64,000 nt of DNA, taken from contig CM065880.1 of the NCBI GenBank assembly GCA_033439255.1, positions 1,550,001 through 1,614,000 of the forward strand, given 5' to 3'. Below the pieces are notes generated by a model. That model did not search any database. It was not told the DNA's origin and saw only the letters and a list, made by a program, of their open reading frames with translations. Position numbers and translations under genes: made by a program. Below are positions 1 through 64,000 of this stretch, piece after piece. Each line of letters begins with the position of its first letter. Within the stretch, counting starts at the first letter, position 1. The DNA is from Hericium rajendrae. Its lineage: Eukaryota > Basidiomycota > Agaricomycetes > Russulales > Hericiaceae.

Positions 1-16
1 TTTTTCATGCAGGAGA

Positions 17-54
17 CAGAAACCAGATTGCCAAATATGGCAATCTGGTTTCTG
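17..54. repeat. perfect 16-bp hairpin
   Basis: CAGAAACCAGATTGCC is followed by a 6-base loop and its exact reverse complement. It stands alone at the left edge of the window, with a pyrimidine-rich CTCTCTCACT stretch after it. It has no T-run and no nearby reading frame, so a terminator role is not supported. It may be a small palindromic MITE or the end of an element cut by the window edge. Confidence 0.7.
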
Positions 55-299
55 CCTTTGGTGTTGTTTGGCCTCAGGATTTGCCAGCAGCGCATCATCT
101 TTGCCACTCTTTCTAAGTCTCTTCTCTCTCACTCTCTTACTCTCTCACTTCTCTCTCTCTTGTTTTATTGTAAGTCTGTTATTCTTTTGTTCTCATCTCT
201 TTTCATGTTAGAAGGGTGTAAGAGAAGGCTACAAGAGTGATACTGGTACATTGTATGTATGTTTGTTTTTATTTTATTGGTTGTTTCAGTGCTGACATG

Positions 300-610
300 C
301 TTGCTCATCTGCCCTCTACCTGCCCGCTCGTCCATGCAACCATCCACATGCATGCCTGCCTGCTTGCCTGCTCACTTGCCTGATGGCTTGTCTGCTTGCC
401 TGATGGCTTGCCCACTTGTCCGATGGCTTGCTCGCAATCTGCTTGCCTGCCTGCTCATCTGCACACCTGCCTGCTCACCTATGTACCTTTCCACTTGTTT
501 ACATGCTCGTCTGCTCACCTGCTTGTTTGCATGCCCGTCCACTCACCTGCTTGTCTACATGCTTACCTGCTCACTCGCATGCCCACCTGCTGACTCGCAT
601 GTCTGTCTGA
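300..610. repeat. minisatellite, GCCTGC/TTGCCTG-rich
   Basis: Degenerate tandem units of about 11-20 bases built on GCCTGCTTGCC and TGCTCACCTG. The stretch is open in several frames at once, as expected for a repeat without stops rather than a coding gene. Similar GC-rich arrays lie inside the mobile elements further right. Confidence 0.7.
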
Positions 611-1012
611 CCTATGTATGTACTACAGTAGAGGGGGCTGGTGTTTATATATCTGTGAGATGACAGCACAAGTGGCCTAATGTAGTATGGAGTAGTGATT
701 AGCTAGCTCATGTTATGTAGTTATTTTTAAATAAAGTTTTTGAATGTTCTGATATATTGCAATTGAGTGAAATATAAGGATATCAACAATTGTTTATACA
801 TTGAATTGTATAACTACTGTAAAGAGATTCATTGCTACAGTAGAGACATATTCACTACAGGTTACTACGGCTCACTATCGGAGCCACGGTAGTAGGGAGA
901 GGTCCTACAAGTACTACAGGAGCTATGGGAGCTATAGGTCACTATGGTAGGATTCTGATCACTACTGTAGCTCATGGTAGCCCACTGTAGCTCTTCCTGT
1001 TTTTCCAGATGC
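611..1012. repeat. AT-rich stretch ending in a CTAC-GTAG palindromic tract
   Basis: No gene is visible. From about 830 the sequence is a dense set of short palindromic words (CTACTGTAGC, GAGCTATGG, CTACAGTAG). It ends with TTTTTCCAGATG, which resembles the right end of the CATCTG-type elements at 29781-32810 and 46126-49217. It is probably the right subterminal region of such an element whose left part is outside the window or decayed. Confidence 0.45.
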
Positions 1013-1673
1013 TGTCGTGCATATCATCAGCAAGAGCCAAATTTAATGGCTAGTCTGATGATCTGACTGATCTGAAAAATTTTAAATGTCTGATACTCAA
1101 ATATGAATAAAACAATGAGTAGATACTTTTTCAACTTCAGAAAATTTTCAGATGCTATTAGAGTTATCAGATTTTCAAATATCTACAGAAGTAGACATTT
1201 TTTTCAGAAATTAGAGGCTGTTTCAGAAAAATTCCAATATATCAGACATAATCATGTAGGTCTCTGTTTCTCAGACAAAATCAGACCTTTCAGACTTTGA
1301 CATGTTGTCAGATATAAGAATCCTTATCAGACATTCTAAAATCTTCAGACAAATCATGTAGGTCTCTTTCTCTCAGACAAAATCAGATCTTTCAGACTTT
1401 AACATGTTGTCAGATATAAGAATCCTTATCAGACATTCTAAAATCTTCAGACAAATCATGTAGGTCTCTCTTTCTCAGACAAAATCAGATTGCTCAGACT
1501 TTGACATGTTGTCAGATATAAGAATCCTTATCAGACATTCTAAAATCTTCAGACAAATCATGTAGGTTCATATTTTTCAGATCAAGTTAGACATTTTAGA
1601 CGTTTACATTTTGTCAGATATAGAGATTATTATTAGATATTTAGAAATCTTCAGAAACATCATGTAGGTCTCA
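1013..1673. repeat. TCAGA-rich tract with a 102-bp tandem repeat
   Basis: Dense TCAGA/TCTGA words. The word CATGTAGG recurs at 1253, 1355, 1457, 1559 and 1661, giving four units of exactly 102 bases. No reading frame is convincing. The composition matches the subterminal parts of the DNA transposons in this window. Confidence 0.8.
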
Positions 1674-2074
1674 CATCAGGAACCTTCAAAACTTTCTGAT
1701 GGACCCTGCAGAGTCTGATCAACTGCAAGACCTGATCCAGCTGCAGGCTCTAATTAGAGATCAATTTCTGATCAGAGCTTTTATATTTTGAAATCAATAA
1801 CTATTGACAGATATAGTAGTCATCCAACTCTAATCATTAGATGCAACAAAGTTTTCAATATCTAAAATTTATATAAATCTGATCAGTTCTGATTAGTCTG
1901 TGAGCATTCTGCATTGATACTTTTTTGAATCTTGAGGTCAAATATTCTGCAGCTAGCTGAGAGTAGCTGATGTTGTCTGAGAGTATCTGATGTGTCTGAT
2001 GCAACTGCTGCAGATCATGCAGACACTGTCAGATGTCTCGCAGGTCAAACAGAAAGTTTTGAAGGTTCCTGATG
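1674..2074. mobile_element. 401-bp MITE with CATCAGG ends, copy 1
   Basis: The ends are inverted repeats of about 25 bases starting CATCAGGAACCTTCAAAACT. The flanks are CA at 1672-1673 and CA at 2075-2076, a 2-bp target duplication. A nearly identical copy lies in inverse orientation at 33706-34106. It has no coding capacity, so it is non-autonomous. The ends resemble those of the Plavaka composite at 2694-19481. Confidence 0.85.
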
Positions 2075-2693
2075 CAATTCTTCAGATCAAGTCAGACATT
2101 TCAGACATTTACTTTTTGTCAGACACAAAAGTGATCCAAAAATTTCAGATACAATGGATGACTTTTTGTAGGATCTGAACTGTATGCAGATGACTAGTGC
2201 AGACTCCAAACAAGAAGTGAAATTTATTGTTAGAGCAGTTGCAACCTGTATACAATTGCAGTGTCTGAGTGAAGATACAGATATACAAAGTGGAGAAAAG
2301 TGGAGTAAGAGCTGAGCATTGACACAGAGGCCAAATATGCAAGCAAAGGGTTGACAAAGAGTAAAATATCTATACTGATACAGATATCACTCTGAAAAAG
2401 AGATGGATCTCCTCTGCATTTTTTTGATTGACCTGCAGCTGTCTGATAATATCTGATAGACCTTGTGCAAGTCAAATCAGATGATCAGACACTATCAGAC
2501 TCAGATTCTTGTCAGATGTCTGTCAGAGATTGACATGCAGGAAGCTGTCAGATTTATAGAAATTTCAAAGATTAGAAAATTTGTCATAGATAGATGACTA
2601 CTATATCTGACAATAGGTGTCCACTCTTAGATGTATAAGCAAAATCAGATATAATGATTTGAAAAGTGACTGCAAACAGATCAGACCCTGCAG
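2075..2693. repeat. TCAGA-rich DNA, no gene
   Basis: Spaced TCTGA/TCAGA words with unstructured AT-rich sequence between them. No reading frame, RNA gene or clear inverted repeat is visible. Confidence 0.6.
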
Positions 2694-2727
2694 CATCAGG
2701 TACCCTTACAACTTTCTGATGCATCTG
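2694..2727 (+). repeat. left terminal inverted repeat (34 bp)
   Basis: Exact reverse complement of 19448-19481. It starts CATCAGGTACCCTTACAACT and ends in CATCTG. The homology stops sharply after 34-35 bases, after which only the TCTGA-rich character is shared. Confidence 0.9.
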
Positions 2728-3900
2728 AAAACCATCTGAAACTGTCTGAAAAATATCTGAAACTGTCTGATTGTCTGATATGTCTGATTTTTTTGAGTTT
2801 CTGATGAAATTTTCTCAGATATATATCAGATCTGTCAGACATACATCAGATACATTCAGAATTTGTAAAATTGATCAGATATCAATCAGATACCTTTCAG
2901 GTACCTTTAGATTTATATCAGATTTGAATACAATTTCAGAGTAATATCAGATTGATATCAGATTATTACAGACTTTAAGTACAATATCAGATTGATATCA
3001 GATTATTACAGACTTTAAGCACAATATCAGATTGATATCAGATTATTACAGACTTTAAGCACAATATCAGATTGATATCAGATTATTATAGATTTTCAGT
3101 ACAATCTTGGATCAGTATCAGATCAAATCAGAAATACTAAACTGTTTCAGACTAATATCAAATCACTTCAGGACTATTCAACTTTTTCAGATGTAATACA
3201 GAAATTAGTTAAAAATAATATAAATAATCAGACTCAATTCAGATTATAGTCAGACATAATCAAAATAAAACATACTATCAGATGTACTTCAGAGAATCAT
3301 CAGATTTTAACATTACTGTCAGTTAAAATCAGAAGCTATCAGATTTGAGCTTTATCAACAGATTTGAGTTAGATATTAATCAGATATAAGCTTTATTGTC
3401 AGAGCTAAGTCAGATATTGATCAGACTTTTATTGTACTAGAGACATAATCAGATTTTTACTTTGTAAGTCAGACTTTAATCAGATGGTATTCAGATTTAC
3501 TTCAGATCTGCACACTTGTATCAGAACTGTATCAGACTCAATCAGATTTATCCTCATCTGTCAGAATTAAATCAGACATCAATCAGACTCTAATCAGAAA
3601 TTAAACAGAAATCAAGAACAATCAGATGATATTTTTATACTCAGACTATTCTCAGACTTAGCTTAGAAATTATCAGATTTATACTTACATTTCAGATTAG
3701 AGTCAGACTCAAATCAGATTGTTTTCAGAAATACATCTTTATTTCAGATAATATCAGATTTAATCAGACTGAAATATAGGTTCAGATTCAGTTCAGACTT
3801 AAAGATTGTATTTTACATTGTAATCTTCACACTATGAACTAGTAGTTCAAATTTCATGGCAGATTGTCAGTTACTACTACTAATAACATATAGTAAGTAC
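2728..3900. repeat. left subterminal TCAGA repeats
   Basis: About 1.15 kb in which TCAGA recurs every 10-20 bases. Around 2940-3100 there is a short tandem repeat of about 59 bases containing ATTATTACAGACTTTAAG, in three to four units. Dense subterminal repeats are typical transposase-binding regions in CACTA-like elements; that role here is inference. Confidence 0.7.
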
Positions 3901-3920
3901 AAAGATTGAAAGATATTCTA

Positions 3921-6847
3921 CTAAAAGACTATTTCATTTGCATGATGATCAGAAAATTTGTTCACATAGTAAGAGTGAAATGCATCAAGAGTATAAGTAT
4001 AATAAAAGTCAGAAGGAAGATGTTCATTACCATATACTCCAATTAAATGAGCACTTCGAAGTATAGTCTCTAAGTGGACAACAGAGCATACTCTTTCACC
4101 ATCTTCATCCACTTCTCTTTTAACAATCCACATTCCAGTGTCTTCATCTGGCTGATTGTCAACAGTAGTAAACCATGAAATCAGTGCACATGGATAGGTC
4201 TTTTGTTTGTGTATAAAAGAGAAAAATAGCAAAACTTGGCCAACAAAAAGCCCTTGCATTCCTGGCAAATCAGGATTACTTTCTACAAAGACACAATCAT
4301 GACGTGCAGGACCACTGCGCCATTTAGAATTTGATCAAATACGATGCTGATGAAATCCTGTTCTTCCAGATAAATCACTAGGTGAATAGTATGTAGCAAT
4401 AGCTGAATGAAAAATATCAATTTTATGTGGTGCTTTTGGGCATTCAGATAGTTCTACATGTGATGATGTTTTGTCAGGTGTTGCTTCAAGCTGATCATAC
4501 AAAAATTGACGAATTAATTCAGGAAGATCTGGCTGTTCAATATGTTTTGAAAGCTTATAGAGCTTTCTGGGATAACCCTTCTCTCTTGATCTTGCCATTC
4601 TAACATTTGCCATAATCTTAGAGCCTTCCACAGGTCCACCATCTCGCAGAAATCTATAATCTCCTGCATTAAAAGGCAGTTGAGAAATTTTAATTTCATC
4701 ATCTTCCATAGCTGAATCATCATCAGAATCTGCCTCTGCAGCTAATGGTTTGTTTAGCATTCCACGGTCAACAAAATCATCCCAGCATGCTGCTAATTTA
4801 TCAAGCCTTTGATTTGTTATAAGCATTTGTCCAAGTGCATTGAATCAACTAGAGCGACGCCATGGTTCTTTTACAGCTCTAATATGCTTTGACTCTGTAA
4901 TAGATGAACATAGTCCATTGGGCACTGCAAATTCTTTAATCCAATGACAATAATGTTTTAAAGAGTGCTGCTGAGGTAAAGAAATACCATTTGGATATAT
5001 TCCAACTTCTACAAATATTTCTCTTTCTTTCCAAAATATCTCTAAGGCAGTCTCTATTTCACTTAGAGTATCTTCATCAATTGTTGATCTTCGTGCAAGA
5101 TAACAGAAATCCAAAAGTGCACGAACACAACGAACCATTCTTTGAGGAACAAGACCATCAATTGCAGGCAAAAATACTTTCATCAATGCCTTAGAGTCAT
5201 CACCAGTCCATTGTGAAAATCCACGTCCATCTGGAAAACAACGAAGTTCTGGAAATGCAGGTGCAGCAGCAATTCTACGATCAATTTCAGCAAGAATTTC
5301 AGATCCAGCTGTTTTGCCATGTACTTTTATCAGATATTTTTCAATCCAAAGCACAATGTGATCATGAAATGTGCCTTTAATGATTTGATGCAAAAGGTCA
5401 GGAGAAAGAAGTTCATAAATATCAGCACGAGCAAAGGATGCTGTAAATGGCTAAACAAAACATTAGATAAAAGTTTTAAGAAGATAAAATTATAGGTACT
5501 AACCATTATACCTGGAACTATGCCATACTCATACCATAGTTGTTGATTAGTCTTAGACTGCATCAATTCACATGTGTCCTCATGACTTCTTGGACCACGA
5601 TCAGGATCATCATCAAGTTGCTTTGGTCTGCACTTGCATGTAAAACACCAGTTTTTAACAATAGTAGACAAATCAACTTGCTCAAGATAATCTCCAATAT
5701 AAGGACCAAGGCCATAGATAACACGGTGCAAATGCCCATCAGAACAGCGATGCACTTGTGGTGTAGTTATATCAGGTCGCAAATATTTTAAAATTGCTTC
5801 CAATGATTCATGCAAAAGATGTTTCTTAAATCTACGAAATTCAACACTTTTTTTACTTCTGCGATCTGCTCTTGCAACAGAAAGAAAGCCCATCACAGTC
5901 AAAGCATCACGATGAGCACGTCGAACATTATTATGCACATTGCCTATTGATGCATAAAGTGGATAATATTCATTGTTGCCTGTGCCAACTGAAACTGTAG
6001 TCTTATCACTTCCCATAACAAGGGGTACAAATGTAGCACCATGAGTTTTCGGATCTTCAGCAATTTTATCAGCCTAACGCCATGCCCAGTTTCCTGACAT
6101 AAAGTCTGTCCAGCATCTCTTATTATTTTTAAACTGACGTTTAGGAGCATAGTCAATTTTGCCCTTGAAGTCAGGGTTGGCCAGCTGATTTTTTATCACT
6201 GTACGTGGGTCTCAATACCACACTTCATATGTAGCCAACATCCATTTAGGAGGCTTTTTCTTTGGAATCTTTCCAGTATAGTTCACTGTAAAATGATACC
6301 ATGGTGCATCTCCCAAAGTAATAGAATCAAGAACATCATGTAAATCTTTTTGATTTGCAAAAGGAGGCTCTCCATCATGAGAAGCAGCCCACAAGTCCAT
6401 GAGATCATTATGATTATCCTCAGAAATCTGAACTCGACGAAATAGCAAATCTGCAGTCTCAAATTCAACTCGATTCCAAAATGGAGACCAATCATTTTTA
6501 CCTTTGGGTAGAGGAAGGCCACATGGCTCAGCATTTGGATCAATATAATTTCCATTTCTATCACAAGGTCTGCCATCAAGAATGGGGTGTGTCTCAGTGC
6601 GCAATTGATCATCATGAATATCTTCAGCCATATCAATATCAGATTCAGAGTCAGAGTCATGTTGTGCACCAAACAGAGATGGAAAATCAAGTGGTGGTGA
6701 TGGTGCTCGAGAGCAATATGCAAAGGGATGGATGGCCTCTATGTGTTGTCGGAGACCCCAAGGTGTTCTGAACCCGCGACGACATGAGTGGGAACTTGGC
6801 ATCGGACAAGGTATTGTCCGAGGACGGTGGACACTTCGAGGAGCCAT
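3921..6847 (-). pseudogene. Plavaka-type transposase, inactivated by four in-frame stops
   Basis: Two exons, 6847-5504 and 5450-3921, joined over a 53-bp intron (GTTAGT donor, TTTAG acceptor), keep one frame of about 957 codons. The protein starts MAPRSVHRPR. It has a zinc-finger-like Cys/Cys/His/His region in the first 45 residues, then the family hallmarks GSDKTTVSVGTG, YYPLYASIGNVHNNVRRAHR, then in exon 2 FPDGRGFSQWTGDDSKALMK and DFCYLARR, then KEPWRRS and LTNQRLDKLAA. These are features of the Plavaka family of fungal transposases, which cut and paste DNA in the nucleus. Stops lie at 6212-6214, 6074-6076, 4845-4847 and 4335-4337. Three read TGA where an Arg CGA is expected and one TAG where Gln CAG is expected, all C-to-T changes. 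There are no frameshifts, so decay is recent. It is divergent to the cargo gene, 390 bp away. Confidence 0.88.
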
Positions 6848-7237
6848 CAGATGTAGAATGGCAGGAGATAGACCAGCAGCAGATATATCACAGTAGTAGC
6901 AAATAGATCACAGCTCCGATTGCCAGTGGGCAATGATAATATTCACCAAGATGATATCAAATTGTCACGGAGTCAAGAGATCTCGGCTGAGCACTAGGCA
7001 ATACTGCTATTCTCCAAGTGTGCAGATGTTGAGCAGATGCACGTTAAATGAGTCGAGGCCGGCAGGTATCAAGCGGATGCATGTTAGACGAGTCGAGGCT
7101 CCGCACCAACAAATGACAACAAAAGAATTTCGGAGTGCTTGGCCGCAGACGCGTAGCCGTTGTGAAGACACCTTCGCAACCACTCTATTCAGTCTGCCAG
7201 CTCGCAGCCACCTGTGTCCCTTCCTTCTGCAGTCAGC
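6848..7237. promoter_or_regulatory. divergent promoter region between transposase and cargo gene
   Basis: 390 bases separate the two start codons (6847 minus, 7238 plus). A clear TATA box is not obvious. There is a local direct repeat (GATGCACGTTA and GATGCATGTTA, with GAGTCGAGGC after each, near 7035-7100). Both genes must be transcribed from here if they are expressed. Confidence 0.5.
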
Positions 7238-8833
7238 ATGCCACCGAGGTCTCGAAAGAGAAATCGAAACCCTCACGATTTCCCCGCAATCACCCAGTCA
7301 GATGGTGAGGATCAGGCCAAGGCACCACGCAAGCGCCGGCGATCCGAGATCGAACTGCTCGCCGACAACGCAGTGCGCAATGGCAATATGCAAGCATCGT
7401 CATCCGCACGCACGGGCACGGGTATGCAGACACGGAGAGGGGCCACCAGGACAGCACCCCATGTTGTCATCACCAAGCGTCGCGGGCAAGACGCCCAGCA
7501 CGTCGGACAATGCAACGTCACGCGAGGTGGGGCCCAAGGTGGCACGGCGCGGGGTCGAGGCAGTCGGGGTTGAGGCATTCGGGGTCGAGGCAGTCGGGGT
7601 CGAGGTGACCAAGAAATAAAGGAGACAGGTGCCGGGGATGATGAAGGGATGGAGATGGATTCCGATATTGGTCAGTGAAGCTCGAGTTCAGATTTTTAAT
7701 GGGGGAACTCACCTGAGATATGTGAATCATGCAGGTAAAACGCCAGACAAGGCGCCAGAGTCAAGCGTAACAGAGAGCGATGATGGAGTCGAGCCCGCGG
7801 CAGTCATCCGTTGGGTTGAACGGGAAGAGGAGGAGGAGTCCTCGCACATTGACGAAGGCGAGGGTGCTGATGATCTGTATCTGATCGAGTGCGATCCGCA
7901 GATTGTGGAACTGGATGAGGGAATAGAGAGGCTTGAGGAGATCAACCGAGAGATAAGTGATAAATTTTTGGAGATGGATGGGGAATATGGTGAGTATGGA
8001 GGATGGGAGGGGAAATTCAATGAAGAAACGGGCGATGGTGAGTGTTAAAGGCTGTGATGAGACAAATCAGGACTCACCTTCAGTTTGGCGCAGATGAAAG
8101 TCAATATCAGGAGCCATCCGAGCCCGAGCAAGAACAAGACGATGGTGTGTCTGAGGATGCGGATATGGCCAACGGGGAATACGACGATGAGCAAGGATGT
8201 GGGGGGAGGAAGAAAAAGGCAGTACGATTCGAACAGCCTCAGAGTCGAGGTGGAGGCATGCCCCGCTCGAAAGGGAAGTCCTGTCAGTAAGTAGATGCTT
8301 GCTGATTTTTCCTTACTTGGAATACTTACCAACTTACTCTGTCCTTCATGCCTGTTCATCCCCGTTCCCATCCTTTTGCACTCTCTTTGTCATTCAGAAC
8401 CGGCCTCACAGATCAATGGCGTGAGAAAGCAGCTCAGGCGCAGCTTCCTTCAAGTCGCAAGGCCCGTCAGGCATCCTCACAGCAAGAATACGACTCGGAG
8501 TCGACTGATGACGAGAATTTCGACGATGGAGTCGAGGATTTCGACGATGGAGTCGAGGATTCCGGAGCGACGCATATGCGTAGAGGCTTCAAGCAGGTGC
8601 GTAACTACTTCGTGCTTTTTTTCGTCGTACTAACATAATGCCAGGTCGCCATTACATTCGACAACACACCCACCCGCATCGAACACGTCACGCAAGTGTT
8701 CGAGGACGAGCAAGAGCAATCATATTCTCCCCCATCAGCTTACAAGGAGGCTCAGTCAGAGCACGAAGGGGAGACCCAGGTACGTTATTGCATTTCCTTT
8801 TGACTGCGTCTAGACTAATATTGTATCTACTAG

Positions 8834-9745
8834 CTTTACTTCGACGAGAACGAGCTACAAGAGCCTCGTTCTCGTGGCGCTCAGTCCTCTTCGCATCAAC
8901 ACCGCTGTGCCCAATCCCCCGTCGAAGAGAACGAGCCAGTTAAAGCTCGTTCTCGCGGCCATCGCTCATCTTCCCGTCAACGTCTCCGTGTCCAGTCCGA
9001 CTTCGACGAGAACGAGCTACAAGAGCCTCGTTCTCGTGGTGCTCAGTCCTTTTCGCGTCAACACCACCATGCCCAACCGTCTTTCGAAGAGAACGAGCCA
9101 GTTGAGGCTCGTTCTCGCGGCCATCGCTCGTCTTCGCGTCAACAACCCCAAGTCGAGGCCCTTTTCGACGAGAACGAGCCTCAACAGGCTCGTTCTCGTG
9201 GTTCTCAATCGTCTTCAGGCCAGCAAGCCCGCGCTCAACCCCCTGTCGATGAGAACGAGCCTCAACAGGCTCGTTCTCGCAGCGCTCGGTCTTCGCATCG
9301 GATCCCTCGTGGCCACCCCCCTGTCGAAGAGAACGAGCCACAAGAGGCTCGTTCTCGTGGTCCTCAGTCGTCTTCAGGCCAGCAGGCCCGTGCTCAGCCT
9401 GCTGTCAATGAGAACGAGCCACAAGAGGCTCATTCTCGCGGCGTTCGGTCTTCTTCACATCAAACTCCTCGTGGCCAGCCCCCTGTCGAAGAGAACGAGC
9501 CACAAGAGGCTTGTTCTCATGGCGTTAAGTCTTCTTCACGTCAAAATCCCCCTGCCGAGGTCCATTTCGACGAGAACGGGCCTCAACAGGCTCGTTCTCG
9601 TGGTTCCCAATCGTCTTCAGGCCTGCGACCACGCGCCCGGCCCCAGGGTCATGAGAACGAGCCCGTTGCTCGTTCTCGTAATACGTCTTCGTCTGCGCGC
9701 CAGCAACAGCGTGCTGGATTTCGTATCAACGAGAACGAACTTCAG
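8834..9745 (+). repeat. coding minisatellite with hairpin units (exon 6 of cargo gene)
   Basis: A 912-base exon encodes about ten units of roughly 30 residues around ENEPQEARSRG. At DNA level most units hold ACGAGAACGAGCC and its reverse complement GGCTCGTTCTCGT, 4-8 bases apart, so each unit is a near-perfect hairpin of 12-14 bp. Smaller copies continue in exons 7 and 8 (to about 9960). The same motif occurs outside the gene at 20938-20962 and 25467-25576. Confidence 0.85.
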
Positions 9746-11366
9746 GTTCGTTTTCATATTCTCTTTGTATTCTCATCATGACTAACTATATATTTCTTCT
9801 TTGTCCTTGTGCGTGCAGGACCAAATGCAGTGCGATATCGATGAGAACGAGCCAGAGGTTCGTTCTCATCATTCTTATCTTGTTTTTCTTTTACTGACCC
9901 TGAGCCCAGCCCCATGTTGACGAGAACGGGCCCCCTGGGGCTCGTTCTCGTCCTCCATCTTCTTCTTCATGGCAACAACCCGGGAATGAGCACAGCAACA
10001 ATGAGGACGAGCACGAACATGTCATTGTTCGTGCTCGCCGAACGTACTCGTCTTCTCGTGGCAAAGCCCGCATTAACGATATCTTCGACGAGAGCGAACC
10101 CAGTCGATCTCATCCCCCATCATCTCAGCGCACTGTCTCAGCTCCACAGAAGAGCATCCCTGCACAAGACTCGGGTGCTGGGCAGCGCTTGTTTTCGGCA
10201 CCAAACACGATCCGTACAGTGGTACGTATTGTTTTTAATTACTATGTATGCATCTTATGGGTTTTGGCTTGTAGCCCATAACACCTGCACGCACGGGACT
10301 CCCTCGAGGAACCTCAACTCATCAGGTGAGTCTATCATTTATCTCTCATGTATGTAACACTAATATTTACTGTCAGACATTGCACACACCTGGTCCTCGT
10401 CCTCGCAATGGCGAGGACGAGGATGACACCGAGACCGAGACACAACGTACCAAGACCAGGAAGCCGACTAATGCTGACCTGCCTCCCAGCACGCAGCCGC
10501 GTTGGCAAGATATTTTTTTACCGATGTTCCGAGACTTCATGGGTACACGTGCAGATCTGTGGGACACCCAGGAGCTCATTGAGCCCATCCAGAGCACCTG
10601 GAATATGGTGTTCCCATCTGTGCCTTACGAGTTCAAAGATAAAGAAGACATGGTGTATTCTCTGGTAAGCTTTTCTCTGTTGTGTAGTCAATATCTCATA
10701 TCTTTTATCTTAGTTGATGCAACAGATATACGAGTGACGCCGTGGCTTTGCGTATGCAGCTATCGATGCTGTGGCTGACCATTTCTGGAGTGTAGAGTCT
10801 GTGGTCAACAACAACCTCAATGCGAAGGAACAGTATGCTGCAAAGATGCTTGGTATTCATGATGCGGGTGATGGCGCAACTTTACCATTCATCTTTCGTG
10901 GGTCATACGAAGATGATGATGGCAACATTGTAAGACCCTTTGACTATTATGTATCACTACTAACATGTTGTTGACAGATATATGAGGATGCTTTCATGTC
11001 TCGGGTCATCCTTCAGACTCTTGCCGTTGCACATCTTCAGAGTGTCTCCGAGATGCCTAAGACCTCTCGGCAGCCTGATTGGCCAGCTGGTGCACTAGCA
11101 CTGGCTACTGCTGCGGTAAGTCTGTTCTTCTTTAATTTTACTTGTCTAACTTGTGTATAAGGTTGAGCATGCCTGGACATGGTGGTTGTGTCCTGATCCT
11201 AATGCACCTGATCCTTTGCTTGAGACAAGGATAAAGAGCCGGTTCTCCTATGGCATCTGGGGTGACATTACTGATGACTATGCAGAAGTCATTCGTAATT
11301 TCACTCCCGAAAAGTGGGATGCTATCGTAACGGCAGCATCAAAGCTCCTTCAGCCCAAGCGGAAGG

Positions 11367-11789
11367 TGTCACGGATCGCTCCATTTCTCTCCGCCTTCTT
11401 CTCTGCCATCAAGGCATCGCGTCGGTCATGTGCTCCAGCAGCCCCATCACATGTTCACTTCCTCACATGACCTGGGGCTATCCTTCACCCATGCCCTTGT
11501 TCCCCTTTGGGACATCCTATTGTTCTCCCTCCCATTGTTCTCCTTTTGGCCACCATTGTTCTCACTTTATTGTTCGACCCGTTATGGTGTCCATTGTTCT
11601 TTTCCCATTGTCGTCCCAGTACTTATAGGCTCCCTGTCGCTCGCCTATTTCCCTAGATTGTCCATTTCGTCTGTACCGTACTGTACCTCCAATACAGGTC
11701 ACTGCGCTGCTAGTCGCTCTCTGCTCTCTCGCTCCCATCATCGCTGGTGACTTGGGTGGTTCTCTGCTGTCTACGACCGAGTCTTGACA
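11367..11789 (+). repeat. 5-prime LTR of gypsy copy 1
   Basis: 423 bases, starting TGTCACGGATCG and ending GAGTCTTGACA, so bounded by TG...CA. It matches 18043-18465 over its full length and the LTRs of copy 2. Confidence 0.95.
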
Positions 11790-13028
11790 CCTGGACAATC
11801 TCTCATACACCCGCCTCACCTCCCTACTATCGCCCATCATACCTTTCTTCTTTGAACCCTTCACCGCCGACATCTTCACTGAATCCCGACATCCATTCCA
11901 TCAACCTCATCTCCCCTTTCCCATCGCCAACACCATCGAGGGTAGTGCACTCATCCCCCTCCTCCGCTATTGTGCTGTGAAGCGTTGGGAAGCCGAAGGA
12001 GTTTGGTTTCGATTGAGGTCGTGGAAACCACGTGCAGGTGCTATCTCCATTGCCTTATACGTTCGAATTTGAGTTTCCTTTGACGTCGACTTGCAAGAAT
12101 TCACGTTCGATGCCTCGGATATCGCTTACCACTGTCGCCAACCCAACCGAGGATCCCCTGCAAGTATCCTACCATCGACCTCGTTCCCCTTTTGCACACT
12201 AGGTCTCTTCACCCCCGAACCCTCACCTGAGCCTGTGTGGGCCAGAGAACGCCTCGGCCACCGATTCCTCAGAAACCCGTACTCGGACCCCCTGTACCCT
12301 CGTGCTCTTGGTCGTCACCCAGTTGCGGCTGACTTCTTCTAGACCTCACCATTGATCCCACCGACCCCCGTTTCCAGACCACAGAACCATACCCACTCGG
12401 CGTCTTCGCCTCGCTCGACGAATACTTCATCTACACCCTTTCTGGCATCGTTCGAATAGACTTCGTCACTCCGGACGAGGACGAGGACGGTCCCGCACAG
12501 TGGTACTTCGCCGATCGTGACGACCAGGCAGACCTCGAGCTTAACGACTTCGACGTCACAGCTACAGAACACCGTCGCCAACACCCCGCTACCCCGCCGC
12601 TTCCCACCGTTGCCCTTCCTAGTGCAGATTCTCCCCCTGCTCGCACCACCCCACTTGTTGTTCCCCCAGGTATTACCTTCAACCCGGTAACCAACAACTA
12701 CTACGCATACCGCTCCGACACCAATCGGCTTGTAGTCAGTTGGAGACCCAGCCTCGTAGAAGAAAGTGACCTGTGGTTTTGGCAGGCCAGTACCCTCTTC
12801 TTAACCACTGCAGAACTCGCACTCTCTCAAGCAGTTATAGAGAATCTCGCTCAGCAACAAGCTACCCGCCTCGATACCCTTCGGGCCCCACCACCACCAC
12901 CTGTTTCGACGCCTACCCCAGTACCAGTCCCCTCACCTGCTCCACCCGTTGCCGCTGTTGCATCGACATCCACCGTCAACGTCAAACCAACCATTGCCAC
13001 AGCCCCCCCTGTTCAGCCATCCATCGAC
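11790..13028 (+). other. leader region of gypsy copy 1
   Basis: About 1.2 kb between LTR and the gag start at 13029. The sequence is largely open and is conserved in copy 2 (41192-42416), which suggests it is functional leader or an N-terminal extension of gag lacking an obvious start codon. No tRNA-type primer site is obvious directly after the LTR. Confidence 0.5.
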
Positions 13029-14018
13029 ATGTCCAACCCTGAGATCGGCGTCAAACCTGCTCCCTTTGAGGGAGATCGTTCCAAGTCCAAGGAATTCCAG
13101 CTGCGTATTCGCTTATTCCTTCGCGCCAACTCCACCCGGTATAAAGATGATACCGCCCAGATCTCCCTCTTCCTCGACCTCTGCCAGGGCCCTATCGCCG
13201 GCCAGTGGGCCACCCAGCGCGTCGAGGAGATCCTTGAGGATGACGATCTCGTGGCTGCAAAAACATCTCCAGCTCATGTTCCCCGTTACGCCAACCTCAC
13301 CGCCCTTCGAACTCGCTTCAACTTGGACTTCTCTCCCCTTGACGACTCCAAGGATGCCTCCCATGCTATCCAGACCCTCCAGATGGGTACGCGCCCGGTA
13401 GTCGACTACATCACCGAGTTTGAGTCCTTCGCCCCTCGCACTGGCTACAATGACGTGGCCCTGATCGACTGGTTCCTGCATGGCCTCAACAGCGCCCTGC
13501 GCGATGATTGCCAGCGCAGCTACCCCACGCCCACCACCCTGGCTGAGTGGAAGGCGAGGGCCCGTGACAGGAATGCTGCCTACCTCATGCGCACCCGGTT
13601 CCAGAGTCCCCGCCCTACAACTGGGCACACCCCGGTGAGCACTCGCTCCCCTCAGTCCACATCTACTGGCCGATCCCGCACAGTCGCTGCTACAGGTGCC
13701 CCACTGTCCAAACTCTCGGAGCCTGACCGTGAGCGCCTCAGGCGTGAGGGCGGTTGCTGCCGCTGCCGCCAGAAGGGCCATGGCTTCCGCGACTGCCCCC
13801 TCAATGCCGACTCCAACCCCCGTGCCCCAACCCCTCGTGTCCGAGCGCTAGAAACCGGCTCTGCCCCGGGAGTAGCTCCAGAAGATGCAGCCGCCGCCCT
13901 CGCTGTCCCCGCCATCAACAGGTCCATCGCCGACTTATCGTCGCAGTTGAAGGACTTGAGCGAGGAAGAGAGGGAAGAGGCAAAGGCTGCATTAAAGGAT
14001 ATGGTTGAGGGTTTTTAA
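13029..14018 (+). CDS. gag-like protein of gypsy copy 1
   Basis: 329 residues from MSNPEIGVKP. The central part is a retrotransposon capsid-like region and a CCHC zinc knuckle follows at about residue 240 (CCRCRQKGHGFRDC). The frame is open upstream through a Pro/Val/Ala-rich stretch, so the true start may lie further left. Confidence 0.85.
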   Translation: MSNPEIGVKPAPFEGDRSKSKEFQLRIRLFLRANSTRYKDDTAQISLFLDLCQGPIAGQWATQRVEEILEDDDLVAAKTSPAHVPRYANLTALRTRFNLDFSPLDDSKDASHAIQTLQMGTRPVVDYITEFESFAPRTGYNDVALIDWFLHGLNSALRDDCQRSYPTPTTLAEWKARARDRNAAYLMRTRFQSPRPTTGHTPVSTRSPQSTSTGRSRTVAATGAPLSKLSEPDRERLRREGGCCRCRQKGHGFRDCPLNADSNPRAPTPRVRALETGSAPGVAPEDAAAALAVPAINRSIADLSSQLKDLSEEEREEAKAALKDMVEGF

Positions 14019-14041
14019 AGCGCCCCCCAGTCACGTCGTCC

Positions 14042-17000
14042 GTGGGTGGCAAGAAACATTTCTTTGATCCGTCGAATCGCTTCTCTGTACTATCCGACCC
14101 CTGTGAGCAATCGTATCCATCGTCTTTGCGCATGTCCGCTATCACACCCAACCGTCAGACACCGTCCATTACGCTCCAGGCCAAGATTATCACTGCCCCG
14201 ATCAAGAAACAAATCGACGCTGAGGCACTTCTCGATAGTGGTGCAGAAGGCATTATTATGCACCCCGAGTTTGCCAAGAAACACCAGTTCCCCCTCAAGA
14301 AACTCCCTAAACCCTTTCCCGTTCGCAACGTGGACAACTCCGAAAACATCATGGGCTGGGTCCGCTATTCCGTCAACCAGAACATCCGCATTTACGCCAA
14401 GGACTCGATGTCCTTCCATGAGGAGACAGCTGAGTTCTATCTCGTTGATATTGGCGACTATGACATTATCCTTGGGACCGATTGGTTACAGGAACACAAC
14501 CCTGAAATTGATTGGGTCTCTCGTCGTGTTGACATGACTCGCTGCCCTCCCTCTTGCACCCTGAATAAGCCCCCGGTCAAAAACCTGTCCACTCGCTCAG
14601 AACGCCGCCAATCAGCCCCTCGTCCACCAGTCCTCAGTACCGCTGCTGTACTGCTCCCCCCACCTTGCCCCCTCCATTGCTCCCACTGCCCCCGCCATTT
14701 GTTCCTGCCCCACTTCCCAAATACGTGATCCCTGCTCGCCGAGTCCAAGGTGTCCGTCTTCGCCGCATCCACCTGTCCAAAGTCCCTGCATGTCTGTTTA
14801 CCGAGGATGATGACCCGCGACCTAACGTTGATGATGACTGGTTTGAAGAGGGTCTTCGCCTAGCTGGTGTTCTCCCTGACTGGGACACACCACCCCCTCC
14901 AGATGACGACCCAGACTACCAACATACCATCCGTATCTGTCGCTCTTTCACCAATGCTCAGAAACTGGCTGAGCGTGTGGCCGCCCATGTTGCGGAGAAG
15001 TCCTTTGCTGAGATGGTTCCCCCTCAGTACCAGGATTTCCAACCTGTCTTCGATGAGGAATCCTCCCATCGCCTTCCTGAACGTCGCCCTTGGGATCACG
15101 CCATTGACCTGAAAGATGGTTTTGAACCCCGTTCATGCAAGGTCTATCCCATGGCTCCCACTGAGCAGGAGGACCTCGATTCGTTCCTTGATGACCAGGT
15201 CAAAAAAGGCTACATCCGTCCTTCCAAATCCCCTATGGCGAGTCCCTTCTTCTTTATCAAGAAAAAAGATGGAAAACTACGCCCGTCCAGGACTATCGCA
15301 CCCTCAACAAGGGCACCATCAAGAATGAATATCCCCTGCCCCTCATCTCTGAACTCGTTGACAAGCTCAAGGGTGCCAAAGTCTTCTCCAAGATGGATGT
15401 TCGTTGGGGTTACAACAACGTTCGCATCAAGGAGGGCGACGAATGGAAAGCCGCCTTCAAAACCAACCGCGGTCTCTTTGAACCCCTGGTGATGTTTTTT
15501 GGTCTTACAAACTCCCCTGCCACGTTCCAAGGAATGATGAATGAACTTTTCAAGGATCTCATCGACACGGGCAAAGTCGTCATCTACATGGACGATATCC
15601 TCATTTTCACCGAAACCCTCGAAGAACATCGCGACCTTGTGCGCAAGGTCCTCCAACGCCTCCAGGACAATGACCTCTTCCTCAAGCCAGAGAAGTGCTC
15701 TTTCGAGCAGCCCTCCGTTGAGTTCCTCGGTCTCATTGTCTCCCATAACACGCTTGCCATGGACCCCGTCAAGGTTGCAGGCATCGCTGAATGGCCTGCC
15801 CCCCGTAACGTCAAGGATGTCCAGTCCTTTGTTGGCTTTGGCAACTTCTATCGACGCTTCATCCAGGACTTCTCCAAAGTCGCCCGTCCCATGTTTGACC
15901 TTACCAAGAAAGACCATCCTTGGGCCTGGTCTGCTGAATGTCAACATGCCTTTGAGGCTCTTAAAGCTGCGTTCACCTCGTCCCCAGTCCTTATCATGCC
16001 TGACCCGTCCAAACCCTACTTGGTTGAGGTCGATGCCTCAGACTATGCCACAGGAGGTATCCTATCCCAGCGTGGGGAGGACGAGCAATGGCACCCTGTT
16101 GCTTACATCTCCAAGGCCTTCACTGCCCCTGAACGCAACTACGACATTTATGACAAGGAACTTCTGGCCATCATCCGTGCCCTCGAAGCCTGGCGGCACT
16201 ACCTGGAAGGCTCTCCCCATACTGTGGAGATCTGGACTGACCATAAGAACCTGGAATACTTCAAGTCTGCCCAAAAGCTGAGTCGTCGTCAGGCTCGCTG
16301 GGCTCTCTTCCTCACTCGTTTCGACTTCACCTTGATCCACAAACCCGGTATTCATCACCGGCCAGATGCCATGTCGAGACGACCTGACCATAGAGAGGGG
16401 GTGGACGATGACAACTCAGATCGTGTCCTCCTCGACCCCAAGTACTTCCAGATTCGTGCTACACGTCCAGCCGCTGTCAAGTCCATTGGCAATGCTGATC
16501 TTCGCCAACGCATTCGCAATGCCAAGACCAAGGATATTGAGGTCGTTCAAGCCCTTGACGTGATCCTGAACAACGGTCCTCGCTCCCTCGTCAAGAACCT
16601 CCAAGAATGGAACTACGAGGATGGCCTCATCCTCTTTCGTGGCAAAGTCTACATCCCTGCTGACAAGGACCTTCGGCGAGATATCGTCAAGCTGCATCAC
16701 GACACTCCCATGGCTGGTCACCCCGGACGCTACAAGACCTATGAGCTCCTCAGTCGCAACTACTGGTGGCCCGGTATGTCTGTCTTCGTTCGTGATTATG
16801 TTGATGGCTGTGCTACCTGCCAGGCCACCAAGGTTCAAAATCACCGCCCCCATGTTGAAACAATCCCCAATGCCATCCCTACCCGTCCCTTCCAAGACAT
16901 TACCTCGGACTTCATTGTCAAACTCCCAGAATGCCAAGGCTATGACTCCATCAATGTGGTCGTCGACCGTTTTACAAAGCACGTCTCCTTCACTCCTTGT

Positions 17001-18042
17001 AACGAGACCATTACCAGTGATGGCACAGTCGACATCCTTTTTGACAGGATTTATCGGAACTACGGCCTCTGGGAACGCCTCATCTCTGATCGTGGCCCAC
17101 AGTACGCAGGCAAAGTCATGCGTGGCGTCTTTGACAAACTTGGTATCAAGTCCTCCCTCAGCACCGCCTATCATCCACAGACCGATGGCGAGTCAGAACA
17201 CGTCAATCAAGAACTCGAGCAGTTCCTTCGTACCTTCTGCAACTACCGTCAGGATGATTGGGTCCAATGGCTCCCTTACGCTGAGTTCTCGCACAACCAC
17301 CGTATCCACAGCGCCACTAACCGAGCTCCATTTGAAATGCTCCTCGGCTATATTCCCACTGCCATCCCCACTGTCAACCCCACATCGTCTACACCCGCTG
17401 TCGAGGATCGTTTCCGTCACCTCGAACAACTTCGCACTGAGGTCCAGGCCAGCCTTCAAACAGCTGCTGATCTCATGAAGCGCAACAACCAGGACCATAT
17501 GCATGACACCATCCACTTCCAGGTTGGTGACAAGGTCTGGCTCGATGGCAAGAACATCAAAACCACACGACCCAAAGCTAAGCTTGCTGATCGACGCCTG
17601 GGACCTTTCGAAATCACTGACATCCTGGGCCCAGTCTCTTATCGACTGAAGCTACCACCCACCTGGCGTATCCACCCGGTGTTCCACACGTCCCTGTTGT
17701 CCCCTTACAAGGAAACCGATGCTCATGGTCCCAACTTCCCTGCACCACCACCTGACCTTGTGGAGGGCGAGGAAGAGTACGAAGTTGAGTCTGTCCTCGA
17801 TGCTCGTCTCACTCGGAACAAACGCGGCATTGAATATCTCGTCAAATGGGCAGGCTACCCTGATTCAGAAAATCAGTGGCTTTCACGTACCTCCCTTTCC
17901 AATGCCCATGGTGCAATCACCGACTTCTACACCCGCCATCCGCATGCATTCAAGGCTCCCAATCTTCGTGGACTCATCTACCTCGATCCCGTCCATGCTC
18001 ATCACGCACTCCAGGCGAAAGTGCGTCTTAGAGAGGGGGTGA
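14042..18042 (+). pseudogene. pol region of gypsy copy 1 (broken)
   Basis: Contains, in order, an aspartic protease (LLDSGAEG), reverse transcriptase (YMDD), RNase H, zinc-binding HHCC and catalytic core of integrase, and a C-terminal chromodomain (EYLVKWAGYPDSENQW). About two breaks interrupt it. Treat as a fossil copy; the near-identical copy 2 has an open pol. Confidence 0.9.
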
Positions 18043-18465
18043 TGTCACGGATCGCTCCATTTCTCTCCGCCTTCTTCTCTGCCATCAAGGCATCGCGTCG
18101 GTCATGTGCTCCAGCAGCCCCATCACATGTTCACTTCCTCACATGACCTGGGGCTATCCTTCACCCATGCCCTTGTTCCCCTTTGGGACATCCTATTGTT
18201 CTCCCTCCCATTGTTCTCCTTTTGGCCACCATTGTTCTCACTTTATTGTTCGACCCGTTATGGTGTCCATTGTTCTTTTCCCATTGTCGTCCCAGTACTT
18301 ATAGGCTCCCTGTCGCTCGCCTATTTCCCTAGATTGTCCATTTCGTCTGTACCGTACTGTACCTCCAATACAGGTCACTGCGCTGCTAGTCGCTCTCTGC
18401 TCTCTCGCTCCCATCATCGCTGGTGACTTGGGTGGTTCTCTGCTGTCTACGACCGAGTCTTGACA
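18043..18465 (+). repeat. 3-prime LTR of gypsy copy 1
   Basis: 423 bases, TG...CA, followed by the target duplication GAAGG. It appears identical to the 5-prime LTR. Confidence 0.95.
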
Positions 18466-18541
18466 GAAGGTGATTAGTGCTCCAGGCAAATCAGCCATCT
18501 GTGCTCGTCGTCATGGTCTCAAAGCTTTGGCCAACAAGTAG

Positions 18542-19447
18542 ACTTGGTTTGTTGCATTGGTTGGTGCTTGAGCATGTCTCTGATGTAATGCTTGGATATT
18601 TTCTCATTATACCTCTGATTTTGATCTCTACTCAATTTCGATTTTTTCTTTAGATCTCTTCTGACTTAGTTATGACCTCCACTCAGTTCTGACTTTTCTT
18701 TTAGATCCTTTTAATATTTTCACTAAGTATCTTTTTCTCCCTTTACTTTTAAAGTTTTTTAATATCTTCTGATCTTACCCTTTTGATTTGACTTCTATGC
18801 CTTTCTATCTGACTATGTCTGTTTGATTGCTTTACATTATTTACTGCATAATATTGAGTTGCATCTTGTATTTTTGGTGTGATTCTGATTTGAAATGCTG
18901 GTCTGACCTGAAAGTCTGATCTGAGTAGAATTTCTGATCTGACTAAAATCTCTGATCTGACAAACTCTGAACTGATTAGGGTTTCTGATCTGAGTAAAGT
19001 TTCTGATCTGACTAGAAATTCTGATCTGACTAAACTCTGAACTTATTAAGATTTCTGATCTAAGTAAAATTTCTGATCTGACTGAAAATTCTGATCTGAC
19101 CAAACTCTGATCTGAGTGAAAATTCTGATCTGAGTGAAGTTTCTGATCTGAGTGGAATTTCTGATCTGACTGAAATTTCTGATCTGACTGAGATTTCTGA
19201 TCTGATTAAGAGTTCTGATCTGATGAGAATTTTTAATCTGAGTGAGATTTCTAATCTGATTAAAATTTCTGATCTGACAACAATCTGACTGATCTGATCT
19301 TAGACAAAAATCTGAAAGCAGAAATTTCTCTGATCAGCAGATTGTTTATCTAATATCAGAAGGCAATTCTGATGTCAGACTTATTTCTGACTTTCTGAGT
19401 ATCTGATATCAGAAAAAGTTCTGATAACAGACAAATCAGACATATAT
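18542..19447. repeat. right subterminal region of the Plavaka composite
   Basis: A T-rich 3-prime flank of the cargo gene to about 18840, then regular TCTGATCTGA words (TTTCTGATCTGACTGAAA and relatives about every 20 bases) up to the terminal repeat. It is the mirror of the left subterminal tract and contains no gene. Confidence 0.75.
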
Positions 19448-19481
19448 CAGATGCATCAGAAAGTTGTAAGGGTACCTGATG
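19448..19481 (-). repeat. right terminal inverted repeat (34 bp)
   Basis: Perfect reverse complement of 2694-2727, ending GGGTACCTGATG. The next two bases, AG, match those before the left end. Confidence 0.9.
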
Positions 19482-19560
19482 AGTATCAATCAAAAGTCAT
19501 CAGTAGGGTTCAAAATTGTTAGATCAATCAGAAAATTGTCAACCTTCTTGATATTAGGAT
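19482..19560. repeat. decayed end of a foldback MITE
   Basis: TCATCAGTAGGGTT ... AATTGTCAACCTTCTTGAT resembles the right end of the foldback element at 47078-47658 (AGTAGGGTT ... TTGTCAACCTTCCTGATG), with several changes. No intact left end was found. Confidence 0.5.
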
Positions 19561-20030
19561 TTTGGACCAAGTCACAGAGATAACAACATTCTCTGACAAG
19601 TCTTTCACTATTCAGACCTAATCAGATTAATCAGACTTTCATAAGATTTATAAGATTTTCATATTGCTATCAGACATCAGAATAAGTATAAGAACACTAA
19701 GATGTTCCAGACATAAACAAAAATTGAACTCAAACTCAAACTTGGACTCAAATTCAGTCAGACAGATGCAAACTCTAGGTTGAATGTTAATGCACATCAT
19801 AAACTAAGGTACAAGGTTTATCTAAGACTACATTTGCTGGCCTTCAAGTCATTGGAAAACGAGGAATGAGGAAAGACAAGGGGAGGGGAGGAAGAGATAA
19901 TTGAGAAACAGATGAAGTATGACTTTAATATAACATGGTACACACAACGGACAGCACATGCATGCAACGGCAGAGCCATGCATGACACAGTGGCTCCAAT
20001 ATCACGGGATCACACATGATACACACAGCT
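19561..20030. other. no gene seen
   Basis: TCAGA-containing AT-rich sequence to about 19760, then unstructured sequence. Nothing coding or repeated at high density. Confidence 0.5.
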
Positions 20031-20400
20031 CCATGAGGTGTGAATGCTGTGCGGGTCAGTGCAAGGCCGCGTGCAAGACGAATCAGCCATGACATGATGG
20101 TGGGACTATGCACAATATGGCCAGGCCAAATGCGAGGTGTGCAGGCTGTATCCAGGCCATGCGCATTGGTGCGGGGCCGTGCACATCCATGCGAGGCCCC
20201 GTGCGCAGCGGCGAGGCCACGCACGTGACTGCGGGGCCGTGCACAACACGTGAAACTCGCACGAGGCATAGATGCTGTGTGTGTCCATGCGTGGATGTGT
20301 GCGGGGCAGAGTGCGTGGGGAAAGTGGAACATGCATGGGAGATAGAGCACGGGCAAGGTGGAGTGCGGGACGTGGGGCACAGGAGATACAAGGATACAGT
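20031..20400. repeat. GC-rich minisatellite (GTGCGGGGCCGTGCAC-type)
   Basis: Degenerate units of about 30 bases built on GCGAGGC, GTGCACATCCATG and GCGGGGCCGTGC. Frames are open on both strands because stops are rare, so I do not call a protein. It lies downstream of a minus-strand splice donor (about 20450), the usual place for such arrays in this window. Confidence 0.65.
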
Positions 20401-20568
20401 AGGGAGGGTTAGCACGATAGTCATCGAAGAAACTGGCTTTTACTTACCTGGTAAACTGATCATGAATCTCAGTGGGTGTGGGAGAGACAGGATGTGCATG
20501 GGGCTGGGGTACGGGAAAGGCGGTGTGGAGGCGTGAGGAAAGGGAGATGCGATGGAAGGGGTGAAAAT

Positions 20569-20600
20569 GGGAAGTACTGCATGATAACGAGCAGTCCCCC
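20569..20600 (-). other. branch-site hairpin 1
   Basis: Stem AGTACTGC / GCAGT with flanking GGG/CCC, imperfect. It adjoins the branch-like word GTGCTTAC on the minus strand. Confidence 0.6.
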
Positions 20601-20840
20601 CAGTAAGCACAACAAACGATAGAATGATGAGTTTTTTTTTACTCACCTGGACTCCGTTGAACTCCAGCGAAGCCCAACATGTCCGTGTATGGCTGCGTGC
20701 AAGACGGCGAGGAAGTTTGGGGTGGGTGGTGGTAGGGCGGAGTGCACGGGAGATGGGGCATGTGAAAGGCGGCATGCGGGATGTGGGCTACGGAAGAGTC
20801 GGCATGTGGAGGTATGAGTGTCGAGGCAGCACGAAGAACG

Positions 20841-20872
20841 GGGAGTATTGCTTGTTATCGAGCAATACCCCC
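20841..20872 (-). other. branch-site hairpin 2
   Basis: Stem GTATTGCT / AGCAATAC extended by GGG/CCC after one mismatch. Next to GTGCTAAC on the minus strand. Confidence 0.75.
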
Positions 20873-21040
20873 AAGTTAGCACGGTTCAAGATGGAGAAAG
20901 AACGAAAACTTTTACTTACCTTGAAGCGAAAATGAGCTCCAACGGGCTCGTTCTCGCGGTCTGCACTGAATTCGTGGAGCTGGACAACGGGGTGCTGGAG
21001 ACGCGATGCGAGGGAATGGGTCTTGAGGTAGAATGAATGG

Positions 21041-21073
21041 GGAGAGTACTGCTCATTATCGAGCAGTACTCCC
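21041..21073 (-). other. branch-site hairpin 3
   Basis: Perfect 11-bp stem GAGTACTGCTC / GAGCAGTACTC. Next to GCACTGAC on the minus strand. Confidence 0.8.
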
Positions 21074-21250
21074 GTAGTCAGTGCAATAAACAGGGAAATT
21101 ACAGCATTTATTACTTACCTTAGAACCCTTACAAGTTCCTTCCACTTTCGAAAAACATTTGGGACCTTCAAGTCGCGAGAAATTGAGCAATAACGGTGAG
21201 AATGGGAGGTTACTAGAAGACAGCATGACTTAAAGCAGACTTACCGTGCA

Positions 21251-21463
21251 ACGAGCTTAGATCCGGCAGCCACCGGCCCGGTTGTCAATCCCTAATCGGC
21301 AATCTCCGGGACACGCGTTGTCAATGTGTCTGTCAATCAACTTCCTTAGTCTCTGCCTTTACCACCCACTTGTCCCTCCTCCCCATTTTCTCTCTCTTTC
21401 ATCGGGTTTCCTGTCGAACGTTGTGCCTCAAGATGTTATAGAGCATATTTGGAGGTTTACAAA
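21251..21463. promoter_or_regulatory. divergent core between minus and plus exon series
   Basis: Holds CGGCAATCTCCGGGACACGCG, related to the GC-rich core at 24720-24800 and 33375-33450 (GCCGGGGATTGCCGGTCGGG). It is followed on the plus side by a pyrimidine-rich leader (CTCCCCATTTTCTCTCTC) and an ATG at 21433. The arrangement matches the other divergent cores. Confidence 0.45.
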
Positions 21464-21678
21464 GTGAGTAACCTTGATTTTTTGTCATCCTCGCATACTA
21501 ACGAGGGTATTGTTCGAGTTATCGAATGATACTCTTTTATTCCTTTATTCTCTCGCATTCTATTGTCTTCCACTGCCTCTCCGTCATCGTCGCCGCTGTT
21601 GCACCTCGATACCAACTGGTGGAATCCATAGCAGGTGAGTAAATTTGTTTTTCTTGTGTCTTTTGTACTAATGAACAG
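21464..21678 (+). other. two plus-strand introns flanking a short exon
   Basis: The first intron starts at 21464 (GTGAGT), has CATACTAAC near 21501 and a hairpin at 21503-21534. The second intron, 21635-21678, has GTGAGT, TACTAAT and ACAG. The exon between has no long frame. It is the plus arm of the module whose minus arm is 20440-21250. Confidence 0.55.
21503..21534 (+). other. branch-site hairpin 4
   Basis: GTATTGTTCG pairs with CGAATGATAC through two G-T type pairs. It starts directly after CATACTAAC. Confidence 0.7.
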
Positions 21679-21835
21679 GGTTTCGTTCGTATTTACATAA
21701 CTTCTGCATCTTCCCATGTCACTCCCATCGCAGCATGGTGCGTATGGCCTCAACAACCCTACGCACCCTCCGAACCCATCGCATGTCCTCTGTACGGCAA
21801 TGCCACGTCACGCACACCTGTGCAGGCCATATAGT

Positions 21836-22045
21836 CATCAGGAAGGTTGACAACTTTCTGCTAGACCTGCGAGCAATCTGAGAGCATCTGAGAGCATCTG
21901 ATTGACCTGCAGATTTTCTGATCTTGTCTGACAAATAAATCAGACACTCTCAGATAAGATCAGAAAATTTGCAGGTCAATCAGATGCTCTCAGATGCTCT
22001 CAGATTGCTTGCAGGTCTAGCAGAAAGTTGTCAACCTTCCTGATG
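21836..22045. mobile_element. 210-bp foldback MITE
   Basis: Almost the whole element is one palindrome: each half starts CATCAGGAAGGTTGACAACT and mirrors the other with only a few differences. The ends match those at 47078-47658. Flanking dinucleotides (GT, TA) do not match, so no target duplication is claimed. It has no coding capacity. Confidence 0.85.
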
Positions 22046-22489
22046 TAGCCTCACGTGTGCCCCACGCCTGTGTGACCAGCAACATTACCACCTTACATGA
22101 ATGATTCCACGTCAATGCTTTGTGCTTGGGACCTGTCCATGGACAGTTGCGAGGGGTTTGACAGTGTAGGGAGTGATGAGGGATGATACATAATGAGGTG
22201 CGTGGTATGTTTCTAATTCACTAACCCTTTCTAACTGCGGTGAATATGTTGATAGATTGCTGTCGCCTCCCTCTGCTTGTCTCTTTTAAGGGGACAGGCC
22301 TGTGTCAACCTCATTCTCGACTTGGAGAACCCAGTGTCAATATGCCATAGACTCTGCAGCCTCTAGGTCTGCTTCTTGCTTTCTGAGCTGAGGATAGCAC
22401 TTATGGTGTGTGATATGTCACTGCTTGTCTCATTCAATGTAGTGTGTGCCTAGTCTAGTTTTAGTGTTTTGAGTGTTTGTCTTAAGTAG
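22046..22489. other. no gene seen
   Basis: Mixed-composition sequence with no reading frame over 60 codons, no inverted repeat and no clear splice series. Confidence 0.5.
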
Positions 22490-23231
22490 ATTAGAGACTT
22501 CTGAGTATGCACTGAGTGTAATGTTTTGGACTGTCAATTGTATCTGCTTCTGAAAATGTCTGAAATCTGAAGTAAAAGTGAAACTGAGTGCTGATTAAAA
22601 TCTGATTGCCTGATTTGTATCTGATATGAGATGAAATGTGTCTGAACAAGCTCTGATGAGTCTGATATTGTTTGATTTTTATCTTATAAGATTCTGAATG
22701 AGCTTTCATAAGTTTGATATTGTCTGATAATTTTCTTATATTGTCTGTATTTTACCTGATAAAGTTCTGAGATGTCTGATTGATCTAACATACAACTAAG
22801 TAAGATATCAATGTAGACTCTGATTCTAATAATTTTGAGATAACAAAGTCTCATTACTCTAAATATTCTCTGATAATGTCTGACAATCTCTGATAGTATC
22901 AGAAAATATCTGATGTTATCAGAAAATGTCTAAAGGCATCAAACAATGTTTGAAGTCCTCAGATAATGTCTGAAGTTGTTAAGCAAAGTCTGATCCTATC
23001 AGATATCTTCTAATGCTGCCAGACAATGTCTGATAGTATCAGAGATTGTCTGATAATATCAGAGAATGTCTGTAGTTATCAGACTTTTTTTCTGATATCA
23101 GATGATTTTTTTCTGAAGTGGTCTGAAGTGGTCTGAAAATTAAGGACCTACATGATTTGTCTGATTGTCTGATAGGAACAATTAAACAAAATTGGACAAA
23201 GTTGGACCATTTACAGACAATTTACAGACCA
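22490..23231. repeat. TCTGA-rich tract
   Basis: Regular TCTGA/TCTGATAATGTC words, about one every 12-18 bases, of the subterminal type. It abuts the left end of the element at 23232. Confidence 0.6.
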
Positions 23232-24203
23232 CATCAGTAAACTTGAAATTGTCTGACTTGTCTGAGATTTGTCTGAAATGTATCTGATTTTGTCTAATTT
23301 TATCTGAATTTAGGTTGTCAGATAGTCAGACTACAGTCAGACATTCCTACGAGTGTGTATCGTCCAGACACTATCAGACACCATCAGATAAACTGTCCTG
23401 ACATCAGAATGATGTCTGACTATCAGATTAGAAGTCTGACATCAGAAAAGGTCTGACAGTCAGAATCAATGTCTGACAGTCAGACAGATTCTGAAATCAG
23501 ACATTTTTCTGACATCAGAAGTATTTTCTGACATTAGATATACATTGTCTGACATCAGTCAAGTCAGACACCTAGACAAACCTTCAGACTTCAGGCATTA
23601 TGTCTGGTTTCAGAAGCAGACTTATTTCAAACACAGTCAGTTCACTTTGTCAAGTCAGACACAAATCAGACACGACTATCAGCTCAGAGATCAGACTTTA
23701 TCAGACTTAAATCAGGATCAGCCAGAACTATCATTTCTGGACAGACTTCATATCATACTATTCAAAGCACTATAACCACAGCTAGACTAAGAGTATGGTA
23801 AGACATGCAGGTTAGAAACAACAAGCATACTACATAATCAAAGGCAGCAAAGAACGGGGACCTACCATTGACATGATATGAAGCACACAGTAGTCCTGCT
23901 ACATTAGGATACAAAACGCGAGAGTTACATGACACACATGATCAATATTACAAATATAAACAACACGCACATGGTCAGATGACAAGACACGGAATGCAGG
24001 GGAAGTGGTGCGGGAGATTGGATGGGAGCCGGATAGTGAAAAAAGATGATTGTTGCTGGGGAAACAAAGCAACACTCTTAGCTACAAGAGAGACAAATAA
24101 ACTGTGATTAGACTCACCTGCAAGAGTGCACTGCGTAGGGCTGATGCAGGATGACGATGGAGGAGACAGGGATGGCACAGAGGACTTAACATAGATAACA
24201 GAA

Positions 24204-24227
24204 AGTATTGTTATACGAGCAATACTC
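24204..24227 (-). other. branch-site hairpin 5
   Basis: Stem AGTATTG / CAATACT with a 10-base loop, next to GTACTAAT on the minus strand. Confidence 0.7.
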
Positions 24228-24526
24228 TCCTGATTAGTACATACGAATGACAAGAATAGACTGACGTTACTCATCTTAGAACCCTGCATGTCCTCAGCAA
24301 TTTTCATATGAGTTGGATGAGCAAGTGCACGTAAACGTGTCGATCACGTAGACGAGGTGGAGGTCGGGGGGTGAGAGCACGTTGTACGAGTCGTTGCCGT
24401 GGCAACGAGACTCGACAAGGGTATCGTCGACAGTGATATTGAGGGGATGGGAAAGGGCGAGCTCGTGGTCGCAGACACATGAGCGGGGTGTCGAAGGCGA
24501 GGGATGGTGGTCGTGGGAAGGTATAC

Positions 24527-24552
24527 GAGCATCGCTCATATGAGCGATACTC
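24527..24552 (-). other. branch-site hairpin 6
   Basis: GAGCATCGCTCAT / ATGAGCGATACTC, palindromic with one mismatch and no loop. Next to CGTGCTAAT on the minus strand. Confidence 0.8.
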
Positions 24553-24610
24553 ATTCGATTAGCACGAAAACATAAACAAGAAGGCTTAATTACTTACTTT
24601 TGATTTCCTC

Positions 24611-24936
24611 GGCACCTTTCAGAAACCCTCCTGTGGTCCTGTTCCTCAGGAAATATAGTGCTGGGGGGGATGGAGCTTAGAGAGGGAGAGGGAGGGAGAG
24701 AGGACAAGTTCAATGTCACGTTGAAGTCTACGTCGCATTGCCGGGGATGGCCGGTCGGATATTGCCGACTGGGCCGGTGGCTTGCCGGAAACACAACACG
24801 CATTCAAACATTGAAGTCGTGCTTTTCTCTTGTTCTGCTTGCTCTCCCCCCTCTCTCCTTCTCGTTTCTCCAGTTTCTGATGACTTGATGGCTGGAGGGA
24901 CGAATTAAAGGCCGAAGAGGTTTACTGGAAGCCTAG
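24611..24936. promoter_or_regulatory. divergent core of element A
   Basis: Near-duplicate of 33265-33585 in element B. It contains GC-rich GCCGGTCGG...GGGCCGGTGGCTTGCC, the word ACACAACACGC, then a pyrimidine-rich run (CTTGTTCTGCTTGCTCTCC) before the plus-strand donor at 24937. Exons run away from it on both strands, hence a divergent promoter. No clean TATA box is visible. Confidence 0.5.
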
Positions 24937-25020
24937 GTAAGTCAAAAAATCTTTCTTTTATTGCATCATTTGTTGTACTAATTCGGGGGGTACTGCTCGT
25001 TTTCGAGCAGTACTCCCCGA
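24937..25020 (+). other. plus-strand intron start with branch site and hairpin
   Basis: CTAG then GTAAGTC at 24937, TTGTACTAAT at 24974-24983, then the hairpin. Paralogous to 33586-33664. Confidence 0.65.
24984..25019 (+). other. branch-site hairpin 7
   Basis: Long stem CGGGGGGTACTGCTCG / CGAGCAGTACTCCCCG with a TTTT-containing loop. It begins one base after TACTAATT. Confidence 0.85.
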
Positions 25021-25089
25021 AAATCTCTTCAACCTCGCGGCCTCAACGTCAACCCCCACTCTCCCATCGCCACCTCTCCAACGTACCGT

Positions 25090-25460
25090 GCCCCGCGCAT
25101 GCCCTGCTTCTCCCGCTCTCTGCTCACCACTCCCTCCCTACGCCTGCCACTGCCCGGCCCCTACTGCATTCCATGGTCGTGCGTGGCCCAGGCTGTTGCG
25201 CGCATAGCCTTGCCATTGTGGTCACGGCTGTATGGCATTGTGCACAATGTCCAAGCCCCGCGTGTGGTGCTGCTGTGCCGTGCATGGTCCCACCGTCGCC
25301 TGCGCGGCCTGCGGTGTCGTGCATGGTCTCTCCGTCACGAGCGTGGTCCGGCCATGCCGTGCATGGTTCCATACGGATATGCGTGGCCCCCATGCCTTGT
25401 GCACGTCCTGCTGCACACCTGCAGCCCCGGATCAAGCCCAACCAGCTGCAATCAATCCCA
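25090..25460. repeat. GC-rich minisatellite (GTGCATGGTCC type)
   Basis: Degenerate units of about 30 bases with CGTGCATGGTCCCACCGTCGC-like cores. Frames are open on both strands and read as Cys/His/Arg-rich nonsense. No protein is called. Confidence 0.65.
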
Positions 25461-25639
25461 AGGACCACGAGAACGAGCCTGTTAGGGCTCGTTCTCGTAG
25501 TTTGCGTTCTTCCCACCAGCAGCCCCGTGTCGAGCCCAACAACAATGAGAACGAGCCGCAAGAGGCTCGTCCTCGTCTTTTCTGTGTCTCTTGTGTTCTC
25601 TGCCCCACGTACGGCCGGAGGTGCCTACTGGATGCCAAG
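25461..25639 (+). other. exon-like copy of the cargo gene hairpin repeat
   Basis: Two units of GAGAACGAGCC...GGCTCGTTCTCG separated by CCACCAGCAGCCCCGTG, closely similar to exon 6 of the cargo gene (about 9180-9360). The segment ends CCAAG and donor GTGAGT at 25640. This links the non-autonomous modules to the cargo gene. Confidence 0.65.
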
Positions 25640-25682
25640 GTGAGTAAAAAAAAGTGCTATTTTATTGTTTATTCTACTAACT

Positions 25683-25716
25683 CGGGAGTATTGCTCGTTT
25701 TCGCGCAGTACTCCCG
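25683..25716 (+). other. branch-site hairpin 8
   Basis: CGGGAGTATTGCTCG / CGCGCAGTACTCCCG, with compensations and one or two mismatches. It follows TTCTACTAACT and the donor GTGAGT at 25640. Confidence 0.8.
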
Positions 25717-25749
25717 GTTTTCTTTGCTGCCTCAGCAGCCATACCTCGC

Positions 25750-26125
25750 ACACCACCTTCAATTCATTCGCTCTCAGCTCCATGTGCAGCCACCCCCACA
25801 CACCTCCCCAGTCCCACGCAAGACTCGCACGGGTGCCCACGAGACTGCACGGATGCCACGCCCCCCACATCTCGCCTGCAGCCCTGTCACGTCATGCTGC
25901 ATGGTCCAACCGTTGCACGCGCGGCCCCGCAATCGCGTGCATGGCTCCACAATCGCATGCTGGCCTCCCGTTTGCGTGCACCGCAGCGCACAGCACCGTA
26001 ACGACGTGCACGACCCGCAGATGCATGAGTGGTCTCGCCATCGTGTGTACGGCTTCACACAGATGTGCAGGCCCTGCAATCATTTGCATGGCCTCGCATC
26101 CATGTGCACTGCTTCGCAGTCACAT
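25750..26125. repeat. GC-rich minisatellite, continued
   Basis: Units with CATGGCTCCACAATCGC and GTGCACTGCTTCGCAG. Interrupted by the poly(A) retroposon at 26141; the array resumes at 26431-26540 (ATGCATGGCCCCGTACTG twice in tandem). Confidence 0.6.
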
Positions 26126-26430
26126 ATGTAGCCCTGATCACCCACCTCCTCCTCCAACCAATTTACTCCTCCTCCACCCAGCTTCCTGTGCCCGGCCTGT
26201 TCGTCAGGTCGGTGCTTGCCCCGTGTTCGCGCATGGAGGGGAGCAATTGTGTTGCAATCTTACAAGTACAACACAACTCAAGGCAAATGCTCCTCTACTC
26301 GAGGTCACTCAACGTTTTCGGGCGGGCGGTGACTTAGGGTAGAGGAACACAGACATGTAATGCTGCATGGTGCTCCAGCACTGCATAGCAATATAGATTT
26401 AAAAAAAAAAAAAAAATGTAGCCCTGATCA
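26126..26430 (+). mobile_element. 275-bp poly(A) retroposon with 15-bp target duplication
   Basis: ATGTAGCCCTGATCA occurs at 26126-26140 and 26416-26430. Between them lie 275 bases that end in a run of 16 A. A poly(A) tail and a 10-20 bp duplication are the hallmarks of reverse transcription by a LINE-type machinery. No B-box-like promoter and no long frame is visible, so it is either a SINE of unusual type or a processed retrocopy of a short transcript. The source sequence is not in this window. Confidence 0.85.
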
Positions 26431-26639
26431 TTGCGTGCGCGATCCCGCAGGCCTCGGAGTTGCGCATTTGGCCTCCAACGGACATGCATGGCCCCGTACT
26501 GATGTGCATGGCCCCGTACTGATGTGCATGACCCTGGAAGAGTCTGCACAAATCCTATCCATGCACTTTTCAGTCTGCACTGTTTTTCATGACACTGAGT
26601 AAATTTGTATTTACCAGTCATGTATAGTACTCAGCTTAG

Positions 26640-27740
26640 TGTGATTTTGTAACTATTCAATCAATGAACAAAATGGTTAAAAAATGGAGTGCCAGTCTGT
26701 ACTTCTAAGTCTTAGTCTCAGTTTGTATCTGAGTTTAAGTCTGACTCACTGATTATATCTGAGCAATAGACTCATCTAACTGTATTTAAAAATAGTGAGT
26801 CTCAAGAATTTTCAGATAGCATGTAAATAAATAAATAAAATGCTTGATGGACATCAAAATTCTGACATGTCTGCTGAATAGTAGAGGTTGATCTGACTTA
26901 GTCTGACAAAGGTAATGTGTCTAACTTTTCACATGATGTCTGATAGAATTCAGAAGTTCTAACATATATATACTCTAAAATATCTGATTATGTCTAATGA
27001 TAGACATTTGCAAGATTTTATCTGACTTATATATTATGTCTGACTATATTTCTGATGTCTGATTCAATATTAAACTCTGAAGTGTCTGACAATATCTGAT
27101 GATAGATACTTGTAGGATCTTTGTCTGACACTTATTATATATCTGACTTTCTATATATAAGCTGATAATATTTCTTATATCTGACAAAGTTTAAAAGTCT
27201 GAAAGGTCTGACTGTGTCTGAATGATAGATACTCATAGGATTTTGTCTGACTTTTGTAATATATCTGACTTTTTATATGTGAGCTGATGATATCTCTTAT
27301 ATCTGATAGAGCTTAAAAGTCTGAAAGATCTGACTGTGTCTGGACGATAGACACTCGTAGGATTTTGTCTGATTATTTATAATTTATCTGACTTTTTATA
27401 TATGAGCTGATGATATTTCTTATATCTAACAGAGTTTGAAAGTCTGAAAGATCTGACTGTGTCTGGACAATAGGTACTCATAGGATTTTGTCTGAAAAGT
27501 AACATTTCTCTAAAGATTTGTCTGAAAAATGTCAATTTTTCTGAAAATATATCCAATCTCTGATAAAATTATCAATGTCTGAATATTTTACAAGATCTGA
27601 TAGCTCTGATAGCATCTGAAGCATGTCTGAAAGTGAAAAGTATCTACTCATCATTTTATATATATTTTGGTCCAGACAATTGAAAAAATTCAGACAAGTC
27701 AGATTGTCAGACAAGTTAGTAAATATGGCTTTTGCTGATG
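26640..27740. repeat. right subterminal TCTGA region of element A
   Basis: Periodic TCTGAC/TCTGATGATAGACAC words. A unit of about 120 bases (GATAGACACTCGTAGGATTTTGTC) recurs four to five times between 27060 and 27500. Paralogous to 34290-35420 of element B. Confidence 0.7.
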
Positions 27741-27742
27741 CA

Positions 27743-28571
27743 TCTACAGACCAATCAGAAAATTTGAGGGTTACTGATGCAGACATTGCCACCAACTCAT
27801 TTATTATGCCCCTAAAGACCACATGCATTGCCACCAACCCTCGCCCTGACCTGTGCACGATGTTGCCACCAATTGCATGCAGTGCTGCTGACTCCCACAT
27901 GCCCCCCTTCTTTGACCCGCATGCTGCATCAGGAAAAGGGGAAATGTCTGACTTTTTGACTGTCTGACTCTTGTCTGATATGTCTAGACCTCTGATCCAC
28001 ATATGGATAAAATTTTATATAGGTTATTTTTATATAAAATTCAGATAGATTCAGACTTCGGTCTGATATCAGACTTGTCTGACAAGCACCTGGATGATAG
28101 GGACCTACCTAACTTCTGTCTGATCATCTGGAATCAGGCAAAATCAGACTAAATCAGACTAAATCAGACTAAATCAGACAATAATCAGAACATTCCAGGT
28201 TTCCTGATGTGCCACCAACCCGCACACACCCCTGCCCCTACTGACCTATGCACATGCCACTCTCGCTAACCTGTGCGCATTGCTGCCGACTGTGCATGCC
28301 CTTGCACTTGGCCGCTGACCCATGCACGTCCATGTGCATCCATCATCAACCTGCGCATGCCCTCATGGATCCTCACCTGCTCCTGCTGACATCACACATG
28401 GCCGCTAACTTGTGCATCGCCGCATGCTTCTGCTGACTGGCGCGCTTGCTGCCAACCCCACATGCCTCTCCCTGACCTGTGCGTATTGTCGCTGACCCCA
28501 TCACACCCCTGCTGACCCACATGCATCCCTGCATGCTCCTGTCTACTCATACATGTCATCTCATGCACCCG
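27743..28571. repeat. minisatellite TTGCCACCAACCCGCATG, split by a MITE
   Basis: Degenerate units of about 25-30 bases, GCTGCCGACCTGTGCATGCC-like, from about 27780 to 27926 and 28212 to 28560. The same unit type occurs at 35421-35660. The MITE at 27927-28209 lies inside it. Confidence 0.65.
27927..28209. mobile_element. 283-bp MITE with CATCAGG ends
   Basis: Ends CATCAGGAAAAGGGGAAATG and, reversed, CATCAGGAAACCTGGAATG. Flanks TG (27925-27926) and TG (28210-28211) give a 2-bp target duplication inside a minisatellite. The interior is TCAGAC/TCTGAC-rich. A member of the family at 1674 and 47078 by its ends. Confidence 0.8.
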
Positions 28572-29190
28572 CATCAGTAAACCTTAAATTGTCTGACTTG
28601 TCTGAAATTTGTCTGAAATGTACCTAATTTTGCTTAATTTTGCCTGAATTTAAGTTGTCAAATAGTCAGACGTTCCTACGGGTGTCTATTGTCCAGACAC
28701 CATCAGATCATATCAGAAAACATTGTCTGATATCAAACAAATATCTGACTCCCAGACTAGAAGTCTGACTCTCAGACCAGAAGTCTGACATCAGACTTTC
28801 AATCTGACAGTCAGATATATTCTGATGTCAGATTTGCTTGTCTGATATCAGAATATGTCTGATAGTCAGACTTTAGTCTGATGTCAGATACTTGCCTGAG
28901 ATCAGAGCATGTCTGATGTCAGACTTTTGATCTGATAGCCAGATATATTCTGATGTCAGAAATTTGTCTGATGTTGTCATCATCAGTCAAGTCAGACAAG
29001 CCTCCTAATTTCAGACTTTACATTCAATTTCAGACTAGAACAATCTTACAGACAAAATTTAAAGGACCAGTCCACAATTCAGCAGTTAGACACAAGTCAG
29101 ACATTAGTCAGATTCACTAATATAAAATCAGTCACTTCAAATCAGACTCAAATCAGACCATATAGACCTCAGAATTGGGTCTACAGTACA
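28572..29190. repeat. left subterminal TCTGA/TCAGA region of element B
   Basis: TCTGAC words that switch to TCAGAC words near 28700, so the tract itself folds on a large scale. The first 170 bases match 23232-23400 closely. Confidence 0.65.
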
Positions 29191-29780
29191 CATTCCAGAA
29201 CAGACATAAAAACCATACCAATCAACATAGTAGCACTAGACAAACTTAACTACATGTATGCTATGACCTATGCACAAGATGCCTCTGCAGGGTACTTAGA
29301 TTGTACACAAAAAGTTTATGACATGGCAGAGATTAGCATGGCATCAGAGGCACCATGGGGTATGTAAGAGAGGGAAGAGAATGATGGAGGACTCACGCAT
29401 GGATAAACTCAGAGTAACAATCACACCCGAGTGATAGTTGCAGCCATCATGGAGACATGGCCACGTGCACATATGCACCTGCGAGCACACACAGCGCGTA
29501 ATCAGCAAGTGGCACTGACATGGCTGGTGTGCATGCTGCCTCTGCAGTGGTGTGATGTGGCATGCTCTGCTGGGTGAGCACACATAATCGAGGTGGTGCA
29601 CATGGGGATGGGGAGTAGGATACACAGGGGAAGTGAGGGTGAGGTGCGAAGTCGAGTGGGGAGTGATGTATCAGAGAATAGTCTCTTAGTTAGTACGAAA
29701 CAAACAAATGATTAGTTTATTTACTCACCTGCCAGGGTGTACTTGACGGAATTGGGGTGAGATAGATGGCGGCAATGGTG
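29191..29780 (-). other. interior of element B with a minus-strand donor
   Basis: GCATGTGCACCTGCGAGCACAC-like array around 29440-29600, then CTTAGTTAGTAC and, on the minus strand, CAGGTGAGT at about 29728. A strong hairpin is missing here (only GAGAATAGTCTC at 29674). The exon belonging to this donor is cut by the nested element at 29781 and resumes at 32813. Confidence 0.5.
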
Positions 29781-30129
29781 CATCTGAGAAAACTAAATTC
29801 CATATAGCTGCAGGTTACATTATAGGTGCTATCATTGAGCTATGAGAGCTATGAAGTTTACTTATCCAGCTATGTAGAGCTATGAGAGCTATGAGAGCTT
29901 CCATAGCTGGTATTGCCAGCTATGTGATGCTATCATAGCTTCCATAGCTGCTAGTGTCAGCTATGTGATGCTACCATAGATTCCATAGTTAGCAGTTCAG
30001 AATATATAGCATTATCACACTTAGTGGGGTGAGCTATGAGTACTATAGGTACTATGTCAAGTCAGGTAGGTATGAAAGTTCCAGATCAAAATCAATTATA
30101 TTCAATACTAGTACTAATACAATCAAGTA

Positions 30130-31490
30130 TACTACATCACACGCATGTGGGGCGCGACAAGGCCTGCACACGCACGAGCGTGCCATTGATGTGCGCGACG
30201 CAGCACTTCTGCATGCGAGGCGCGATGGCCGCGTGTGAAGCCTGGGCCCGTGCGCGGGAGTGCGCGCACTGGCGAGGCCCACGCGCAATAGGGCGGGCCT
30301 GCGTATGGGAAACGTGGGGCATGGGGCCCGTGCACGAGGCGCTGGACTGCCGCGTGCTCATGCGGGGCCGTAGGGTCCGTGCGCGGGGTGGTGGGGCACA
30401 GCGAGGCGCGGAGACCTGTGGGTGGGGCGTCGTGCTGCCACGGTGCGCGTACGAGGCGGACGAGACATGCGGGCAGCGAACAAGCCGTATAGACGGCAAG
30501 CGAGACGTGCGGGCGGCAGACAAGACGTGCGGGCGGCGGACAAGACGTGCGGGCGGCGTGCGGGCGGCGGACGAGGCGTGCGGACAGTGTGCGGCGCCGA
30601 CAAAGCGTGCGGGGCAGAGGATGAAGCGTGCGGGGCGGCAGACGAAGCGTGCGGGGCGGCGGACGAAGCGTGCGGGCGGCGGACGAAGCGTGCGGGCGGC
30701 GGACAAGGCATGGGGGCAACGGACAAGGCGTGCGGGCGACGTATGGGCAGCGGGCGAGGCGTGCGGGCGGCGAAAAGGCATATAGTGCCGGGTGAGGTGT
30801 GCGGGCGCCAGACAAGGCGTGTGGGCGGGTGCGGGCGGGGATGAGGCGTGCGGACAGCAGATGAGGCGTGCGGGCGGATGAGGCGTGCGGCGGCGGAAAA
30901 GGCGTGCGAGCGACGTACCGGACGGCGGGCAAGGCATGCGAGCGGCGGACAAGGCATGCGGGCGGCGGGCGAGACGTGCGGGCTGCGGGCGAGACATGCG
31001 GGCTGCGGACAGGCAGCGGACGACGCGTGCGGGCGGCGGGCGAGACGTGCGGGCTGCGGACAAGGCGTATGGGCGGCGTACAGGCGGCGGACGACGCGTG
31101 CGGGCGGCGGGCGAGGCGTACGAGCCGCGCATGGGACGGACGTCGGGGCTGCGATAGGCCCGTGCGCGACAGAATAGGCCTGCACGAGGGAGGTGCGAGG
31201 CGTAGGGGGCGTGCGCGAGCCCCAGGCTGCCGCGGCCCGTGCGCAAGGCGCGCAGGCCGTACACGAGGTATCAGGCTGCCGCAAGCCGTGCGCGAGGCAT
31301 TGGGCTGCGACGGGCCCGCGTGCGCGCGAGCGTGCGCTGGCGTACACGGCCTGGGTCGTGGCCAACCGGGCGCATACCGGTGGTCTTGGTCGTTGGAGGC
31401 GGCGGGTCGGGCGCTGGAGACGTGGCGGCGATGTCGAAGAGAGACACCATGACGCGGGAGGGACGGCGAGGGGGGATTAGGGCACCGGCG
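30130..31490. repeat. 1.3-kb minisatellite GCGTGCGGGCGGCGGAC
   Basis: Very GC-rich tandem units of 15-20 bases (AGGCGTGCGGGCGGCGGACA) with degenerate flanks. Frames of 300-470 codons are open on the minus strand and others on the plus strand, all of repetitive Arg/Pro/Ala/His. The codons carry no sign of selection, so I do not call a gene. Confidence 0.8.
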
Positions 31491-31502
31491 ACAAGATAAA
31501 TC

Positions 31503-31532
31503 GAGAGTATCGCTCGAATGAGCGATACTCTC
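31503..31532 (-). other. branch-site hairpin 9
   Basis: Perfect 13-bp stem GAGAGTATCGCTC / GAGCGATACTCTC with a 4-base loop. On the minus strand it follows GTGCTAAC. Confidence 0.9.
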
Positions 31533-31740
31533 CGCGTTAGCACACATACACAAGACAAAGATTGTTTTTACTTACCTTGAATCCCTCTGCATGCTACCCT
31601 TCCCTTCCGGCTTTCGATTTGACGGGAGATAGAGGCGAGCGAGCGAGCGAAGAGGAGGGAGAACGGAGGAGTAGTGTTGAGGAACAGAGTCGAGACGAAC
31701 TTCGACGCGACATCGGTGCTTCAGCCACTGAACGAGCGAG
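31533..31740 (-). other. short first exon and splice donor (minus)
   Basis: On the minus strand: TTCAGTGGCTGAAGCACC at about 31734-31717, a pyrimidine-rich leader of about 130 bases, ATGCAGAGGGATTCAAG, then the donor GTAAGTAA from 31575. The same order occurs at 44679-44505, 47687-47862 and 57045-56878. Confidence 0.6.
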
Positions 31741-32000
31741 TCAAGTTTCTCGCGACGTAGCAAATCGAATAAAATCCCTATAATTACAAAACAAAATACC
31801 GTAGTGTAGAATGATAATATACATGGCTTGAATGAGCTGAGCATCTACATAATTTAGCACACAAGACCGGATAGCAGAGTCAAAGTTATCACGTCTGCCA
31901 CTTAGCCTCTGACGCGGCACTCGGCAACGCCCGGCAGCCACGATTCTCGGCTTCGCCCGGGATTCGTATATAAGGCTTGCGCGACACGCGTTACCTCTTG
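31735..32000. promoter_or_regulatory. divergent promoter core with TATA box
   Basis: About 220 bases between the minus exon and a plus-strand TATATAAGGC at 31968. The block CTCGGCAACGCCCGGCAGCC (31920-31939) is repeated at 57220-57239 and, changed, near 44870. After the TATA box comes CGCGTTACCTCTTGCTCTTAA, conserved at 44934. Confidence 0.55.
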
Positions 32001-32460
32001 CTCTTAACCCCCATCATGTCTTGCCACGTCGACGCTTCGTCATCGTCGTCCTTTGCTCACTCGGCGTCGAGGCTTGCTTGCTCGTCGCTATTACTTGCTT
32101 GTTCGTCGCTGCTATCTCTTTAAGGTAAGCTTTTATTCTCCGTCTTTTATTTCTTATGCTAATGTCTTCATTGCTTGTTAAAGTACCTTTGTATCCTTAC
32201 TAGGTAAGTAGTATTGTATCTTAACATTGATCTCTTTGAATGTCTTGTAGGTTTTCGCTTTTTTATTAGTTTGGTGAGTTTTTATATGTTATCTTTGTTA
32301 TCGTTCAATACTAATATCTTTTTTATTGATATGTTTTTGCTTTTTATTGTCATTGTAAGTTTGTTATCTTTTGTAGTTATCTAGTAGTCTCTGTAGCTAT
32401 AACAATGTTTTGTAATAAAATTGTTTGAACAATATATATTTTTTTATTTTCGATGTTTGT
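32001..32460 (+). other. plus-strand chain of short introns
   Basis: AAGGTAAGC at 32123, TTATGCTAATG at 32154, then further GGTAAG/GGTGAG donors with TACTAAT words at 32200-32350. The same chain follows the TATA box at 44905. Exons are tiny and AT-rich with no shared frame, so a non-coding spliced transcript is more likely than a protein. Confidence 0.45.
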
Positions 32461-32810
32461 GACTGTAAGATATTCAGCTATTGGATCTATAATATATTTG
32501 TTTTATATACTCAAATAGCATATTGAATAGAAGTGACATAGAGTGAATAGCAATCTTACTAGCTAGATATAATATAATAATGAGAATACAGTATATAGTT
32601 GGAATAGCTTCTATAGTTATCTTATACTAGAATAGCTATAACAGCTATGATAGCTATGATAGCTTATGCCCTATGCTATGGCAGCTATGGCAAGCTATGA
32701 TAGCTTACTTGACTGCTATGGACTGCTATGTATAAAAGAGGACAGCTATGGACCTAGGAAAGCTATGTAGCTTACATAGTGTTATATACCAGTAACACAT
32801 TTCTCTGATG
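32461..32810. repeat. right subterminal AGCTATGATAGC tract
   Basis: Dense palindromic AGCTAT words. A mirror tract occupies 29781-30060 at the left end of the same element. Confidence 0.7.
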
Positions 32811-32855
32811 TGGAGAGATAGCATGGGGGTGATGGAAGGCGAAAGAACAGAGATT

Positions 32856-32889
32856 AGAGAGTATCGCTCGATAACGAACGATACTCTCT
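32856..32889 (-). other. branch-site hairpin 10
   Basis: Perfect 11-bp outer stem AGAGAGTATCG / CGATACTCTCT. Next to ATGACTAAT on the minus strand, donor AAAGTGAGT at about 32929. Confidence 0.85.
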
Positions 32890-33178
32890 TCATTAGTCAT
32901 GAGAACAACAGAGAATAGGCAGTACTCACTTTGATACCCTCTCGTGTACTGCAGTACAGATTCTTGAGGTGCGTGCTTTTATAAGAGAACACTCAGGGAA
33001 CAGAGATGAAGGGGAACGGAGGGGGAGGGACGAATGAACGACGTGTCATGCCCCATTGCCACAGCAACGAGGTACGACGATGCAAACGCAGACGGCGTCA
33101 CTGGGGGATGGGGCTGCGGCGGGCTTGTGGAAGTGGATGTCGAAGGCAATGGGGGTGTGTTGCGAAAAAAACAAGCAT

Positions 33179-33207
33179 GAGTATCGCTCGTTGAATGAGC
33201 GATACTC
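33179..33207 (-). other. branch-site hairpin 11
   Basis: Perfect 11-bp stem GAGTATCGCTC / GAGCGATACTC. Next to GTACTAAC on the minus strand, donor AGGTAAGTG at about 33254. Confidence 0.88.
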
Positions 33208-33264
33208 GCTTTGTTAGTACGAGAAAGCAATGAGAGAAGTTCTTTTCACTTACCTCTAGGCCCT

Positions 33265-33585
33265 CGTGGCATCCATTAACCCCTCCTGACTTTCTCCCGA
33301 CTGTTGAAGATGCCTGGCGCCATGTGTGTATGGAGAGTTAGAGAGGTAGAGGACGAGTTCAACAACACGTTGAAAGTCGACGCGTATTGCCGGGGATTGC
33401 CGGTCGGGGATTGCCGACCGGGCCGGTGGCTTGCCAGAAACACAACACGCGTTCAAACGTTGAAGTCGTGCTTATCTCTTGTTTTGCTTGCTCTCCCTTT
33501 TCTCTCCTCCTCGTTTCTCTGGTTTCTGACGATCTGGAAGGTCGGAGGGACGATTTGAAGCCGGACAGGTTTACTGGTAGCTTAG
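33265..33585. promoter_or_regulatory. divergent core of element B
   Basis: Near-duplicate of the element A core, including GCCGGTCGGGGATTGCCGACC and ACACAACACGCGTTC, then a pyrimidine-rich run before the plus donor at 33586. The self-complementary GCCGGTCGGGGATTGCCGACCGGGC could itself fold. Confidence 0.5.
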
Positions 33586-33629
33586 GTAAGTCAAAAAAGC
33601 TTTTATTGCATCATCTGTTGTACTAATTC

Positions 33630-33664
33630 GGGGGGGTACTGCTTGTTTTCGAGCAGTACTCCCC
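33630..33664 (+). other. branch-site hairpin 12
   Basis: GGGGTACTGCT(T/C)G / CGAGCAGTACTCCCC after TTGTACTAATTC; donor GTAAGTC at 33586. Confidence 0.85.
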
Positions 33665-33705
33665 ATCTTCTTCAACCTCGTGGCCTCAACGTCACTCACC
33701 ACCCT

Positions 33706-34106
33706 CATCAGGAACCTTCAAAACTTTCTGTTTGACCTGCGAGACATCTGACAGTGTCTGCATGACCTGCAGCAGTTGCATCAGACACATCAGATACTCT
33801 CAGACAACATCAGCTACTCTCAGCTAGCTGCAGAATATTTGACCTGAAGATTCAAAAAAGTATCAATGCAGAATGCTCACAGACTGATCAGAACTGATCA
33901 GATTTATATAAATTTTAGATATTGAAAACTTTGTTGCATCTAATGATTAGAGTTGGATGACTACTATATCTGTCAATAGTTATTGATTTCAAAATATAAA
34001 AGCTCTGATCAGAAATTGATCTCTAATTAGAGCCTGCAGCTGGATCAGGTCTTGCAGTTGATCAGACTCTGCAGGGTCCATCAGAAAGTTTTGAAGGTTC
34101 CTGATG
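33706..34106. mobile_element. 401-bp MITE with CATCAGG ends, copy 2
   Basis: Inverse copy of 1674-2074, nearly identical over its length, with ends CATCAGGAACCTTCAAAACT. Flanking dinucleotides (CT, TG) do not match, so the target duplication is lost or the end was altered. Confidence 0.88.
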
Positions 34107-35420
34107 TGCTTGCCATGTAGGTAAGATATACTAGTTAGCTTAGTCTAATTGTATAAGTATTTAACTATAGAGCAAATTTATTAAAAATGAAGTCTAGTTG
34201 AGTCCCAGTCCCAGACTCTGAGTTCTAGTCCAATTTCAATTTCAATTTTGAATCAAAGTCAAAGTTGAACTCTGATTCTGAACTCCACTGATGATGTCTG
34301 AGCAATACTTCCACCTGAAAGTCTGACAACAATCCTTACATCTGATAGAATTTCAAAATCTGAAAGGTCTGCTAATGTCTCACAATAAAGGCCTGCCTGA
34401 CTGTATCTGACCTTTTATACAAAGTCTGCTAATATTTCTGGGTCTAATAGAAATCAAAAATCTGAAAGATCTGATAATGTTTGATGGTATACACTTGTAG
34501 AATTTTGTCTGACTGATAAACACCTGCTTGATTTTTATCTGAAATATGTAATGTGTCTTACTATATTGCTTGTGCCTGACAGAATATAAAAATCTAAAAT
34601 GTTTGATAATGTCTGATGATAGACACCTGCAGGAATTTTGTCTAACACTTATAATATATCTGACTTTTTAAATAACACCTGATGATATTTGTTATATCTG
34701 AGAAAATTTGTAAATCTGAAAGATCTGATTGTATCTGATGATAGACACTTGTAGGAATTTTGTCTGAACTTTGTAATATGTCTACTTATATTTTATGTTT
34801 GCCTAAACATAGAAATCTGATATGTCTGATTATATCTGATGATAGACACCTGCAGGATTTATGTCTGACATTTGTAATATGTCTGATGTTTGATACAAAG
34901 TCTGATAATATTTGTTGTGTCTAACAGAATTTAGCACTCTAAAAGGTCTGAGAGTGTCTGATGATAGACACCTGCAGGAAATTTGTCTGAACTTTATAAT
35001 ATATCTGACTATATTTCTTATGTCTGATTTAATTTAAAAATCTGAAATGTCTGACGATAGACACCTGTAGGATTTATGTCTGACATTTGTAATATGTCTG
35101 ATGTTTGATACAAAGTCTGATAGTATTTGCTGTGTCTGATAGAATTTAGCACTCTGAAAGATCTGAAAGTGTCTAATGATAAACACCTGCAGGATTTTTG
35201 TCTAAAAATTCTTGATTTATCTGAAATAATATCCAATCTCTGACAAAATTACCAATGTCTGAATATTTTTGAAGATCTGATAGCTCTGATGGCATCTGAA
35301 GCACATCTGAAAGTGAAAAGTGTCTACTCATCATTTTATACATATTTTGGTTCAGACAATTGAAAAATTTCAGACAAGTCAGATTGTCAGACTAGTCAGT
35401 AAATATGGCTTTTGCTGATG
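34107..35420. repeat. right subterminal TCTGA region of element B
   Basis: TCTGATGATAGACACCTGCAGG-type units of about 120-130 bases recur at least seven times, in register with those of element A. No gene is visible. Confidence 0.7.
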
Positions 35421-35748
35421 CGCTGACCAGCGCACGTTGCTGCCAATCCATACATGTTGCCGCTGACCTGTAAGTGTCGATGCTGATCCACGTGCATCGC
35501 TGCTAATCTGCGCATGCCCTTACTTATCTTGGCACATTGCTGTCAATCCACGTGCATGGCCACTGACTCCTGCATGTCTCTGCTGATCCCCTCACATTGC
35601 TGCTGACCCTAGCATGCCCCTGCTGACCAGTGCACATCACTGCAGACCTGCAAGCATCAAGCATTGCTAGTTCTGTAAATAAGGTATTCACTGTGTGATA
35701 GAGGTTTTTATGATCTTGTATGTAGATAGTCTTGAATATCATTTTTCT
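35421..35748. repeat. minisatellite (CATTGCTGCTGACC type)
   Basis: Units of about 30 bases, TGCATGCCCCTGCTGACCAG-like, to about 35660, then unique sequence. Same unit class as 28210-28560. Ends at the gypsy copy 2 target site CATAC. Confidence 0.6.
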
Positions 35749-35753
35749 CATAC

Positions 35754-36175
35754 TGTCAAGACTCGGTCGTAGACAGCAGAGAACCACCCAAGTCACCAGC
35801 GGTGATGAGAGCGAGAGAGCAGAGAGCGACTAGCAGCGCAGTGACCTGTATTGGAGGTACAGTACGGTACAGACGAAATGGACAATCTAGGGAAATAGGC
35901 GAGCGACAGGGAGCCTATAAGTACTGGGACGACAATGGGAAAAGAACAATGGACACCATAATGGGTCGAACAATAGAGTGAGAACAATGGTGGCCAAAAG
36001 GAGAACAATGGGAGGGAGAACAATAGATGTCCCAAAGGGGAACAAGGGCATGGGTGAAGGATAGCCCCAGGTCATGTGAGGAAGTGAACATGTGATGGGG
36101 CTGCTGGAGCACATGACCGACGCGATGCCTTGATGGCAGAGAAGAAGGCGGAGAGAAATGGAGCGATCCGTGACA
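35754..36175 (-). repeat. 3-prime LTR of gypsy copy 2
   Basis: TG...CA bounded on the plus strand as TGTCAAGACTCG...CCGTGACA. Nearly identical to 42417-42839. Confidence 0.95.
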
Positions 36176-39100
36176 TCACCCCCTCTCTAAGACGCACTTT
36201 CGCCTGGAGTGCGTGATGAGCATGGACGGGGTCGAGGTAGATGAGTCCACGAAGATTGGGAGCCTTGAGTGCATGCGGATGGCGGGTGTAGAAGTCGGTG
36301 ATTGCACCATGGGCATTGGAAAGGGAGGTACGTGAAAGCCACTGATTTTCCGAATCAGGGTAGCCTGCCCATTTGACGAGATATTCAATGCCGCGTTTGT
36401 TCCGGGTGAGACGAGCATCGAGGACAGACTCAACTTCGTACTCTTCCTCGCCCTCCACAAGGTCAGGTGGAGGTGCAGGGAAGTTGGGACCATGAGCATC
36501 GGTTTCCTTGTAAGGGGACAACAGGGACGTGTGGAACACCGGGTGGATACGCCAGGTGGGCGGTAGCTTCAGTCGATAAGAGACTGGGCCCAGGACGTCA
36601 GTAATTTCGAAAGGTCCCAGGCGTCGATCAGCAAGCTTAGCTTTGGGGCGCGTGGTTTTGATGTTCTTGCCATCGAGCCAGACCTTGTCACCAACCTGGA
36701 AGTGGATGGTGTCGTGCATATGGTCCTGGTTGTTGCGCTTCATGAGATCAGCAGCTGTTTGAAGGCTGGCCTGGACCTCAGTGCGAAGTTGTTCGAGGTG
36801 ACGGAAACGATCCTCGACGGCGGGTGTAGACGATGTGGGGTTAACAGTGGGGATGGCAGTGGGAATATAGCCGAGGAGCATTTCAAATGGAGCTCGGTTA
36901 GTGGCGCTGTGGATGCGGTGGTTGTGTGAGAACTCAGCATAAGGGAGCCATTGGACCCAATCATCCTGACGGTAGTTGCAGAAGGTACGAAGGAACTGCT
37001 CAAGTTCTTGATTGACGCGTTCTGACTCGCCGTCGGTCTGTGGATGATAGGCAGTGCTGAGGGAAGACTTGATACCAAGTTTGTCAAAGACGCCACGCAT
37101 GACTTTGCCTGCATACTGTGGGCCACGATCAGAGATGAGGCGTTCCCAGAGGCCGTAGTTCCGATAAATCCTGTCAAAAAGGATGTCGACTGTGCCATCA
37201 CTGGTAATGGTCTCTTTACAAGGAGTGAAGGAGACGTGCTTTGTAAAACGGTCGACGACCACATTGATGGAGTCATAGCCTTGGCATTCTGGGAGTTTGA
37301 CAATGAAGTCCGAGGTAATGTCTTGGAAGGGACGGGTAGGGATGGCATTGGGAATTGTTTCAACATGAGGGCGGTGATTTTGAACCTTGGTGGCCTGGCA
37401 GGTAGCACAGCCATCAACATAATCACGAACGAAGACGGACATACCGGGCCACCAGTAGTTGCGACTGAGGAGCTCATAGGTCTTGTAGCGTCCTGGGTGA
37501 CCAGCCATGGGGGTGTCATGATGCAGCTTGACGATGTCCCGACGAAGGTCCTTGTCAGCAGGGATGTAGACTTTGCCACGAAAGAGGATGAGGCCATCCT
37601 CGTAGTTCCATTCTTGGAGGTTCTTGACGAGGGAGCGAGGACCATTGTTCAGGATCACATCAAGGGCTTGAACAACCTCAATGTCCTTGGTCTTGGCATT
37701 GCGAATGCGCTGGCGAAGATCAGCATTGCCAATGGACTTGACAGCAGCTGGACGTGTAGCACGGATCTGGAAGTACTTGGGGTCGAGGAGGACACGATCG
37801 GAGTTGTCATCGTCCACCCCCTCTCTATGGTCAGGTCGTCTCGACATGGCATCTGGCCGGTGATGAATACCGGGTTTGTGGATCAGGGTGAAGTCGAAAC
37901 GAGTGAGGAAGAGAGCCCAGCGAGCTTGACGACGACTCAGCTTTTGGGCAGACTTGAAGTATTCCAGGTTCTTATGGTCGGTCCAAATCTCCACAGTATG
38001 GGGAGAACCTTCCAGGTAGTGGCGCCAGGCTTCGAGGGCGCGGATGATGGCCAAGAGTTCCTTGTCATAGATGTCGTAGTTGCGTTCGGGGGCGGTGAAG
38101 GCCTTGGAGATGTAAGCAACAGGGTGCCATTGCTCGTCCTCCCCGCGCTGGGATAGGATACCTCCTGTGGCATAGTCTGAGGCATCGACCTCAACCAGGT
38201 AGGGTTTGGACGGGTCAGGCATGATAAGGACTGGGGACGAGGTGAACGCAGCTTTAAGAGCCTCAAAGGCATGTTGACATTCAGTAGACCAGGCCCAAGG
38301 ATGGTCTTTCTTGGTAAGGTCAAACATGGGACGAGCGACTTTGGAGAAGTCCTGGATAAAGCGTCGATAGAAGTTGCCAAAGCCAACAAAGGACTGGACG
38401 TCCTTGACGTTACGAGGGGCAGGCCATTCAGCAATGCCTGCAACCTTGACGGGGTCCATGGCGAGCGTGTTATGGGAGACGATGAGACCGAGGAACTCAA
38501 CTGAGGGCTGCTCGAACGAGCACTTCTCTGGTTTGAGGAAGAGGTCATTGTCCTGGAGGCGTTGGAGGACCTTGCGCACAAGGTCGCGATGTTCTTCGAG
38601 GGTTTCGGTGAAAATGAGGATATCGTCCATGTAGATGACGACTTTGCCCGTATCGATGAGATCCTTGAAAAGTTCATTCATCATTCCTTGGAACGTGGCA
38701 GGGGAGTTGGTAAGACCAAAAAACATCACCAGGGGTTCAAAGAGACCGCGGTTGGTTTTGAAGGCGGCTTTCCATTCGTCGCCCTCCTTGATGCGAACGT
38801 TGTTGTAACCCCAACGAACGTCCATCTTGGAGAAGACTTTGGCACCCTTGAGCTTGTCAACGAGTTCAGAGATGAGGGGCAGGGGATATTCGTTCTTGAT
38901 GGTGCCTTTGTTGAGGGTGCGATAGTCCTGGACGGGGCGTAGTTTTCCATCTTTTTTCTTGATAAAGAAGAAGGGACTCGCCATAGGGGATTTGGAAGGA
39001 CGGATGTAGCCTTTCTTGACCTGGTCATCAAGGAATGAATCGAGGTCCTCCTGCTCAGTAGGAGCCATAGGATAGACCTTGCAGGAACGGGGTTCAAAAC

Positions 39101-40178
39101 CATCTTTCAGGTCAATGGCGTGATCCCAAGGGCGACGTTCGGGGAGGCGATGGGAGGATTCCTCGTCGAAGACAGGTTGGAAATCCTGATACTGAGGGGG
39201 AACCATCTCGGCAAAGGACTTCTCTGCCGCACGAGTGGCCACACGCTCCGCCAGTTTCTGAGCATTGGTGAAAGAGCGACGGATACGAATGGTGTGTTGA
39301 TAGTCGGGGTCGTCGTCTGGTGGGGGTGGTGTATCCCAGTCAGGGAGAACACCAGCTAGACGAAGGCCCTCTTCAACCCAGTCATCATCGACATTAGGTC
39401 GGGGGTCATCGTCCTCGGTGAATAGACGTGCAGGGACTTTGGACAGGTGGATGCGGCGAAGGCGGACACCTTGGACTCGGCGAGCGGGGATCACGTATTT
39501 GGGAAGTGGAGCAGCGACAAATGGTGGGGGCAGTGGGAGCAATGGAGGGGGGAAAGGTGGGGGGAGCAGTACTGCAGCAGCGCTGAGGACTGGTGGACGA
39601 GGGGCTGAGTGGCGGCGTTCAGTGCGAGTGGACAGGTTCTTGACCGGGGGTTTATTCAGAGTGCAAGAGGGAGGGCAGCGAGTCATGTCGACACGACGAG
39701 AGACCCAATCAATTTCAGGGTTGTGTTCCTGTAACCAATCGGTCCCAAGGATAATGTCGTAGTCGCCAATGTCAACGAGATAGAACTCAGCTGTCTCCTC
39801 ATGGAAGGACGTCGAGTCCTTGGCGTAAATGCGGATGTTCTGGTTGACTGAATAGCGGACCCAGCCCATGATGTTTTCGGAGTTGTCCACATTGCGAACG
39901 GGAAAGGGTTTAGGGAGTTTCTTGAGGGGGAACTGGTGTTTCTTGGCAAACTCGGGGTGCATGATGATGCCTTCTGCACCACTATCGAGAAGTGCCTCAG
40001 CGTCGATTTGTTTCTTGATCGGGGTAGTGATAATCTTGGCCTGGAGCGTAATGGACGGTGTCTGACGGTTGGGCGTGATAGCGGACATGCGCAAGGACGA
40101 TGGATACGATTGCTCACAGGGGTCGGATAGTACAGAGAAGCGATTCGACGGATCAAAGAAATGTTTCTTGCCACCCAC
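36072..40178 (-). CDS. pol polyprotein of gypsy copy 2
   Basis: A 1,368-residue open frame with aspartic protease (LLDSGAEG near residue 60), reverse transcriptase (YMDD near 517), RNase H (EVDASDYATGG), integrase zinc-binding and catalytic regions (about 880-1080), and a chromodomain near residue 1245-1295 (EYLVKWAGYPDSENQW). Chromodomain integrases of this group bind modified histones and steer insertion into heterochromatin. The frame ends inside the LTR. Confidence 0.93.
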   Translation of the reverse strand: MGGKKHFFDPSNRFSVLSDPCEQSYPSSLRMSAITPNRQTPSITLQAKIITTPIKKQIDAEALLDSGAEGIIMHPEFAKKHQFPLKKLPKPFPVRNVDNSENIMGWVRYSVNQNIRIYAKDSTSFHEETAEFYLVDIGDYDIILGTDWLQEHNPEIDWVSRRVDMTRCPPSCTLNKPPVKNLSTRTERRHSAPRPPVLSAAAVLLPPPFPPPLLPLPPPFVAAPLPKYVIPARRVQGVRLRRIHLSKVPARLFTEDDDPRPNVDDDWVEEGLRLAGVLPDWDTPPPPDDDPDYQHTIRIRRSFTNAQKLAERVATRAAEKSFAEMVPPQYQDFQPVFDEESSHRLPERRPWDHAIDLKDGFEPRSCKVYPMAPTEQEDLDSFLDDQVKKGYIRPSKSPMASPFFFIKKKDGKLRPVQDYRTLNKGTIKNEYPLPLISELVDKLKGAKVFSKMDVRWGYNNVRIKEGDEWKAAFKTNRGLFEPLVMFFGLTNSPATFQGMMNELFKDLIDTGKVVIYMDDILIFTETLEEHRDLVRKVLQRLQDNDLFLKPEKCSFEQPSVEFLGLIVSHNTLAMDPVKVAGIAEWPAPRNVKDVQSFVGFGNFYRRFIQDFSKVARPMFDLTKKDHPWAWSTECQHAFEALKAAFTSSPVLIMPDPSKPYLVEVDASDYATGGILSQRGEDEQWHPVAYISKAFTAPERNYDIYDKELLAIIRALEAWRHYLEGSPHTVEIWTDHKNLEYFKSAQKLSRRQARWALFLTRFDFTLIHKPGIHHRPDAMSRRPDHREGVDDDNSDRVLLDPKYFQIRATRPAAVKSIGNADLRQRIRNAKTKDIEVVQALDVILNNGPRSLVKNLQEWNYEDGLILFRGKVYIPADKDLRRDIVKLHHDTPMAGHPGRYKTYELLSRNYWWPGMSVFVRDYVDGCATCQATKVQNHRPHVETIPNAIPTRPFQDITSDFIVKLPECQGYDSINVVVDRFTKHVSFTPCKETITSDGTVDILFDRIYRNYGLWERLISDRGPQYAGKVMRGVFDKLGIKSSLSTAYHPQTDGESERVNQELEQFLRTFCNYRQDDWVQWLPYAEFSHNHRIHSATNRAPFEMLLGYIPTAIPTVNPTSSTPAVEDRFRHLEQLRTEVQASLQTAADLMKRNNQDHMHDTIHFQVGDKVWLDGKNIKTTRPKAKLADRRLGPFEITDVLGPVSYRLKLPPTWRIHPVFHTSLLSPYKETDAHGPNFPAPPPDLVEGEEEYEVESVLDARLTRNKRGIEYLVKWAGYPDSENQWLSRTSLSNAHGAITDFYTRHPHALKAPNLRGLIYLDPVHAHHALQAKVRLREGVMSRIAPFLSAFFSAIKASRRSCAPAAPSHVHFLT

Positions 40179-40201
40179 GGACGACGTGACCGGGGGGCGC
40201 T

Positions 40202-41191
40202 TTAAAAACCCTCAACCATATCCTTTAATGCAGCCTTTGCCTCTTCCCTCTCTTCCTCGCTCAAGTCCTTCAACTGCGACGATAAGTCGGCGATGGACCT
40301 GTTGATGGCGGGGACAGCAAGGGCGGCGGCTGCATCTTCTGGAGCTACTCCCGGGGCAGAGCCGGTTTCTAGCGCTCGGACGCGAGGGATTGGGGCACGG
40401 GGGTTGGAGTCGGCATTGAGGGGGCAGTCGCGGAAGCCATGGCCCTTCTGGCGGCAGCGGAAGCAGCCGCCCTCACGCCTGAGACGCTCACGGTCAGACT
40501 CCGAGAGTTTAGGCAGTGGGGCACCTGTAGCAGCAACTGTGCGGGATCGGCCAGTAGATGTGGACTGAGGGGAGCGAGTGCTCACCGAGGTGCGCCCAGT
40601 TGTAGGGCGGGGACTCTGGAACCGGGTGCGCATGAGGTAGGCAGCATTCCTGTCACGGGCCCTCGCCTTCCACTCATCCAGGGTGGTGGGCGTGGGGTAG
40701 CTGCGCTGGCAATCATCCCGCAAGGCGCTGTTGAGGCCATGCAGGAACCAATCGATCAGGGCCACATCGTTGTAGCCGGTGCGAGGAGCGAAGGACTCGA
40801 ACTCGGTGATGTAGTCGACTACTGGGCGCGTACCCATCTGGAGGGTCTGGATGGCGTGGGAGGCGTCCTTGGAGTCGTCAAGGGGGGAGAAATCCAAATT
40901 GAAGCGAGTTCGAAGGGCAGCGAGGTTGGCGTAGCGAGGGACATGGGCTGGAGATGTGGCTGCAGCCACAAGATCGTCATCCTCAAGGATCTCCTCGACA
41001 CGCTGGGTGGCCCACTGGCCGGCAATAGGGCCCTGGCAGAGGTCGAGGAAGAGGGAGATCTGGGCGGTATCATCTTTATACCGGGTAGAGTTGGCGCGAA
41101 GGAATAAGCGAATACGCAACTGGAACTCCTTGGATTTGGAACGATCTCCCTCAAAGGGAGCAGGTTTGATGCCAATCTCGGGGTTGGACAT
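40202..41191 (-). CDS. gag-like protein of gypsy copy 2
   Basis: 329 residues (MSNPEIGIKP) with capsid-like central region and a CCHC knuckle (CFRCRQKGHGFRDC). The gap to pol is 23 bases, so pol expression must use one of the read-through or reinitiation mechanisms known in this superfamily. Confidence 0.88.
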   Translation of the reverse strand: MSNPEIGIKPAPFEGDRSKSKEFQLRIRLFLRANSTRYKDDTAQISLFLDLCQGPIAGQWATQRVEEILEDDDLVAAATSPAHVPRYANLAALRTRFNLDFSPLDDSKDASHAIQTLQMGTRPVVDYITEFESFAPRTGYNDVALIDWFLHGLNSALRDDCQRSYPTPTTLDEWKARARDRNAAYLMRTRFQSPRPTTGRTSVSTRSPQSTSTGRSRTVAATGAPLPKLSESDRERLRREGGCFRCRQKGHGFRDCPLNADSNPRAPIPRVRALETGSAPGVAPEDAAAALAVPAINRSIADLSSQLKDLSEEEREEAKAALKDMVEGF

Positions 41192-42416
41192 GTCGTCGGG
41201 CGGCTGAACGGGGGGAGCTGAGGCGATGATCGGTTTGACGTTGACGGTGGATGTGGATATAACAGTAGTAACAGGTGGAGCAGGTGAGGGGATTGGTATC
41301 GGGGTTGGGATGCGAGGGGGTAGCGGTGAGCGGAGGACTGCGAGCCGGGTAACTCGCTCTTGCTCGCGGGCTTCTAGGACTTGGTGAGAGAGAGCGAGTT
41401 CAGGTTCAGTGATGAAAACGCTACTGGCCTGCCAAAACCACTGATCTCTTCCTTCTACTAGGTTTGGTCTCCAGCCAACGACTAGGCGTCGAGAGTTGGA
41501 ACGGTATGCGTAGTACTTCCTGGTAACGGCGTTGAAGATGATACCTGTTGGTACAAAGAGGGGTTCGGTGCGTGCGGGAGGGGAGTCGATACTAGGAGGG
41601 GCAACGGTGGGGAGTGGTGGAGTGGCTGGGTGTAGGCGGTGGTGTTCCTCTCTGGCAACGTCGAAGTCAACGAGTTCGAGGTAGGGGAAGTCTTCGCGCT
41701 CAGCGAAGTACCACTGGCGGGTGGCAGGGTCTTGGTGAGAAAAGTGGATCCGGGCGATGCCAGCAAGGGTGTAAACGTGGTAGTCCCCAAGGGACTCGAA
41801 GATCCCGAGTGGGAAGGGTGCAGTGGTCTGGAAGCGGGGGTCGGTGGAATCAATGGTGACAACCTACAGGAAGTCTGCCGCAACTGGACGACGTCCAAGG
41901 GCACGAGGGTACAAGGTGGTGGAGTACGGGGTTCTGAGGAATCGGTGGCCGAGGCGTTCTCTGGCCCACACAGGCTCAGGCGAGGGTTCTGGGGTGAAGA
42001 AACCTAGTGTGCAAAAGGGGAACGAGGTCGATGGCAGGATGCTCGCAGGGGATCCTCGGTTGGGTTGGCGACAGTGGTAGGCGATGTCCGAGGCACCAAA
42101 TGTGAATTCTTGCAAGTCGACGTCAAAAGCAACCCGAATTCGAACGTATAAGGCAATGGAGATAGCACCTGCGCGTGGTTTCCACGATCTCAATCGAAAC
42201 CAAACTCCTTCGGCTTCCCAACGCTTCACAGCACAATAGCGGAGGAGGGGAATGAGTGCACTGCCCTCGATGGTGTTGGCGATGGGGAAGGGGAGATGAG
42301 GTTGATGGAATGGATGTCGAGATACGGTGAAGATGTCGGCGGTGAAGGGTTCAAAGAAGAGAGGTATGATGGGCGATAGTAGGGAGGTGAGGCGGGTGTA
42401 TGAGAGATTGTCCAGG
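41192..42416 (-). other. leader region of gypsy copy 2
   Basis: Counterpart of 11790-13028 in copy 1. It is conserved and largely open, including a 121-codon frame at 41864-42229 (MKRWEAEGVWF). Its role is unknown. Confidence 0.5.
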
Positions 42417-42839
42417 TGTCAAGACTCGGTCGTAGACAGCAGAGAACCACCCAAGTCACCAGCGGTGATGAGAGCGAGAGAGCAGAGAGCGACTAGCAGC
42501 GCAGTGACCTGTATTGGAGGTACAGTACGGTACAGACGAAATGGACAATCTAGGGAAATAGGCGAGCGACAGGGAGCCTATAAGTACTGGGACGACAATG
42601 GGAAAAGAACAATGGACACCATAATGGGTCGAACAATAGAGTGAGAACAATGGTGGCCAAAAGGAGAACAATGGGAGGGAGAACAATAGGATGTCCCAAA
42701 GGGGAACAAGGGCATGGGTGAAGGATAGCCCCAGGTCATGTGAGGAAGTGAACATGTGATGGGGCTGCTGGAGCACATGACCGACGCGATGCCTTGATGG
42801 CAGAGAAGAAGGCGGAGAGAAATGGAGCGATCCGTGACA
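42417..42839 (-). repeat. 5-prime LTR of gypsy copy 2
   Basis: 423 bases, followed by the target duplication CATAC at 42840-42844. Confidence 0.95.
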
Positions 42840-43309
42840 CATACCATATGCTCTGACATGTGATTTGAGTGACTATGATGAACCATAGCAGACTGTATCT
42901 TACTAATCTTTACATCTGAAAAATGTGAAATCTACATAGACTGGTGTTAGATTATGCAGTCTATTGTATGGCTATGTGGTCTACATAGTTCCCTCCTCAG
43001 ATATATAGAGCTATAATAGCCATTATAGCTTCCATAGCAGTAGGTACAAGAGATATAGCACTATGTAGACATGAGGGATGGCTATGATTGCTATATAACC
43101 TCCTAAGCATGCTATGGGAGCTATGTGCCCTATGATTAGACAGATAGACACCCCAAGACATCAAGCTAAATTTTATTATATAGCAGACCAGAGCACAAGC
43201 TGAGTTGTCAAGGTGAATTTATTGACAATCCCAATGTAGCTACAGTAGTCACTAGCTATGATAATTATAACTTGGCAAGACAATGCATGCGGAGAGGGCT
43301 GGGACCATC

Positions 43310-44010
43310 TATGAAGGCACAGGCCACGTGTGAGGAGCGCGGGACATGCGCTTAGGGTGCCGTGACGTGCGCGAGAGGGCAGGATGTGCCAAAAGGGGGA
43401 GACGTACCAAAAGGGCAAGGATGTGCGCAGACATGCGCAAAACAGTGGAGGCATGTGCGAAACGGCGGAGGCGTGTGCGAGGTGACCGAGACGTGCATGA
43501 GGTGACCAAGACGTGTGCGAGGCGACCGAGAGAGCAGTGACGGGCACGAAAGAGTAGCAATGGGCACAAGAGAGCAGCGACGGGCACAAAGAGATGGAGG
43601 CATGTGCCAGGGGGCAGAGGCGTGCGCCAGAGGGTGGCAACATGTGCCAGAGGGCGGTGATGTGCGTCAGAGGGTGATGATGTGGCGAGGCATGGGTGAG
43701 GCATGGAAGACGTGCGCGATGTGAGGGTGGCATGTGCGAGAGGGTGGCAACATGCACGAGAGGGCGGCAATGTGCGCGAGAGGGTGGCGACAGGTGCAAG
43801 AGGGCGGCGACAGGTGCAAGACAGGCACGAGACATGCACAAGGAGAGCAGGTCGCATGCGGGCTGCTTGGCTCGTGCGCGAGCTGCAGCCGTGCGTGGTC
43901 CGTTGGGTGCATGCAGGGCAGAGTGGACTCTGCGCAATGTGCGCGTTGTGTCTGCGCACTGGCGCTGCCATGCGAGGATGCATGTGGGGGCTTGGACAAT
44001 GTTGATGGGG
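43310..44010. repeat. GC-rich minisatellite (GAGGTGACCGAGACGTGCG type)
   Basis: Units of about 25-30 bases, GTGCGAGAGGGCGGCGACA-like. Open frames on both strands are repetitive and not called as genes. The less regular continuation to about 44400 has no clear unit. Confidence 0.65.
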
Positions 44011-44439
44011 CCCATGCGCACGGGTTCGTGCACTGGCACAAGCATGTGCGATCATGTGCTGGTGCTGTCGTGGGAGACCGTGCTCATGGGCAGATGGGTG
44101 TGTGGCTGGTGGCACAGTATGAGGCAGACAACACATTGTCGAGTCTCATTGCCGTGGCAACGAGACTGCTTTGCTGGGTGGGCAGGCTCTTGAGGCCATG
44201 TCCGTGGGTGCTGGGAGTGCCTGCGTGTGGTTGGTACCATGCGTGAGCTGGTGGAAGCCCCCGCGTGTTGTCGCAGCTGTGTGTGCGGGACAGGAGTGGC
44301 ATGTGTCAGCAGTGGTGCAGGCATGGGTTGTCAACGAGGTGGGGAGTGGGGAAACAGGCACGTGGAGTGCACGAGAGATGAGGCGGAGTGTCGAAGGGCA
44401 TGGAAGGTGGCGTAGAGTGGTCAAAGAACAAGTGAAAAT

Positions 44440-44468
44440 GAGTCTCGCTCGATAACTGAGCAAGACTC
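44440..44468 (-). other. branch-site hairpin 13
   Basis: GAGTCTCGCTC / GAGCAAGACTC, 11 bp with one mismatch. Next to TTTACTAAT on the minus strand. The donor has decayed (AAGATACAT at about 44514). Confidence 0.75.
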
Positions 44469-44639
44469 GAGATTAGTAAATACAATGAAAATAAAAGCTT
44501 TTTTTTTATGTATCTTGGCCCCTCTGACTCCCATAATACCCTTCTGGCTTCGAAAACAGAGCAGACGAGGACGTTGAAATGGAAAGGAGGTAAGGAGCCA
44601 TGAGGAGATATGAAGGGGAGGATGACGAGTGAAAGCAAC

Positions 44640-45120
44640 AAGTCGAGCGACGTGCCTTCGGTGCTTCAGCCACCGAACGAGCGAAGCTACGTTCCTCGAG
44701 CCACAACAAATCAAGAAAAATCACATTAATTTAGAAAAAACAGTATAGCTACAAATTGTACATATGATTTGAACTAATGAGTATAAGAAGTATCTACTAT
44801 GCATGAAGCTCACAGGGAGCCAAGTCCATTTAGTGAAGTCTGGCACCCAGTCTCGACACGACGCTCAGCAAGCACCCCGGCAACCACGAATCCCAGATCT
44901 GCCCGGGATTTGTATATAAGACTCGTGCGATGTGCGTTGCCTCTTGCTCTTTAACCCCAACTATCTCTTGCCACATCGATGCCTTCGTCGATGTCCTTTG
45001 CTCGCTTGTCATTATCTCTTGCTCACTCGTCATCATTTCTTGCTCATTCATCACCATTTCTTGCTCGTTCATTGTCATTTTTATTTATTTATTTGCTCGT
45101 TGTTGCTATATATAAGGTAA
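44640..45120. promoter_or_regulatory. divergent promoter core of the 42913 module
   Basis: Minus side: TTCGGTGGCTGAAGCACC near 44677-44660. Plus side: TATATAAGACTCGTGCG from 44912, then GCCTCTTGCTCTTTAACCCC and a TTGCTCACTCGTCATC repeat before the donor AAGGTAACT at 45117. The plus half is collinear with 31968-32125. Confidence 0.55.
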
Positions 45121-45640
45121 CTATTAATTGTTAGTCTCTTATTGCTCATACTAATACTAATGTCTTCAAGTTAGTTTTTTTAGATTTCACTTTTTGTTAC
45201 TTTGGTAAGTTTGTATGTGTTATCTTTATCTTCTAAGACTGATGTTTTCTTATATTTTCTTACTTATCTTATCTTATCTCTTATATATTTATCTTATCTT
45301 ATCTTATCTTATTTAAATTATATTTTCTTACTTATATTGTTACTTTTTTTTTTTTAGTTAGTAGTAGTCTTATAATATCAATATAATGTTGATGCATTGA
45401 AAGAGTTTATATTTGTGTAATCATATATTATTGATTTTGATATGACTATAGACAAGATTTATAGTTTTAATAGATTTTATTGCTTCAATATATATCAGGC
45501 CTACATATTGAATATAAGATATATAAGACACATATTGAGTATAGAATATGTGAGACACATATTGAATATAGAATATGTAAGACACATATTGGGTATAGGA
45601 TATACAAGACTTATAAGCCTTATAGCTTTGATGAACACTT
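45121..45640 (+). repeat. AT-rich intron chain and 29-bp tandem repeat
   Basis: Donor and branch-like words continue to about 45250. At 45505-45612 ACACATATTGAATATAGAAT recurs four times with a period of about 29 bases. TTATCTTATC simple repeat at 45265-45310. No gene seen. Confidence 0.6.
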
Positions 45641-45826
45641 ATAGCTTTCATAGCTAGTCATACTATCATAGCTGCATAGTCAACTCTCATAGCTATGATA
45701 GCACTCCATAACATCACCCTTAAGCTCCATAGCACTATATAGCATCCCCCTTTAGCTATGTGGGCTACAGAGAAAAGGGCAGTGCTATGGAACTATGAAA
45801 TCTATGTAGACTTCATAGAGCTATGT
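45641..45826. repeat. AGCTATG-rich subterminal tract
   Basis: Palindromic AGCTATGATAGC words, same class as 32461-32810 and 48900-49210. Confidence 0.6.
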
Positions 45827-46125
45827 ACCACTTGGAGGAAATGGGCCGATGCTTCACACGGCAAGACGATTCCTTTTTTTTATTAGTTACATTTAACTTG
45901 GAGGAAGAGAGGTGATGCTTCACATAACAAGATGATTTTTTTTTTCAATTGTTAGTTATATTTAGAACAGTGCATAAATGAGTAAAGTCTCACTAGTCAG
46001 ATTAATTATAAATTGTGGCCCAACTACATAGCAGCTATAGCACTATGAAACTAGGCATAGCATTGGCTGGTAGCTATGTAGATTTTACATTTTTGAGATG
46101 GCTGCACATCTATACTCACATATGC
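45827..46125 (+). repeat. large inverted repeat, arm A part 1
   Basis: Reverse complement of about 61978-62246 with a few percent differences, including CCGATGCTTCACACGG and GATGCTTCACATA. It is interrupted at 46125 by the element at 46126-49217 and continues at 49218. Confidence 0.85.
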
Positions 46126-46329
46126 CATCTGAAAAAAATACCAATGCTATATTATGCTATATGATCTACATAGAACTCCTAGACTCATAGCAATCCTCTT
46201 TAGTTGATAGACTCTCATAGCTACAGGGTTGTCTATGGCAAGCTATATACTTTGGCAGGATAGCTGTACAGCTATCATAGCTATGAGAGCTATATCAGTT
46301 ATATCTTCTATGACTATTATTATATCATA

Positions 46330-47077
46330 TCTAGCTAATTAGAATTACTATCTAATCTATAACAACTCTAATCACTATAGAATTTAAAATATGCTATACA
46401 AATATTAAAAATATATAAAGATTTTTTAAGCTCAAAATCTTCATCATACTTCAGATCATTCAAACATCAGAAGATAGAAGAGATTTGATTCAAAAATAAT
46501 CTAATATAATACAATATAAGATAAATCTATAGACATCATTAGTAAGTTAAATCAAACATACAACAAAAGACTTACTAAGTATTAAAAAAGCGAAAATAAA
46601 GTACTACAAAACTGACACATCATCAGCATAAGTCAATAACAATCATAGAGGTACTTACTTAAAGGTAACAAAAAGTGAAAATTTATAAGTCTATAAAAGA
46701 CTACACATTAGTACCAAGAGACACTTAGAAAGGTAATACAACTTACCACTAAGAAATATGTAGAGGCAGCCAAAGAGGGAAGCCAAAGAGAGAAGATGAC
46801 AAGAGATGGTAGTGGTTGAGAGGAAAGAGGAGTCATGTGTTACGTGCACCTTATGTAGACATGACGAGCGGAGCCTGAAATATGGCTGCTGCGACCTGGC
46901 CTGGGCATTGCTGAGCACTGCAACAGACGCTAAGTCTCAGATTTCACTAACTTCAGGCTGCTGTTCAGTAGCTCAGAGCATATGAGGTATGTATTTATCT
47001 CATTCAAGCAAAATAGACGAGTGATCTCTAGCTTTCTTTTTTTTCTCTGATTTGATTTTATTTGACTTGATTTGTTA
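46330..47077 (-). other. minus-strand promoter and intron chain
   Basis: On the minus strand, TACATAAGGTGCACG (about 46858) is followed by CCTCTTTCCTCTC and CCATCTCTTGTCATC, the counterpart of the plus arm at 31968 and 44912. Then come GGTAAGTTG (about 46745), GTACTAATGTG (46715) and further GTAAGT/TACTTAGTAAG words to 46560. No frame is shared between the exons. Confidence 0.45.
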
Positions 47078-47658
47078 CATCAGGAAGGTTGACAACTTTC
47101 TGATTGACCTGATAATTTCTAACCCTACTGACAGCTTCTGATTGACCTGATCCACCTGAAAGCAATCTTGAGAAGCAAATATCTGATCAAACTTTTACAT
47201 TCAAGGAAAGACATTTATTGTCAGATATATAAGTTTTTAATCTCTAACTAATAGATATATCAAAATCTTTGATATCTAAAATTTTTGAAAATCTGAGAGT
47301 GTCTGGTTTTAAATCTGGAGGTCAAATATCAGTCAGATGGATCAGACAGTGTCAGACACCATCAGATGCTCTCAGACAGTTGCAGATAATTTTCAGATAT
47401 TTGACCTCCAGATTTGAAAAAAATCTCAGATCAGACACTCTCAGATTTAGAAAATTTCAGATATCAGAGATTTTGTTATATCTATTAGTTAGAGATTACA
47501 AACTTATATATCTGACAATAAATGTCTTTACTTAAATGTAAAAGTTTGATCAGATATTTGCCTGTTAAGATTGCTTTCAGGTGGATCAGGTCAATCAGGA
47601 GCTGTCAGTAGGGTTAGAAATTGTCAGGTCAATCAGAAAGTTGTCAACCTTCCTGATG
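47078..47658. mobile_element. 581-bp foldback MITE
   Basis: The whole element is one imperfect palindrome with arms of about 280 bases, starting CATCAGGAAGGTTGACAACT. Flanks TA (47076-47077) and TA (47659-47660). It sits between the two divergent arms of the element at 46126-49217. Ends as in 21836-22045. Confidence 0.9.
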
Positions 47659-47862
47659 TAAGTTTGAAAACATTTGAGTGCACGTGTTCGGTGGCTGAAG
47701 CACCAAAATGTGTGTTCGAAGTTCATCTCTCACTATCATCACTCTCCTCTCCCCACTCTCCTCCTTCCCTCTCTCTCTCTTACTCATTGAACCGAACATT
47801 GGAGGGAACCAGCAGGATGTCAGAGAAAATCAGCAGGACAGGGAGGGCATTGAAGGTGAGTA
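47659..47862 (+). other. short first exon and splice donor (plus)
   Basis: TTCGGTGGCTGAAGCACC at 47687-47705, a CTCTCC-rich leader, ATGTCAGAGAAAATCAGC, then AAG and GTGAGT at 47856. It matches the minus-strand counterparts at 31734, 44679 and 57045. Confidence 0.6.
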
Positions 47863-47895
47863 AAAAAATCTATATTTCATTTGTTCGTGCTAACT

Positions 47896-47927
47896 CGAGA
47901 GTATTGCTCATTCGAGCGATACTCTCG
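47896..47927 (+). other. branch-site hairpin 14
   Basis: CGAGAGTATTGCTC / GAGCGATACTCTCG, 14 bp with one T-G pair and a 4-base loop, starting 2 bases after GTGCTAAC. The next 90 bases are pyrimidine-rich, with the first CAG near 48026. Confidence 0.88.
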
Positions 47928-47989
47928 ACCTATTTTCCTGTCCCTTGCCTCTCCCATCTCTTCATCTCTCACCGCCGACTCTCATGTAT

Positions 47990-48890
47990 GGACCCGACCC
48001 CCGCATCATCACCGCCATGCCTGCAGGGGCTGGTGCTCCATCTTCAATGATCCCGACCACGTGCGCTGATGCACACACACTGTCAGATGACCTGCATGTG
48101 AGCTTGCCACCTCGCATACAGGCTTGCTTCCACTGCATGGCCCTGCTGTCTCATGCTGGCAGAGGGCCACAGTCACCTGCAGATGTCGGCATATGTGCAC
48201 AGGGATGGACACGTCAGCCAGAGCAGGCACACCAGCAGAGCACAATGATGCCATGGGACCAGTGCACCAGCATAGTGCAGCAAGCACATGTATGCACACA
48301 CACCACGCATGGTCATGCGCAGATGTCCCACAGCCCGACACCATGCCGCATGTCTACGGGCCCTCCACCCCCCAACGCCTTGCAGTGTACGCCTCATGTA
48401 CAGGCCTGTGGCAGCCCAGCCAGCACATGCATCCATGCACACTGTACATGGTCGTGCGCAGGTGCCCCGCCACCAACACCTCATGTGCAAGCCTACTACC
48501 TCCTGACACTTTGCATGGCGCACCTCATGTACAGGCCCACAGCAGCCCAGCACCCTGCGCATGGACCATCATGTGCCCTACTCATCCGCTATGCCTCACA
48601 CACAGACCCGCCTCCCATCTCGGTGCCTTGTGCCCCCAGCGCCTCAATCACACGCCGCATGCCTCATATACGGGCCCGCAGCACTCAGCGCCTTATGCAC
48701 GGCCCTCACACCTTGCACTGCTCTCTCATGTGCAGTCGTTGCACCTTGCTTGCAGGTTTGCTACATTGCGTACATGCCCCGCATCCATGCGCTTACAGGC
48801 CTGGGCACTCCAGTGTACGAACAGCTGCATCCATCCGAGCACGTGCATGCTGAGGTGTGGTGCCATTGCTGGGATGTGGAGGCTCTTATG
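47990..48890. repeat. minisatellite (ATGCACACTGTACATGGTCG type)
   Basis: Degenerate 30-60 base units around GCATG and CATGTACAGGCC. Open on the plus strand for about 300 codons, but the text is His/Pro/Ala/Cys-rich and repetitive; not called as a gene. Confidence 0.65.
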
Positions 48891-49217
48891 TATTAATACA
48901 GTACTTGTAGTATAGTCAATTGTAGTAGATAATTAATGAATATAATTAGTTTTGATTGAGAATCTTTAGTAGCTAGCTGACTTACATAGTAATAATAGTA
49001 GCCATAGCTTAACCTTGGTAAGTATGGTAGTGCTATATATTTTACACTGCTGATTATGAAGGCTATGATAATACTATGTACCTGGTATTACTAGCTATGA
49101 GAGCTATCATAGCTATCATAGCCCTCCATAGCTAGGTAGAAAAACTTCATAGCTTTCATAGCTCAATGATAGCACACATATTTTGAGCTGTAGCTATACA
49201 ATTTTTTTTTTCAGATG
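48891..49217. repeat. right AGCTATG subterminal tract
   Basis: AGCTATCATAGCTATCATAGC words up to the terminal TTTTTTTTTCAGATG. Confidence 0.65.
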
Positions 49218-49398
49218 GCTGCTATACTGTTAAGTTATATATACTACATAACACTATTATCAGAGTATAGCATCATTGGTTGAAAGTTTTGTACAAAGAA
49301 AACTCATTTTTTGGACATACAAAATTGATTTTTTTAACATTTAATTCAATGTTTTTGAGTGTAAAAGTTGATTCTACATGTAATATATCAATACACAT
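49218..49398 (+). repeat. large inverted repeat, arm A part 2
   Basis: Reverse complement of about 61783-61977. The last 8 bases, AATACACA, are the target duplication of the hAT element that follows. Confidence 0.88.
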
Positions 49399-49671
49399 AG
49401 TGAATAGCATGGGTACCCCATGGGTCAGCAGATGCTGACCTGTATCCATACCCACTGTGAATACCCGGACCCACAGCATGGGTCCACAGCATGGGTCCAG
49501 GTATTCATGGGTATGGGTATGGATACTCGATGGATAGTATGGGTACAACGGGTGCGATGGGTTACCCATGGGTGTCATATATATTTAGGGCCAGAAAAAA
49601 CCATGTATTGACAGAAAACATTATTTTAAGACAAATGAATAGCATCCCAACCTTCTTCCATCTCATAATCA

Positions 49672-50461
49672 TCACTGTCTCCAATGATCCTCTACATCAT
49701 CCATCCAAGCCACCTTCATAACATCTGAGTCAAGGACAAACCCTAAGAGACTCCACTCTCCGAGGCATAGCAGAGCACGGATAGTTTGCGGGGATAGTCT
49801 GTTGCGAAGATGAGGTATCAGAATTCTGCCATGGCTAAAGAGCCATTCTACAGCCACAGACGTTGCTAGTGTGGCAAGTAAAGAATTAATGGAGGTGTCG
49901 AGCCATGCACTGAAGGATCAGATACTTACCTGGTATCGTCAGGTAGTCGACAGCCATGCAGTACAGACAAGGATAGAGGGATTTATGGGTCTTCCACCAT
50001 ACAATCGGGTCAGAAACATTCTCAACTGCAGCATTGAGATAACGAGCAAGTTCATCCTGTGGTGCACGTGCGGGTCCGGAGATTGAAGGCATGTTGTCGA
50101 ACATGTTCTGCGATGGCTGACAGAGTGTCCAGCACCAAATATTGAGTACTGATAAGGTATAATCGAGGCTGAAACGCACCTTAGCTGGCCCCTCAGCCTT
50201 CTTGATCTCATCTGCTTCAATTTCCACCAAAGCGTAGGAGCTTTCCCAACCATCGCGAACTAATTGCCGTGCGGTCTCGATCCATTCGGGCTCCCAGTCG
50301 TGGTCGTGGAAGTACTTCAGTTTGTATGCCAGATGATGAACTGTGGAGATGGTCAAGTCAGTATACAATACAGAAAAGGTCCAAACGTGCTCACCCATTG
50401 CAATACGATAGACATGAGAATCGTCCGTGAGATTGTAGTAACAGTTCAGCGTGCACTTCAC
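49672..50461 (-). pseudogene. hAT transposase, C-terminal exons
   Basis: Three exons: 50461-50395, 50340-49930 and 49865-49672, joined over introns of 54 and 64 bp (GTGAGC...CACAG, GTAAGT...ACTAG). The text runs LNCYYNLTDDSHVYRIAMVHHLAYKLKYF, then W..EWIETA, DELARYLNAAVENV, DPIVWWKTH, DYLTIP, ATSVAVEWLFSHGR, and ends DVEDHWRQ. This is the hAT C-terminal dimerisation region. About 500 residues that should precede it (zinc finger and catalytic core) are not in the window, so the piece cannot be functional. Confidence 0.85.
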
Positions 50462-50779
50462 GACACTTAACGAGGCACATATGGCAATACTATACTAGGG
50501 ATGGACACGAGTCAGAGTCACCTGTGGGTCAATACAGGTATACCTGTGAAATTTACCCACGGGTTCCTGACCCACAGATCTGGATCACCCGGTGGCACAA
50601 ACCTGTCCGGATCCAGGTCAAAGTGTTACTGAAATGCATTGACCCGCAAGTTACCTGCAAGTTACCTGTTGTATTGTATTTATTTACCAGTTTTATATTA
50701 TCACTATAATATGTACATTATGTAGCATTATAATTTATTATATCCAAGCATTACTATTACAACAAATCCTACAGTAACT

Positions 50780-51500
50780 ACATATGCCCAAAACAAATCA
50801 GATGGAGGGCGGGGACAGCGTGAGGAGTGCGCAGGTGGTGCCGAGAGCGGTGGCACGGCGCCGGGGGGTGGGAAGAAGGCGGCACCGAGTGCGCAGACAC
50901 AGCGCGGAGGGTGCAGAGGCGTGGTGCAGAGGGTGCTGAGACGGAGCGCGGAGTGCGCAGACACAGCGCCGGGCATGCGCGTTCGGTGCTGAGGCATGGC
51001 ACGGAGGGCAGGGAGACGTGGCGCGGAGGGCGCGGAGACGTGGCACCGAGTGCGCAGACACAGCGCGGAGGGTGCTGAGGCGGCGCGGAGGGCGCTGAGG
51101 CGTGGTGCAGAGGGCGGGGAGACGTGGCGCAGAGGGCGAGGAGACGTGGCGTGAAGGGCGAGGAGACGTGGCGCGAAGGGTGAGGAGACGTGGCGCGGAG
51201 GGCGGAGACATGGCGCCGAGCGCGCAGACACAGCACCGAGCACGCAGACGCAGCGCGGAGGGTGCTGAGGCAGTGCGGAGGGCACTCTAGCGTGGTGCGG
51301 AGGGCAGGGAGACATGGCGCAGAGGGCGGAGACATGGCACCGAGTGCACAGACACGGTGCGGAGGGCGCTGAGGCAGTGCGGAGGGCGCTGAGGTGGCAC
51401 AGATCGCGCTGAGGCATCGCGGAGGGCGTTGAGGGAGGGTGGAAAGGCGGCACGGAGGGGGCAAAGGCAGCACGGAGGGGGTGGAGACCTGTTAGGGCTG
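50780..51500. repeat. minisatellite (GCGGAGGGCGCTGAGGCGTGG)
   Basis: Tandem 15-25 base units based on GGAGACGTGGCGCGGAGGGC. Open on both strands. The gag-only LTR element is inserted at the right end of this array; the array flank resumes at 56753. Confidence 0.75.
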
Positions 51501-51546
51501 TCCGCGGGCAGCCGAAGCCACAGGCGGGTCTGTTGAGGCTGTGTGC

Positions 51547-52368
51547 TGATACGCCTCAAGCTGTGTTCAGCAACATCAGACCTCATCTCACCATCTCCCA
51601 TGCAGTTCCCCTTCACTCCCATCCAGCTTCCAGCTCCTCACCCACCAACCCCGCTCAGAGCGGTGATGTCCCTCATCTCAGGAGTTGTCAGCTACTGCAG
51701 GCCTCACCGAGGTTTCCTCAAGTTCGCTCCAGGTCGTCCTCAGCGGTTTTGGTGAGCCAATCAGGCTGCTGGCATTATGGTACCGGGTCTGTGTTGTACA
51801 GGATGCCTGGATGCCGCCTTTCGATGGTTTCGGACCATAGATGTACCATAGAGCAGCCGAGTCCGAGATCGCCCGAGACCGCCAAGGGCGAGTTTCCTAC
51901 TTGTATGGTAGACAGAGTCCCAGCTTCGAATAGAACCCTCCAGTGCACCTTCCCCCCTCAGAGCTCAGACCTCAGAAGTCTCTCTCACTGTTGTTCTCAT
52001 CGTTCTCCGGACTTTAGACAAGTCCGCCCTCCTTTAGGCCAGTCCGCCCGCAGCGTCGTTCGTCAGATTCAGTCATATCAGCCGCTTTTCAGTCCTTTTC
52101 TCTAGGATTAGTCCGTCGTATCAGAGACCCATGTGTCTCGTCATTCTCCTTGTCATTCTACAGCCGTTCCTCATCCTTCCCAGCCGCTTATCACCAGATC
52201 ACCTCAGACTCGCCCTTAGCAAACCGGTCGCTCCATCGTTCCTGCTGCAGTGACCCTCAGCTGCCCTCACCTCACTCCTCACTTGAGATACTTGGTCCCC
52301 TCGCACCCCCCGGTACTCTGTTGGTTTTGGTTTTGGCTGCCGCCTCTATTCCCAGGGTCCACACATCA
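51547..52368 (+). repeat. left LTR of gag-only element
   Basis: 822 bases. TTTTGGAGCCCACCGCGAGG follows directly; its TGG start would suit a tRNA primer site, but the tRNA was not identified. Confidence 0.9.
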
Positions 52369-53929
52369 TTTTGGAGCCCACCGCGAGGGTTCCATACTCA
52401 AAACAGTGAGGGGTGTACCTAAGCGTAGCCTCTATCAGGTCAAGACTGCCATCGAGGTCAGGACATCGCATTTTTGCTCTTTATCACACTCTCGCTCGCT
52501 ATTGCCTTAGGCGGCCTTGGTGCATTCTTTGAGATCGCCATTGGTTGCAGAGCTTTCCAACCGGTTCTCAGCACCATTCATCGCACCTGATTGCCTCCTG
52601 TCACTTTCCACCATCCTGCCCCTCCCAGAGTCACTTTTTGTTGCCCAGGACCATTCTCCATCTCTCTCCAGTGCCCTGTACTGGCTCAGATCGTTCTGGG
52701 TCATCTCCTATCACCTCTTGTCACCTCCTGCCTTTCTTCGTCATCTTTAGGTCACTCCAATCGTCTTTAATCATCCCTTGATCACCTCAGATCGTCTCAG
52801 CTCGCCTCAAGGTTGCCTTAGGCGGACTCAGTTCCCAGCATCTCTTACTGCCTAGCATCACTTCTCACTTCGTTTGGTTGCCCCAGATCGCATTTTGACG
52901 GCATTGGTTGGTCTTCAATCGTTCTTGTTTGCCTTTTTAGCACCCAGGATCATCGCCTAGCACTGTCGCCACAGAGTCGCTGGTAGCGTACTAGGTCGCC
53001 GCCAGCTTTCAGCATCTTAGGTCATCCAGGATTGCCCTTATATCCCCTTCAGCGACCTCTTCGCACCATTGATCATCCCAGCTCCCTTCTGTTGCTCAGA
53101 CTCGCCTTGGAGGTGCCTCTGTACCTCATAGCTTGCATCAGCTCCTCCTCCTATCATCTTCCAGTGCTTTGAGTCACTTTTCATTGCCTCAAGGGTTTCT
53201 ATCGATCACTCCTATCACTGTCCTTCGTTCAGGAGCCATCTCCCATCGACTTATCGCATTTTGTCTTAGGCAAGGTTGCCCCAGCATCCCTAGCACTCTC
53301 CATTGGTTGCAGAGGAGTCTTGTTTCTTTCAGGTTGAGCCAATTGTGTCCAGACCGCTTACAGTCCATCCCAAAGTCACCATTGACATTCAGGAGCCTCT
53401 CAAGTCACTCTCAGGTCATTTTCTTGGCCCCTTCTTGCTTTCTTTTGTTTCAGATTTCCGCTGGCGATCTTGACTCACCATCGGTGACATTGGTTGCTTT
53501 AGCAGTTTCTCATCGCTTTTTCAGGTCGTATCGCCCCAGGAGCACCCCTGGCCCCTTTGGATCATCTCTCCCTATCGCTCGTCATTCTGGTTGCCCCAGA
53601 ATCACCTTCTATTGCTTTTGAGCATTTGTCATCGCTTTTGAGCACCTTTCATCGCTTTTGAGCATCCCAGATCATCGGTTATCATCTCAGGTCGTCATCC
53701 ACCACCTTGGCTCTTCACTCGTCCCTTCCAATTGTCTCGCATTGCCCTAGTCATAGCAAGATCGCCTCAAAGTCACTCCTCATCGCCCCTGATCACCCCT
53801 AGTCCATCTCAGGCTCACTTTCTTTGCATCAGAGTCACCTCCATCGTTCCTGATTGCTCTAGCGTGCCCCCGATCACTACTGCTCACTTTCATCCTCGAC
53901 ATTACCCCTGTCCTGCTGCTTCTGTTACA
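52369..53929 (+). other. long leader of gag-only element
   Basis: 1.56 kb of degenerate text in which TCGCCTCAG, ATCGCTTTTGAGCA and AGGTCACTCC words recur. It looks like an expanded imprecise repeat, perhaps a packaging or dimerisation region. No stable frame is visible. Confidence 0.5.
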
Positions 53930-55084
53930 ATGATGCCATCAGCATTCATGCCAATGCGTGGAGAGAGCGGTGCTCCCAGCTTTGTCAGAGACGATCCCCG
54001 TGAACTCGGACCATATTTTGCAGATCTGGAGTTTTGTTTTCAGCGCTTTCAGGTCCAGGATGATCTGGAGAAGAAGGCTCATGCGGTCCGGCTTTTGTCT
54101 GAGTTAGATGCCCAGGAGCTCTGGCAGTCTGAACCAAGTTTTGGCACAGGCACTTGGAACAAGTTCAAGGCTGCGATCCAGAAGTTGTATCCAGGTTCTG
54201 AAGCAGGAGGCCTTTGGTCCAGGCAGGATTTGGTGGCTCTCGCTCGAAGGACGCTTCAGGCGAACTTGTCCTCCTTAGGCGAACTTGGTGCATTTCTTCG
54301 CCGATTTTTGGTCATCTCACGTTGCCTGAAGCACCAGGGACGTCTCTCTGCTTTCGAGGAGCAGCATTTCTTCCTCTCAGCGCTTCCTGATCGACTCTGC
54401 CACCAGATTGAGGCCTATCTCACCCAGAGGCACCCAGACCACCATCCAGACGAGCCCTACCCCATTATCGACATCTATCACGCTGCTAAGCGCATTCTGC
54501 ATGGTACCAGCATCACATTTGGCCCTCATACAAGCTGTAATGATCCAGTTGCTGACGTTTTGGTGAGTTCGCCACCAGCGGTCTTGGGTTCTGCCACCAC
54601 AATCACTATCAAAAGCGAGCATGTACCCTCATTAGCAAATCTCCTGCTTAGGACGGTCCAGCCACCGACATTTTCACCTCCTGTCCAGCCAGCGACCTCC
54701 TGTATGCCTTCGACGACCTTCAGACAGCCTCGGCGTATTCGGACTGCCCCTGGGCATTGCAGCTTCTGTGGGGCCCATGGTCACTTCCTTCGTCAGTGCG
54801 CAGCAGTTCAGACGTACCTGAAGGCTGGCAAGTGCAAGTTCAACGCCAGAGGCGAGATCACTTTACCTTCTGGGGCCTGGCTACCTCAAGGTGTCCCAGG
54901 TGATCCCATTGCTGTTCGTCTCGACCAGTTCTATCAGTGCACCCCATCCTGGCATGCCCCAGACCAGTCTTCGCCCAGCACCATCGCTCAAACTGCTCCC
55001 TTTGTCCACCAAATGCCTGCTCCGCACAAGCCTGCCCACAGCGACCTTCCTTCGACCGCAGATCAAGTGTCATTTGATGATTGA
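53930..55084 (+). CDS. gag-like protein of gag-only element
   Basis: 384 residues from MMPSAFMPMRGESGAP. The frame is open 66 codons further upstream, but that part is the low-complexity leader, so the double ATG at 53930 is preferred. A capsid-like region (YFADLEFCFQRFQVQDD, ALPDRL) is followed by a CCHC knuckle (CSFCGAHGHFLRQC). The frame is open throughout. Confidence 0.85.
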   Translation: MMPSAFMPMRGESGAPSFVRDDPRELGPYFADLEFCFQRFQVQDDLEKKAHAVRLLSELDAQELWQSEPSFGTGTWNKFKAAIQKLYPGSEAGGLWSRQDLVALARRTLQANLSSLGELGAFLRRFLVISRCLKHQGRLSAFEEQHFFLSALPDRLCHQIEAYLTQRHPDHHPDEPYPIIDIYHAAKRILHGTSITFGPHTSCNDPVADVLVSSPPAVLGSATTITIKSEHVPSLANLLLRTVQPPTFSPPVQPATSCMPSTTFRQPRRIRTAPGHCSFCGAHGHFLRQCAAVQTYLKAGKCKFNARGEITLPSGAWLPQGVPGDPIAVRLDQFYQCTPSWHAPDQSSPSTIAQTAPFVHQMPAPHKPAHSDLPSTADQVSFDD

Positions 55085-55930
55085 GTCTATCTCCTAAGGC
55101 GTGGCCTCTCCATCTCGATGACAATCCAGTCTTGCAGACATCAGCTTGCTCAGCTCTATCAGATGCAACTTGACTTCACCACCTACCATGCTCGAGGCGA
55201 ACTTGCTCAGCTCCATGAGCCAGCAGTGATGCCAGCCCATATGTCGAGCTCATCCTTCATCGATCATCATGTGTCATCATCTAGGAGGCCTCTCCTGTCG
55301 TCCAGAGACCAATGCGAGCAGTTAGAGACTCAAGTTCACTCTGCGCTCAACATCGCCCAAAGCGAACCACCGGCGAACTTGTTTCTATTGGACTTAGAGA
55401 AGCACCAAGTCTCGAGCAGCTCATCTACCCTTCCTTCTACCGTCTCTACCGATGCAGAGTTTCTTTCTCAATGCACAGACCTGCAGGTGGATCACCAGGG
55501 TGTCTCAAAATCTGATCTCAACCCAGGAGTCCTTGTTGGTGGCTCTGAACCCACTCCAAGCTTGCCTATGGCGTCCAAGCCTATACCTGCCGACTGTCGA
55601 CCTCCGTTTTCCATCACTCCACCACTTTCAGTGTCATTTATCCAGTCGCTTTCCAGATCCGAGTCAAGTTCGCTCAGGGCACCCTTAGTCGATGACAGTG
55701 ATATCATTTTCTGTGACCATCTCGCTTTCCATCAGAACCCACCAGCAGTGATCCCAGATCGTCCTCCTCTACCACGATGCATTCCCACTTGATCGTTGTC
55801 ACCACCTCCACTCTCCTTCGCAGCTATAGTGAGAACACCGCTCGAAGCGTATTTGGTGTCTAGCGTCCGAATCCCTTGTGGGGCTCATTGGTTAGACTGA
55901 GGACAGTCTATTTTTTAGTTGGGGGGAGAA
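55085..55930 (+). other. 3-prime internal region of gag-only element
   Basis: A 224-codon frame at 55118-55792 (MTIQSCRHQLAQLYQ) shows no RT, RNase H or integrase motif. It may be a second small protein or a chance frame in low-complexity text. Confidence 0.4.
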
Positions 55931-56752
55931 TGATACGCCTCAAGCTGTGTTCAGCAATGTCAGACCTCATCTCACCATCTCCCATGCAGTTCCCCTTCAC
56001 TCCCATCCAGCTTCCAGCTCCTCACCCACCAACCCCGCTCAGAGCGGTGATGTCCCTCATCTCAGGAGTTGTCAGCTACTGCAGGCCTCACCAAGGTTTC
56101 CTCAAGTTCGCTCCAGGTCGTCCTCAGCGGTTTTGGTGAGCCAATCAGGCTGCTGGCATTATGGTACCGGGTCTGTGTTGTACAGGATGCCTGGATGCCG
56201 CCTTTCGATGGTTTCGGACCATAGATGTACCATAGAGCAGCCGAGTCCGAGATCGCCCGAGACCGCCAAGGGCGAGTTTCCTACTTGTATGGTAGACAGA
56301 GTCCCAGCTTCGAATAGAACCCTCCAGTGCACCTTTCCCCCTCAGAGCTCAGACCTCAGAAGTCTCTCTCACTGTTGTTCTCATCGTTCTCTGGACTTTA
56401 GACAAGTCCGCCCTCCTTTAGGCCAGTCTGCCCGCAGCGTCGTTCGTCAGATTCAGTCATATCAGCCGCTTTTCAGTCCTTTTCTCTAGGATTAGTCCGT
56501 CGTATCAGAGACCCGTGTGTCTCGTCATTCTCCTTGTCATTCTACAGTCGTTCCTCATCCTTCCCAGCTGCTTATCACCAGATCACCTCAGACTCGCCCT
56601 TAGCGAACCGGTCGCTCCATCGTTCCTGCTGCAGTGACCCTCAGCTGCCCTCACCTCACTCCTCACTTGAGATACTTGGTCCCCTCGCACCCCCCGGTAC
56701 TCTGTTGGTTTTGGTTTTGGCTGCCGCCTCCATTCCCAGGGTCCACACATCA
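55931..56752 (+). repeat. right LTR of gag-only element
   Basis: 822 bases, same ends as the left LTR; about eleven transitions separate them. Confidence 0.9.
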
Positions 56753-57260
56753 GCGCGCGCACAGGTTGTGCACACATTTCCGATGCGTGGATGGGGGTGC
56801 TGAAAAAACGAGTGTCGCTCGAAACACGAGCGACACCCTTGATTAGTACAAAAACGTGATAAGAAACTCGTTTTTTTACTCACCTTAAGCCCATTCTCCT
56901 GCTGCTAATCCACCGCGGCCGTGTTGAAAGTTGACGGAGAACGAAAAAAATGGGAGGGAGAGAGGAAACAGAGAGGAGAAGGAGGGAGGGTGAGTGAGAA
57001 GGAGTAAGTCTCGACGCGTCAACTCGGGGCTTCAGCCACCGAATGTGCAAAGAGACAAAACAAAACGAATAAAATAGCAAAAAATACACAAGAAAGACAG
57101 GAGCTATATATGATGTATATACATAGAATACATGAGCCAGTTCTGTAATAAATGTACAGTATATCACTTAGGTAGCAGGGTTAAGATAACAAAATCTAAT
57201 ACTTAGTCTCTGGCGCGGCGCTCGGCAACGCCCGGCAGCCACGATTCTCCTGCAGTGTGC
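56753..57260 (-). other. truncated hairpin-intron module
   Basis: On the minus strand: CGGCAACGCCCGGCAGCC core (57239-57220), TTCGGTGGCTGAAGCCCCG (57045-57027), CTCTCCTCC-rich leader, ATGGGCTTAAG, donor GTGAGTAA (56883), GTACTAAT, hairpin, then the start of a minisatellite. The plus arm of the module is missing beyond about 57250. It is the fourth copy of the core described at 31735. Confidence 0.65.
56812..56836 (-). other. branch-site hairpin 15
   Basis: Perfect 10-bp stem GTGTCGCTCG / CGAGCGACAC. Sequence differs from the other stems at paired positions. Next to GTACTAAT on the minus strand. Confidence 0.88.
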
Positions 57261-57539
57261 TCGTCGTTGCCAGCACTGTTCTACAGCCATTTCCACTGCA
57301 CCGGCACATCGAGTCCTGTCGTGCTGAAGAACAGCAGGATCACTACATAATTGACCTGCGAGTGACCCGTGATGTTACGGGTACCTGACCCACAGCTCCG
57401 GATCACCTGGTGGCTGAAACCCGTGCAGATCCAGGTCAGGCATCGTGCTGTGTTGAATACCCGTGGGTTCGGATCCGGGTCACCCGCAAGTGCACTCGTG
57501 TCCATCCCTAAGTCAAATGCTTATCTTGTCAAGTATGGA

Positions 57540-57863
57540 CTACTCACCTAACTCAGTTTCATCGTTCTCAGGGTCCTCGTCCTCATCCTCGTCCGACTCA
57601 TCGGCTTGGGAGCTTTTCTTCTTGGTTGTGCAGTATGTAGTCTTGTTTCCATCTAGATCAATTTCGACCACTTTGTTCGACTCATTTGCTATGCGCTCAT
57701 TGTCTTCTTCCTCTGTAGTAATGCTCGGCTGACAAGCCCTACGGGCTGAACTGTTGGCTGTCGTCGAGTTTGTCAACTGCGAAGCAGCAGCATTCGTCTT
57801 AGTGTGCTTCATGGAGGCCTGAGGATGAGCAGTGGAGGTCGAAGGTGCCTTGCGCTTGACCAT
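57540..57863 (-). pseudogene. hAT transposase, N-terminal exon
   Basis: 107 codons from MVKRKAPSTSTAHPQ, with a Ser/Thr-rich start, a region EVIDLDGNKTTYC-like (VEIDLDGNKTTYC) and an acidic stretch (ESDEDEDEDPENDETEL), then a splice donor GTGAGT at 57546-57541. This layout suits the disordered N-terminus of fungal hAT transposases. The exons that should follow are absent; the inner segment begins 30 bases away. Confidence 0.6.
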
Positions 57864-58160
57864 GTTTCGAGAGCAAATTGGGATTGGTGCTGGGGAAGGC
57901 TTGGGATAGGTAGGCTGGAGCAGGATGATGCAGATGTGCAGAAGGGGTCATCATTTATATATTCACAGCAAGTGGCACATTGTGGCTACAGGTATGGTAT
58001 TGAACATGAGTGGACTGGTGACAATGCGACAGCACGGGCAAAGCTCAAGCAAGCCACTATTGTGGCTAATAGTACTGTGCATGGACCTGTGGCAAGTCCA
58101 CAATGATGTGAGACATTGTGTGTGGCACGAGATACAGAATAAAGCATGTGACATGAGATA
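57864..58160. other. 5-prime flank of the hAT transposase
   Basis: Unique sequence upstream of the hAT start codon on the minus strand. Likely holds its promoter, but no TATA box is clear. Confidence 0.35.
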
Positions 58161-58302
58161 TATAAAAAAAGCGTGTGGACCCGTGGGTACCTCAGGTATG
58201 GGTATGGGTTTACGAAGGGTCAGAGCAAGCTGACCCGTACCCGTACCCACATAACCCATACCCATGACCCGGGCGGGTTATCCATACCCATGCACTTCAC
58301 TA

Positions 58303-59060
58303 AATACACATAAGTTTTACTTGTCAAGCATTAAACACATTTATATAAATTAAAACACAAGAAAAAACAAAATGGCCAGAGGTGGAATTGAACCTGAGCA
58401 AACACCTTAACAGCCGTTAAGGCATTGCTTACATAAGCAAAACTCAGTTTTGAAGTGCAACATCCCCTGCTAGCCTTTTCTTCAGACAGTTGTTGAAGCC
58501 AGTGGTCCCTCTACCAGTGGCTGTAACACTTTCAGACTACTTCTCCTCCCTTCGATGTGGGTGGGTGGAGAGGATGTCTACCCGATGGCTGTAGTGGTCG
58601 TCCTGTATGTATCTCACTTGCTGATGTGGCAGACTAATTTCATTTTAGCTCTATCAATACTGCACCAATGAAGGTGGATGAGGGCTCATTGAAAGCAGAT
58701 TTGTAGCTGCTTTTAGATGATATCTTGTGAGTCATAATAGCATCACTGGTAACCAAGATATAGGGGTATGACTGATTGATGATATGGCAGATATACTGGA
58801 TCATATCTTCACTTTCTGTGGTCTGATTTTTGCATTCTAAATTGCTTTGCAAAGCTGCTATATAGTATGTTCCAACCCAGATTACTGCTTGTTGATTGAT
58901 TCATTTGTTGCAGAGCTATGAGACAGTCATTGTTTACAGTAGGCTAACTCTTGGATGCATGTTTTGATTATGTAAGCAGGTGCTAATACTTCATTCAGCT
59001 GCATAAGGTCCTGTGGGATCACATCACTGAGAGTCTCAGAACCCAGTGCCACTGATAAAT
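58303..59060 (+). repeat. large inverted repeat, arm A part 3
   Basis: Reverse complement of about 61037-61783 with a few percent differences. It completes arm A (45827-46125, 49218-49398, 58303-59060). Confidence 0.9.
58360..58440 (-). other. tRNA-like B-box in inverted repeat arm A
   Basis: On the minus strand GGTTCAATTCC matches the pol III B-box, preceded by CTTAACGGCTGTTAAGG and followed by CTGGCCATTTTG. It looks like the 3-prime half of a tRNA or tRNA-derived SINE. A full cloverleaf is not evident. Confidence 0.4.
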
Positions 59061-59159
59061 TGCATTTTTGGCTCATTTAAGTAATAAACAGTATCTAACT
59101 TTGTTTGCTGTATATCTCTTTACTGGCTCTGTCTTTCTGTAAGCAGTAAATTGTATTGG

Positions 59160-60340
59160 AGACTGGTTTTCTGATAGATCCAGACAAACTTGAGAACAAG
59201 TGAATCGGCAGAGAACTGATCAGTTTAGCTAGAATTCAAACATTTTAGGGGGAGAAACAAAGAAATGCTTTGCATTCTGCGAGTTCTTAACCAATCCAGA
59301 CACATGAAATATGGCTGGAAAGCTATAAATAAGTGGATCTATACGCACTTGAGAACAAGTAAATCGGAGGAGAATTGACTAAGTTAGCTCAAGTTCAAAT
59401 ATTGCAGGGGGGAAATGTAGGAATTCATTGCACTCTGTGAGTTCTGCATGGATCAGGATGCAAAAAATACTATCAGAAAGTGATAAATGAGTAGATCCAG
59501 ACACATTTGAGAACAGGTGAAGTGGATGAGAACTGATCAAGTTACATTAAATCTAGTGTAAATAAAAGTCCGGCCAGACCTGGAGTTGAACCTGCAAACT
59601 CTAATGAGTGTTAAGAGATAGGTCACATGGTGTGCACCTTAACGGCCGTTAAGGCGCACACCATGTGACCTACCTCTTAACGGCTGTTAACAGGTAGATC
59701 ACATGATTATCTAACATTGTTTGCTGTATATCTTTTTACTAGCTCTATCTCTTTGTAAGTAGTAAATTGTTTTGAAGACTGGCTTTCTAATAGATCCAGA
59801 TGCACTTGAGAACAAGTAAATTGGTGGAGAATTGACCAAGTTAGCTAGGATTCAAACATTTTAGGGGGAAAAACAAAGAAATGCTTCGCATTCTGCGAGT
59901 TCTTGACCACTCTAGACGCATGAGGTATGGCTAGAAAGCGATAAATAAGTAGATTTAGACGCACTTGAGAATGAGTAAATCGGTGAAGAATTGGCCAAGT
60001 TAGCTAAGATTCAAACATTTTAGAGGGGAAAACAAAGAAATGCTTCACATTCTACGAGTTCTTAACCAATCCAGATGCATGAAGAATGGCTGGAAAGTTA
60101 TAAATGAGTAGATTTAGATGCACTTGAGAACAAGTAAATCGGTTGAGAATTGACTAAGGTAGCTTAAATTCAAGTATTGTAGGGGGAAATGTAGGAATTC
60201 ATTGCACTCTGTGAGTTCTGCACAGATCAGGATGCAAGAAATACTGCCAGAAAGCGATAAATGAGTAGATCCAGATGCATTTGAGAACAGGTGAATTGGT
60301 TGAGAACTGATCAAGTTACATTAAATCTAGTGTAAATAAA
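59160..60340. repeat. 159-bp tandem repeat, seven units
   Basis: CACTTGAGAACAAGTAAATC (with changes) recurs near 59187, 59346, 59506, then 59802, 59960, 60118 and 60276. Spacing is 158-160 bases within two blocks of three and four units, separated by a segment with TTAACGGCCGTTAAGGCGCA palindromes at 59640-59700. Confidence 0.85.
59567..59606 (-). other. tRNA-like B-box, loop copy 1
   Basis: On the minus strand GAGTTTGCAGGTTCAACTCC, a B-box with CCAGGTCTGGCCGG after it. The same block is at 60339-60378. Confidence 0.4.
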
Positions 60341-60430
60341 AGTCCGGCCAGACCTGGAGTTGAACCTGCAAACTCATCAGATCAGTGATCTTGCAATTAG
60401 ATAAGCTGACTGCCAAATGGGGGTAGTGGT
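60339..60430 (-). other. tRNA-like segment, loop copy 2
   Basis: On the minus strand TCAGCTTATCTAATTGCAAG (A-box-like) is followed at the right distance by GGTTCAACTCC (B-box) and GGTCTGGCC. Probably a tRNA-derived SINE head or a decayed tRNA. The anticodon arm is not convincing enough to name. Confidence 0.45.
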
Positions 60431-60499
60431 CGTTTTGGTGTCGTTTTCGATAGGAAAACCCGGTATAGAGTAAATGATTCTAAGGAATCGTAACTTGTA

Positions 60500-60745
60500 A
60501 GTTTTTCAGATGTAGATATTTCAGTATAGCAGTACAACAGCTACAGTAGCTAGTATAAGCTCTAGTAGATATGCCATCTATAGATCACTACAGATAGCTA
60601 CAGATGGCTACAGATGGCTACCTGTAGTTTTAATAGAGACTCACCTATCAACAGATGCTACAGAAAATATATGATCTATTATAGCTACTGTAGACCATAT
60701 TTTCTACTGTAGGCTAAAGTAGTGTAGACACTTTTTCCAGATGAA
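60500..60745. repeat. CTACAGTAGCTAC palindromic tract
   Basis: Short palindromes TAGCTACAG, GATGGCTACAG and CTACTGTAG, ending CTTTTTCCAGATG. Same class as 830-1012 and perhaps an end of a CATCTG-type element. Confidence 0.5.
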
Positions 60746-61036
60746 GTAGAGTCAGTAAAGATGAAACTCATAAGTAATGCAAGATATGCTCACCTCAGTC
60801 TGTGATGTGAAAGACTGAAGTATCTGAGTGAATGAGGAAGCTCTTATATAGTACTGAGGGCTCAGCATCAGTCAGCTCACTAAGGTATCAGTAAGCATAT
60901 GTTAGAGCGTATTACTAACCTGTACAGTAAGGCTATGTAAATGTTTTATGTGATTCTGCAATCACTAAAGTCCAGATCGTTCCAGATCTTTTCATAATTG
61001 TTGTCATCAAGACTAGTGTCATCAACCAATTTCAAC

Positions 61037-62246
61037 ATTTATCAGTGGCACTGGGTCCTGAGACTCTCAGTGATGTGATCCCACAGGACCTTATGCAGCT
61101 GAATAAAGTATTAGTGCCTGCTTATATAAGCAAAACATGCATCCAGGAGCTAGCTTACTGTAAACAATGACTGTTTCATAGCTCTGCAACAAATGAATCA
61201 ATCAACAAGCAGTAATTTGAGTTGGAACACACTATACAGCAGCTTTGTAAAGCAATTTAGAATGCAAAAATCAGACCACAGAAAGTGAAGATATGATCTA
61301 GTATATCTGCCACATCATCAATCAGTCATACCTCTATATCTTGGTAACCAGTGATGTATCATCTAAAAGCAGCTACAAATCTGCTTTCAATGAGCCCTCA
61401 TTCACCTTCATTGGTGCAGTATTGATAGAGCTAAAATGAAATTAGTCTGCCACATCAGCAAGTGAGATACATACAGGACAACCACTATAGCCATCGGATA
61501 GACATCCTCTCCACCCACCCACATTGAGGGGAGAAGAAGTAGTCTGAAAGTGTTACAGCCACTGGTAGAGGGATCACTGGTTTCAACAACTGTCTGAAGA
61601 AAAGGCTAGCAGGGAGATGTTGCACTTCAAAACCGAGTTTTGCTTATGTAAGCAATGCCTTAACGGCTATTAAGGTGTTTGCTCAGGTTCAATTCCATCT
61701 CTGGCCATTTTTTTTTCTTGTGTTTTAATTTATAATAAATGTGTTTAATGCTTGACAGGTGAAACTTATGTATATTGATATATTACATGTAGAATCAACT
61801 TTTACACTCAAAAACATTGAATTAAATGTTTAAAAAAATCAAATTTGTATATCCAAAAAAAGAGTTTTCTTTGTACTAAGCTTTCAACCAATGATGCTAT
61901 GACTCTGATAATAGTGTTATGTAGTATATATAACTTAACAGTATAGCAGCATATGTGAGCATAGATGTGTAGCCATCTCAAAAATGTAAAATCTACATAG
62001 CTGCCAGCTAATGCTATGCCTAGTTTCATAGTGCTATAGCTGCTATGTAATTGGACCACAATTTATAATCAATCTGACCAGTGAGACTTTACTCATTTAT
62101 GCACTGTTCTAAATATAACTAACAATTGAAAAAAAAAATCATCTTGCTATGTGAAGCATCACCCCTCTTCCTCCAAGTTAAATATAACTAATAAAAAAAA
62201 AGGAATCGTCTTGCCGTGTGAAGCATCGGTTCATTTTCCCCAAGTA
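61037..62246 (-). repeat. large inverted repeat, arm B (uninterrupted)
   Basis: Contiguous 1.2-kb mirror of arm A. It preserves the unoccupied target sites of the hAT element (near 61776-61783) and of the CATCTG element (near 61975-61979). Confidence 0.9.
61640..61716 (+). other. tRNA-like B-box with T-run in arm B
   Basis: GGTTCAATTCC at 61686-61696 followed by CTGGCCATTTTTTTTT, a possible pol III terminator. Counterpart of 58360-58440. Confidence 0.4.
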
Positions 62247-62259
62247 GCTTTGCTGTCCA

Positions 62260-63340
62260 AGGTGCATGTTTTTTCTTCTGACTCCTTTAAAACTGAGCTT
62301 ACTGTACAAAGGCAAAGGACAACTTACCTCTGACAACTCCAACAATGATGAGGAGGAAGAGAACAGCAACAAGGACAAGGATAAGAAGTCAGACAACTGC
62401 TCTGATGATGATGAGGACAGTTCAGAGGAAGAGGTAGAGGATAAGCAAGGCAAAGGCAAGGTCCCTGTCAAACATGGGCAATCAGGCTTCTTGAGCATAA
62501 AGGTATGTTTATAACTGTCATTTTTTGATGAACAAGCATCTAACAAAGTTCTTCATCTTCCTGCATCAAAGCCTGTATGCATCCAAGAGGGTGCAAGATG
62601 TAAAGAAAAGTAAGCCTTGTCTACATACATAAGACATCACTAATATTTGTCTTAGGATATCAAAGAAGAGTTCTGCTGCTTTAGATGGAGAGGGGCTTCT
62701 CAAGGTCAAAGGCATGTGGACAATGAAGAAGATTACCAGAGAATTTGGTGCAACAGCCAAAGCACTCACTGTTGAAGCTCGTCACCTGCTCTGGATCATT
62801 ATCAGCACCAAGAATGGTTTTCTCACAGTTGACAATAGATACAGTTTGAGTTGGAAGATGGTCATACAGGCTGGAAAGGATCACAAGTGTACTCTTCAGC
62901 TCAAAGTTGATCAACTCAGAAAGCTTAGAGATTTAGAGGAGGAAGCTTAGCTAAAAGTTGACGTGCTTTTTAACTACATGAGTACAGTTGATCTTCAATA
63001 ACATTTTCTGTTTAAAATATTATTTTAGGTGTACAGCGGTGCAACACAAGTGCACAGTCAAATCAAGATGCAAGCTAGAGAGGTTTGTGACAAGTTTTAT
63101 GACCTAAATCAACTACGTCAAGCCACCGATAAAAAGACAGTAAGAGACTGGGTTGATTAGCTGTTGGGCATGATGGACAGCTATCCTGTGTTCACTTTTG
63201 ACTCTGTAAAAGTGAAAGTAAGTCCTTATCTTGTTCTTCCCTATGTTGAAGCTGATTTGGTTTTCAAGGAGAAAGTATACGATGAGGATCTGATTATGGG
63301 ATTAGAACCTATCAAGCAAATCATTGTTAATCAATAATTC
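62260..63340 (+). pseudogene. unrecognised acidic gene, decayed
   Basis: Several plus-strand segments look coding. One encodes NDEEEENSNKDKDKKSDN and SSEEEVEDKQGKGK (about 62330-62500, donor GTATGT at 62510). The next, about 62660-62950, encodes KSSAALDGEGLLKVKGM then MKKITREFGATAKALTVEARHLLWIII and ends in a stop. A third, about 63030-63210, encodes VYSGATQVHSQIKMQAREV and FYDLNQLRQATDKKTVRDW, then a TAG in place of a sense codon, then MDSYPVFTFDSVKVK. Frames differ and stops intervene, so it is probably a pseudogene of an intron-rich gene. I do not recognise the family. It may have been carried by one of the neighbouring elements. Confidence 0.5.
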
Positions 63341-63676
63341 ACTAGCAAGGGTGACACAATTCGATCAAACACATCAAAATGGTTCAATGAGCTCTTACTT
63401 TTACTATTTGCCCTGGTGATCACATGCATAAGCCATCCTTTAAACTGTGAATCAAAGCTAATAGTTGTTTATTTTAGGTTGAAAATTGTGTGGTGAAGTA
63501 AATTGACAGTTTATAAGGATCCAGCAAGTGACCTACAAGCTAACAACAGCTGACTGGCCGATCTTGATGCATGTTCTCTCAGGCATCTATTATTATGTAT
63601 ATTCAGTATATTTAGAAAGTTCTCCTGCCTATGTGGAGCTGAAGATATATCACAGGCAAAAATAGACAATTCTGTA
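63341..63676. other. no gene seen
   Basis: AT-rich sequence between the decayed acidic gene and the partial host gene. It probably holds the 3-prime untranslated regions of both. Confidence 0.5.
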
Positions 63677-64000
63677 TTACTTCCGCATCAATTTTTTGCG
63701 AAGCTCGGCACCTTTTAATTTGGCATGCAAGTAGTCCAGACGATGCTCATAGCGGGCAAGCACCTCTGCTCGGCGCCTTTGAATATCAGTCATTGCTCCC
63801 AAGCTCATAAAATCGTCGTCACGTCCTGCCAAAGCTGTTCGGTTTTCTGTCATAACAGACCCAGCCCTGGTGCCAGTTGAAACTGACGCGATATATGCTC
63901 CTAAGGAATGTGTCTCAGCCGTGTCCTCCCTGCCATCTGTCTCTGCGACTGTTGACAGAACTAGGTGACTGGGATGGGGCGATAAATTGATACTAGAGCT
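63677..64000 (-). CDS. C-terminal end of an unrecognised host gene (runs off the window)
   Basis: On the minus strand one frame is open from the right edge of the window to a TAA at 63679-63677, giving the last 107 residues of a protein whose start is outside. It reads SSSINLSPHPSHLVLSTVAE, then ETDGREDTAETHSLGAYIAS, a TENRTALAGRDDDF stretch, and ends in a charged, probably helical tail (TDIQRRRAEVLARYEHRLDY followed by LHAKLKGAELRKKLMRK). Codon use and base composition look ordinary, unlike the AT-rich or GC-rich repeats on its left, so it is the best candidate for a resident host gene. Family not recognised; an intron within the segment is not needed. Confidence 0.65.
   Translation of the reverse strand, partial: SSSINLSPHPSHLVLSTVAETDGREDTAETHSLGAYIASVSTGTRAGSVMTENRTALAGRDDDFMSLGAMTDIQRRRAEVLARYEHRLDYLHAKLKGAELRKKLMRK

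Follow-up and report, generated by a model that had tools for sequence, protein, structure and literature searches.

The window, that is, the whole stretch of 64,000 nucleotides analysed here, holds fragments of a Plavaka transposase gene, a complete transposon-like element and many copies of a hairpin module in both orientations. In an alignment of 15 copies, the module reads donor, about 33 nt, branch site, stem. The features are as follows.

4335–6907, minus strand: Plavaka transposase gene pieces, with PF18759 in two of three pieces
20569–20651, minus: hairpin module, the last in a series of three on this strand; it has an exon end, donor GTGAGT, the degenerate branch TGCTTAC and a stem
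20840–20924, minus: hairpin module (GTAAGT, TGCTAAC, stem GGGGTATTGCT/AGCAATACTCC)
21041–21123, minus: hairpin module (GTAAGT, branch CACTGAC, stem GGGAGTACTGCTCG)
21459–21537, plus: hairpin module (GTGAGT, TACTAAC, stem GAGGGTATTGTTCGA)
21635–21700, plus: second donor–branch pair, downstream of the 21459 module, with a degenerate stem (7 of 11 pairs)
24200–24279, minus: hairpin module, decayed donor ATGAGT
24524–24602, minus: hairpin module, divergent from 24932
24932–25018, plus: hairpin module, stem TTCGGGGGGTACTGCTCG
25635–25716, plus: hairpin module, downstream of 24932 on its strand
31502–31580, minus: hairpin module, GAGAGTATCGCTC
32856–32934, minus: hairpin module, degenerate branch GACTAAT
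33176–33258, minus: hairpin module, divergent from 33581
33581–33664, plus: hairpin module, related to 24932
44437–44518, minus: hairpin module, lost donor ATACAT, stem GAGTCTTGCTC
46126–49217, plus: whole carrier element, ends CATCTGAAAA..TTTTCAGATG, with matching 2-bp flanks (GC)
47851–47927, plus: hairpin module within the complete element 46126–49217
56807–56888, minus: hairpin module, stem GGGTGTCGCTCG

Hairpin modules and their carriers

The earlier note had described 15 stems placed after branch sites downstream of GTRAGT donors. All 15 are present, and they represent a larger family that has 498 matches in the genome; the donor holds except at 24204 and 44440, where it has decayed, and the branch words hold except at 20569, 21041 and 32856, where they are degenerate. 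The matches come from pattern scans of the 46.8-Mb genome for branch word plus 5′ arm (279 with TACTAAY and 219 with TGCTAAY), the reversed patterns giving only 4 (3 + 1). The patterns fixed the branch words and the 5′ arm and left out the 3′ arm; even so, all 11 core pairs are complete in 63 of the 67 loci examined, which were taken in contig order among the matches listed, mainly from contigs C1–C7 and C12, and include near-identical copies (L007/L008 and L032/L033). At least 9 of the 11 core pairs are kept in 120 of 123 distinct units, giving a stem of at least 6 bp directly 3′ of the branch. The other three, one chance match (L045) and two cases of a degenerate second intron, were dropped, as was one further unit with less than 150 nt downstream.

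Scans blind to the stem sequence recovered the same arrangement. One such scan found 11 complete units in the window; a second found a hairpin after 10 of 15 donor–branch pairs (0 of 15 once shuffled) and after 2 of 35 branch words lacking a donor, both of the latter being the listed copies at 24204 and 44440. At the loci, a hairpin was present in 19 of 36 units once 8 of the original 44, which were pattern-chosen centres, had been removed; a few of the remaining units are also pattern matches, so that the window count alone is fully independent.

Of 29 clusters, 23 have a linker of 5 nt from branch to stem and the other 6 one of 2–4 nt. The loop varies in sequence and in length (3–11 nt in 29 clusters), as does the donor–branch spacing (32–40 nt among the 26 clusters whose donor was recognised), and the exon end before the donor is purine-rich. 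A non-coding unit carries one to several modules, sometimes five in a row. The stem is predicted to be stable (median −24.4 kcal/mol), with a mean pair probability above 0.9 in 112 of 119 units. No Rfam family reached its gathering score in the window. A protein-coding second exon was rejected: the six loci read share no consistent frame, and several are open in more than one. Relatives were found neither in viral contigs, searched with one exact stem type, nor in plasmids, searched with one L010 stretch.

An end pattern, CATC(A/T)GA..TC(A/T)GATG, identified 14 carrier elements, 13 of them with equal 2-bp flanks indicative of target duplication. Termini CATCA..TGATG and target duplications of 2 or 3 bp are features of PlavakaB, according to the available text of PMC12730594. 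The carriers share both, but differ from PlavakaB in that part of their ends read CATCT..AGATG and in that none of the 14 overlaps any of the at least 132 Plavaka transposase matches in the genome, a lower bound, as 123 of 166 candidates were scored. With no transposase match found inside, the carriers are classed as transposase-less elements with PlavakaB-type ends rather than Plavaka proper; the gene pieces at 4335–6907 are a possible transposase source. Three of the open frames of the element at 46126–49217 matched no Pfam family. The carriers are 2.6–3.1 kb long with the module in the middle; in L010, for example, the distances from the hairpin to the two ends are about 1.27 kb and 1.4 kb. 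This mid-element position, together with the target duplications, rules out a Helitron 3′ hairpin. The carriers also contain what appear to be two divergent non-coding units.

Covariation of the stem

The earlier note had seen at least two stem columns change on both sides together and had proposed that the stem is selected; it had also named a genome-wide search and a statistical covariation analysis as the check. Both claims are supported in the large family so obtained, in which covariation exceeds the controls. The alignment comprises 62 of 65 stretches; L020, which keeps 9 of its 11 pairs, and two units of L001 were left out. Within it, 95.4% of stem cells are paired, against 48.8% in the best slid control, and 84 cells are two-sided, against 26.5 ± 4.1 in shuffles. 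Two of the five covariation measures are moderately above the shuffles: the pairs with two-sided change (8 of 14 against 6.5, with 38 of 500 shuffles reaching 8) and the number of pair types (25 against 22.9, with 32 of 500 reaching 25). On a tree derived from the flanks, the stem core requires no fewer than 19 two-sided changes, although this was a quick tree from 170 nt of flank, and errors in it, or gene conversion, would raise the count. One of the omitted L001 units forms a perfect stem of a different sequence.

Where the search pattern permitted both, half-changed pairs on the donor strand are G·U in 30 cases and A·C in 4, and at pair 2 alone the counts are 11 and 0. Because half-changed pairs are G·U rather than A·C, the selected form is the RNA of the donor strand, not DNA, which favours RNA in a choice that the earlier note had left between the two. 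Selection on the stem at the RNA level is therefore supported. In the 119 units, two-sided change is absent from pairs 1–4, 8, 10 and 11, a constancy that at several 5′-arm positions was imposed by the search patterns; stems found without a pattern do change there, L014 and L037 at pairs 10–11 and L001 throughout.

Two explanations would do without a selected RNA fold. The palindrome might act as DNA, as a dimer site or a cruciform, the intron-like words being a coincidence of common descent; it is indeed an inverted repeat, and these elements contain other palindromes. However, a DNA function would predict equal numbers of G·U and A·C, and the concentration of hairpins after donor–branch pairs rather than lone branch words, the two exceptions being former pairs, also speaks against it, so that we consider this explanation very improbable. 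Alternatively, the stems might be recent copies, or products of gene conversion, of a single palindromic unit under no selection at all. Copies of one subfamily do resemble one another closely, and conversion could transfer entire stems and thereby inflate the count on the tree; yet between subfamilies the flanks align poorly while pairing persists across several stem types, and we find this explanation hardly credible.

Acceptor sites past the branch

Donor–branch pairs without a hairpin, 16 of 22 of which sit on the opposite strand of the elements, have a YAG 10–30 nt past the branch in 17 of 22 cases, against 18 of 116 for pairs with a hairpin. Of these 18, moreover, 17 lie within the 3′ arm and one (L068) in the loop, and 115 of the 116 hairpin units have no ordinary YAG outside the arms of the stem. 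Hairpin and ordinary acceptor exclude each other. For comparison, 9 of 14 predicted host introns, drawn from 4 of 7 host-gene stretches and some of them doubtful, have their acceptor 10–19 nt past the branch.

Beyond the stem, the first AG follows at a median of 63 nt (range 5–259 in 29 clusters). The AG:GA ratio is 24:61 in the first 60 nt and 53:40 at 180–240 nt, and AG stands at 0.59 of the shuffled expectation at 0–60 nt and at 0.65 at 120–180 nt. The depletion is thus only partly local, and an exclusion of AG next to the stem is at most suggested. The earlier note had placed the acceptor either within the stem or far downstream and had suggested that the stem might hide or present it. A far downstream acceptor is possible: some subfamilies have a conserved AG, mostly YAG, 74–148 nt past the stem, but YAG is not enriched among first AGs (17 of 29) relative to later ones (158 of 279). 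Hiding of the AG may be what the stem does, in keeping with its position in the acceptor window and the missing YAG outside its arms. If the stem merely hid AGs, an AG-free stem would serve equally well; yet an AG 4–9 nt past the branch is retained in 27 of 29 clusters, which counts against such a simple role.

A possible effect on splicing

We propose, and would give it an even chance, that the hairpin masks the acceptor window adjoining a strong branch site; exon ligation would then be slowed, shifted to a distant AG or broken off after the first step. Transposase-less DNA transposons carry non-coding units with donor–branch–hairpin modules, in which the hairpin fills the stretch where host introns usually place the acceptor and would bury the AGs there. 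The spliceosome would be recruited to the strong donor and branch, making the first cut possible, and exon ligation would be held back until an AG is used that lies past the hairpin and past a tract rich in C/T and poor in AG, or else be abandoned after step one. In this scheme we infer that the modules are transcribed, that the spliceosome is recruited and that its second step is affected. The U2 pairing word matches the branch word, and the genome contains domains of Cactin and Sde2, two families that in S. pombe promote the use of acceptors far from the branch. On the other hand, folding predictions give the donor hexamer a fairly high pairing of its own (median 0.74) and the branch A a partial one (median 0.33), which does not favour recruitment. 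A bolder version, which we hold with considerable doubt, sees the modules as mobile 'first-step-only' splicing units with strong donor, strong branch and ligation-blocking hairpin, using the spliceosome as a cutter that forms the 3′ ends of element RNA, or holding spliceosomes in place, by which they would either feed RNA silencing or evade it.

Two other roles for an RNA stem were weighed against masking. The stem could be a signal for a protein, such as a host or element factor, RNase III or another double-strand binder, serving lariat-tail release, decay or protection rather than acceptor choice. The stability of the stem would suit such a protein, as would pairs 1–4, 8, 10 and 11, which are more constant than the stem middle among 119 units; however, part of the 5′-arm constancy comes from the patterns and is lost in pattern-free stems, the loop varies in both length and sequence, and the missing acceptor would go unexplained, so that we judge this role unlikely. 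It is also conceivable, if still less probable, that the acceptor is an AG in the stem, which the hairpin, as a switch responding to temperature or a factor, would close or open; the open form would be a short ordinary intron of about 45–50 nt. The AG retained 4–9 nt past the branch, a CAG in the 3′ arm 28–30 nt past it in 17 of 116 units, and resulting intron lengths that suit fungi all agree with such a switch. Against it, the 5′-arm AG is a GAG, which is a poor acceptor, and is missing from two clusters; most of the predicted host introns use 10–19 nt; and the stem is predicted closed in nearly all units (112 of 119).

Stems between branch point and acceptor are already known in yeasts. In S. 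pombe and S. cerevisiae, RNA folds in this interval govern acceptor use, and splicing of rap1 intron 2 is rescued by complementary mutations, according to the available text of PMC9508853 and PMC12350175. Like the present stem, those of RPS23B and rap1 intron 2 lie just past the branch, where they shorten the effective distance or block a cryptic AG (same sources); unlike it, the yeast introns described there have a defined acceptor after the stem, whereas the present family comprises hundreds of transposon copies with a single type of covarying stem and no ordinary acceptor. The strong branch and long acceptor distance of S. pombe TER1 are reported to release RNA after step one (PMC4299874, a paper whose available main text does not contain the word 'hairpin'). 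The resemblance of the modules to such fungal telomerase RNA 3′-end formation lies in their strong branch, its words being set by our patterns, and distant AG, rather than in a telomerase RNA, an Sm site or the release of a 5′ exon. In Cryptococcus neoformans, stalled spliceosomes on transcripts trigger siRNAs (work cited in the available part of PMC6643885). The present genome has RdRP genes. We know of no hairpin module in the Cryptococcus signal. An introner element is itself an intron in host genes; the present carriers measure 2.6–3.1 kb, with a module in their middle. A literature search, mostly outside subscription papers, found nothing resembling the module, and a transposon-borne, branch-anchored, covarying and acceptor-less family of this kind appears to be new.

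Conserved structure between branch and acceptor has mostly been studied in single introns. With some 500 natural copies, rich in compensatory changes and accompanied by ordinary introns in the same elements, the family offers a natural test of how RNA structure links or separates the two splicing steps and of whether transposons exploit this. Such an element may delay, redirect or cut short RNA splicing.

Units in the window and across the genome

All 15 stems that the earlier note had reported in this window are present and, when they are aligned on the donor strand, share, in this order, an exon end, a donor, ~33 nt, a branch word and the stem. A scan blind to stem sequence found 11 complete units in the window. 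In a second scan of this kind, a hairpin followed 10 of 15 donor–branch pairs (0 of 15 after shuffling) and 2 of 35 branch words without a donor; both of the latter hairpins are copies already reported, in which the donor has decayed.

The observation holds, and it is larger than first stated: in the surrounding genome (46.8 Mb in 19 contigs), two search patterns consisting only of the branch word and the 5' arm gave 279 and 219 matches, compared with 3 and 1 when read backwards. Since the 3' arm was left out of the patterns, pairing at the 67 loci that came first among the matches listed, some of them near-identical, is a fair test. With G·U counted, complementarity of the 11-pair core extended to 11 of 11 bases at 63 loci, 10 at two and 9 at one, the last locus, L045, being a chance match with 6 complementary bases. 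Adding further loci and the window brings the collection to 142 units, 123 of them distinct. Among the distinct units, 111 have 11 pairs, 6 have 10, 3 have 9 and 3 have fewer; the donor is in place in 114, and 119 fall into 29 clusters at 72% identity.

Serial modules and their carriers

Modules also occur in a row, five in locus L007 and four in L003, each consisting of an exon end rich in purines, followed by donor, branch and hairpin and then by a spacer rich in C/T and poor in AG. At L014 and L037 the module lies downstream of an apparently ordinary intron, with the acceptor TTTGCAG or TTCGCAG.

The carrier L010 and its relatives are 2.6–2.8 kb long and end in CATCAGATAAAT..ATTTTTCTGATG; their outer parts are AT-rich and, as read from the sequence, they have two putative divergent transcription units. 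The DNA examined yielded fourteen elements that end in this way, 13 of them with equal 2-bp flanks; PlavakaB transposons are described as ending in CATCA..TGATG and having duplications of 2 or 3 bp (PMC12730594). Matches to the Plavaka transposase family number at least 132 in this genome when the pieces of a gene are counted separately, and none of these lies inside the 14 elements. Pieces of one such transposase do occur elsewhere in the window, outside the carrier there, and agaricomycete proteins are the best relatives of one transposase piece. No Pfam family matched three frames of the window carrier.

Features of the window and of related loci
20569–21123: three modules in series
46126–49217: carrier element, one of the 14 and among the 13 with equal 2-bp flanks
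21836–22045, 33706–34106, 47078–47658: short elements whose long inverted ends are CATCAGGAA..TTCCTGATG
31960–32060, 44900–45000, and L010 1000–1100 (oriented): divergent unit with TATATAAG box
31715, 44660, 57030, and L010 1320–1350 (oriented): TTCGGTGGCTGAAGCACCGAA
24388–24417, 44141–44165: GTCTCRTTGCCRYGGCAACGAGAC-type palindrome
L017, L050, L056, L064, L098, L102: GTCTCRTTGCCRYGGCAACGAGAC-type palindrome downstream of the hairpin
12333–18146 and 36072–41863: a pair of similar coding regions of Gypsy-type retrotransposons, oppositely oriented
49886–50494: piece with a hAT dimerisation domain (PF05699)

The divergent unit combines the TATATAAG box with ordinary-looking introns and, in L010, also a CACGTCGACG..CGTCGACGTG palindrome. 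Upstream of the module, TTCGGTGGCTGAAGCACCGAA is found whole or in part at most of 23 aligned loci and is a candidate promoter or 5'-end element. The short CATCAGGAA..TTCCTGATG elements, one of which sits within the window carrier, have the terminal letters of the carriers. Another recurrent palindrome, GAGAACGAGCC..GGCTCGTTCTC, lies close to modules (25480–25580), and a frame at 8834–9781 with repeats of ENEP(Q/V)EARSR is a translation of its letters; a third, of type GTCTCRTTGCCRYGGCAACGAGAC, occurs in the same elements, often ~100 nt past the hairpin. The Gypsy-type region at 12333–18146 is broken across several frames, and the other has a single long frame.

Selection on the RNA stem

The earlier claim that the stem is selected finds good support. 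Among 62 distinct sequences of the 14-pair stem, 95.4% of cells are paired, compared with at most 48.8% in slid versions. Changes on both sides affect 84 cells, compared with 26.5 ± 4.1 in shuffles that ignore kinship, and 8 of the 14 pairs; 38 of 500 shuffles likewise reach 8 such pairs. Kinship is taken in by a quick tree for which the exon end and the donor–branch stretch were the sole input. It requires at least 19 changes between Watson–Crick types in four core pairs, and at least 15 in the two non-core pairs, counts that tree errors or gene conversion would inflate. Predicted folding gives the stem a mean probability above 0.9 in 112 of 119 units, with a median energy of −24.4 kcal/mol.

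Half-changed pairs bear on the nature of the folded molecule. At the five core positions where the search pattern admits either kind, 30 units have G·U, compared with 4 that have A·C (23 and 4 when counted once per cluster and position); the three outer pairs give 34 and 10 (17 and 8 by cluster). Pair 2 has 11 G·U and no A·C and, if the common A–U pair is the older one, the change is from A to G and therefore not cytosine decay. Pair 11 shows three C·A, its 5' letter being fixed as C by the pattern. Such a preference for G·U on the donor strand is not as expected of DNA palindromes or antisense RNA, and selection on an RNA stem is well supported.

The stem in the place of the acceptor

The branch word is separated from the stem core by 5 nt in 23 of the 29 clusters and by 2–4 nt in the remaining 6; loops span 3 to 11 nt, and the donor–branch spacing ranges over 32–40 nt across the 26 clusters whose donor is recognised. 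Of 14 introns predicted in genes of actin and tubulin type, some of them doubtful, 9 have the acceptor 10–19 nt past the branch. A YAG at 10–30 nt is found in 17 of 22 donor–branch pairs without a hairpin (16 of the 22 at loci with every hairpin on the opposite strand), mostly at 16–21, but in only 18 of 116 hairpin units, where 17 lie within the 3' arm and one (L068) in the loop. Hairpin and ordinary acceptor are thus mutually exclusive.

AG is rarer than GA in the first 60 nt past the stem (24:61) and not at 180–240 nt (53:40), a shortage that, relative to shuffles, is also present further downstream. The suggestion of an acceptor far downstream stands only in part: a homologous AG is shared within some subfamilies, as GCCAYGTYRYBAG in 14 of 119 units (GAG in L039 and L052) or as CCYGCAG|G downstream of the stem in L051, L059, L066, L099 and the window copy at 47896, but the first AG past the stem is not YAG-rich (17 of 29 clusters, compared with 158 of 279 later AGs). 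A distant acceptor is therefore plausible for part of the family.

An RNA stem tied to the branch site thus occupies the place of the acceptor, where it would act on exon ligation. A branch–acceptor fold in intron 2 of Schizosaccharomyces pombe rap1 affects splicing and complementary mutations rescue it; distant acceptors are helped by Sde2 and Cactin (PMC9508853). Domains of both proteins are encoded in this genome. Branch–acceptor stems also cover cryptic acceptors in Saccharomyces cerevisiae (PMC12350175). Splicing of the S. pombe telomerase RNA stops after step one when a strong branch site is combined with a distant acceptor (PMC4299874), and the modules have both traits. Since RdRP genes are present in this genome, stalled spliceosomes at the modules may be linked to RNA silencing (compare PMC6643885).
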